From positions 34,719 to 73,273 of the forward strand of contig JAADHV010000111.1 in NCBI GenBank assembly GCA_013151635.1: 38,555 bases of DNA, given 5' to 3'. The position numbers and the translations under genes were made by a program. The DNA is from Deltaproteobacteria bacterium (GTDB lineage: Bacteria; Desulfobacterota; Desulfobacteria; Desulfobacterales; Desulfobacteraceae). The notes beneath the pieces were generated by a model that worked only from the letters and a program-made list of their open reading frames with translations, did not search any database and was not told where the DNA came from. Below, in pieces: positions 1-38,555 of this stretch. Position 1 is the first letter of the stretch; every line of letters begins with the position of its first letter.

Positions 1-49
1 CTGCCACGGGCAGACCTGGTATTTCACCAGAGTTTGCCCACAACAAAAC

Positions 50-84
50 ATGAAAGTCCTGATTTGGATTGCAAAGACTTTCAT
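50..84 (-). terminator. possible terminator hairpin of the tRNA-Arg gene
   Basis: A perfect 9-bp inverted repeat (ATGAAAGTC at 50-58, GACTTTCAT at 76-84) has a 17-nt loop. It lies about 65 nt downstream of the minus-strand tRNA, and on that strand it is followed by a T-rich stretch (GTTTTGTTGT). The stem is AT-rich and the T run is interrupted, so this is only a weak terminator candidate. Confidence 0.3.
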
Positions 85-148
85 ATAAATTAGGACTGCT
101 ATTTTATAAAGGATTTGATATGCAAATAATGTTCAAAATGAAAATCAG

Positions 149-225
<77 letters not shown>

Positions 226-331
226 AAACAAAAAGATTTTTTATCAAATTTATATCATATTGTCCATAAAAAAATGAGCCTGTATTTTTTTTGCGCAAAA
301 TATATTGCTTTTAACGATATCGTGATAATGG

Positions 332-337
332 TATACT
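332..337 (+). promoter_or_regulatory. candidate extended -10 element of rpoH
   Basis: TATACT is preceded by TGG, forming an extended -10 (TGGTATACT), about 33 nt before the rpoH start codon. No convincing -35 hexamer lies at 16-18 bp; TTGCTT at 305-310 is 21 bp away. Low-confidence promoter call. Confidence 0.3.
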
Positions 338-370
338 AAATTTTTATCAAAATTATCTTAAGGTATATCA

Positions 371-1330
371 ATGGCAAAAGAGAGCACCAAGGAGAACCAA
401 AGCAAAAAGAGACTGGTCAAAAAAGATTTTCTGATCCCGGTACAGAAGACAAAAGCCTCAAGTACAAAAGCACTTGTAAAGTCAGACCCCATTCAAAGTT
501 ACCTTAATGAAATAAGCAGGTATAAGCTGCTTACAAGAGAGCAGGAAGTTGAACTTGGAAAACGAATCCAGGAGGAAGGAGACCAGGAAGCCGCTTACAT
601 CATGACTACATCCAACCTGCGCCTGGTGGTTAAAATAGCCCTTGAATTCCATAGAATCTGGATGCAGAACCTTCTGGATCTTGTTCAGGAAGGCAATATA
701 GGGCTTGTTCAGGCAGTTAAAAAATTTAACCCCTATAAAAATGTTAAATTTTCATATTATGCATCCTTCTGGATAAAAGCCTATATTCTTAAATTCATCA
801 TGGATAATTGGCGTATGGTGAAAATCGGAACAACCCAGGGGCAGCGCAAGCTCTTTTTCAGGCTGAAAAAAGAAAAACGAAGATTGATTGAACAGGGGTT
901 TGATCCAAAGCCCAAGCTATTATCAGAACGGCTGGGTGTCTCTGAAAAAGAAGTGGTTGATATGGATCAGAGACTGGCTAACTGGGATCTGAGCCTTGAC
1001 GAGCCTTTAAAAAACGATTCCAATACGGAAAGAATAGAATTTATCAATGTTGAATCTGATTCATCTGAAGACCGGGTGGCTAAAAAGGAGATTGAAGATA
1101 TCCTGCATACAAAGGTCAACGAGTTCAAAAAGACCCTTAATGAAAGAGAGCTGGATATTTTTGACAGAAGAATCTTCTCAGACAGCCCCCAAACGCTCCA
1201 GCAGATAGGAGAAGTATATTCCATATCACGTGAAAGGGTAAGACAAATCGAAAATAATATCCTGAAAAAAATGAAAGCCTATTTCAAGAAAGATATGCCT
1301 GATTTTGACATGTATGATCACAACCAGTAA
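371..1330 (+). CDS. rpoH: RpoH-type (sigma-32 family) RNA polymerase sigma factor
   Basis: A 319-residue sigma-70 family factor. Region 1.2/2 begins near residue 40 (DPIQSYLNEI), and the core-binding and -10-recognition segments follow with FSYYASFWIKAYILKFIMDN. Immediately after is QRKLFFRLKK, a clear RpoH box, the segment that separates heat-shock sigma factors from RpoD. Region 4.2 has the helix-turn-helix TLQQIGEVYSISRERVRQIE. A Lys-rich extension of about 40 residues precedes region 1.2 and is longer than in E. coli RpoH. It is predicted to direct transcription of heat-shock genes. The start ATG follows a weak AAGG Shine-Dalgarno. No RpoD region 1.1 is present, so this is an alternative factor rather than the housekeeping one. 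Family assignment is strong; heat-shock specificity is inferred. Confidence 0.9.
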   Translation: MAKESTKENQSKKRLVKKDFLIPVQKTKASSTKALVKSDPIQSYLNEISRYKLLTREQEVELGKRIQEEGDQEAAYIMTTSNLRLVVKIALEFHRIWMQNLLDLVQEGNIGLVQAVKKFNPYKNVKFSYYASFWIKAYILKFIMDNWRMVKIGTTQGQRKLFFRLKKEKRRLIEQGFDPKPKLLSERLGVSEKEVVDMDQRLANWDLSLDEPLKNDSNTERIEFINVESDSSEDRVAKKEIEDILHTKVNEFKKTLNERELDIFDRRIFSDSPQTLQQIGEVYSISRERVRQIENNILKKMKAYFKKDMPDFDMYDHNQ

Positions 1331-1366
1331 ACTGTAATTTGTTTTAATTATAAGGTAACGCGAATT

Positions 1367-3103
1367 ATGAAAAAAGGTCTTGTTTGTATTCTTCTTATTT
1401 GTATCCCGTTTTTTTTTCTTGCAGGCTGCACACAACTTGAACAGAACCAGGAACCTCTTCAAGATAAAACTCACCAAAAAATTAACCCCGAAAGTGACCT
1501 TTCTCCAAATTATTACTACCTTGAATCAAGAATCCACATTAAAAATAAAGAGTATCAAAAGGCCTTGGTCTCACTTGAAAAGGCCCTTGCAAAAGACCCT
1601 GGTTCATTCATATTAACCCGGGACCTGATCCGGTTATACCTGAGGCTGAACAACAGAAAAAAGGCTGTAGAGCTTGCGGGAAACCTGGTCAGGCAAGATC
1701 CTGACAATGTGGACGGATTGCTTCTCCTTGTCCAGTTAAAAAAAAATTCAATGGAAAAACAGGAGCTTATTAACATTTTAAACCGGATTTTAGTACTTGA
1801 TCCCAAGAATAAAGAAACATTTCTTCGCCTTGGCAAAATATATATAGAGAAAAAAAATAACCCGGAGGCTCTTAAGCTTTTTAAAAAAATGGTTAAACAA
1901 TTCCCCGGCTATTATGTTGCCTGGTTTTACCTTGGTGAAATTTATATGAACAAGAACGAATATGAACTTGCAAAAACCAAGTTTCTAAAGGCAATTGAGC
2001 TTGAGCCTGATCTTGTTGAGCCAAGGTTTCAATTGATAAAAATTTACAGCATTAAAAATACCGACGACGACAAAGACAGGATATTAGAAACCTATAAGGA
2101 AATACTTGAGATAGAACCTGACAACAATCGGGCCCGTATAGGATTGGCATTGCACTATTATAAAACCGGTTTAAAAAAAGAGGCCCAAAGCCTGTTCATT
2201 GAGCTTGGACAGGATGTTGAAAGCGATTCACGGCTTGTCATGGCGGCTTTTGATGAATATATTTCCAATAAAAAATATAAGGATGCGGTAATTATTTTTT
2301 CTCAAATGCTCAAAGGCGATCCTGACAATTCAACCCTGCACTTTTTTTGCGGAATGGCCTATGAAGCAGTCAAAGATTTTAAAAAAGCCATTTTCCACTA
2401 TTTAAAAATCAGGCCTGACCATTCCCAGTTTAAAAAAATCATTCTGAGCGTTGCCTCACTCTACAAACAGCTTGGAAAAGAACAGACTGCCATAAACTAT
2501 CTTGAAGATAAATACAGAGCCTATCCAAAAGATATCGATATTATCGTTTATCTTGCTTCTTTTTATGAAAAAGACAAACACTATGAAAAAGCAACAAGCC
2601 TTTTAAAAAAAGGGCTTGGGGATTCCCCGGACAACACGTCACTGCTGTTCAGGCTTGGCGCTTTGCAGGATAAGACAGGCTTTAAGGAAAAAAGCCTTGA
2701 AACCATGAAAAGAATAATTGAAATTGATCCAAAGGATGCCAGTGCATTGAACTATCTTGGATATTCATGGGCAGACCTCGGGATTAAGCTTGATAAAGCA
2801 CTTTTGCTTATTAAAAGAGCTTATAAGATAAGGCCGGATGACGGGTATATTATCGACAGCCTCGGATGGGTCTATTACAAGAAAGGCGAATATAAGAAAG
2901 CTGTGGAGTATCTTGAAAAGGCTGCCAAATTAACTTCTTTTGAGACTATTATATCTGAACATCTTGGAGATGCCTATCTAAAAGCAGATCAGCCTGATAA
3001 AGCATTAGACGTCTATAAAAAGGCTTTATCCAACGCCAAAGACACTGACAAGGAAGCCGTTATCGAAATCAAGAAAAAAATCAAGGCAATGCAAAAAAAA
3101 TAA
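1367..3103 (+). CDS. TPR-repeat outer-membrane lipoprotein
   Basis: A 578-residue protein with a lipoprotein signal peptide (hydrophobic stretch then lipobox LAGC, lipidated Cys at residue 21). It is followed by an almost continuous array of at least twelve tetratricopeptide repeats with the usual pattern (YY..G.Y..A...LEKA....P). TPR arrays are protein-interaction scaffolds; no catalytic motif is visible. The stop codon directly abuts the ATG of the next lipoprotein gene (3104), so the two are probably translationally coupled and work together at the outer membrane. A repeat-scaffold role is well supported, the specific partner is not known. Confidence 0.85.
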   Translation: MKKGLVCILLICIPFFFLAGCTQLEQNQEPLQDKTHQKINPESDLSPNYYYLESRIHIKNKEYQKALVSLEKALAKDPGSFILTRDLIRLYLRLNNRKKAVELAGNLVRQDPDNVDGLLLLVQLKKNSMEKQELINILNRILVLDPKNKETFLRLGKIYIEKKNNPEALKLFKKMVKQFPGYYVAWFYLGEIYMNKNEYELAKTKFLKAIELEPDLVEPRFQLIKIYSIKNTDDDKDRILETYKEILEIEPDNNRARIGLALHYYKTGLKKEAQSLFIELGQDVESDSRLVMAAFDEYISNKKYKDAVIIFSQMLKGDPDNSTLHFFCGMAYEAVKDFKKAIFHYLKIRPDHSQFKKIILSVASLYKQLGKEQTAINYLEDKYRAYPKDIDIIVYLASFYEKDKHYEKATSLLKKGLGDSPDNTSLLFRLGALQDKTGFKEKSLETMKRIIEIDPKDASALNYLGYSWADLGIKLDKALLLIKRAYKIRPDDGYIIDSLGWVYYKKGEYKKAVEYLEKAAKLTSFETIISEHLGDAYLKADQPDKALDVYKKALSNAKDTDKEAVIEIKKKIKAMQKK

Positions 3104-3871
3104 ATGGCTAACCACAAATTTTTATCCGGCTTATTTAATATAGCTGTTGTTCTCCTTGTCCTTTCAAGCTGCACACCTATAAGACCTGCCACAAATCCCC
3201 TTCTTGATAAAAAAGCCTTTATTCTTGCAAGCAGGGCAAGATCTTTGAACCAGCACATTATATCAAGCAAGGGGGCAGGCATTGCAAGGCTTCAGACAAA
3301 AACAAGGATTGATAAATTCAGACTGGCCTGGGCTGCCGTGTTCCCCGATAAAATAAGGATCACATTTCTAGTTTACGGCCAGCCAATGGAAACCATAATT
3401 TCAACAGGAAAAAAAATTACTTTTGTTTCCCATACAGGGAAACACTCCAAATACTCGTACAATTCTAAAAACCCGGATTTAAAAGAATATATTCATGTTC
3501 CGCTCAAAATATCTGAAATAATATCAATTTTGCTGGGACGGCTTCCTGTGAAAAAATATAATGACGCCTATTTTTCACCTTCTGATTCGTCTCAGTCAAC
3601 CATTATATTAACGCAGAGCAATAAAAGAGGAAAACAATACCTCCATTTTAACGCTAAAAAACAAATTGACGGCCTCAAGTATAGTGATTCCATGGGAAAG
3701 TACTTGTATGGGATGACAGTTAAAAAATACAAAACATATAGTTTTGGAAATATTCCGGTAAAAATAGAGATTAAAGATAAGGGCAACCGGAAACTGACAC
3801 TTGAAATTACAAATTTCCAGTTAAATCCCGTCATAAAAGACTCTGTATTCCGGTTGACAGACCAAGGATAG
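3104..3871 (+). CDS. LolB-like / DUF4292-like lipoprotein
   Basis: A 255-residue lipoprotein whose signal peptide ends in lipobox LSSC (Cys near residue 23). The body is beta-rich, with the order GxxxLQTKTRIDKFRLAWA then P-DKIRITFLV-YGQP and later repeated short strands. This recalls the LolA/LolB concave-barrel fold and the DUF4292 family, which bind acyl chains and help place lipoproteins in the outer membrane. Similarity is judged by eye and is weak, so lipoprotein localisation is a guess. The ATG immediately follows the stop of the TPR lipoprotein with no spacer, indicating coupled translation. Confidence 0.6.
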   Translation: MANHKFLSGLFNIAVVLLVLSSCTPIRPATNPLLDKKAFILASRARSLNQHIISSKGAGIARLQTKTRIDKFRLAWAAVFPDKIRITFLVYGQPMETIISTGKKITFVSHTGKHSKYSYNSKNPDLKEYIHVPLKISEIISILLGRLPVKKYNDAYFSPSDSSQSTIILTQSNKRGKQYLHFNAKKQIDGLKYSDSMGKYLYGMTVKKYKTYSFGNIPVKIEIKDKGNRKLTLEITNFQLNPVIKDSVFRLTDQG

Positions 3872-3927
3872 TGACCATTATTAAAATTGATTTATTTACA
3901 AAATTTCTCAAAGGAGATGTTATAAAC

Positions 3928-4800
3928 ATGATTCATGAAAATGTTGAAAGTGCCCAAAAAAGCGGCGGCTGTCCATCACAGGGCGGCGGCCAGGATATGG
4001 CTGCAAGACAGAAACAGGAAGAAGAAGCAATCAAAGCCTCCCTTTCAAAAATAAAACATAAAATTTTTGTATTAAGCGGTAAAGGCGGGGTTGGAAAAAG
4101 CAGTGTATCTGCCAATCTTGCTGCCAGCCTTTCTAAAAAAGGATACAAGACAGGCCTGATGGATGTTGATGTCCACGGCCCGTCCATTGCCCAGATGCTT
4201 GGATTGACCGAACTCTTAAATATTTCTGAAAACCAGCTCCTGCTCCCCAAAAAAGTTAATGGGAACCTTAAAGTTGTTTCTGTCCAGGCTCTGATGCAGG
4301 ACAAGGACCAGGCTATTATCTGGAGAGGGCCTGCTAAAACAGGTATGATCAAACAATTTGTCAGCTCAGTTGACTGGGGAGAGCTTGATTTTTTGATTAT
4401 TGATGCCCCTCCAGGGACCGGCGACGAGCCCTTAACCGTTGTGCAGACCATCCCGGAAGCACTTGGTGTCATAGTTACCACCCCCCAGGAAGTCGCTCTT
4501 GCAGACATCAGAAAATCCATTTCCTTTTGTAAGACGGTTCACTTGAAAACCCTTGGAATTGTGGAAAACATGGCAGGATTCAAATGCCCGCACTGCAATG
4601 AACCCATTGATCTTTTCAGTTCAGGTGGTGGTGAAAAAACGGCAAAATCCCAGGGCCTTGAATTTTTAGGTTCCCTTCCTTTTGACACCCGGGTGGTTGC
4701 CTCGGGAGACACCGGTGTACCCATGATGTTCCAGGACAAGGAAACTGAATTCACCAAAGCATTTGATATCGTAGTGGAAAACATCACTAAACGATTGTAA
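3928..4800 (+). CDS. mrp: Mrp/Nbp35-type Fe-S cluster carrier ATPase
   Basis: A 290-residue P-loop ATPase of the Mrp/NBP35/ApbC family. It has a deviant Walker A GKGGVGKSS at residues 51-59, the DVDVHGPS switch segment near 79-86, a Walker-B-like DFLIIDAPPGTGDE, and a C-terminal CPHC pair (Cys220 and Cys223) that binds the bridging [4Fe-4S] cluster at the dimer interface. These proteins hold and transfer Fe-S clusters to cytosolic apoproteins. The frame is open from a GTG at 3871, but the ATG at 3928 is chosen because AAGGAG lies at 3911-3916 just before it. The N-terminal Cys15 in a Gly-rich stretch is not a full ferredoxin motif. It sits between the LolB-like gene and the dGTPase gene. Confidence 0.92.
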   Translation: MIHENVESAQKSGGCPSQGGGQDMAARQKQEEEAIKASLSKIKHKIFVLSGKGGVGKSSVSANLAASLSKKGYKTGLMDVDVHGPSIAQMLGLTELLNISENQLLLPKKVNGNLKVVSVQALMQDKDQAIIWRGPAKTGMIKQFVSSVDWGELDFLIIDAPPGTGDEPLTVVQTIPEALGVIVTTPQEVALADIRKSISFCKTVHLKTLGIVENMAGFKCPHCNEPIDLFSSGGGEKTAKSQGLEFLGSLPFDTRVVASGDTGVPMMFQDKETEFTKAFDIVVENITKRL

Positions 4801-4808
4801 ATACACTA

Positions 4809-5978
4809 TTGAATGACAATTTTGAAAAAGCCAGGGAATTAAGAGATCTCCTGAATTACAGGGAGAAAGAAAACCTTTGCCCCCTGGCCTGTTTTAGCAG
4901 TACCGCCCAACGGCGGCACAAAGAAAAATTCACTGGAAACGAATACCGCCAGGCCTTTTCAGCAGATTCCGATCGTATTTTAAACTCCCTTGCCTTTACA
5001 AGGTATATTGATAAGACCCAGGTCTTTTCCCTTATAAATAACGATCACCTCACCCACAGGGTAATCCATGTCCAGCTGGTCTCAAGGATTGCAAGGACCA
5101 TTGGACGGTATCTCGGATTAAATGAAGACCTCATAGAGGCTGCAAGCCTGGGCCACGATATCGGGCATACGCCTTTCGGGCATGATGGTGAGCGTTTCCT
5201 GTCAAAGCTTACATCTGAACATGGTGCCGGCCTTTTCCATCATAATATTCAAAGCATCAGGTTTCTCGACGGGATTGAAAAAAACGGCCAGGGATGGAAT
5301 TTAAGTCTTCAGACCATGGATGCCATTGTCTGCCATAATGGTGAAGTCCACTCAAAGCTGATTGTTCCCCAAAAAAAACGATCTTTTAAAGACTTTGATA
5401 TTATGATCAAAACTATGAAAGAAAAGAAAATCTGTGACGAAATGCCCATGACAATGGAAGGCTGTGTGGTAAGAATGGCAGATACCATAAGTTATATCGG
5501 CAGGGATCTTGAAGATGCCATCCGGCTCAACCTCGTGAAAAGGCAGGACATGCCGGATATATGTAAAAAACTTCTTGGCCGGACAAACGGTACTATTGTA
5601 TTTAATCTTGTAACCGATCTGATTTCAAACAGCCAGGGCCAGCCTTTTATTGGTTTTTCCCAAAAGGTTTCTTTCGCCTTGAAGGAGCTTAAAGCCTTTA
5701 ATTACAAGCATATTTATAAAAATCCCTTGATTAAAAAACATTTGTCTTCCATTGAAGACATTTTTTATTTTCTGTTTGAGAAATACCTGACAGCCCTTGA
5801 AAAAGGCAATGACCAGTCTGTCATTTTTACTGATTTCTTAAACGGCATGTCTGAAGAGTACAGGGAAAAAAGCTCAAACCCTGAAATTGTCAGGGATTAT
5901 ATCTCGGGCATGACAGACTCATATTTTATCCGGCAGGCACCAGACCATCTAAAACCGAATTCTGTTGAAAATGTTTAA
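4809..5978 (+). CDS. deoxyguanosinetriphosphate triphosphohydrolase-like HD protein
   Basis: A 389-residue HD-domain phosphohydrolase of the dGTPase family. The family N-terminal pattern (REKENLCPLACFSS, then a DRILNSLAFTRYIDKTQVF block) is followed by metal-binding His and Asp: THRVIHVQ and SLGHDIGHTPFGHDGE, with a later Asp in VRMADTISYIGRDLEDA. These enzymes remove triphosphate from dNTPs, preferring dGTP. The frame has no ATG before the conserved N-terminus; TTG at 4809, 8 nt after the mrp stop, is the best start, without a clear Shine-Dalgarno. It overlaps the following UPF0280 gene by 8 nt, suggesting one transcript with mrp. True substrate is not proven. Confidence 0.88.
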   Translation: MNDNFEKARELRDLLNYREKENLCPLACFSSTAQRRHKEKFTGNEYRQAFSADSDRILNSLAFTRYIDKTQVFSLINNDHLTHRVIHVQLVSRIARTIGRYLGLNEDLIEAASLGHDIGHTPFGHDGERFLSKLTSEHGAGLFHHNIQSIRFLDGIEKNGQGWNLSLQTMDAIVCHNGEVHSKLIVPQKKRSFKDFDIMIKTMKEKKICDEMPMTMEGCVVRMADTISYIGRDLEDAIRLNLVKRQDMPDICKKLLGRTNGTIVFNLVTDLISNSQGQPFIGFSQKVSFALKELKAFNYKHIYKNPLIKKHLSSIEDIFYFLFEKYLTALEKGNDQSVIFTDFLNGMSEEYREKSSNPEIVRDYISGMTDSYFIRQAPDHLKPNSVENV

Positions 5979-6702
5979 AAACCGCACTTACAGAAGACAG
6001 CATAAAAAAAAAGGGCTTGTCTCCTTTGACATCACGGTAAAAGAGACCAACCTTAATATCCAGGCTGGAACCGACCTTACAGACAAAGCAATAAAATCGG
6101 TTTTAACCTGTCGAAATTTTATTGAGACATATATAAAGATTAACCCTCAATTTGCAACATCCCTTGTTCCCATAAACGAGCCAGGCCCGGCACCTCAAAT
6201 CATAAGAGATATGATAAAAGCCGCGAAACTTGCAAATGTCGGTCCCATGGCTGCCGTGGCAGGAGCTGTGGCTCAACATGCCGCAAAATCATTATTGGAA
6301 TATACAAGAGAGGTGGTGGTGGAAAACGGTGGGGATATTTTTGTTAAATCCGATTCTGAAACCATTTTCAGTATTTATGCTGAAAATACACCTTTCAGCA
6401 TGACCACCGGCATCAAGGTCGAAAAAAGAGATGAACCCTATGGAATGTGTACCTCTTCCGGGACTCTTGGCCATTCAAAAAGCTTTGGCAAAGCTGATGC
6501 TGCGACGGTATTGTCTGATTCATGCATCCTGGCGGATGCCACGGCCACAAGGCTTTGCAATATGGTCCAAAAGGCGGGTGATATTAAAAAGGCCATTGAT
6601 GCCGGCATAGCCATACCGGGTATTCAGGGAATCGTGATTATTAAGGGAAAAAATATCGGTTTATGGGGAGACCTCAAACTTGTCAAAGTCTCCGCGCAAT
6701 AA
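5971..6702 (+). CDS. UPF0280 family protein (ApbE-like)
   Basis: A 243-residue protein with the UPF0280 signature order: N-terminal YRRQHKKKGLVSFDITVKET, central NVGPMAAVAGAVAQHAA, then VVENGGDIF and the C-terminal CTSSGTLGHSKSFGKADAATVLS. The VENGGDI and SFGKADA blocks resemble the FMN-transferring ApbE fold, and the family is often described as ApbE-related, but its reaction is uncharacterised to my knowledge. ATG at 5971, overlapping the dGTPase stop by 8 nt, is preferred to an in-frame TTG two codons earlier. It ends only 3 nt from the convergent hutH stop, with no visible terminator between. Confidence 0.85.
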   Translation: MFKNRTYRRQHKKKGLVSFDITVKETNLNIQAGTDLTDKAIKSVLTCRNFIETYIKINPQFATSLVPINEPGPAPQIIRDMIKAAKLANVGPMAAVAGAVAQHAAKSLLEYTREVVVENGGDIFVKSDSETIFSIYAENTPFSMTTGIKVEKRDEPYGMCTSSGTLGHSKSFGKADAATVLSDSCILADATATRLCNMVQKAGDIKKAIDAGIAIPGIQGIVIIKGKNIGLWGDLKLVKVSAQ

Positions 6703-6705
6703 AGC

Positions 6706-8238
6706 TTAATACAACTTACCTATCTTATCTTCCACAGCCTTTACAATACTCCCGTCCTTTAACAACGCCTTTACCTTTGCAATATCTACCGAAAGAAAGC
6801 GGTCTTCTTTCATGTAATCCACCCTGCTTCTTATGACTTCATAGGCGGCAAGGGTACCGTCCCCTGCTTTCATGTTGGTAAAAAGATCAATCCCCTGTGC
6901 TGCGCACAGCAATTCAATTGCAATAACTTCTTCTGTATTGGCAAGAATATCCCTGCTCTTTCTGGCTGCAATGGAGCCCATTGAGACATGGTCTTCTTTA
7001 TTGGCAGAGGTAGGTATGGAATCAACAGATGCAGGGTGGGCAAGAATCTTGTTTTCAGAGACAAGGGAAGCTGCTGCATACTGGGCGATCATGAACCCGG
7101 AATTCAGGCCGCCGTCTTCAATGAGGAAGGCCGGAAGTCCTGAAAGCTGTGGATTCACAAGTCTTTCAATTCGCCTTTCCGAAATATTGGCAAGTTCGGC
7201 AATGGCAATGCCTAAAAAATCACTGGCAAGGGCAAGGGGCTGGCCATGAAAATTGCCGCCGGAAAGAAATTCTTCAGATTCCGGGAAAATCAATGGATTT
7301 TCAGTGGATGAATTCATCTCCACTTTAACGACATTGTCAACATAAGCAAATGCATCCCAGGAAGCTCCATGGACCTGGGGGGAGCATCTTAAGGTATATG
7401 CATCCTGAACCCTGGAACAATCATGATGGGAAGAAATAATCTCTGAATTCCGTGTAATCCTCAACATGTTGCCAGCGGCTTTGATCTGGCCTGTGTGGGG
7501 TCTTGCATTGTGAATCCTGGGATCAAAGGCAGCCCTTGTACCCATTAATGTTTCAAGGCTCATACTGGCTGCGATATCCGCATGTTTGCAAAGGTTCAGA
7601 GCATCATGGACGGCAAGGCATCCAAGGGCGGTCATGAATTGAGTCCCGTTTATAAGAGCTATGCCCTCCCCTGCCTCAAGAACCAGGGGCTTTATTGATT
7701 TTTCTTTTAAGGCCCTGGCTCCCGGCATTCTTTTACCATTAACAAAGGCTTCACCTTCCCCGATCAATACAAGGGCAAGATGGGCCATTGGAACAAGATC
7801 CCCGCTTGCCCCCACTGAACCCTTTTCAGGTACTACAGGTACAATGCCTGCATTTAAAACCTGGGCAAGCTTTTCAATGGTTTCAAGCCTCAGACCTGAA
7901 TTTCCCCGGCAAAAATCATTAACCCTCAGAGCCATCATGGCTCTTACCACATCGTCTTCCATATGTCCGCCAATCCCTGCGGCATGGCTGAAAAGGATCT
8001 TTTTCTGGAGTTTTTTTGTATCTTCATAGGAAATGGTTACATCTGACAATGCGCCAAAGCCCGTGGTAACCCCATATATTCTTTCCCCGTTTTTCACCCA
8101 CCTTGCAATAAGCTCTCTTGCCTTGTTAATCCTTGATTCAGACCCGGCAGATATTTTAATGCCGGCATTGTTCCTTGCTATTTGAACCAGGTCTTTAAGA
8201 CAGAAATCCTCTCCATTCAATACGATTTGATCTTTCAT
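6706..8238 (-). CDS. hutH: histidine ammonia-lyase
   Basis: A 510-residue enzyme that deaminates L-histidine to trans-urocanate, the first step of histidine breakdown. The residues forming the MIO electrophile, Ala144-Ser145-Gly146, are seen in GSVGASGDLVP, and the catalytic-loop Tyr55 lies in YGVTTGFG. Conserved NGTQFMTA, NSSTENPL and QPLALASDF blocks are present, and the length is typical. The frame extends upstream to 8361, but ATG at 8238 is chosen because of the family N-terminus (MKDQIVLNGE) and an AGGAG at 8247-8251. The ribosome site lies inside the 3' end of hutC, 4 nt away, so hutC-hutH is an operon. Regulation by HutC through the shared upstream region is likely. Confidence 0.96.
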   Translation of the reverse strand: MKDQIVLNGEDFCLKDLVQIARNNAGIKISAGSESRINKARELIARWVKNGERIYGVTTGFGALSDVTISYEDTKKLQKKILFSHAAGIGGHMEDDVVRAMMALRVNDFCRGNSGLRLETIEKLAQVLNAGIVPVVPEKGSVGASGDLVPMAHLALVLIGEGEAFVNGKRMPGARALKEKSIKPLVLEAGEGIALINGTQFMTALGCLAVHDALNLCKHADIAASMSLETLMGTRAAFDPRIHNARPHTGQIKAAGNMLRITRNSEIISSHHDCSRVQDAYTLRCSPQVHGASWDAFAYVDNVVKVEMNSSTENPLIFPESEEFLSGGNFHGQPLALASDFLGIAIAELANISERRIERLVNPQLSGLPAFLIEDGGLNSGFMIAQYAAASLVSENKILAHPASVDSIPTSANKEDHVSMGSIAARKSRDILANTEEVIAIELLCAAQGIDLFTNMKAGDGTLAAYEVIRSRVDYMKEDRFLSVDIAKVKALLKDGSIVKAVEDKIGKLY

Positions 8239-8242
8239 TTTT

Positions 8243-8962
8243 TTATCTCCTGATAAATTTCCCAACAAGTTTATACCTTGATCCCGGAGACACGATAATG
8301 CTGTAAGTTGCAACCATATCAAACGACCATGTGCGCCTTTTAAGGCAGAGACAGGGTTCATCCGGTTTAATTTTTAAAGATTTCAGGATTTCTTTTTTAC
8401 AGGTCACAGCCTCAATAATATGTTCTGCTTCCTGAACCGGCGCCACATCCAGAAGATATTCGCTGGGCGTAATCTTATAAAAATCCTGCTCCAGATAAAA
8501 GGGAGCTACCTTCGGGTTGATAAACCTTTCTGAATACTGGACCGGGACATCCCTGTCCCTGTGTACAATAACGGAATGGAAAATCGCATCACCCGGTTTA
8601 AGATTCATTTTTTGTGCAATTTTACTTGTAAGCTCTTCTTTTCTTAAAACAAGGACTTCGGACGAATGCACCCCGCCCCAGTCTGAAATTTCTTTTGCAA
8701 TGCTTTTGATCTCAAGAAGGGCTGCATCGGGTTTGGGCCTTGCCACAAAAGTACCGACTCCCTGGACCCTTATAATCCTGCCTTCTTCCGTAAGCTCTTT
8801 CAAAGCGCGGTTGGCTGTCATTCTCGATGCATTAAAGCTTTGAGCAAGCTTGGTTTCAGAAGGCACCCTGTCGTCCGGTTTTAATTTTCCCGATTCAATA
8901 TCCCTGACAACACTTTTTTTAATTTTTCCATATAAGGCAAATGGTTGTTCTGGTCTGGCCAT
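8243..8962 (-). CDS. hutC: histidine utilization repressor HutC (GntR family)
   Basis: A 239-residue GntR/HutC-type regulator. The N-terminal winged helix (about residues 8-75) includes [31 protein letters not shown] and the wing [10 protein letters not shown]. The C-terminal UTRA ligand-binding domain (about 90-235) ends in the family block [31 protein letters not shown]. HutC proteins repress hut genes and release DNA on binding urocanate. It is transcribed away from hutU; the intergenic palindrome at 9015-9030 is the natural operator. The close match to HutC through the UTRA domain plus the neighbours make the call firm. Confidence 0.94.
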
Positions 8963-8998
8963 TTATTTCCCTGTCCGTTTATTAATATTAAAAATTGC

Positions 8999-9025
8999 TT
9001 GACATCATATCTATACTTGTATAGA
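8999..9025 (+). promoter_or_regulatory. predicted hutU promoter
   Basis: TTGACA at 8999-9004 with TATAGA at 9020-9025 (15-bp spacer), or TAGACA at 9022-9027 (17 bp). This places transcription start near 9032, about 45 nt before the hutU ATG. The -10 region overlaps the HutC-like palindrome, which fits repression. Confidence 0.5.
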
Positions 9026-9030
9026 CAAGT
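9011..9030. promoter_or_regulatory. predicted HutC operator (two overlapping palindromes)
   Basis: ACTTGT-ATAG-ACAAGT (9015-9030) is a perfect inverted repeat, and it overlaps a second one, CTATAC-TT-GTATAG (9011-9024). It sits between the divergent hutC and hutU starts and covers the hutU -10 region. Its size and symmetry fit a GntR/HutC dimer site. Binding is inferred from position and symmetry. Confidence 0.6.
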
Positions 9031-9076
9031 AGTATCGAATCTAAAAACAAATGTCAACCATATCGGGAGGAAAATT

Positions 9077-10789
9077 ATGAATAATAAAGAAAAACTTTTA
9101 AAAAAGCTTAATATAGGATGCGGCGTTGCCCGCCCTGTCAGAGCACCCAGGGGGACTGAACTCCACTGCAAGGGGTGGTACCAGGAAGCAGCCTTGCGAA
9201 TGCTGTGCAACAACCTTGACCCTGATAATGGTGAAAATCCGGACGAATTGATTGTTTACGGCGGCCTTGGCAAAGCTGCAAGAAACTGGAAATGCTTTGA
9301 TGCCATAATAAGAACCCTGCTGGACCTTGAAAATGATGAGACTATGCTGGTACAGTCAGGAAAACCTGTTGGTGTCTTAAAAACCCATGAAAGCGCTCCC
9401 AGGGTTCTCATTGCCAATGCCAACATTGTCCCCCAATGGGCCAACTGGGATTATTTCCATGAGCTGGATAAAAAGGGGCTTATCATGTACGGCCAGATGA
9501 CGGCCGGGTCCTGGATATATATAGGAACCCAGGGAATTCTCCAGGGCACCTACGAGACATTTGCATCTTTAGGCCAGAAACACTACAAGTCTGATTTGAC
9601 AGGAAAAATCGTTGTAACAGCAGGACTTGGCGGGATGGGTGGAGCCCAGCCCCTTTCGGTTACCATGGCAAACGGGGTTGCCATTATTATCGAAATTGAT
9701 AAAAATCGCATCAAAAAAAGGCTTGAAAAACGATACCTGGATATTGAAGCAACAAGCCTTGATGATGCCATTGCAAAGGCCAGGGAGGCTTCAAAGGCCA
9801 AGAAACCTCTTTCCATCGGGCTTTGTGCAAACATAGTGGATATATTGCCGGCAATGATGCAAAAGGGGTTTATTCCGGATGTCATAACCGACCAGACCAG
9901 TGCCCATGATGAGCTTAACGGGTATTTCCCCCGGGGACTGTCCTTTGAAGATGCATTAAGCCTTAGAAAGACCGACCCTGGAAAATATAAAGACATGGCA
10001 CTGAACTCCATGGCCGACCATGTAAGGGCCATCCTTGAAATGAAAGACAAAGGTGCTGTTGCTTTTGATTATGGCAATAATTTAAGAGCCCAGGCCATGA
10101 AACGCGGTGTTGACAATGCCATGGATTATCCGGGATTTGTTCCGGCTTATATCAGGGAACTTTTCTGCCGCGGTGAAGGGCCTTTCAGATGGGCTGCCCT
10201 TTCCGGCGACCCGGAAGACATCAAGGTGACCGACCGGGAACTTCTCAAACTTTTCCCTGAAAAAACCAAAATGGTCAACTGGCTGAAAATGGCCGGAGAA
10301 AAAATTGAACATATGGGACTTCCCTCCCGGATATGCTGGCTGGGGTATGGTGAAAGGGAAAAGGCAGGTAAATTATTTAATGATCTTGTCAGGGACAAAA
10401 AGGTTAAAGCCCCTATTGTTATAGGCAGGGATCACCTGGACTGCGGTTCTGTTGCATCTCCATACAGGGAAACAGAAGCCATGAAAGACGGTTCTGATGC
10501 CGTGGGTGACTGGGCCTTGTTAAACTGTATGACAAGCGTGGCATCAGGTGCCACATGGGTATCATTTCATGACGGCGGCGGTGTCGGTATCGGTTATGCC
10601 CTGCATGCAGGCCAGGTCACTGTGGCAGACGGCACCCCGGAAGCGGAAAAACGCCTTATAGCCGTTCTTCGAAACGATCCTGGCACAGGTATTATCCGCC
10701 ATGCAGATGCAGGGTATGACACTGCCGTTAATGTTGCCAATGAAAAAGGTGTCAAACTGCCCATGATCAATATGTATCAGGACCGGTAA
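9077..10789 (+). CDS. hutU: urocanate hydratase
   Basis: A 570-residue NAD-dependent enzyme that converts urocanate to 4-imidazolone-5-propanoate, the second step of histidine degradation. It shows the family's [11 protein letters not shown], the dinucleotide-binding [10 protein letters not shown] (about 183-192), [13 protein letters not shown], and the C-terminal [20 protein letters not shown], which carries the conserved catalytic-region Cys. The frame is open further upstream, but ATG at 9077 has a strong GGGAGG at 9065-9070 and matches the family N-terminus. Length is close to the usual 550-560. It is followed after 66 nt by hutI. Confidence 0.96.
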
Positions 10790-10855
10790 TAAGCTTTATT
10801 GATTTTAAATTTCAGGAAAACAACAGAACAATCCATCCATATGGAGCTTTAAAAA

Positions 10856-12100
10856 ATGGTTACTAAAGTGCCGGATAAAATTGATACACTTTTTATCAAT
10901 TGCAATATTGCCACCATGGCAGACAATGCCCTTTCAATTATTGAAAAGGCTGCCCTTGCCGTTAAAGGAAAAACCATATCCTGGGCCGGCAAAGAAAAAG
11001 ACCTGCCCGGAAATTTTAAAACCAGGTGTCAAAAAATAATTGACTGCGATAATGGCTGGATACTTCCCGGATTTGTAGACTGCCACACCCATCTTGTCTG
11101 GGGGGGATCAAGATCCAATGAATTTGAAATGAGGCTCAATGGTGCATCCTATGAAAAAATCTCAAAAAAGGGCGGCGGCATTTTATCCACGGTCAAGGCG
11201 ACCCGAAACGCTTCAAAAAATGAATTGTTCGCTCAAGCCTCAAAACGGGTGACTGCCTTGTTAAACCAGGGCGTCACAACCCTTGAAATCAAATCAGGCT
11301 ACGGGCTCGACCTTGAAACAGAATTAAAAATCCTGGCTGTAATTAAAAACCTGGATGAAAATTTTCCCCTGGACATTAAAGCCACGTTTTTAGGTGCCCA
11401 TGCCCTGCCCCCGGAATACCAGAATGACCAGGACGGGTATATCGACCTTGTCACCGAGACCATGATGCCAAAAGTTAAATCCCAGGGCATTGCCACGGCG
11501 GTTGATGTGTTTTGTGAACATATTGCCTTTACGCTTCCCCAGACAAGAAAAGTTTTTGAAAAGGCAAGGGATCTCAGGTTTAATATAAAGCTTCATGCAG
11601 AGCAGTTGTCTGATTCCAACGGGGCTTTTCTTGCCTCTGAATTCAATGCCATGTCATGTGACCATCTTGAATACCTGTCATTATCAGGTGCGGAAAAAAT
11701 GGCACGGCACGGCGTAACTGCTGTGCTTTTGCCTGGTGCATTCTACTTTTTAAAAGAAACACAAAAACCGCCCGTGGAAACATTCAGGAACCTTAAAATA
11801 CCCATGGCCGTATCAACCGACTTAAATCCAGGCTCAAGCCCGGTCCATTCAATGACCCTCATACTAAACATGGCCTGCATTCTATTCGGCATGACCTGTG
11901 AAGAAGCATTGCTTGGGGCAACTATCAATGGGGCCAGGGCCCTTGGCCTTGACCAGTCAAAAGGAAGCATTGAAACTGGCAAAGACGCCGACCTTGTGGT
12001 CTGGGACATTGATAAGCCTTCCGATCTTTGCTATTTTGCCGGTTTGACACTGGTTGATATGGTAATGATAAAGGGCGGAATAAACAAAAAAAATCCCTGA
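10856..12100 (+). CDS. hutI: imidazolonepropionase
   Basis: A 414-residue amidohydrolase-superfamily enzyme that opens imidazolonepropionate to N-formimino-L-glutamate, the third step of histidine degradation. Metal-binding HxH is seen at His77/His79 (DCHTHLVWGGSR), followed by KSGYGLD, FLGAHALPPE, FCEHIAF, LHAEQLS and STDLNPGSSP, the usual order for HutI. Start ATG at 10856 has GGAG at 10843-10846. It probably shares a transcript with hutU. No hutG, hutF or formiminotransferase gene follows, so the pathway's end is encoded elsewhere. Confidence 0.95.
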   Translation: MVTKVPDKIDTLFINCNIATMADNALSIIEKAALAVKGKTISWAGKEKDLPGNFKTRCQKIIDCDNGWILPGFVDCHTHLVWGGSRSNEFEMRLNGASYEKISKKGGGILSTVKATRNASKNELFAQASKRVTALLNQGVTTLEIKSGYGLDLETELKILAVIKNLDENFPLDIKATFLGAHALPPEYQNDQDGYIDLVTETMMPKVKSQGIATAVDVFCEHIAFTLPQTRKVFEKARDLRFNIKLHAEQLSDSNGAFLASEFNAMSCDHLEYLSLSGAEKMARHGVTAVLLPGAFYFLKETQKPPVETFRNLKIPMAVSTDLNPGSSPVHSMTLILNMACILFGMTCEEALLGATINGARALGLDQSKGSIETGKDADLVVWDIDKPSDLCYFAGLTLVDMVMIKGGINKKNP

Positions 12101-12133
12101 AACCAATCGTGAAAATATATTAAACCCAATTGA

Positions 12134-12162
12134 TTGACAGCAAATCCCCTTTATATTAAACT
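12134..12162 (+). promoter_or_regulatory. candidate promoter of the solute-binding protein gene
   Basis: TTGACA (12134-12139), 17-bp spacer and TAAACT (12157-12162), about 64 nt before the ATG at 12226. A separate extended -10-like TGGTATTAT lies at 12162-12170. The site falls in the 125-nt gap after hutI, which otherwise holds no gene. Confidence 0.45.
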
Positions 12163-12225
12163 GGTATTATCAATTTTTTTTAGCAGGTTATATTTATTCT
12201 TCCTTATTTTACAAAATAGTTCATC

Positions 12226-13071
12226 ATGGGGAAAAAACATACTAAATACATTAATTTTTTTATTTTATGTTTATTATCAATAAGTTTTGCCTTTTCCCCG
12301 CATATCTCAAAGGCAGATGATTCTGATAACCGCATATTGGTGCATTTTCTTTTAAAAGACAGGCCGTATTCAATTACCGGGATTAAAACCGCGCCACATA
12401 CCTATGTGTTCAATAAAGGGGCACTAAAAAAAATACATATCACAACCTTAAACTGGGCACCCTATATTGGCGAAAATATCTGTATGCAGGGCTGGGTGCA
12501 GCAACTGGCTGTTGCCCTCCTTGCCAGCCAGGGCTATGAAATCACGTCGAGTTTTCTGCCATGGGCCCGTACTATCATGATGGCGGAGACAGGGCATGCT
12601 GATATTTTATATCCTGAATATTTTATTGAACCTTCTGCGCCTTCTGATGTATATAAGGGTACCCGCCGAATCGAACATCTGGCTTTATCAAGAAAATTGC
12701 CTGGCGGGCTCATATCGTTTATGAAACGAAAAGGGGAAGACAGCCGGTTTAAAGGGAATCTTTTCAAACTCAAAAATGAAAAAATAGGTGCTGTCCGGGG
12801 CTACCAGAACACACCTGAATTTGATGCATTGATGGATATTGGTTTCTTTGATATCAGCCTTGCGGTTGATGACCTTATGAACGTAAAAAAGCTTATAAAA
12901 AAAAGAATCAATTTAATAATCGGTGATCCTGCCGTTATAAGGTTCAGTGTCAGCGCTTCAACGCTTTCTAAAAGCACTAAATCCAGAATATTCGAGAACA
13001 TTGAAGCAGTTCGACCGGCACTTCAGTATAATTACCTTTATTTTGCCGTATCCAGCTGGCTTAATTTATAA
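12226..13071 (+). CDS. periplasmic solute-binding (SBP_bac_3-like) protein, C-terminus abrupt
   Basis: A 281-residue protein with an N-terminal signal peptide (about residues 1-30, ending near ISKAD). From residue about 68 it has the type-3 solute-binding pattern: ITTLNWAPYIGE, QGYEITSSFLPWARTIMMAETGHADILYPEYF, KIGAVRGYQNTPEFDAL, and LIKKRINLIIGDPAV. Such proteins bind amino acids or similar small molecules, alone or for an ABC transporter. No permease or ATPase gene is adjacent. It stops at LYFAVSSWLNL, where family members normally have another helix of 15-25 residues, and a neighbouring frame carries a short helix-like remnant (about 13025-13098). It may be slightly truncated by a frameshift. 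Ligand unknown. Confidence 0.7.
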   Translation: MGKKHTKYINFFILCLLSISFAFSPHISKADDSDNRILVHFLLKDRPYSITGIKTAPHTYVFNKGALKKIHITTLNWAPYIGENICMQGWVQQLAVALLASQGYEITSSFLPWARTIMMAETGHADILYPEYFIEPSAPSDVYKGTRRIEHLALSRKLPGGLISFMKRKGEDSRFKGNLFKLKNEKIGAVRGYQNTPEFDALMDIGFFDISLAVDDLMNVKKLIKKRINLIIGDPAVIRFSVSASTLSKSTKSRIFENIEAVRPALQYNYLYFAVSSWLNL

Positions 13072-13098
13072 AAAGCTCTTTAATTCATGGTTTTGGGC

Positions 13099-13138
13099 TT
13101 GACATCCCTTTAAGATTAATACTACACAGTGGTATTAA
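13099..13138 (+). promoter_or_regulatory. candidate promoter and palindromic operator before the HAMP/cytochrome operon
   Basis: TTGACA at 13099-13104 is followed by an inverted repeat, TTAATACTAC (13116-13125) and GTGGTATTAA (13129-13138), with ACA between and one wobble mismatch. A -10-like TACTAC at 13120-13125 lies inside it (15-bp spacing). It could be an operator for the operon starting at 13221. It could instead be the weak end of the upstream gene, although no T tract follows directly. Confidence 0.4.
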
Positions 13139-13220
13139 AAATTTAACCTGTACCTCTTTTTTTTGGATAGCTATTTTGCATTGAGCATTGTATTAGTTTC
13201 TGGATTCAAGGAAAGGAACC

Positions 13221-13787
13221 ATGTTTAAAGGCGTGATCGAAAAAATTGGATTTACAAAAATGCTTGTTTTCATATTAAGCATTTTTTTCTTTTTTAGTAT
13301 TATTTCAACCCTGCTTCTTTATAAAAACCTTTATACGCCTTTAGGGCCGCATTTTGCAGCTGCCCATATGATTGTCACCGAATTACAGGACAGCCTGTTA
13401 CTCAGAACCGTTGCCATCAACATTATTTTCTATTTAATAAGTGCAACAGGGGTACTGCTTCTTGGAGTTTTATATTCCCACAGGATCGCAGGCCCTTTCA
13501 TCAAGGTAACCCGGTTTGCCGAATTGATAGGAAAAGGCAGATTCGACCAGAGAATACATTTCAGAAAAAAAGATGCCATACATTCACTTTCTGCTGCTTT
13601 AAATGAAATGGCCAAAACCTATGAAGGCCGGTGCAATAAACTTTCATCCAATCTGGATGAGCTTGGCCAAAGACTGAATTCCCTGAAATCGCCATACGAT
13701 AATCGTGAACAAAGAGATGAAAATATAAAAAAGATACTGGAACTTGATAAAGTAATATCCGAGGACTACAGAGAACTGATACTATGA
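13221..13787 (+). CDS. membrane HAMP-domain protein without output domain (first)
   Basis: A 188-residue inner-membrane protein. A transmembrane helix is seen at about 13-35 (LVFILSIFFFFSIISTLLLY), then a short periplasmic loop of some 27 residues. A second helix at about 62-84 leads into SHRIAGPFIKVTRFAELIGKGRFDQRI, a typical HAMP linker, and a C-terminal coiled-coil-like tail. No kinase, methyl-accepting or cyclase domain follows, so any signal must pass to another protein. AAGGAAAGG precedes the ATG. The last codon overlaps the heptaheme cytochrome start in ATGA, so the pair is co-translated. A role in sensing or scaffolding with the cytochrome is inferred only. Confidence 0.75.
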   Translation: MFKGVIEKIGFTKMLVFILSIFFFFSIISTLLLYKNLYTPLGPHFAAAHMIVTELQDSLLLRTVAINIIFYLISATGVLLLGVLYSHRIAGPFIKVTRFAELIGKGRFDQRIHFRKKDAIHSLSAALNEMAKTYEGRCNKLSSNLDELGQRLNSLKSPYDNREQRDENIKKILELDKVISEDYRELIL

Positions 13788-14551
13788 GAGATATCAGGAT
13801 TATCCTATGTTTGGCTTTAATCGGGGTGGCATTCAAGGTATATGGCAGTCTGGGCAAGGCACACGATTTTCAAAAAAATGAGTGTATCATGTGTCATGTG
13901 GATGTTGAAAAAGACTCAACAGATCTCAAATCCATTACAGCATCGGTTTGTGAAAAATGCCACAATGACAAGAAACAGTCATTATCCCATCCCATAGGGG
14001 TTATACCTAAAAAAACCATACCGGCTGATATGCCCCTGGCAGAGGGACGGCTAAGCTGCATAACCTGCCATTTTGTGCATCCTTTTTCAATTAATAACAG
14101 ATTCACCCGGTATCTTCTCAGGCGGCCGGGAAGAGGTATTATTTTTTGCAGTACCTGCCATAAAATCGATAAAAAAGGACATATCGTTTTTGAAAAAATC
14201 CACACCGGTTCTTTTAAAGTTACAAATCCAAGAGGGACTCTGGATGATTATACGCTTCAGTGTATTGAGTGCCATGACAGGTTTATGGACAAGTCATCGT
14301 ACAAAAGCGGCATAGGAAACTGGAAACATTTTTCCCTTAAGTTGAATCACCCGGTGGGCATCTTGTTTAAAACAATTGCCTTAAAAAAACCAAAGGAATT
14401 CAACCCTCCGGACTCCCTTCCGAAAGAAATAAGGCTTTTTAACGGGAAAATAGGATGCGGGACATGTCACAATGCCTATTCAAAAGAAAAATATATGCTT
14501 GTGACCAATAATTTCAAGAGCAAATTATGCCTGCAATGCCATATTAAATAG
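13784..14551 (+). CDS. periplasmic heptaheme c-type cytochrome
   Basis: A 255-residue exported protein with a signal peptide and seven CXXCH heme c sites (first Cys at 34, 56, 92, 122, 160, 225, 249). Spacing and the recurring SHPIGV/NHPVGI segments resemble the multiheme c3/doubled-CXXCH type and the modules of the 24-heme protein at 29603-32392. It is predicted to carry electrons in the periplasm or to sense redox state there. It lies between two HAMP proteins and upstream of a sigma-54 activator, overlapping the first HAMP gene by 4 nt. That context suggests a redox-sensing role rather than bulk electron flow, but this is inference. Confidence 0.88.
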   Translation: MRDIRIILCLALIGVAFKVYGSLGKAHDFQKNECIMCHVDVEKDSTDLKSITASVCEKCHNDKKQSLSHPIGVIPKKTIPADMPLAEGRLSCITCHFVHPFSINNRFTRYLLRRPGRGIIFCSTCHKIDKKGHIVFEKIHTGSFKVTNPRGTLDDYTLQCIECHDRFMDKSSYKSGIGNWKHFSLKLNHPVGILFKTIALKKPKEFNPPDSLPKEIRLFNGKIGCGTCHNAYSKEKYMLVTNNFKSKLCLQCHIK

Positions 14552-14561
14552 GATCACTGCC

Positions 14562-15137
14562 ATGAGCTATAAAAAAAGACAAAAGTATATTGTCCAACCC
14601 AAATTCCAGTTCAAATTTGCACTGGCTTTTATAATAGCCGCCTTGATAGGCAGTATTTCTTCAACTGCCCTTTTTAACTATTTTGCCATGATAAAACTTG
14701 AGCAGCTTCAATGGAGTGTGCATATAAGCACTCAATCTACAGGGGAAGTGCTGAAGCTTATTTTTATTTACATTAACCTTTTCAGCCTGGTTTTTGTATC
14801 GATCCTGTTTGGCATAACCGGTTTCAGGATGTTAAAAAAGATAAACGGCCCTGTATACAGGTTGATTAAGTGCCTTGAATTAATTAAAAACGGGGATTTG
14901 TCTAAACCGGTTGTTCTAAGGCAGAAAGATGAATTCACCAATGTTGCAAAAAGCCTGGATGACATGAGAGAACAGATCAGAAGACGGTTCATTGAATCAA
15001 AAAAGCAATATGAAAATATTTCACAGGCGGCAAAGGCTATTGAAAAAGAGCTAATAAATGGGAAAAAGGTGGAAAAAAAGGTGGAAAAAGCAACTTTTAT
15101 GATTGAACAATTGAAAAAGGGAAATCAAAATCATTAA
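14562..15137 (+). CDS. membrane HAMP-domain protein without output domain (second)
   Basis: A 191-residue inner-membrane protein with the same plan as the one at 13221: transmembrane helix at about 18-40, short periplasmic loop, second helix at about 63-86, then a HAMP segment (INGPVYRLIKCLELIKNGDLSKPVVLRQKDEF). The tail is a Lys/Glu-rich coiled coil. No output domain is present. It begins 10 nt after the heptaheme cytochrome and is followed after 21 nt by the sigma-54 activator, so the four genes form one operon. The two HAMP proteins might pair with each other. Function is not known. Confidence 0.72.
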   Translation: MSYKKRQKYIVQPKFQFKFALAFIIAALIGSISSTALFNYFAMIKLEQLQWSVHISTQSTGEVLKLIFIYINLFSLVFVSILFGITGFRMLKKINGPVYRLIKCLELIKNGDLSKPVVLRQKDEFTNVAKSLDDMREQIRRRFIESKKQYENISQAAKAIEKELINGKKVEKKVEKATFMIEQLKKGNQNH

Positions 15138-15158
15138 CCTTTTTTTATCCGGACCTAT

Positions 15159-18083
15159 ATGAAAAAAAACTTTCAAAGAATTGCAGAGTTTATTCGAGGG
15201 TTCAAAGGCAGGCCCTTAATCAACGCTGCAATTGCCCTTATGCAGGTGGCAGTAATTATATTAGTGGGATATTATTTTTTCAAATCCACTGAAAAGGCAA
15301 CCGATGCCGCATTTAACCTGCAGCAGCATGTGCTGGCATCTGAAATTGCAGGGGACATTGAACAATATTTTCAAAATCTTTCAGGTATGCTCAATACCAT
15401 GAGCCAGATTCCGTTTATTAATGAATTTAATGAAAATAAAACAAGACAGATGCTGGCTTTAAAATTTAAGACTCTCAAAGGCCTTGGTATAAACGATATC
15501 GCTGTAATGGATTCAAAAGGAATTATCAGATACTCCTTAAATGCAAGAGAGCTTGAGGGTAAGGATTTTTCCTGGAGAAAGTACTATCAAAAAGCCAAAA
15601 CCATGGCTGACTGGGATCATTACATTATTCAATTTATTGAGTTTAAGGGTGCCAATGCAGGCGAAAAAGGCATTTTAATCGCAGTTCCCATGATCGCAAA
15701 AGAGAAATCCGCTAATTTTTATAATTCTGAGAATGGTTTTAATGGTTTGTTAATTTGCACTTTTAAACTGGATACCTTAATTCAAAAATTTTTAGCGCCC
15801 CACAGGTCAACGAAAAACGGGCATATTTTTCTAATTGACAATGAGTATACTTCCCTTTTTAATTGTGACAAGCGCTTTTTCGGAAACAATTTATTTAAAG
15901 AAGCTGAAGGCTTTCCCATGTTTCAGGAAACATTGAAAAGAATGTCTGCGGGAAAGTCAGGGTCAAGGGCATATTCTTTTTTCAAGTTTGATGAAAACAA
16001 AAAACAATTCAACAATGAGATTGAAGACCAGCTGATCTCATATGCACCTATTATCCTGGAAAATACTATATGGTCAATCGGAGTATGGGCTCCTAAAAAA
16101 AATGCTGAATCTAATATAGGCTCGGTGTATGCAAGAACATTCTTACTGATTTTGCTGGTTGTTTTTATCATCCTGCTCGGACCTGCATATTCCCTGATAT
16201 CTTTTTTTTACTATAGCCAGGATCTGGAAAAAGAAGTTGATACCAAAACCATTGAATTTAAACGGTCCCACCAGAGGCTTTTAACAATATTGAATAATCT
16301 TGATTCAGCCGTTTATGTTTCCGACATGGATTCATATAAGCTGTTATTTGTGAATAAATATCTTAGTGATATTTATGGAAATGTTATAGGAAAAGTCTGC
16401 TGGCAGGTCCTGCAGGAAAATCAGACCGGCCCGTGCAATTTTTGTACAAATGCCTATTTGACAGACAAAAACGGCAAACCTTCCGGGGTAAAAATCCGGG
16501 AATCAAAAAATGCAAGCAATGGCAAATGCTATGAAATACGGGATCAAGCCATATCCTGGGTGGACAATCGTATTGTCAGGCTTGAAATTGCGACAGATAT
16601 TTCTGATCGTAAGGCTGCTGAAGAAAATTTGCAGCGTGCAAACCGGGAAATGGAAAAATTCTGTCATGTTCTAAAGCAGATCAGTGGCCAGAAGACCCTG
16701 GATGGTGTGGCCTTATTTTTAATCAGCGAACTTGCATCAATGATCAAAAACAAGTGTATAAGAATCTTTGTTTTTAACAGTGACTACACAAAACTTTATA
16801 TTTTTTCAGAAAAAGGGGCAAGGCTTGAAAAAAATAAGGAAACTACCCGGACTATCCTAAGGACAATTAAAGATATGAAAGGCATTACAACATCCCATGC
16901 CAAAAAGGTTCTTCCTCCTCTTGTACCGGATACTTTCCCGTACAAGGGGAAACAGACCATTATTCCAATGCTGGAAGACAATCAGCTTGACGGAGCTTTT
17001 GTAATGATGTGCCCTATGGACTGCCAGTGCGATGAGGTTGCATTAAACATGATTTCTCTTATACTTGAACAGGCATCAGGCACGATCAAGCGGGCTGTGC
17101 TGCATGAAGAAGAATTGGCCGGGCTGCAATCCCGTCTTTTATCATCAAATGGATTCCATGGCATGATCGGCGTTGATTCCAAAATGCAGATAATTTATAA
17201 GCTTATCAATGATATTGCCCCCACAGATGCGACTGTTTTGATCCAGGGTGACAGCGGCACAGGTAAAGAGATGGTGGCTGGCGCCATTCACAAACAAAGC
17301 TTAAGAAAAGACAACCCTTTTATCGTGATTAATTGCGCGGCTTACCCTGAAACTCTTTTGGAGAGTGAGCTTTTCGGCCATGAAAAAGGTGCCTTCACAG
17401 GGGCGGCACGGTTAAAAGCGGGTCGTTTTGAACAAGCTGACGGGGGAACTGTATTCTTAGATGAAATAAGTGAAATTTCCCCATCAGCCCAGATTAAATT
17501 GCTAAGGGTTCTCCAGACAAGGCAATTTGAGAGGCTGGGCGGTGAAAAGACCCTGTCGATTGATATCCGCATACTGGCCGCCACCAATAAAAATCTTGTT
17601 GATGAGGTTAAAAAAGGTAACTTCCGTGAGGATCTTTTTTACAGGCTTAATGTAATTCCCATAAGGTTGCCGTCGCTCAAGGACCGGCCAAAAGATATTT
17701 CAATTCTGGCAAGATACTTTCAAAAGAAATTTGCATCGGCTATTGGTGAAAAAATGAAAGAATTCAGCACTGATGCGATGAGGGCTCTTCTTGATTACGG
17801 CTGGCCCGGGAATGTAAGGGAACTTGAAAACAGTATCGAGCATGCTGTCGTTCTTGCAAAAGGCGAACGGATCAAGCCGTCTCACCTGCCCGCATATATC
17901 TGTGCCCCAAGGATTCAAGGCCATGACAAGTCAAAAGGGGCTATTGTTGAAAACGAAATAATAGTTTTAAGACAGGTTCTAAATGATTGCAAGTGGAACA
18001 AGCAACAGGCAGCCATAAGGCTTGGAATAAGCCGTTCAACATTGTATGGCAAGCTGAAAAAATATAAAATAAAAAAGCCGTAA
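15159..18083 (+). CDS. membrane-bound sigma-54 activator (Cache-PAS-GAF-AAA+-Fis)
   Basis: A 974-residue transcription activator. Order of parts: transmembrane helix 20-42; periplasmic dCache-like sensor about 45-320; second helix 326-352; PAS about 370-480 with Cys414 and the pair Cys426/Cys429 (PCNFC); GAF-like segment about 500-645 containing CPMDCQC at 618-624; AAA+ domain about 668-895 with Walker A GDSGTGKE (697-704), the sigma-54-contacting GAFTGA (744-749) and Walker B GGTVFLDE; and a C-terminal Fis-type helix-turn-helix (QQAAIRLGISRSTLYGKLKK). Unlike two-component regulators it senses directly, with no receiver domain. It is last in the HAMP/heptaheme operon and points at the cytochrome operons, whose promoters are of sigma-54 type. 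It is the best candidate for their activator. The gap to the convergent NHL gene is only 17 nt. Confidence 0.93.
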   Translation: MKKNFQRIAEFIRGFKGRPLINAAIALMQVAVIILVGYYFFKSTEKATDAAFNLQQHVLASEIAGDIEQYFQNLSGMLNTMSQIPFINEFNENKTRQMLALKFKTLKGLGINDIAVMDSKGIIRYSLNARELEGKDFSWRKYYQKAKTMADWDHYIIQFIEFKGANAGEKGILIAVPMIAKEKSANFYNSENGFNGLLICTFKLDTLIQKFLAPHRSTKNGHIFLIDNEYTSLFNCDKRFFGNNLFKEAEGFPMFQETLKRMSAGKSGSRAYSFFKFDENKKQFNNEIEDQLISYAPIILENTIWSIGVWAPKKNAESNIGSVYARTFLLILLVVFIILLGPAYSLISFFYYSQDLEKEVDTKTIEFKRSHQRLLTILNNLDSAVYVSDMDSYKLLFVNKYLSDIYGNVIGKVCWQVLQENQTGPCNFCTNAYLTDKNGKPSGVKIRESKNASNGKCYEIRDQAISWVDNRIVRLEIATDISDRKAAEENLQRANREMEKFCHVLKQISGQKTLDGVALFLISELASMIKNKCIRIFVFNSDYTKLYIFSEKGARLEKNKETTRTILRTIKDMKGITTSHAKKVLPPLVPDTFPYKGKQTIIPMLEDNQLDGAFVMMCPMDCQCDEVALNMISLILEQASGTIKRAVLHEEELAGLQSRLLSSNGFHGMIGVDSKMQIIYKLINDIAPTDATVLIQGDSGTGKEMVAGAIHKQSLRKDNPFIVINCAAYPETLLESELFGHEKGAFTGAARLKAGRFEQADGGTVFLDEISEISPSAQIKLLRVLQTRQFERLGGEKTLSIDIRILAATNKNLVDEVKKGNFREDLFYRLNVIPIRLPSLKDRPKDISILARYFQKKFASAIGEKMKEFSTDAMRALLDYGWPGNVRELENSIEHAVVLAKGERIKPSHLPAYICAPRIQGHDKSKGAIVENEIIVLRQVLNDCKWNKQQAAIRLGISRSTLYGKLKKYKIKKP

Positions 18084-18100
18084 TATGCCGCCATTGTGTC

Positions 18101-19027
18101 TTACCCGCCCATTTCATGTATTTGAAAGACACTGATTTTATTGGCAAACATTTCCACAACAAAAAGCCTTTTCTTTTCATCGATAAAAAGGCCTACCGGG
18201 GTCTTGAATTTTTTAACCGATCCTGTGGATACATCACCTACGGCTGCATAAAATTCACCTGTTGATTGAAAAACCTGGATAACCCCAGTGTAACTGTCAC
18301 TGACAAAGACATGATTTTTATTATCAAGTGCAACTCCTTTTGGCCTGAAAAACTGACCCTTTTCCACCCCCCATCCACCGATGCCTGTAACAAAAAGGCC
18401 ATCAGGGTTAAGAACCTGAACTCTTGTATTGATCACATCGACAATATATAAATACTTATCCGTGTCAAGGGAGAGCAAAAAAGGATATCTGAACTCCTGT
18501 TTTCCAGTACCGGGTTTTCCAAAAGATTTCAGCAAAGTGAAAGTTGTCAGGTCATAAACCAGAATCTTGTGGTTGTCATTGTCAACCACATAAATTCTGT
18601 TCCGTGTTTCATCAACTGCAACATCAGTCGGATCGGCAGGTTTCCGGGTTTTGGAATTTATCTTTATTTTTGACAGGAAAGCCCCTTTTGAATTAAATAT
18701 CTGAATCCTGTGATTTCCTGAATCAGCAATATATATCCTGTCTTTCCCATCCATGCCAATTCCAAGGGGAAATAAAAATTCACCGTTTTCTTTCCCTTTT
18801 CTACCAAAGGATGAAATAAATTTACCATTATTATTAAAAATTTGAATCTTATTATTTACACCGTCAACAACATAGATTAACCCTTTGGATGATACTGCGA
18901 CCTCACTTGGCTTATTAAACCCATGCCTGATTTCAAAAAGTTTTGTTACCCCTAATAAATTGATCCCGTACGCACTTGGTGCAGACAATATCAAAAAAAT
19001 AATAAAACTGCAGATAAATCGAATCAT
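18101..19027 (-). CDS. exported NHL-repeat beta-propeller protein
   Basis: A 308-residue protein with a cleavable-looking signal peptide (residues 1-21, ending SAYG) and about six NHL repeats. The recurring pattern is P..VAVD..G.IYV.D..N.KIQIF...G.....FG, then a next blade starting F..P. NHL propellers are protein-protein interaction or ligand platforms. Unlike the two other NHL proteins of this operon it shows no lipobox, so it is probably soluble in the periplasm. Its start overlaps the triheme cytochrome stop in ATGA; it is the last gene of operon A. Role in the cytochrome complex is inferred from context. Confidence 0.85.
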   Translation of the reverse strand: MIRFICSFIIFLILSAPSAYGINLLGVTKLFEIRHGFNKPSEVAVSSKGLIYVVDGVNNKIQIFNNNGKFISSFGRKGKENGEFLFPLGIGMDGKDRIYIADSGNHRIQIFNSKGAFLSKIKINSKTRKPADPTDVAVDETRNRIYVVDNDNHKILVYDLTTFTLLKSFGKPGTGKQEFRYPFLLSLDTDKYLYIVDVINTRVQVLNPDGLFVTGIGGWGVEKGQFFRPKGVALDNKNHVFVSDSYTGVIQVFQSTGEFYAAVGDVSTGSVKKFKTPVGLFIDEKKRLFVVEMFANKISVFQIHEMGG

Positions 19028-19899
19028 TGTTGATTTTTATCGTCTCCAAACCCGGGGTTCAGCAGCCTTGGCATATAAAAGCTGGAATATTTTTTTATCA
19101 TACCAATCACTTCCGTACCAAGAAAAGCATTAACTCTTTTCCTTGAATAGCCTAATTCTTCAAAAGGCAGGAGAGGAGATTTTTTCTGGTGACAGTCCTC
19201 ACATGAATAAGGCTGTTTGCTGATTAAATTATGAATAATTTTCTTAGCCTTTGTTTTTTGCAATTCTGTTAACATCGGTTCATTCTTTTTAAACTCCGCG
19301 GCAAAATCCATCCGTTCCTGATTATCAATCCTTTGAAGCGATCCGTTCTTTCTCTCAAACGGAATAATTTTGGCTTTATAAATTCCTGCTGGAACACCTT
19401 CTTTAACAGGACTTGGTACAATCTTGCCACTTGTGCAATCATACCATTTATAAACATTTGTCCTATCTTCTTTTTTGAACTTGGCATGGCAGGTCTGGCA
19501 GGCAATAAAAGAAGCATGCATATTTGCAAACGCTCTGATCTGCTTAATCTTGTCATGGGGGATATCACCATGGCATGTGATACAATAGGACCTTTTATCA
19601 GGAGTTATTTCATAATCAATAAGATGGAAATGCCCTTTAATTCTCTTAACGTCAAAAATCTTGTAACCAAGGTAGTGCTTAACCCTTTCACCGCTGTCGA
19701 GAACCAGATCCTTGAAATCTTCTTTTTTTGGCAAACTCTTTTTCAGATCTGTCCCGTCGGAGATTTGTTCAAATTCTTTTCTGTCTTTATATTCCTTCAC
19801 CATCCGCCCGAAAGTCAGTTGCCAAATGATAAATATAAGAAATATTGTGACTGCCATGGTTGCTATAATATAGAGTTTGGTCAGGACGGTTTTCATCAT
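19024..19899 (-). CDS. membrane-anchored triheme cytochrome c
   Basis: A 291-residue protein with one N-terminal transmembrane anchor (about residues 8-30) and three CXXCH sites: Cys106, Cys134 and a CEDCH in the last quarter. Its periplasmic domain is clearly homologous to the C-terminal half of the cytochrome b fusion at 33376-34902 and to the second half of the hexaheme protein at 32410-33363. Shared marks are GHFHL, PH..K, the MH.(S/G)FIAC.(T/V)CHA block and the terminal ExxGMIxKYxxFYxP. It overlaps the cytochrome b gene in ATGA, so the two subunits are made together; the b subunit likely passes electrons from quinol to these hemes or the reverse. Confidence 0.87.
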   Translation of the reverse strand: MMKTVLTKLYIIATMAVTIFLIFIIWQLTFGRMVKEYKDRKEFEQISDGTDLKKSLPKKEDFKDLVLDSGERVKHYLGYKIFDVKRIKGHFHLIDYEITPDKRSYCITCHGDIPHDKIKQIRAFANMHASFIACQTCHAKFKKEDRTNVYKWYDCTSGKIVPSPVKEGVPAGIYKAKIIPFERKNGSLQRIDNQERMDFAAEFKKNEPMLTELQKTKAKKIIHNLISKQPYSCEDCHQKKSPLLPFEELGYSRKRVNAFLGTEVIGMIKKYSSFYMPRLLNPGFGDDKNQQ

Positions 19900-20723
19900 A
19901 CTGCATCCTTTTCTGCTTCATGTTCATTACTTTTATAGCCAAGTGGGGGAAGTATTTCATCTTCATATCCTTCCTTTGTCATCAGCTCAACATAATATTC
20001 ATAGTGTTCTTCCACCATGAGTTCTTCAGAAAGATATCCTGTTAAAAAAACAGTTCCCATGGGAAATACGGAAGTGGAGTAATGGACATTATACCAATGC
20101 CAGATAAACAAAAACAAAGCTGCCAGAAGGGCCTCATCACTATGAGCGATCAAGGCGTAATTAATGACTATGCCCGGCAAAATTTTTGAGACCAGGTTTT
20201 CGTTCCACATGATAAGACCGGTCACACCAATAATGAAAATTCCCCAGAAAGGTGCCCAGTAATCAAATTTTTCTTTCCAGGTAAACCTGGCTCCGTGAGG
20301 ATGCTCACCCGTCAAGAAAAATAAATATCTAAGCAGGTCAAAAATATCCTTTGCATCTTTCAGGTTGGGGAGGAGAGGTTGATTTATCAATAATTTGAAC
20401 AATGCTCCAGTACTTAGTTCCTGTTTTCTTTTCAAAGGCACGATTTGCCCCTTGTAGATAATCGTGGTCATATATATGACATGATAAGCAAATAGAATCA
20501 GCAGAATAGTACCGGCAATCCTGTGAATGACAGGCGCAAGTGTGATCCCTCCCACAAGATTATACACATAGGCTGCCCAGAAAGCGTCATGGAATTTCAA
20601 GGGCATGCCGGTTAAAACAAGGGTTATTACTGTTGTAGCAAGCAGGGCGTGTTGTATCCGCTGGTTAACTGTAAATCTAAAAAAATATTTTTTGCCGTTG
20701 GCTATTCTAATTTGTCTCTTCAT
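19896..20723 (-). CDS. cytochrome b membrane subunit
   Basis: A 275-residue integral membrane protein with four main hydrophobic helices, of the formate dehydrogenase gamma / hydrogenase b-type fold. Candidate heme b ligands are His25 (RIQHALL), His67 and His81 (HRIAG...YH) and His194/His209 (IAHSDEAL, WHWYNVH). Such subunits exchange electrons between the quinone pool and periplasmic cytochromes. A strong GGAGGAGG precedes the ATG. It lies between the octaheme and triheme genes, and its counterpart in operon B is fused to the triheme domain, which supports a physical complex of all three. Confidence 0.9.
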   Translation of the reverse strand: MKRQIRIANGKKYFFRFTVNQRIQHALLATTVITLVLTGMPLKFHDAFWAAYVYNLVGGITLAPVIHRIAGTILLILFAYHVIYMTTIIYKGQIVPLKRKQELSTGALFKLLINQPLLPNLKDAKDIFDLLRYLFFLTGEHPHGARFTWKEKFDYWAPFWGIFIIGVTGLIMWNENLVSKILPGIVINYALIAHSDEALLAALFLFIWHWYNVHYSTSVFPMGTVFLTGYLSEELMVEEHYEYYVELMTKEGYEDEILPPLGYKSNEHEAEKDAV

Positions 20724-20727
20724 TTAT

Positions 20728-21783
20728 CTATTTCCTCCTCCGGGACAGTCCTGGTAGTAATCGACGAAGCAAATCCAGCAACATGATCCCTAAAAGAGGC
20801 AGAAGCGTGCCACCGGTTAAAACAATGAAAGCAGATTGAAAATAGTATTGTTTAGGGCTCCGTTTTTTATTGAATTCTGCATGCACCTCAAACTGGGCAA
20901 GTTTTGGCGATGCATTTGTATGACATTCCACATTTGAGCAGGTATTATATTTATTATTTTCATGCGTGGGCGCCAATGAATTTTTTTTACTTAGCATCTG
21001 GTGAACAGATTCTCCCCTGTTAACATGGCAGTCAAGGCAGTCAGGAATTCTTTCGTCCAGAAATTCGGCAGCCTTGCCGTGGAAACTGTCCTTATATGTC
21101 TCAACAGCCTTGATTGATAAATTATGTCTTTTCACAAGTTTTATATCGTCGTGGCACCTGACGCATACTTCAGTTATATTTTTCGGATTCCTGCTTCTAT
21201 GCAGCCGTGTGGTCACATGGTTATAAAAGCGGTAGATAAAATCATCTTTTTTATGACAGACCCTGCAACGCCCCAGAGCCTGCTCTGAAATACCAGGCGT
21301 CACCCTTTTATTAAAGGACACCGGCCGGTATAAAGGATTATCATGACAATCTTTGCAATAAGGCCTGTCTTCCGGAAATTTTTTCAGCTGGCCGGTTTTG
21401 TCGAATTTGCCGTGTACGCTTTTTGCAAGGAAATCAGCGACATCTTTATGGGAAAATTTTTTTTCACTGGTAGGCTCTATAATATGGCATTGAGTTAAGC
21501 AATCAACCTTTTTGGCCGGGTCATGGGGTATCTTCTTGATATCGGTATGACACCCTTCACATTTTACTTTCGCATGCATGCTTATATTAAAAGCAGACTC
21601 ATTTACATAAAGAAGCCTCAAAATTCCTTTGTCTCCTTCAACCCGGCTTAACCCCGGATATTTATGGCATAACAGGCAATTGCCTACATCAGAAGCGATT
21701 GAGAACTTTGGGTTACTCAGGATAAAGCATAATACAGATGTGCTTATTACAAGAATTGTTTTGAAAACCTTCTTTTGTGTCAT
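20728..21783 (-). CDS. membrane-anchored octaheme cytochrome c with CX3CH and CX4CH sites
   Basis: A 351-residue exported protein with six CXXCH motifs plus two non-canonical sites, C95-LTQ-CH (CX3CH) and C282-SNVE-CH (CX4CH), making eight possible hemes. There is a signal peptide at 1-31 and a C-terminal transmembrane helix at about 316-340 followed by Arg/Lys, so the heme domain faces the periplasm and is tail-anchored. The operon B protein at 34931-36088 is a full-length homologue. The first gene of a b/c module (octaheme, cytochrome b, triheme), it probably receives electrons from the cytochrome b. Attachment of heme at the odd sites is plausible but unproven. Confidence 0.88.
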   Translation of the reverse strand: MTQKKVFKTILVISTSVLCFILSNPKFSIASDVGNCLLCHKYPGLSRVEGDKGILRLLYVNESAFNISMHAKVKCEGCHTDIKKIPHDPAKKVDCLTQCHIIEPTSEKKFSHKDVADFLAKSVHGKFDKTGQLKKFPEDRPYCKDCHDNPLYRPVSFNKRVTPGISEQALGRCRVCHKKDDFIYRFYNHVTTRLHRSRNPKNITEVCVRCHDDIKLVKRHNLSIKAVETYKDSFHGKAAEFLDERIPDCLDCHVNRGESVHQMLSKKNSLAPTHENNKYNTCSNVECHTNASPKLAQFEVHAEFNKKRSPKQYYFQSAFIVLTGGTLLPLLGIMLLDLLRRLLPGLSRRRK

Positions 21784-21822
21784 CGACTCCCTCTTTATTT
21801 GATTAAATTAATAAGTATTTCT

Positions 21823-23553
21823 TTAATTCCTGTGACGGGTAAATTCATCATAACTCCACCCATTATGATTTCTGTTATGGCATCTTAAAGAGCATTGCCC
21901 TTTGAACTTTCCCAGGTCCTTGAAATATCTGGACCCATGCATGCTGGTTTGAACGATTGCAATATCGAAATTTATCAGATGAGTATTATTCGTGCTGTTT
22001 CCCTGGGAACTGCTGATCCCGTGGGGATCATGGCAGGCAGAACAGGGAGCCCGGCTCATAAGATGCCTCTTATGCGGGAAGCCACTCTGATCGCTCAAAA
22101 GGCTGGACCTGCTGTGACATTTATAGCACAGGTCATACTCAGAAGGACTTTCCGTGGTATAATCATCTGTATTGTATTTTTTTTGAAGCAGGTATTTAAA
22201 ACTTGAACCGTGGGGTCCTTTGGGGCCGGTTGTCTCATCATTGTTGTGACAATCCGTACAGGATATGATGCTGTTTTCTGAAAGACCGGGCAGGAGGCTT
22301 GGAACATCAGTATTTCTTCCAACCGACTGAACAGGGTGAAATGAAGGGTTGCCAGGATTAAATTCCAGACGTGTATTAAGCTGTCCGATTTGCCGGGTAA
22401 TGGGGAAAGATGAGATTACATTGTTGTCACCATGACATTTAAAACATATTGAGTATAGATTTTGAACTCCGGTAACCTCCTGGCCATTGGAGTCTATTCC
22501 CGAAACCCCTTTATTGGCCCCTGATATTAAAGGCGGACCAGGAGACGGACTGTTATCAGCCTGATGGGGATTATGACAGTCCACACACTCAACATGTTTT
22601 GGAACTGTACCTGATACAAAGCTTTCTGCTGCATCATGCTTGTTCGTATAGTCCTGTACAGGATGCTTATATTGCTTTGTAAATTGAATTTCTATATTTT
22701 GGGATGCTACATTTCCATTATGGCATACAAGACAATTGTCTTCTTCAAAAGCATAGTGTAAAAGTCTTTCTTTTGATCCTGCCAAGTGAGAGGTATGACA
22801 GTTGCTACAGCCATTTTCAGCAACCGTGGAATAATCAGTATCAGGCCATGGATCTGTTCCCTGGCTGTTCCACTGGGCACTGGAAACAGAATGGGAGCTT
22901 GTTGTCCAGCCGGTCCGGGAGTGACAGGCAGTACACAGGCCGGAATACTGGTTTGACACGACCAGGAACTTTTTAAAAGTATCATTATGGGGATTATGGC
23001 AGGCTGTACACTGGAGCATGTTATCTTTATCAAGCTTTATTTTCGGGGGTAGTGTTGAAGGCCATTCAAGTTCCCCGTTTGCAAGGGCCAGGCTTGTATC
23101 ATAAACAAATGAGACAGGGTGGTCATCAGACAGATCCGTGCCCAGGTTTGAATCTCCGGGCGGCATGAACCGGATCCCACCGGCAAAAAGGACCTCATCC
23201 GGTCTGGAGACAAGCCCGCCAAGGGCTATTGTGCCGTCATGGCAGCTTAAACACTGTCGTGATGCGCCTGTGGGTTGTCCGGGTGTTACATGGAGGGTCG
23301 AACTTGTATAAGGCGTGTATGTCGTTGTCTGGGCCTTATGGTTCCAGAGAAAAGGGATATCTGTCCTCCCGCCATGGGGGACATGACAGAATATGCAGAT
23401 TTCATCTTCTGAAGCAGCTTTGTTACTGCCGGGTCCGGTTACAGACAAATTATGCTTGGTAAATTGTATTGTCCCCGGGAATGCATTGGAATAAGATATT
23501 GCAATCATAAGAAAGCCGGTCAAAATATATATAGAAATAGACTTACTCATCAC
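21823..23553 (-). CDS. dodecaheme c-type cytochrome
   Basis: A 576-residue exported protein with a signal peptide (residues 1-26, ending NAFPG), eleven CXXCH motifs and one CX3CH (Cys554, CSLRCH), so up to twelve hemes. No lipobox or anchor is seen. The first 220 residues repeat the plan of the small tetra- and pentaheme proteins at 28565 and 27789: CHVPH, PFLWNHK, Y.PYTS.T, CLSCHDGT, GTDLSDDHP, CHNPHN, LCTACH. The rest holds further doubled-CXXCH pairs (CHNPH, CHDPH). Sitting just after the barrel and NHL lipoprotein genes, it is the candidate cytochrome that works inside or across the barrel. The start overlaps the preceding NHL gene by 11 nt. Confidence 0.87.
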   Translation of the reverse strand: MMSKSISIYILTGFLMIAISYSNAFPGTIQFTKHNLSVTGPGSNKAASEDEICIFCHVPHGGRTDIPFLWNHKAQTTTYTPYTSSTLHVTPGQPTGASRQCLSCHDGTIALGGLVSRPDEVLFAGGIRFMPPGDSNLGTDLSDDHPVSFVYDTSLALANGELEWPSTLPPKIKLDKDNMLQCTACHNPHNDTFKKFLVVSNQYSGLCTACHSRTGWTTSSHSVSSAQWNSQGTDPWPDTDYSTVAENGCSNCHTSHLAGSKERLLHYAFEEDNCLVCHNGNVASQNIEIQFTKQYKHPVQDYTNKHDAAESFVSGTVPKHVECVDCHNPHQADNSPSPGPPLISGANKGVSGIDSNGQEVTGVQNLYSICFKCHGDNNVISSFPITRQIGQLNTRLEFNPGNPSFHPVQSVGRNTDVPSLLPGLSENSIISCTDCHNNDETTGPKGPHGSSFKYLLQKKYNTDDYTTESPSEYDLCYKCHSRSSLLSDQSGFPHKRHLMSRAPCSACHDPHGISSSQGNSTNNTHLINFDIAIVQTSMHGSRYFKDLGKFKGQCSLRCHNRNHNGWSYDEFTRHRN

Positions 23554-24637
23554 TATCTTCTGCCTTTTTTGGTTTTGTTTTCAGATATTGAAAGATCTGT
23601 ATCCGTTTGTTGTAGGAGTCAGCAACATAGATCCTGTCATTTTTATCTATAAAAATACCGGTTGGCAGCCAGAATTCCCCAGGTTTGTTTCCATGGCTGC
23701 CAAATGCCATTAAAAGCCTGTTTTGTTGATCAAATATCTGAACATTGTCAAAAAGGTTGTCCACGACATAGATATTGCCTTCACTGTCGGAAGCAACTCC
23801 TTTAGGTCTTGTAAAATAGCCCGGATTATCTCCGGCACTGCCGAATGCCCTTTGGAAAGTTCCATTGGATGAAAAGATCTGGATCCTGAAATTAAGTGAA
23901 TCGGAAATTATAATGGTTCCGTCTTTTCTTGTAAAAATGTTGGTGGGATAGTGAAGTTTCCCGCTTCCGGTCCCGTTCCTTCCGAAAATACCCTTTAAGC
24001 CCAGTGTATCCAGGCTGTACCTGAAAACATTAGAACTTAATGTGTCTACGACAAGCAGTTCGGATGTTTTTTCATTTATTGCGATGCCGGTTGGCCTTTC
24101 AAAAACGCCTTTGCCGATTTCTCCGGTATATTTTTTGCCGTTGTTGTTAAAAATTTTGACAACACCCTGTTGTGAATCGGTGACAAAAATTCTTCCTTTT
24201 TTATTATCTATGGCAAGATCAATGGGTAATGAAAATTTTGTTTTGCTCTTTGGAAATGCATAATATTCCTTTTGCTTACCATTAAATACGTGCACGATTT
24301 TAAGATAAGTATCCACAACGTAAAGATTGCCGTTTGAATCGGTTTCCACACCATAGGGGGACACAATGGAATGAATTGTTTTCCCGGCAATATAATCAAT
24401 AAATCTTTTTAGCAGTCCCGGTTTAATTTTAAAATCAAGGGGATTTGAGACAGAATTTATAAATTTTATCCTTGCTGTCTCGGGCGGTTCTGGCCAGACG
24501 ATTAAAGGAGGGGCAGGCGCCTTGTATGCCTTAACTTGAGAAAAATCTTTGTGGCAGGCAATAACTGATAAAAAAAGCAGGATCAGAGCCGGTGCAAAAA
24601 AGAACAGCTTTTTTTTATTTCTGCAAATTATTACCAT
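23543..24637 (-). CDS. NHL-repeat lipoprotein (six-bladed propeller)
   Basis: A 364-residue protein with a signal sequence ending in a lipobox-like VIAC (Cys near residue 28), then a Pro-rich linker (WPEPPETARIKFI) and about six NHL repeats with GTGSGKLHYPTNIF, GYFTRPKGVASD and PGEFWLPTGIFID blades. It is predicted to be tethered to the outer membrane. The linker followed by a propeller is shared with the NHL lipoprotein at 26626-27723. It overlaps the barrel gene upstream (7 nt) and the dodecaheme gene downstream (11 nt), so the three are co-translated and likely form one outer-membrane assembly. Confidence 0.85.
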   Translation of the reverse strand: MVIICRNKKKLFFFAPALILLFLSVIACHKDFSQVKAYKAPAPPLIVWPEPPETARIKFINSVSNPLDFKIKPGLLKRFIDYIAGKTIHSIVSPYGVETDSNGNLYVVDTYLKIVHVFNGKQKEYYAFPKSKTKFSLPIDLAIDNKKGRIFVTDSQQGVVKIFNNNGKKYTGEIGKGVFERPTGIAINEKTSELLVVDTLSSNVFRYSLDTLGLKGIFGRNGTGSGKLHYPTNIFTRKDGTIIISDSLNFRIQIFSSNGTFQRAFGSAGDNPGYFTRPKGVASDSEGNIYVVDNLFDNVQIFDQQNRLLMAFGSHGNKPGEFWLPTGIFIDKNDRIYVADSYNKRIQIFQYLKTKPKKAEDSDE

Positions 24638-26586
24638 AGTCTCCTGGATATTTGAAAACTTATATAGTTAAACTCTCGAGATTCATCGAAAGTCCTTTCT
24701 TTTTCATTGATAAACATGTATTTGATACGGCCGCTCCAGATCCCGTAATACAAATTGAGACTCACGGAAACACCATGATCCAGTGAGTCCACAGAAGCTC
24801 CTGAAACACTGTTCCTGAAGCCTTCAATACTGAACTTCCACGATCTTGCCGGTGCATAATCAATTTGTGTTTTTATTGAATAAAAAGTTTCATTTTCACT
24901 GGTTTCCTTAAATCTGGTTTCACCATAGTTTGCAGACAACATGGAAAAAAGCCTTCTCGAGGGCATATATGATAATGTTTCTTCAACAACCCATCTTGTA
25001 TTGGAACCGCCTGAATTTTTATATGAATCCTGATAAGAGAGTCTTGCCCTGGACCATTTTAAATCCCAGGTTACTTCTCCTGTATGGACTATGTTATTAT
25101 CCAGGTTATCAGGAGCAACACCGCCGTTATAGATCTGTTTGGATTGATAGTACCGGTAAAGAAAGGATAAAGATTGAAAAGGAATATAAGTGAACCCGTA
25201 TGACTGGCTGAAAATAGCATCATCAAAGGCGGACGGGTTTTTATACCGGTAGCTTACCAGGACATTTTCACCATCGGTGATGGCCCCCAGCGGGGTGCGG
25301 CTTATCCTCAAAAAAGGGGACAGTTCTGTGATGGTATAGTCAATATTTTCTATATATATAGCTGTGTTAGCCGCATTGGTTACAACAACAGAGCCGGTAT
25401 CAATATTTTTCTGATTCAGAAAGACCAGTTCAGTTGTGTTTAATATATGTGGCTCATTTATGGATTGCATGTATTCATCTGTAACATCCCTGTATCTTAG
25501 CTTATAGTTATTATCTGAGTTTAAGCGGAATGTACCTATGGATGTTCCCTGTTTAAAATCAAAACCAATTCCGCCCCCGTAAATCTGTTCACTTCCTCCC
25601 TGGTATTCGCTGTCAGATGCCTCGCTGGTAATATTCGTACTCAGATTATTTAAAATATCATAGGATAATCCGGCTCCTAAAGATTTTGTTTCACTGTCAA
25701 AAGAACCTGATTTATTTTTGGTATAATGTGCATAATAATGCGATTCCAGTGACTTGGTATGTTCCCAGGAAAGATTTTGATTAAACGTAATTCCCGAAGT
25801 GTTTATAAATGTACTTTCCGTCCGCCTGTAACTTAAAGATGAGAAAAGGTTTCTTCTTTTATCTTCTGAAAAATCCCACTGGTTTTGAAGTTCATAGTCC
25901 ATGGTCTCAATATCTGTAACAAAACTATTGGTATTCTGGGTCTTGTCGACAAAGGAAGCATTAAATTCGGTCCTGTTATTTTCTCTGGGCAGTTTCATAT
26001 TCAGCCTGACCTCATCACCAGAATTGCTTGAGCTGTAAAAACCGGTCTGCCTGCTGTCATTATGGACATAACCGAGTGATGTCGGAATCATCATATATTT
26101 TAATAACAAGTTGGTGCCATAGGTTTTTGTCCGGGAGTTTGACTTTTGTGCAAAGGAGCTTGTTGTTTCAGTATCCTGTTTCCTGGCAAAAAGCCGCAGT
26201 GTATACGGTTTGAATTGAAAAACAGAGGCATCGAAATTATAACCTAACATAGAGGTATCTATCTTGCTTGATTTTGATACTGTATCGGCAGAGTGATCTT
26301 CGGCTGTCTGGCTCCATTCCGGTTCCAGCCCAAGTTTAAAACTTAAAAGGGCCGGATGATAAACCCAGCCTTCCGTTTCAATATTAAACCGCTCGGTGAA
26401 ATCATTTGTTATATCTTCAGAGTTGATATCTTTGCCTTTCCTTGTTTCCTGAGTGTATTCATACAAGAGTTCAAGAGCAAGTTTCGGCCTGTCTAAATGA
26501 AAAAAATTTTCAGCATTCGCAGGTTGAGAAACACAAATGAAAAAAACAACGATGAATAATAGTATATATGCCATGGCCTTTTGCAT
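24631..26586 (-). CDS. large outer-membrane beta-barrel (porin-like) protein
   Basis: A 651-residue exported protein. It has a signal peptide (1-25, ending ANA), then alternating hydrophobic/polar strands with many Tyr, Ser, Asn and Thr throughout, no Cys in the mature part, and a C-terminal strand ending in an aromatic residue (Trp), the usual outer-membrane barrel signal. A compact segment at about 376-450 (LNTTELVFL... then DYTI... and VSYRYK) looks like an inserted small beta domain. Placement among multiheme cytochromes and NHL lipoproteins suggests the barrel of a porin-cytochrome conduit, as MtrB-like or OmbB-like proteins are, although I see no direct sequence motif tying it to those families. 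Barrel call strong, partner role inferred. Confidence 0.82.
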   Translation of the reverse strand: MQKAMAYILLFIVVFFICVSQPANAENFFHLDRPKLALELLYEYTQETRKGKDINSEDITNDFTERFNIETEGWVYHPALLSFKLGLEPEWSQTAEDHSADTVSKSSKIDTSMLGYNFDASVFQFKPYTLRLFARKQDTETTSSFAQKSNSRTKTYGTNLLLKYMMIPTSLGYVHNDSRQTGFYSSSNSGDEVRLNMKLPRENNRTEFNASFVDKTQNTNSFVTDIETMDYELQNQWDFSEDKRRNLFSSLSYRRTESTFINTSGITFNQNLSWEHTKSLESHYYAHYTKNKSGSFDSETKSLGAGLSYDILNNLSTNITSEASDSEYQGGSEQIYGGGIGFDFKQGTSIGTFRLNSDNNYKLRYRDVTDEYMQSINEPHILNTTELVFLNQKNIDTGSVVVTNAANTAIYIENIDYTITELSPFLRISRTPLGAITDGENVLVSYRYKNPSAFDDAIFSQSYGFTYIPFQSLSFLYRYYQSKQIYNGGVAPDNLDNNIVHTGEVTWDLKWSRARLSYQDSYKNSGGSNTRWVVEETLSYMPSRRLFSMLSANYGETRFKETSENETFYSIKTQIDYAPARSWKFSIEGFRNSVSGASVDSLDHGVSVSLNLYYGIWSGRIKYMFINEKERTFDESREFNYISFQISRRLW

Positions 26587-26603
26587 GCATTTAGTTTTGA
26601 ATA

Positions 26604-26627
26604 AACGATTAAATCTATTGAATCGTT
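26604..26627 (-). other. inverted repeat between NHL lipoprotein and barrel genes
   Basis: AACGATT (26604-26610) and AATCGTT (26621-26627) form a perfect 7-bp stem around a 10-nt loop in the 39-nt gap that ends the NHL gene and precedes the barrel gene. No T tract follows on the minus strand. It could stabilise or partly terminate the operon A transcript; this is a weak call. Confidence 0.3.
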
Positions 26628-27723
26628 AATCACCTCCCCCGGATATGGATTTGCCTATCCAGTCCCCAAAGCCATAAACATTTATTTTATCTTTTCCAAA
26701 TGTGTTGAGAACATATAAAATATACTTTAGCTTAAAATCCTTGTCCGCATACTTGTTGAAGTATTCCACATTTTCATAGTCAATATGAATTCCTGCCGGC
26801 AGATACATACTTCCCGGGGCCGAACCTGATCCGCCAAAGAAAAAAAGAAGTTTGCCGGTTTTATTATCAAAAATCTGGACATTTTCAAATGCCGCGTCTA
26901 CCACATAAAGATGTCCTTCCCGGTCTATGTCCACACCTTTGGGCCTTGCAAAAGATCCCAGCGTATCACCTATCTGTCCGAAAGTCCTGACATGCCTGCC
27001 TAGAGCATCTATTTTCTGGATTCTGTAATTAAAGGCATCATTTACATAAATATTGCCTTTCCGGTCGGCAATGACATGGGTAGGTTTATAAAATTCGCCT
27101 TCTTTGACCCCAATTTTCCCGATGGTCTTTATTAATTTTCCGGTCAGCTTATTTAAAACAAAAATTTTATTTTTTTTCATGTCAGCGACATAGAGATTAT
27201 TTTCAAAGACAGCGACATCAACCGGTTTTTCAAACATATCCTTATCACCATAGGCTTTCAGGAATCTGTTATCAGGGCCAAAGGCAATAACCTGCTTTCT
27301 TTTCATGTCTGCAATATATTTGGTTTCATCTTTTGAAATCCAGATGCCTGAAGGGTCATTTAAAGCACCTAATCGTTGATCCCTGAGATAATCAATCTTT
27401 TTATTGATCAAGTCTATGATAATAAGCTTATTAAATGATTTATCCAGAACAAAGAGCTTACCCTTGGAAGAACCGATATCATAAGGTTTTTCCAGGCGCT
27501 TGATTGATACTTCCTTTCCAAGCAGAAACTCTTTAAAATCACTCTTTGCCTTCCCAAGATCATCCTCACTTGAAATACTTGTCAAAAACTGGAGTTTCGG
27601 CTGTTGCGGGAGAGGGGGATAAAAAATGACCTCCTGTTCCATCTTTTTTACTACAGGTGCGGCACACCCAACCAAAAAGAAAATAAGAGCTAATAAGACA
27701 AATTTTATTTGTGCCTTTTTCAT
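26626..27723 (-). CDS. NHL-repeat lipoprotein
   Basis: A 365-residue protein with a clear lipobox (LVGC, Cys near residue 20), a linker (YPPLPQQPKLQFLTSI) and about six NHL-type repeats, for example FYKPTHVIADRKGNIYVNDAFNYRIQ (given here in part) and FARPKGVDIDREGHLYV. The C-terminal 55 residues (from about 310) leave the repeat pattern and end in a Gly-rich tail. Probably an outer-membrane-tethered propeller that supports assembly or docking of the neighbouring cytochromes and barrel. It lies between the pentaheme cytochrome and the barrel in operon A. Confidence 0.85.
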   Translation of the reverse strand: MKKAQIKFVLLALIFFLVGCAAPVVKKMEQEVIFYPPLPQQPKLQFLTSISSEDDLGKAKSDFKEFLLGKEVSIKRLEKPYDIGSSKGKLFVLDKSFNKLIIIDLINKKIDYLRDQRLGALNDPSGIWISKDETKYIADMKRKQVIAFGPDNRFLKAYGDKDMFEKPVDVAVFENNLYVADMKKNKIFVLNKLTGKLIKTIGKIGVKEGEFYKPTHVIADRKGNIYVNDAFNYRIQKIDALGRHVRTFGQIGDTLGSFARPKGVDIDREGHLYVVDAAFENVQIFDNKTGKLLFFFGGSGSAPGSMYLPAGIHIDYENVEYFNKYADKDFKLKYILYVLNTFGKDKINVYGFGDWIGKSISGGGD

Positions 27724-27788
27724 TAAATGACCATACTCCTTCTCAATCTAAAAGAATAACTTAAAACCGATTTTACAAAAAAGTTCGG

Positions 27789-28451
27789 TTACCTGTTATG
27801 GCAGGTAAGGCAAAGTGCCGACCCATTATTTGACATACGTAAAAGTTTCTCATTTGGCGGCCCGTTATTATGGGGGTCATGGCATGAAGAACATTCTATC
27901 TTTGCCGGTCCCCCTGCATATTTGTAAAACGGCAGAACAAATTTTGAAGGGTCCTCCCCAATCTGGTCATGGCAATTTGTACATTGGGGGCCGAATCCAA
28001 CAATTGTCTGGTGGGTCCATGAAACGCTTATTGGATGGTCATTTGAAAGATCAGTGCCGATGTTTGCTTCGCCGGAAATAAAAGTACTCCCGGTTTGATC
28101 ACCAAAAGAATCTACGGCCAGGGTTCCATCATGGCATGACAGGCAAAGTTTGCTTATCCCAAGCGGCTGTACCGTAGTTTCATCCATAGTGGGACTGGTA
28201 TATAGTGTATAGGTTGCAGTTGTCACTTTATGATTCCATAAAGGAGCTGCTGCAATCGTTTGACTGGCATTATGAGGAGTGTGGCAAACCGTGCAGATCC
28301 GGCCGGCTGACCAGCCCTGCGTGGAAAAATCATGTACACTCCCTGTTATTCCAGCAAATGAGCTGGTTGTGGCAAAAATCAAGGAAACAATTGCCACAAC
28401 CATGCATTTATTTATCAGATGAATATAATATGACAATATCTTTATCTCCAT
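27789..28451 (-). CDS. exported pentaheme cytochrome c (small doubled-CXXCH type)
   Basis: About 220 residues from the chosen ATG. Five CXXCH sites: CTVCHTPHN, CLSCHDGT, CTNCH, CSSCHDPHN and CLTCH near the end. The mature protein begins around GITGSVHDFS. It is a paralogue of the tetraheme protein at 28565, with one extra heme (CTNCH) inserted. The frame is open to 28505, but ATG at 28451 is preferred since a sigma-54-like promoter at 28525-28540 would start transcription near 28513. An AGGAG directly abuts that ATG, so a start slightly further in is also possible. Likely extracellular or periplasmic electron carrier; extracellular location is inferred. Confidence 0.8.
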   Translation of the reverse strand: MEIKILSYYIHLINKCMVVAIVSLIFATTSSFAGITGSVHDFSTQGWSAGRICTVCHTPHNASQTIAAAPLWNHKVTTATYTLYTSPTMDETTVQPLGISKLCLSCHDGTLAVDSFGDQTGSTFISGEANIGTDLSNDHPISVSWTHQTIVGFGPQCTNCHDQIGEDPSKFVLPFYKYAGGPAKIECSSCHDPHNNGPPNEKLLRMSNNGSALCLTCHNR

Positions 28452-28524
28452 CTCCTGAATCCGTTTAATAACGCTTATGCTGCGGTCAAGGCATATAAAC
28501 CACATTTGACCTTTATGCAGTTAT

Positions 28525-28540
28525 GCAGTTTTTATGCCTT
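28525..28540 (-). promoter_or_regulatory. weak sigma-54-like promoter before the pentaheme gene
   Basis: On the minus strand AAGGCATAAAAACTGC has GG and GC elements with the correct 10-nt separation. It departs from the consensus (TGGCAC, TTGC) at three positions. It lies in the gap between the tetraheme and pentaheme genes. It may give extra transcription of the lower part of operon A. Confidence 0.35.
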
Positions 28541-28564
28541 GATATTTAACAATATGCCTTCATG

Positions 28565-29218
28565 CTATTTATCATGGCAGGTCATACAGAGGGCTGAACC
28601 GGTATTATCGATTCTTAACAAGTGTCCGGCACCCGTTGGCCCACCGTTGTGGACATCGTGGCATGAAGCGCATTCAAGTTGATCAGAGCTAGTTCCAAAA
28701 AGAAGATCAGCTGAAATTGTGCCACCAAGTGCGGTGGTGTGGCCAGTGTCAGTTGGATTAAAAAGACCCCCATCCGCACTCGCCAAAGCAGTATCATATA
28801 GAAAAGAGATGGGATGATCATTGGAAAGGTCGGTCCCGACTAGCGCACCACGGTCGTTCGTCATCAACGTAGGCACACCGGTTTGGGTGCCATAAGCATC
28901 AATTGCAACGGTTCCGTCATGGCAGGAAAGGCAGAGCTTTGAAATACCGGCCGGCTGCCCCATGGTGGCATTAAGTGTGGTTGATGAATACGTTGTAAAA
29001 GATGCGGTTGTAACAGCATGATTCCAGAGGGGTGCGTCTGTGGCTGCACCGGCATTATGAGGAGTATGGCAGAAAACACAGATCTGTGTTTCACCTGAAA
29101 TTTTCACGGGTCCACCGGTTGAAGTGAAATCATGTACACTGCCGCTTATCCCTGCCCACGCACTGGAACAAAACATTAAAATAGTTCCGGCAATTATTAA
29201 GAAGAGTAACTTTTTCAT
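28565..29218 (-). CDS. exported tetraheme cytochrome c (OmcE-like plan)
   Basis: A 217-residue protein with a signal peptide (1-22, ending AWAG) and four CXXCH sites: CVFCHTPHN, CLSCHDGT, CASCHDVHN and CMTCH at the C-terminus. Landmarks LWNH, Y.S.TL, GTDLSNDHPISF and the final LCxTCH are shared with the pentaheme neighbour and with the N-terminal part of the dodecaheme protein. Size, heme number and these landmarks recall the OmcE-type tetraheme cytochromes that polymerise into extracellular filaments; this comparison is from memory. As the first gene of operon A, directly behind the sigma-54 promoter, it would be made most. A GAAAGGAAA precedes the ATG. Confidence 0.85.
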   Translation of the reverse strand: MKKLLFLIIAGTILMFCSSAWAGISGSVHDFTSTGGPVKISGETQICVFCHTPHNAGAATDAPLWNHAVTTASFTTYSSTTLNATMGQPAGISKLCLSCHDGTVAIDAYGTQTGVPTLMTNDRGALVGTDLSNDHPISFLYDTALASADGGLFNPTDTGHTTALGGTISADLLFGTSSDQLECASCHDVHNGGPTGAGHLLRIDNTGSALCMTCHDK

Positions 29219-29370
29219 GGTTTTATTTTCCTTTCTTTTATTATGATTAATAAATTCATTTTTTATTACAGGTTACAATGTTCTCTTTAATGATCAATAC
29301 TTTTTCTTAAACCACCTCCTTGCCTGAAAGATAAAAATTGCAGTTCTTTAATTTTATAGTTAAAGGAAGA

Positions 29371-29386
29371 GCAAATATTGTGCCAC
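29371..29386 (-). promoter_or_regulatory. sigma-54 promoter of operon A
   Basis: On the minus strand GTGGCACAATATTTGC, followed by T, matches the sigma-54 consensus (TGGCACR-N4-TTGCW): TGGCAC at 29385-29380 and TTGC at 29374-29371 with exact spacing. Transcription would begin near 29360, leaving a leader of about 140 nt before the tetraheme ATG. It resembles the operon B promoter at 36158-36173 over the whole core. Confidence 0.8.
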
Positions 29387-29471
29387 ACCTTTGGGAAAGC
29401 TTGAAAAGCCATTTTTTTAAGTCCTTTTTGTAACAATGCCGGTATTTATTAAAAATAACTCTGGTCTGATT

Positions 29472-29580
29472 GTTTACACAATATCAGCAATAATCGTTTT
29501 ATGCTTTTAAAACAATGTGTTATGAGTGTACAAAAATCGTACACAAAATAGCACAGGCATAACAGGCATACACTTTCAAC
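29472..29580. promoter_or_regulatory. candidate activator-binding region upstream of operon A promoter
   Basis: Four half-sites with a TACAC core occur 90-200 bp upstream of the sigma-54 promoter: TTACACAATA (29474), GTACACTCAT (inverted, ending 29531), GTACAC (29539) and ATACACTTTC (29569). Two of them form a perfect inverted repeat, GTGTAC-N7-GTACAC, at 29526-29544. The same core occurs before operon B. Position and symmetry suit binding by a Fis-domain sigma-54 activator. The 384-nt gap 29219-29602 holds no gene. Confidence 0.5.
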
Positions 29581-29602
29581 ACATGGCGGCATGGCCCTGC
29601 AA

Positions 29603-32392
29603 CTAACCGGGTTTTATTTTTCTTATATTAAGCTTGTGAAAATATTTGAACCTGAACAATGAATCCAGGCCATGGCAGTCCTTACATATCTGTGTGGCGG
29701 CAGGGGGCCTTAAAAAACTGTTTAAGGCATTGCCTTCCAGGTTAATCCTGTTGCCTTTCAAGCTTGCCTGATAAGACCATTGATGTACATTATGGCATGA
29801 AGGGCAGAATATATCCCCCGTATTAACAGGTTTCCATGTTTTTGAAGAGAAAAGAGGGAAAAAACCGGGTTTGCCTTTAATATTACGGCCAATATTTTTA
29901 ATAAGTTTGCCTAAGGGGTGGCTCGCGATTTGCGGTATTTTATTTTTTGCAGGACCATTTTTCGAATGGCAGGAATTGCAGGCCTTTTCATATATGTTAA
30001 CACCATCCCCAAAATTTCGGGCCCAAAGCTTGAATTTATGGGTGCTGTTGTGAACCAGATGGCAAACACCGCAGGTTCCGGATTGTGCGGGTGTCTTATT
30101 CAGGATATTTTTAGAACCCGGGGATGAGAATACCAGATCATGGTCTGTATTGACAATGAGTCCTTTGCCAGGGTGGCAATTATCACAGAGCAAAGGAGAA
30201 GGAGAATTTTCCAGTCTTAAAAAATTATTTGAGGTGCCCTTGTGGGGATTATGGCATGTATAACATTTTAAGAGGCCCTTTTTTGACTTTTTTCCGATTT
30301 TGTCGAACAGGGGCAGGCTTGTGAGGATTCCCTTGTCGTAAACTGATATATTAACAGGGTGGGAGGCTCCTTTAAGCACCTTTTTTTTAGCGACCCCGTC
30401 TTTATTATGGCAGTCAAAGCAGACATTACCCCGGACAAGTTTTCCGGCCCAGAGAAAACTGTTGTTTGCATTATGGACCCAATGGCATGTTTTGCAGAGT
30501 ATTGCGCTGTTTTTTCCTGAACCGGACAAATCATGTTTGGAATTGGTTATGGCAAACTTATCAGTATGACAGCTTTTACAGATCAGGGGCGGATTTTTTC
30601 TTAAAAAAGAGACTGTTTTTATTTTGTTGCGAATCCTGGGAGTATGCGGATCATGACAGGTATAGCAGCTTAAGTCCCCTTTTGCAGAGTATTTTCCGTT
30701 TTGATCAAAAAATGGCAGTCCTGCCCTCCTGTATTCATTAATATCATGTCTTTTTAAAGGGTGGGAAAAACCTTTATTTACTTTTTTATGTGCTATCCCA
30801 TGTTTGTTATGGCAGCTTTTACATAATTGCCGGTTGCTTTTGCTATCTCTGGAATCGGTTTTTCTTGCCCAGAGAAAGCCTTTGTGTGATCCATGTATAA
30901 GGTGACAACTTCCACACAGCCCGGAATCAGCGGCAGTCTGGCCAAGAATATTTTTTGCCGATGGCGATGACTTTTTCAAATCATGTCTGGTACCTGCTAT
31001 GGAAAATTTTTCAAAATGACATTCCTTGCATATTATGGGTGTTTTTTTCCTTAAAAAATACTTGTTTGGCATATTATGATTTGGTTTGGCCCGGATACCA
31101 TGGGGGGCATGACAGGTTATGCAGACCATATCACCGTTGATATCCTCAACTCCAAACTTATTGAAAAGCGGAAGAGAAAACTTTTCACGATTGATATTTA
31201 TTTTAGTAATACTGTTTTCTCTTTTCTTAAACGGATTTATTTTTAACGGGTGGGTCTTGCCGGACAGGTTAACTTTTGCGGCTACATTGCCTTTACTGTG
31301 GCAGGAAAGGCAAATCCTGGTCGTAATATCTTTTTTGCCGGAAAGTTTTCTTGCGGGCTTATGGGGCAGATGGCATGCTGAGCATAGCCCTGTTTCTTTT
31401 ACTGTTTTACCCTGGAGGTTTTTTTCTCCAGGTGCTGTGTTGCCAAGGTTATGCTTTGTATACTTCACATATTGTTTATCAATGTGACAGGTAAGACAAA
31501 GCCCTGATTTTGCGTCATTTTCAATAATTAACAGGTTTTTTTTATGCTTATTTTTATGGACTTTGTGACATGTCCTGCAGACAATTTCCCCATTCTTATC
31601 AAGCCTTGCCCCCATTTTTATTAATCGCCCGGGGATCCTTGCCTTTACCGGCTTTATGTTAACAGCGTGGAAAGGCTTTCTTTCTCCTTCTTTTGAAATA
31701 AAATATTTATCAGGATGGCAACTAAGACAAAACCCGGATCTTGAAGGATTTTTTGATAAAAATGCTTCATATTTTGAACCATGGGCAGAATGGCAGATTT
31801 TACACGTAAGTTTTTGTCTTTTCCCCTGCCAGGATACCTTGATATTTTTTTTGTTATTTTTGCCTGCCAGGTTCAAAGGGTGGTTCCCCCTTTTTTTTCC
31901 CCCAGACATGTCAGGGTGGCACTGGATGCACATCTGTGCTTTGTCATTTGGACTTCTCATGAAAATGGATGTGTCAGTCCCGGGCCTGCTTGGAACACCA
32001 TGGGCTGTATGGCATGTAGAACACTGCATTTTTCCATTTTCATCCAGGGGAAATATTTTGGGTATTTTCATGGCAGGGGGCGGTGGGACATTGGTTTTAT
32101 GACCAAAATGGTTTACATTTTCTGCCCTTGAATCCACGACACTCCCATCATGACAGGAGTAGCACATTTCAGGCGATGCCACGACCTTCTTAGAATCATA
32201 TTCAACCAGATCAGAACCTTTTCCCAAAATAAAAAATGTGTCTATCCATCTATAGTGACACAAGGCGCAACCCTTGGCCGAGTTAGGATTCCTGGGGGGG
32301 GGCTTTGTGCCTGCATATGAAGCCCTGCAAGGCAGGAAGCTTGAAAAAATAACAAAAACCAGCCAAAATAAAAATAAGTACTTGACCCTCAT
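29603..32392 (-). CDS. 24-heme modular multiheme cytochrome c
   Basis: A 929-residue exported protein with a signal peptide (about 1-28) and 24 CXXCH motifs. The first Cys residues are at 42, 77, then 124/155/197/222, 272/299/337/361, 424/455/493/524, 576/605/633/658, 710/736/774/805, then 863/903. Modules of about 150 residues recur, each with four hemes and the order CHxPH, CHxxK with HDL, CHxxH with LWA, CHxK and then SHPL. The mature protein is strongly basic and Lys-rich. No anchor, lipobox or Cys outside the hemes except in the signal peptide. It is last in operon B and could span the periplasm or act as an extended wire; the location is inference. Confidence 0.9.
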   Translation of the reverse strand: MRVKYLFLFWLVFVIFSSFLPCRASYAGTKPPPRNPNSAKGCALCHYRWIDTFFILGKGSDLVEYDSKKVVASPEMCYSCHDGSVVDSRAENVNHFGHKTNVPPPPAMKIPKIFPLDENGKMQCSTCHTAHGVPSRPGTDTSIFMRSPNDKAQMCIQCHPDMSGGKKRGNHPLNLAGKNNKKNIKVSWQGKRQKLTCKICHSAHGSKYEAFLSKNPSRSGFCLSCHPDKYFISKEGERKPFHAVNIKPVKARIPGRLIKMGARLDKNGEIVCRTCHKVHKNKHKKNLLIIENDAKSGLCLTCHIDKQYVKYTKHNLGNTAPGEKNLQGKTVKETGLCSACHLPHKPARKLSGKKDITTRICLSCHSKGNVAAKVNLSGKTHPLKINPFKKRENSITKININREKFSLPLFNKFGVEDINGDMVCITCHAPHGIRAKPNHNMPNKYFLRKKTPIICKECHFEKFSIAGTRHDLKKSSPSAKNILGQTAADSGLCGSCHLIHGSHKGFLWARKTDSRDSKSNRQLCKSCHNKHGIAHKKVNKGFSHPLKRHDINEYRRAGLPFFDQNGKYSAKGDLSCYTCHDPHTPRIRNKIKTVSFLRKNPPLICKSCHTDKFAITNSKHDLSGSGKNSAILCKTCHWVHNANNSFLWAGKLVRGNVCFDCHNKDGVAKKKVLKGASHPVNISVYDKGILTSLPLFDKIGKKSKKGLLKCYTCHNPHKGTSNNFLRLENSPSPLLCDNCHPGKGLIVNTDHDLVFSSPGSKNILNKTPAQSGTCGVCHLVHNSTHKFKLWARNFGDGVNIYEKACNSCHSKNGPAKNKIPQIASHPLGKLIKNIGRNIKGKPGFFPLFSSKTWKPVNTGDIFCPSCHNVHQWSYQASLKGNRINLEGNALNSFLRPPAATQICKDCHGLDSLFRFKYFHKLNIRKIKPG

Positions 32393-32409
32393 TTTTTAGA
32401 TTCAGACCC

Positions 32410-33363
32410 TCAAAACCCAAAAAGACTGGGAAAGTAAAAAGTTTTATATTTGGTGATCAATCCTTTTATATTGATCCTCTCAAGATTTTTCGTTTTTTTC
32501 TCGTCAAACCCTAGACTATTGAAATTCAGGACACCGTTTATGGAGTGACACTGGTTGCAGGCCACACTGGCCTCTTTTTGCTCAATATCTCTGTGAAAAA
32601 AAAATAATGCCTGGTCTGCATCATCTGGAGTCATCCTTTTCTTTCTGGACATAAATATTCTGGCTTTTTTGACATCAACCCTGTTTGTTAAATTAATTTT
32701 TTTCCCGTTTTTAAGGATATGGACTGTTATTCTTGATATGTAATTCTGATTTTTTTGAGTTTTCTTTGTCTGGGGGTCGTAATAAGTTCCAAATGGCTTT
32801 CCGCTGAATTGTACATCCTGAGTTTCTCTCCATTCAAAAATAATATTTTTAAATTTGCTTTTCTTAATATGACAGACTTCACATTGCATGAATCCTGTGT
32901 GCATATTAAGAAAAGCCCTGGCAACCCGGTTTTTGCTGTGGGGGTATAACCTGTGGCACACAGCACATGAAGATTTGTCATTAAGGCTTACAATATAGGA
33001 TTGTTCATTTTTATGAAAACCGCTTAAAGGATAATCCTTTATCATCTCATTTACTTCATCGTCCTTATGGCAGGAAGCTGTGCAATCCACTTTTGATTCA
33101 CCAGTATGGGGAACGCTTTTTATTGTTGCATGGCATTTTTTACAGCTCAATTCACCATGGGTGGAGGCTGAAAAACCTTCTTCGTCTATATGCAGTATTT
33201 TTAATTTTTCAGATGGTTCATAAGGATGTTCAAGTCTTACAAGGCCAGGATATTGATGACAAAAAAGACATCCGCTCTCATCCAAGGCAAAACAAAGCAA
33301 AGGCAGAGAAAAAAAAAGAGCCATTGAACTTAAAAATATTATAAAAGGCCTTTTAAATTTCAT
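32410..33363 (-). CDS. chimeric hexaheme cytochrome c
   Basis: A 317-residue exported protein with five CXXCH motifs and one CX3CH (Cys94-TAS-Cys98-His). The signal peptide covers about 1-26. The first 100 residues match the N-terminal module of the octaheme proteins (CLFCHQYPGL, THGELSCKKCH, KVDC). From about residue 130 it matches the triheme domain (PHSKNRVARAFLNMHTGF, CEVCH, the final CNQCH with LGF...ITKYKTFYFP). It therefore joins the start of the octaheme protein to the triheme protein and lacks the middle, the tail anchor and the N-terminal anchor. Soluble periplasmic shuttle between those complexes is a reasonable guess. It sits between the fused cytochrome b gene and the 24-heme gene. 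Confidence 0.87.
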   Translation of the reverse strand: MKFKRPFIIFLSSMALFFSLPLLCFALDESGCLFCHQYPGLVRLEHPYEPSEKLKILHIDEEGFSASTHGELSCKKCHATIKSVPHTGESKVDCTASCHKDDEVNEMIKDYPLSGFHKNEQSYIVSLNDKSSCAVCHRLYPHSKNRVARAFLNMHTGFMQCEVCHIKKSKFKNIIFEWRETQDVQFSGKPFGTYYDPQTKKTQKNQNYISRITVHILKNGKKINLTNRVDVKKARIFMSRKKRMTPDDADQALFFFHRDIEQKEASVACNQCHSINGVLNFNSLGFDEKKTKNLERINIKGLITKYKTFYFPSLFGF

Positions 33364-33375
33364 AATTTTCAGGGC

Positions 33376-34902
33376 CTATTCCTTGCTATCTGCCGGCAGC
33401 GCTCCAAAATCCAGCTTTACAGGAAGATAAAATGTTTTGTATTTCTCAATCATACCGACTATTTCTGTTGAATTCAAATGATTAACCCTCTGCCGGGAAA
33501 ACCCCAGGCTTTCAAAGTCAAGGTATCCATTTTTTTTATGACAGTCCGAACAAAACACAGGTTTTGGTGAAATATTTTCATGGAGTATTATTTTTGCTCT
33601 TGCAATCTGGTCCGGGGAATACTGGTCCTTATGTTTTAAATACTGCTGGGCCGTTGCTTCGTTAACCGGCCTGAAAATGTGTTTTGGTGAACCACCTTGT
33701 ATCTGGATCGGATATATTTTAGCCGGGTATTTTCCATATCCACCTTTAACTTTCTTTTTCATTTCACCGGTTTCATTCATAATCCAGGTAAAATAGATAT
33801 TTTTGTCTTCGACTTTTTTCCGGGCATGGCAAACAGAACAGGCTATAAAGCCTGTATGGGCATTTAAAATAGACCGGACCTTTTTTTCTTTGCTGTGGGG
33901 GTATGATCCATGGCATTTAAGGCATAACGGCGGATTAGGCTCATCTGTTGTAACATACTCGTCAACCAGGTGGAAATGACCCCGGTAGACAGGATCACTC
34001 TTTTTTAATATGGTCTTGAACTGATCCTCGGTCTGCAGGGATTTGACAGGGGGACTGGCCGCAAGTTGCGGGAAATATACAGTATGAAGCAACCAGGTTC
34101 CGAACATGAACAGGGGAACAATATAAACCAGTTTAAGACAAAAATTTAAAAATCTCCCAGGGGGTTTTCGTATTTCAGGAAATTCATTTTTTATGTAGAT
34201 CCTGCCAAGTTCAGGATCATTTATAATTTTTTTATAATGAAGAGGGTAGTCTTCCATCATCTCTTTTTCATCGACAGTTCCTGTAATCCAGGTATTATCC
34301 AGGACAGATCTGCTGGGTTTTATCTGGACTTCATAAAGGTGCCAGATCATTATTGCAAGACAGGCCAAAACAGCTTCCATACCATGAACGATGGCAGCAA
34401 TATCAATAATGAACTTACTCCACATGGATTCAGACCACAAAAGAATCCCGGTGACGGACATTAAAGTGCTGCCGGCCACCAGTGCGCCATACTCCATTTT
34501 ATGCTTATAGTTAAACCGGTCAAACTCAGGCGGGGAGGATTTTATGCCCGCATAATAAAAAATATTATGAATAAAATCTTTTAAATCTTTCATTTTTGGC
34601 AGCATATCAAGAAAAAAACGATGCCCGGCAGAAGTCAAAAGCAGATAAAGACCATGATAAACACAGGTTATAATCATTGTTATACCGGCAATGCGATGTA
34701 AAATTTTTCTAAACAGGAATACGGTTTCCCTATATTCACCGAGCAAGGCTACAACCCCTTCAGGCAGTTTCACCATAAACCCTGTGACAGCAAGGGTCAC
34801 AAATGCTCCCAAAAGCATGAAATGTTGAATTCTTTCCGCACGGTTCAGCCGGATAAAATATTTTCCGGAAATTTCAGGTTGACCGCTCTGTCTGGTTTCC
34901 AT
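33376..34902 (-). CDS. cytochrome b - triheme cytochrome c fusion
   Basis: A 508-residue fusion. Residues 1-230 are a b-type cytochrome with four main helices and candidate ligands His27, His69, His83, His173 and His188. A further helix at about 251-272 leads to a periplasmic domain with three CXXCH motifs (Cys327, Cys355, Cys451). In operon A these two halves are separate overlapping genes (19896-20723 and 19024-19899), and the extra helix corresponds to the N-terminal anchor of the separate triheme protein. It is predicted to exchange electrons between the quinone pool and periplasmic hemes. In composition it recalls the b/c fusion idea of Geobacter CbcL, but with the domains in the other order. 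Confidence 0.9.
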   Translation of the reverse strand: METRQSGQPEISGKYFIRLNRAERIQHFMLLGAFVTLAVTGFMVKLPEGVVALLGEYRETVFLFRKILHRIAGITMIITCVYHGLYLLLTSAGHRFFLDMLPKMKDLKDFIHNIFYYAGIKSSPPEFDRFNYKHKMEYGALVAGSTLMSVTGILLWSESMWSKFIIDIAAIVHGMEAVLACLAIMIWHLYEVQIKPSRSVLDNTWITGTVDEKEMMEDYPLHYKKIINDPELGRIYIKNEFPEIRKPPGRFLNFCLKLVYIVPLFMFGTWLLHTVYFPQLAASPPVKSLQTEDQFKTILKKSDPVYRGHFHLVDEYVTTDEPNPPLCLKCHGSYPHSKEKKVRSILNAHTGFIACSVCHARKKVEDKNIYFTWIMNETGEMKKKVKGGYGKYPAKIYPIQIQGGSPKHIFRPVNEATAQQYLKHKDQYSPDQIARAKIILHENISPKPVFCSDCHKKNGYLDFESLGFSRQRVNHLNSTEIVGMIEKYKTFYLPVKLDFGALPADSKE

Positions 34903-34930
34903 ATAAGTCCTTTGCCGATCTAAAACATTA

Positions 34931-36088
34931 TCAGTGTTTTTTCCTGGCTCTCAAGTAATCAAAAAATTGATGAAGGCCCATAAAACCTATTACACCTGCG
35001 ATTAATATTTTATAAAATAATTTCAGCAGTTTCAATATATTGTAGTGAAATAACTCTTTTGCCGGAATTTCAACTTTTGCACGTTTTAATAATAGAGAGC
35101 TTGCTGCCACATCCGGGCTTAATTCATCTTTATCAAATTTTGTGCTGGCAATCTCGGCTTTAATTCCATAGGCATGTACCCGCCCTGTTGAAAATTCATT
35201 GGTAGCACCGGGATGACAGCTCTGAACCCCGCCCTGCCTTGAGCAGGTCTGTATCCTGTTATTAATATGAACCGGGGATAACGAATCTGATTTAGCCCTT
35301 ATTTCATGAATGGAATGTCCTAAAGTAACATGACAGGTAACACAGTCCGGAGCACTCTCGACACTGTACTTAACCAGTTTCCAATGATAGGTGTCTTTAT
35401 AGGTTCCTACTGATTCAAGCCCGTGGCGGGCCATTTTTTCTTTATCTCCATGGCAGCTTGTGCAGAGAGTTACAATCTCTTTTTGAGCCCTCCTTTTTTT
35501 CATGCGAAGGGCGAAATGAGCATAAAAATTATCTGCCCATTCCTTTTTTGTATGACAGCCTTCACATCTGCCTACTGTTTCGTTCAGCAAGGCCTGGCTT
35601 GCGGCCCCAAGTCCATTGAGGGGAGTGTACATCCTGTTATTATGGCAATATTTACAATCAGGCAGATCCTCGGGAAATGGTATGGTTTCCCCCCTGGCGT
35701 TTTTCCCATGCACACTTTGCTTATATTTATTGACCATATTGATATGAGAAAAATCTTTATTGGTTGACGGCTCTTTCAAATGGCAGTTGGTAGAGCAATC
35801 AACCTTTTTAACATCTGTATGCGGGATCTGGTTTAAGCCGGTATGACATCCCTTGCATCTTAATTTCCCGTGAACGGAATTTGCAAATTTTTTTTCATTT
35901 ATGTAAAAAATTCTTCTCCTGCCGGTTTTATCATACCGTCCCATGCGGGGATACCTATGGCAGAGAAGACAATTTTCCGTGTCAGTCACCATATCAGTTT
36001 TTGCAGATATCGTGACAGGGTAGTTAGAAATTAATATAACACACAGGAAAAGACAAAATTTTGGTAAAAAAAATTTGATGGAACTCAA
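34931..36088 (-). CDS. membrane-anchored octaheme cytochrome c with CX3CH and CX8CH sites
   Basis: A 385-residue homologue of the octaheme protein at 20728-21783. Six CXXCH motifs are accompanied by Cys98-STN-Cys102-His (CX3CH) and Cys282-X8-Cys291-His (CX8CH). Signal peptide 1-29, and a C-terminal helix at about 355-377 followed by basic residues. The start is TTG at 36088, preceded by a purine-rich AGGGGGC; no ATG precedes the signal peptide in frame. It is the first gene of operon B, with the sigma-54 promoter about 70 nt upstream. It probably docks to the fused cytochrome b encoded next. Confidence 0.87.
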   Translation of the reverse strand: MSSIKFFLPKFCLFLCVILISNYPVTISAKTDMVTDTENCLLCHRYPRMGRYDKTGRRRIFYINEKKFANSVHGKLRCKGCHTGLNQIPHTDVKKVDCSTNCHLKEPSTNKDFSHINMVNKYKQSVHGKNARGETIPFPEDLPDCKYCHNNRMYTPLNGLGAASQALLNETVGRCEGCHTKKEWADNFYAHFALRMKKRRAQKEIVTLCTSCHGDKEKMARHGLESVGTYKDTYHWKLVKYSVESAPDCVTCHVTLGHSIHEIRAKSDSLSPVHINNRIQTCSRQGGVQSCHPGATNEFSTGRVHAYGIKAEIASTKFDKDELSPDVAASSLLLKRAKVEIPAKELFHYNILKLLKLFYKILIAGVIGFMGLHQFFDYLRARKKH

Positions 36089-36157
36089 GGATATGCCCCC
36101 TGGTTAATGTCTTCTTTAAAAAAACTATTGCAATTTTATAAATTAATCCTTTGGATA

Positions 36158-36173
36158 GCAGATATCGTGCCAC
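36158..36173 (-). promoter_or_regulatory. sigma-54 promoter of operon B
   Basis: On the minus strand GTGGCACGATATCTGC, followed by T, matches the sigma-54 consensus with one mismatch in the -12 element (CTGC for TTGC) and exact GG-N10-GC spacing. Transcription would start near 36147, about 59 nt before the octaheme TTG. Confidence 0.8.
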
Positions 36174-36258
36174 TAAGGTATTGCAATGTAAATTAAAGCA
36201 TTATTAAATTTTTATAAAACAATTTTGCCTGCCTTGGCCCCCGGACTGATCGAATAGT

Positions 36259-36295
36259 TTACACTTATTGTCCTGAGAATCTATTATAAGTGTAA
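36259..36295. promoter_or_regulatory. inverted repeat, candidate activator site of operon B
   Basis: A perfect 10-bp inverted repeat, TTACACTTAT (36259-36268) and ATAAGTGTAA (36286-36295), with a 17-nt spacer and centred about 130 bp upstream of the predicted operon B start. Half-sites share the TACAC core seen before operon A. The 441-nt gap 36089-36529 otherwise holds the sigma-54 promoter and the PAS gene promoter only. Confidence 0.55.
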
Positions 36296-36398
36296 TAACA
36301 ATAGGTTGCTTATGTCCTAAAATCATACATGATTTAAAATAAAAACAATTACCCTGGTTTTAAATATTGAATCCGGTACCGGCTTAAGCTTTTCTTTC

Positions 36399-36428
36399 TT
36401 GCTTTTCAATTCACGGTGCCGTTATAAT
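36399..36428 (+). promoter_or_regulatory. candidate sigma-70 promoter of the PAS protein gene
   Basis: TTGCTT (36399-36404), 18-bp spacer, TATAAT (36423-36428) on the plus strand, with a leader of about 95 nt to the chosen ATG at 36530. Divergent from operon B. Confidence 0.5.
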
Positions 36429-36529
36429 AAAATTTATAAATTATACGGGATTTAAGGGTACCCTGCCAAATGGCATCTGAAAATTATAAAATAATTTCTT
36501 TAAATTTTCAGATGCCCGGAGACATAAAA

Positions 36530-37087
36530 ATGGAAAATTTAAAAAAAGCAAACGAACTGCTGGAAGATGAGATGCATCTTTTACGTAAAAGGATCAATAA
36601 ACTTAAAAGCACAGAAACCCTGCAGAAGAAAAAAAATAAAAGACTTGTGCAAAAAGTGCGGTATTACCGTTCCTTGTTAAATTGTGTTCATGATGACATT
36701 ATGGTTATTGACAGAGATTACAAGATTACTGATGTCAATAAGGCTTTCCTTGTGACCTGCGGCCACAAACGTGAAGAGGTTATAGGCCGGTTTTGCTATA
36801 AAATTTCACACGGGCTTGACAAACCATGCAATCAGCATGGAGAGGATTGCCCTCTTGTAAAAGTGTTTAAAACAGGGCGGGTCCACTCGGCCTGGCATCA
36901 GCATTTTCATTCCGGTGGGTGGAAAACATGGGTTGATATTCGTTTATCCCCCATAGTTGATGAAAAAGGAGATACTACCCTTGTTATTAAATCAATCCGG
37001 GATGTGACCGAGCTTGTCAAGGCTGGAAAATCACTGGAGGAAAGCGAAGAAAAGTATCGCCGTATTGTAGCTGCCACAACTTATTGA
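36530..37087 (+). CDS. short PAS-domain protein, probably truncated sensor
   Basis: 185 residues from the chosen start: a Lys/Glu-rich coiled coil (about 1-50) and one PAS domain (about 55-165) with the Cys-containing segment GRFCYKISHG, KPCNQHGEDCP, a type found in many Desulfobacterota sensor kinases. The end SLEESEEKYRRIVAATTY is the usual junction into a second PAS, but the frame stops there; no kinase or output domain follows before the convergent isomerase gene. ATG at 36530 with GGAG at 36518-36521 is preferred to ATG at 36470. It could be a remnant of a larger kinase or a working small sensor. Near operon B and possibly related to its control. Confidence 0.65.
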   Translation: MENLKKANELLEDEMHLLRKRINKLKSTETLQKKKNKRLVQKVRYYRSLLNCVHDDIMVIDRDYKITDVNKAFLVTCGHKREEVIGRFCYKISHGLDKPCNQHGEDCPLVKVFKTGRVHSAWHQHFHSGGWKTWVDIRLSPIVDEKGDTTLVIKSIRDVTELVKAGKSLEESEEKYRRIVAATTY

Positions 37088-37103
37088 CCGGACTATGCAG
37101 ATT

Positions 37104-38078
37104 TTAATAAATTATGATTTCAGCATTTTTCCGAAGCTGAGAGATAAAGGCCTTTTTCAGTTTCTTTTTCCTGATTTTGGATAATTTTATTTTTATCTTC
37201 TCTGACACTTGTTCATAGCTTAACTGTGTTGGTGGACGAATAGCCTCCACCCTTGCTATATGGTAACCAAACCTTGTTTCTATAACATTGCTCAGTTCAT
37301 TTAATCCAAGCTTCATAATATGTTTTTCAAGCTCCGGGTCAAGTCTTCCCCTGTGGATAAATCCATAGTCTCCGCCCTTGATTCGATACATATCATCTGA
37401 ATTGTCTCTCGCAAGCTTTGCCATGTCTTCACCAGCCTTTATTCTTGACAATAATTGTTTTGCTTTTGTTTTAAGTTTGCTTCTTTCCACAGCACTGGCA
37501 TTTGGTTTTACAGAAATTAAAATGTGTCTTAACTTTATGGTTTCAGGCCGCATAAAACCCTTGAAGTTTTTTTTATAATATTCAAGAGCCTCTTTATTTG
37601 AAACTTCTGCTTTATTGTCAACTTCAATCTTTAAAATTTTCTTTGCCATTTCATTTTTTTTCAGACTTCTTATATACAGTTCATCTGTAAGACCATTTTT
37701 TTTTAACACCTTTTTATACTTTTCAAGACTTCCGATTTTATCTATTATTTTATCCCTGAATTTTTTGATCGCCTTAGTATCAGCCTGCATTCCTCTTTTT
37801 AAAGTTTCCTGATATAAAAGTTCTTTTTCAATCATTTTTTCAATGGCCTCAGGCCTGTAGGACGCTCTCTTTTCAGATGAAAATCCGCCGTGGAATATGC
37901 CCGCAGGCATGATCTCATTTAAAGAAACCTGCAGGTCATAATTTATTAACACGACTCCATTTACATCAGCAACCGCATTTGTTTGAGCAAAACACGGGTT
38001 ATAGAGTAAAAAAAAAGTTAAAAAACAAAAAATATAAATTAAAATATTATACGCCCGGATTCTTATGATTTTCCCCAT
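37104..38078 (-). CDS. periplasmic parvulin-type peptidyl-prolyl isomerase (SurA/PrsA-like)
   Basis: A 324-residue exported protein. Signal peptide at about 10-31 (ending CFA-Q), a SurA-type N-terminal chaperone region (about 35-170; ADVNGVVLINYDLQ, EKMIEKELLYQE), and a parvulin domain (about 180-280) with LRHILISVKP, AGEDMAKLARDNSDD, GGDYGFIHRG and ETRFGYHIARVE. These proteins help exported and outer-membrane proteins fold; placement beside barrel and multiheme genes suggests help for them. A sigma-54-like promoter lies upstream at 38197-38212, consistent with co-regulation. Ends 16 nt from the convergent PAS gene. Confidence 0.92.
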   Translation of the reverse strand: MGKIIRIRAYNILIYIFCFLTFFLLYNPCFAQTNAVADVNGVVLINYDLQVSLNEIMPAGIFHGGFSSEKRASYRPEAIEKMIEKELLYQETLKRGMQADTKAIKKFRDKIIDKIGSLEKYKKVLKKNGLTDELYIRSLKKNEMAKKILKIEVDNKAEVSNKEALEYYKKNFKGFMRPETIKLRHILISVKPNASAVERSKLKTKAKQLLSRIKAGEDMAKLARDNSDDMYRIKGGDYGFIHRGRLDPELEKHIMKLGLNELSNVIETRFGYHIARVEAIRPPTQLSYEQVSEKIKIKLSKIRKKKLKKAFISQLRKNAEIIIY

Positions 38079-38154
38079 GTAAATTATCCTGCCTCCAAAA
38101 TTTAAAAAAAAGTTTATTTTAAATTTTTATTTTTATGGTTTTTTTATCTGCTAT

Positions 38155-38178
38155 GCCGGGCAAAAAGACAATCCCGGC
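38155..38178. other. inverted repeat in the isomerase leader region
   Basis: GCCGGG (38155-38160) and CCCGGC (38173-38178) flank a 12-nt loop, between the predicted sigma-54 promoter and the isomerase ATG. It has no T tract on either strand, so it is not a good terminator; it may structure the 5' leader. Confidence 0.3.
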
Positions 38179-38196
38179 AAATCACCAAGGGATAGA

Positions 38197-38212
38197 GCAA
38201 GTATTATGCCAA
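38197..38212 (-). promoter_or_regulatory. sigma-54-like promoter of the isomerase gene
   Basis: On the minus strand TTGGCATAATACTTGC, followed by T, has TGGCAT and TTGC with exact spacing. It would start transcription near 38185, about 107 nt before the isomerase ATG. No TACAC half-site is seen upstream of it. Confidence 0.6.
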
Positions 38213-38253
38213 CGATTTTTATTGAATCACTTTAAAAAAACGGATTATATCTC

Positions 38254-38265
38254 TGGTATTATAAT
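38254..38265 (+). promoter_or_regulatory. extended -10 of the receiver-like gene
   Basis: TGGTATTATAAT contains an extended -10 (TGGTATTAT) and an overlapping TATAAT, about 22-30 nt before ATG 38287. No good -35 is visible. Confidence 0.4.
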
Positions 38266-38286
38266 TGCTTAACAGTCATTGGGTAT

Positions 38287-38555
38287 ATGGACATTATTCC
38301 TGCATTAAAAACCTTAACAACTAAATTTTTCTTGATTATTATGGAAACACAGAAGATGGAAATAGGAATACTTGATGCAGATATAAAACACTGCAATGAT
38401 TTATGCTCGCTCGTAAAAGGTTTGAATTCCCCCGCCATTCCAATCTATACTTTGGAAAATCTTTCAAAATATCTGAAAAAAAATATTCGCAAGGCCATTA
38501 TTTTGAACATTGATACCCCGGGGCTGGGCAACAAAGATATCAAGAATCTGTCAAG
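38287..38555 (+). CDS. receiver-like protein, N-terminal part only (cut by window end)
   Basis: An open frame running off the right edge: 89 complete codons from ATG 38287, with in-frame ATGs also at 38341 and 38356. From the third start it reads MEIGILDADIKHCNDLCSL, then KAIILNIDTPGLGNKDIKNLS, which looks like a response-regulator receiver fold: first strand with the acidic DAD pocket, then helix, then strand ILNID with the would-be phosphoacceptor Asp. The start is undecided as none has a clear Shine-Dalgarno. The domains that follow are outside the window. Confidence 0.5.
   Translation, partial: MDIIPALKTLTTKFFLIIMETQKMEIGILDADIKHCNDLCSLVKGLNSPAIPIYTLENLSKYLKKNIRKAIILNIDTPGLGNKDIKNLS

What the first reader, a model, noticed from the sequence alone, without database searches (positions are those of the whole stretch)
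18101..36088. Two adjacent operons encode a complete-looking quinone-to-surface electron conduit with about 80 heme sites
Seen: 14 minus-strand genes with tiny gaps or overlaps encode cytochrome b modules, octaheme, triheme, hexaheme, dodecaheme, tetra-, penta- and 24-heme cytochromes, a large barrel and three NHL propellers. Counting the upstream heptaheme protein, 80 heme c motifs including non-canonical ones. Known: porin-cytochrome conduits combine an outer-membrane barrel with multiheme cytochromes, and cytochrome b subunits link to quinones. Inferred: this is an extracellular electron-transfer system. The combination of duplicated b/c modules, an OmcE-like pair, a 24-heme wire and NHL lipoproteins in one locus is not one I recognise as a described set.
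Basis: partly seen in the sequence, partly recalled or inferred. Interest (0 to 1): 0.9.

Follow-up and report, generated by a model that had tools for sequence, protein, structure and literature searches.

The report
Quinone-to-surface multiheme electron conduit
A sulfate-reducing bacterium carries a gene cluster that looks like a protein cable leading electrons between its inner membrane and its surface; the outer half belongs to a published kind of cable, and one of its proteins may be the socket that holds a surface nanowire.

Summary
In detail: 14 minus-strand genes at 18101-36088 and, with the upstream heptaheme, 80 heme c motifs (74 CXXCH, six unusual). The core (OmcE-family tetra/pentaheme, NHL lipoproteins, barrel, dodecaheme) is homologous in gene order to the published Uet (undecaheme) porin-cytochrome pathway and recurs in many phyla, but here lacks the small cytochrome usually encoded before the barrel. 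Joined to it are two octaheme/cytochrome b/triheme modules and a 24-heme protein. In a Desulfobacterales sample all 7 dodecaheme genomes (this one included) are among the 20 with the octaheme, yet 13 of those 20 lack the barrel, so the parts are separable. The barrel model is confident; its top solved-structure match is MtrB, at low TM. The dodecaheme is an OmcE-like domain fused to an octaheme domain; in 7 of 7 inspected C-terminal-only loci these are two neighbouring genes. I propose it seats an OmcE-type filament on the barrel. Sigma-54-type sites precede both operons, next to a sigma-54 activator and a HAMP-heptaheme-HAMP trio. Electron direction is undecided. Conduits coupled to inner-membrane cytochromes b are already in print; this is a new variant of a known kind.

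The parts
13221..13787 (+). HAMP1: membrane protein with a HAMP-like region
   Evidence: Pfam HAMP 20.1 bits, below its cutoff of 25; relatives in 16 fetched loci
13784..14551 (+). heptaheme cytochrome c
   Evidence: 7 CXXCH; lies between the two HAMP-like proteins here and in relatives
14562..15137 (+). HAMP2: two predicted membrane segments and a HAMP-like region
   Evidence: Pfam HAMP 21.3 bits, below its cutoff of 25; two hydrophobic segments; relatives in 11 loci
15159..18083 (+). sigma-54 activator with dCache sensor and Fis-type HTH
   Evidence: Pfam Sigma54_activat, dCache_1, HTH_8 above cutoffs; sensor part found in 5 loci of 4 genomes
18101..19027 (-). NHL1 propeller of the quinone module
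   Evidence: Pfam NHL; next to the 15- to 24-heme gene in relatives
19024..19899 (-). triheme cytochrome c with an N-terminal membrane segment
   Evidence: 3 CXXCH, one hydrophobic segment; 41% identical to the C-terminal part of cytb1-triheme
19896..20723 (-). cytb2: FdnI/HydC-type diheme cytochrome b
   Evidence: Ni_hydr_CYTB above cutoff; five histidines invariant in 42 of 42 aligned sequences
20728..21783 (-). octa2: octaheme cytochrome c with a C-terminal membrane segment
   Evidence: 8 motifs including CX4CH; hydrophobic segment 315-333
21823..23553 (-). dodecaheme (UetJ-like): OmcE-like domain fused to an octaheme domain
   Evidence: 7tfs E 1.1e-28 over residues 10-212; AlphaFold2 pLDDT 88.3, only PDB match 7tfs
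23543..24637 (-). NHL2 propeller lipoprotein
   Evidence: Pfam NHL; lipobox pattern
24631..26586 (-). outer-membrane beta-barrel
   Evidence: AlphaFold2 pLDDT 91.0, pTM 0.76, 30 strands of ten or more residues; Foldseek top hit MtrB 6r2q_B E 1e-9, TM 0.44
26626..27723 (-). NHL3 propeller lipoprotein
   Evidence: Pfam NHL; lipobox pattern
27789..28505 (-). pentaheme OmcE-family cytochrome (true start probably internal)
   Evidence: 7tfs E 2.4e-27; signal-like segment at 28-46
28565..29218 (-). tetraheme OmcE-family cytochrome
   Evidence: 7tfs E 3.7e-30
29370..29385 (-). sigma-54-type promoter site of the core operon
   Evidence: 11 of 12 consensus positions
29603..32392 (-). 24-heme cytochrome c
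   Evidence: 24 CXXCH; best family matches DmsE-type decaheme and GSU2203, both below cutoff
32410..33363 (-). hexaheme cytochrome c, a chimera of octaheme N-terminal and triheme parts
   Evidence: BLAST to octa1 (6e-22) and to triheme (8e-18)
33376..34902 (-). cytb1 fused to a triheme domain
   Evidence: Ni_hydr_CYTB above cutoff; 3 CXXCH
34931..36088 (-). octa1: octaheme cytochrome c with a C-terminal membrane segment
   Evidence: 8 motifs including a conserved CX8CH; hydrophobic segment 351-369
36157..36172 (-). sigma-54-type promoter site of the octa1 operon
   Evidence: 11 of 12 consensus positions
37104..38078 (-). PPIC-type peptidyl-prolyl isomerase (UetB-like)
   Evidence: Pfam Rotamase, SurA_N_3; homologues beside the core in L126, L157, L162
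38196..38211 (-). sigma-54-type site ahead of the isomerase gene
   Evidence: 10 of 12 consensus positions

Best explanation
A quinone-to-surface electron conduit built from two separable units. Unit 1 (octaheme, FdnI-type cytochrome b and triheme, present twice, with hexaheme, NHL1 and a 24-heme chain) exchanges electrons between the menaquinone pool and the periplasm, the 24-heme protein bridging the periplasm. Unit 2 is a Uet-like outer-membrane conduit: the barrel carries the electron path through the outer membrane to the dodecaheme, whose OmcE-like domain is the docking base for a filament of the tetra/pentaheme OmcE-family proteins; NHL2 and NHL3 are lipoprotein scaffolds. Both operons are probably read from sigma-54 promoters under the neighbouring dCache activator. 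Shown by computation: gene content, families, barrel model, domain fusion, gene order in relatives, promoter-site enrichment in relatives. Inferred: one continuous wire, the place of each protein, filament docking, regulation by that activator. Direction of flow is open.
For: OmcE-family pair. Confident barrel model with MtrB as top solved match. Dodecaheme = OmcE-like + octaheme, as two adjacent genes in 7 of 7 inspected loci of the C-terminal-only kind. Core order in 52 of 56 testable loci with the barrel (40 by BLAST, 12 by profile) and 52 of 56 with an OmcE-like gene. Invariant cytochrome b histidines. In Desulfobacterales 7 of 7 dodecaheme genomes, this one included, have the octaheme (p = 2.4e-9); 5 of these 7 have core and module on one contig (G000, G112, G184, G211, G307), and so has L183 outside the order. 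Sigma-54-type sites ahead of both operons and enriched ahead of the homologous first genes (8 of 76 and 5 of 39 against 26 of 4000 random stretches).
Against: The quinone module is separable: 13 of 20 octaheme genomes lack the barrel, and in the phylum sample only 7 of 26 genomes with a full-length dodecaheme have the octaheme (p = 5e-4). TM 0.44 and rmsd 14.6 to MtrB is not a firm fold match, and many other outer-membrane barrels score near it; the barrel has no Pfam match and one sub-cutoff NCBIfam match to a phage tail tube model over residues 386-450. The small cytochrome usually before the barrel is absent here. A fourth sigma-54-like site of score 10 lies inside the 24-heme gene, and the bare pattern count with two mismatches is not above shuffles. 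No multimer model, localisation or expression data.
Confidence: 0.6

Rival explanations
1. Two independent systems side by side: a periplasmic quinone/cytochrome respiratory complex with other partners, and a Uet-like conduit fed by general periplasmic cytochromes and Qrc.
For: The module occurs without the barrel in 13 of 20 octaheme genomes of the order sample, single-contig G138 and G150 among them; the core occurs without the octaheme in 19 of 26 full-length genomes of the phylum sample; QrcA is present in the genome.
Against: All 7 core genomes of the order sample have the octaheme; shared contig in 5 of 7; sigma-54-type sites ahead of both operons.
Confidence: 0.22
2. The same parts, but the dodecaheme is not a filament base: it is a free surface cytochrome that happens to share the OmcE domain, and the filament proteins are separate carriers or not filaments at all.
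For: Sequence similarity to OmcE does not show polymerisation; C-terminal octaheme homologues occur beside an OmcE-like gene in loci where no barrel was found in the 18-19 kb fetched.
Against: Conserved fusion with all four motif histidines and four further histidines of the OmcE-like domain kept in at least 65 of 66 rows; constant neighbourhood with OmcE-like genes.
Confidence: 0.12
3. An octaheme reductase system of the tetrathionate reductase kind rather than a conduit.
For: Partial similarity of triheme, hexaheme and cytb1-triheme to TIGR04315 and, for cytb1-triheme, to 1sp3.
Against: 29 to 36 bits against a cutoff of 375, one segment only; octa1 itself has no match in NCBIfam or PDB; no CXXCK motif in the ORFs listed.
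Confidence: 0.06

Closest known systems
Uet pathway of Ca. Tenderia electrophaga and Gallionella (PMC10734462, passages; primary paper not held)
   Same: Tetraheme, isomerase, barrel, two NHL proteins and an 11- to 12-heme cytochrome
   Different: No small trihemes beside the barrel here; extra OmcE-like pentaheme; joined to quinone modules and a 24-heme protein. UetA-J sequences were not compared directly
OmcE nanowire of Geobacter sulfurreducens (7tfs)
   Same: Tetra, penta and the N-terminal domain of the dodecaheme are homologous
   Different: The penta has a fifth motif; the dodecaheme carries an added octaheme domain; filament formation untested
MtrCAB
   Same: Barrel with MtrB as best solved-structure match; multiheme cytochromes
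   Different: No Pfam match of the barrel, other cytochromes, OmcE-type surface proteins
PCC3 of iron oxidisers (PMC5566968, PMC10734462, passages)
   Same: A very long periplasmic cytochrome (21-27 hemes there, 24 here) and an inner-membrane cytochrome b
   Different: The PCC3/PCC4 inner-membrane motifs are absent from both cytochromes b here
OmcE/NHL/quinol-cytochrome locus of Geoalkalibacter ferrihydriticus (PMC12016550, passages)
   Same: OmcE homologue, two NHL proteins and a putative quinol cytochrome in one locus
   Different: MtoA-like decaheme type, no barrel gene mtoB by the authors' account; sequences not compared
CbcL/CbcBA-type quinone-cytochrome complexes
   Same: Membrane cytochrome b with multiheme cytochrome c (CbcBA: PMC10553843, section 10 part 1; CbcL recalled)

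Membership tests
Uet pathway | 11- to 12-heme cytochrome with doubled CXXCH (UetJ) | tested here: met
   11 CXXCH and one CX3CH, Paired_CXXCH_1; same gene order in many phyla
Uet pathway | tetraheme UetA, barrel UetC and NHL UetHI in the locus | tested here: met
   tetra, barrel, NHL2, NHL3; by gene content, not by comparison with named Uet sequences
Uet pathway | peptidyl-prolyl isomerase UetB | tested here: met
   37104-38078, beyond the second operon
Uet pathway | triheme cytochromes UetDEG beside the barrel | tested here: not met
   NHL3 lies directly before the barrel; the window's triheme belongs to the quinone module
Uet pathway | direct sequence homology to Tenderia UetA-J | not testable with these tools
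   no named Tenderia record found in hand
OmcE family | sequence homology over the whole tetraheme protein | tested here: met
   7tfs E 3.7e-30 and 2.4e-27
OmcE family | forms filaments | not testable with these tools
   needs imaging
MtrCAB | MtrB-type barrel | tested here: inconclusive
   Foldseek top hit 6r2q_B but TM 0.44; no Pfam match at E 0.1
PCC3 | inner-membrane protein with two WX3HX13H motifs and SGXXG | tested here: not met
   absent from cytb1 and cytb2; one HX13H and one HX14H each
OetABI | homology to OetA, OetB, OetI | not testable with these tools
   no named sequences in hand
FdnI/HydC-type cytochrome b | Ni_hydr_CYTB family and conserved membrane histidines | tested here: met
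   above Pfam cutoff; 5 histidines in 42 of 42; TIGR01583 below cutoff

The most novel reading that the evidence does not exclude
The dodecaheme is the base plate of a cytochrome nanowire: its OmcE-like domain caps or nucleates an OmcE-type filament while its octaheme domain docks in or on the barrel, giving one continuous heme chain from the quinone pool to the filament tip; expression is tuned by a new kind of redox sensor, a heptaheme cytochrome held between two HAMP-like membrane proteins and coupled to a sigma-54 activator.
Probability: 0.3. Interest if true: 0.82.

Novelty: new variant of a known kind. Interest (0 to 1): 0.55.

Why it matters
How cytochrome nanowires are rooted in the cell envelope is, as far as I recall, unresolved. 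One conserved protein that fuses the OmcE fold to an octaheme domain, encoded beside a barrel in many phyla, is a concrete and testable candidate for the root. The locus also offers a possible complete route between quinone pool and surface in one cluster of a sulfate reducer, in a family where 2 of 86 genomes searched, this one included, have the dodecaheme.

Tried and rejected
Tetrathionate-reductase reading: partial, far below cutoff, no CXXCK. PCC3 membership: cytochrome b motifs absent. Search for the missing small pentaheme with a profile: it cross-matches 7 multiheme proteins of the window, so it says nothing. Barrel in plasmids: no match. Shared inverted repeats as activator sites ahead of the three transcription units: nothing shared and convincing. 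Rows dropped: 24 of the 80 dodecaheme loci have under 7.5 kb upstream and were left out of the synteny count; the tool kept 80 of 125 confirmed loci. NHL2 and NHL3 cross-match, so '55 of 56' means an NHL protein. The four testable loci without a barrel match are L035, L056, L077, L079. In one search the window was not counted, L001 and L148 overlap on one contig, and loci are not independent. I take the 291-genome sample, and the 395-genome sample, to be the same because sizes and handles agree. A first attempt to hand in this report was turned back; on rechecking I mended the sigma-54 statement (a fourth site), added the Geoalkalibacter and karst papers to the known side, and lowered interest from 0.58 to 0.55 and the confidence of the two-unit wire to 0.6 for that reason and for the phylum-level overlap.
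Full report
OBSERVATION. The 14 minus-strand genes are present and tightly packed, with one 384-base gap (29219-29602) that separates two operons. Motif counting gives 74 CXXCH, four CX3CH, one CX4CH and one CX8CH: 80 with the heptaheme at 13784-14551. The unusual motifs are conserved in relatives: 11 of 12 motifs of the dodecaheme are invariant in 66 rows and the first nearly so; the CX8CH of octa1 holds in all 13 relatives of 55-62% identity and the CX4CH of octa2 in all 11 of 64-81%. Two of the three NHL proteins match a lipobox pattern.

HOST. The window lies at the end of a contig of a 4.2-Mb genome (95.37% complete) that has dsrA and the menaquinone reductase subunit QrcA above their cutoffs. 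The closest relative with the cluster is G043, of the same genus, whose contig length (32,982) equals that of Desulfobacula sp. isolate D100SM.bin.15 (L001, L148). In the family 2 of 86 genomes, this one and G043, have the dodecaheme. Horizontal gain is an inference from this patchiness.

THE OUTER-MEMBRANE CORE. Tetraheme, NHL3, a small cytochrome, barrel, NHL2 and dodecaheme recur in this order in loci named as Nitrospirae, Phycisphaerae, Verrucomicrobia, Gammaproteobacteria, Hydrogenophilales, Geobacteraceae and others, and in Ramlibacter lithotrophicus RBP-1. Of 80 loci 56 have at least 7.5 kb upstream of the dodecaheme; 52 of these have an OmcE-like gene, 55 an NHL match, 40 the barrel by BLAST and 12 more by profile. 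The set matches the published Uet pathway: tetraheme UetA, isomerase UetB, barrel UetC, trihemes UetDEG, NHL UetHI, undecaheme UetJ (PMC10734462, passages; UetJ also PMC13386937, passages). In the window NHL3 lies directly before the barrel, without the small triheme or pentaheme of many relatives. I therefore call it Uet-like and do not file it as a strict member.

BARREL. With 51 rows AlphaFold2 gives pLDDT 91.0, pTM 0.76 and 30 strands of ten or more residues (28 without the two shortest). Foldseek's best solved structure is chain B of the Mtr complex (6r2q_B, E 1e-9) at TM 0.44 and rmsd 14.6, followed by other outer-membrane barrels such as PirA, FimD and LptD. Pfam has no match; NCBIfam has one below its cutoff, a phage tail tube model over residues 386-450.

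THE DODECAHEME IS A FUSION. Residues 10-212 match OmcE (7tfs, E 1.1e-28) and a second tetraheme entry, 9yuq; 7tfs is the only PDB match of the predicted fold (TM 0.71 on the target, rmsd 3.9). The motif histidines and four further histidines of that domain (33, 59, 144, 188) are kept in at least 65 of 66 rows. In a phylum sample 44 of 395 genomes match the profile: by the match ranges 26 full length (one as two pieces), 10 only the C-terminal part and 8 mainly the N-terminal part. I fetched 6 of the 10 C-terminal-only genomes and a second locus of G706: in 7 of 7 an OmcE-like tetraheme gene stands directly next to the octaheme gene, behind an NHL gene, and no barrel was found in the 18-19 kb fetched. 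In L175, the one of these whose neighbours I scanned with Pfam, further genes are type II secretion components (T2SSE, T2SSF, PilM_2). Separate neighbours in one group and a fusion in another argue that the OmcE-like and octaheme parts work together. That the fusion is the base of an OmcE-type filament is my inference.

THE QUINONE MODULES. octa1/octa2 (40%), cytb1/cytb2 (29%) and the triheme parts (41%) are paralogues, and the hexaheme combines an octaheme-type N-terminal part with a triheme part. Five histidines of the cytochrome b are invariant in 42 of 42 aligned sequences, the window's two included. In Desulfobacterales 20 of 291 genomes, this one included, have the octaheme. Their neighbourhoods show octaheme, cytochrome b, triheme, often hexaheme, NHL1 and a 15- to 24-heme protein as a recurring block, in several genomes more than once (some genes are cut by contig ends). 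A tree separates octa1, octa2 and a third clade that holds the third copy of this genome on contig C71 (L146). The fusion of cytochrome b with a triheme, as in cytb1, was seen in 1 of 45 cytochrome b ORFs of the fetched relatives (L183).

LINK BETWEEN THE UNITS. All 7 dodecaheme genomes of the order sample are among the 20 with the octaheme (p = 2.4e-9); in 5 of the 7 core and module share a contig, and L183 outside the order has both too. Against one obligate machine: the barrel was found in 8 of 21 genomes searched, 7 of the 20 octaheme genomes and G043, and in the phylum sample 7 of 26 full-length dodecaheme genomes have the octaheme, against 25 of 395 overall (p = 5e-4). Incomplete assemblies explain only part of this, since single-contig G138 and G150 lack the barrel. 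The units are separable and repeatedly joined.

REGULATION. With a recalled sigma-54 consensus the two best sites of the window (11 of 12 positions) stand ahead of the two operons; of the two next best (10 of 12) one stands ahead of the isomerase gene and one inside the 24-heme gene. With two mismatches the pattern is not more frequent than in shuffles (8 against a mean of 4.9). The claim rests on position and on relatives: a site is found ahead of 8 of 76 tetra/penta genes and 5 of 39 octaheme genes, against 26 of 4000 random stretches; 1 of 253 for barrel, NHL2, dodecaheme, cytb2 and triheme together; 1 of 57 NHL3, 1 of 28 hexaheme, 1 of 43 24-heme, 1 of 25 heptaheme, 0 of 22 activator and 0 of 3 isomerase genes (p values). 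A dCache sigma-54 activator adjoins the cluster; its sensor part was found in 5 loci of 4 genomes (G043, G175, G184, G211), all with the core. HAMP1, heptaheme and HAMP2 occur together in Nitrospirota loci and in those Desulfobacterales; both HAMP matches are below the Pfam cutoff. A sensing role is speculation.

LITERATURE. Ten searches of an open-licence library. I saw passages of 14 papers, one section part of one of these (PMC10553843) and the abstract and outline of PMC12133095. Bearing on novelty: Uet itself (PMC10734462); undecaheme or over-20-heme clusters, one with petB/petC (PMC13264449); a Geoalkalibacter locus with an OmcE homologue, two NHL proteins and a putative quinol cytochrome (PMC12016550); PCC3 and PCC4 with inner-membrane cytochrome b-like proteins (PMC5566968); ANME-partner OetABI with Qrc or CbcBA (PMC10553843). 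What I saw does not describe this octaheme/cytochrome b/triheme module joined to a Uet-like core, nor the OmcE-octaheme fusion. The primary Uet paper, the OmcE structure paper and the 2011 comparison of sulfate reducers are not held, so I do not claim that either is unpublished.

VERDICT. Observation confirmed; interpretation partly supported; a new variant of a known kind. The most useful new idea is the OmcE-octaheme fusion as a nanowire base.

Noticed in passing
34931-36088 (last motif): octa1 has a CX8CH motif (C..QGG...CH) kept in all 13 close relatives, a rare spacing for heme attachment; whether a heme is bound there is unknown.
   Followed up: partly
13221-15137: A heptaheme cytochrome between two HAMP-like membrane proteins, conserved in Nitrospirota and Desulfobacterales loci: a possible redox sensor.
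   Followed up: partly
L175:3584-14560; similar order in L173, L174, L176, L177, L179, L186: OmcE-like tetraheme and octaheme genes with NHL; in L175 followed by type II secretion genes (Pfam only run on L175), which suggests an export route for such cytochromes.
   Followed up: partly
L146 (G000:C71:1-16000): Third octaheme/cytochrome b/triheme copy of the same genome, without NHL or long cytochrome in the fetched stretch.
   Followed up: no
36470-37087: Short PAS-domain ORF between the octa1 operon and the isomerase gene, plus strand; looks like the front part of a sensor protein that ends early.
   Followed up: no
12226-13071: Secreted protein of 281 aa without a Pfam or NCBIfam match, before the HAMP1 gene.
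   Followed up: no
L129, start: OmcE-like fragment (62% identity, one motif) after a quinone module in G138, a single-contig genome in which the barrel was not found: possible relic of a lost core.
   Followed up: no
L180, L181: Proteins of about 770 aa that begin like the dodecaheme and differ after about residue 420, in loci with NHL and, nearby, a heptaheme gene.
   Followed up: no
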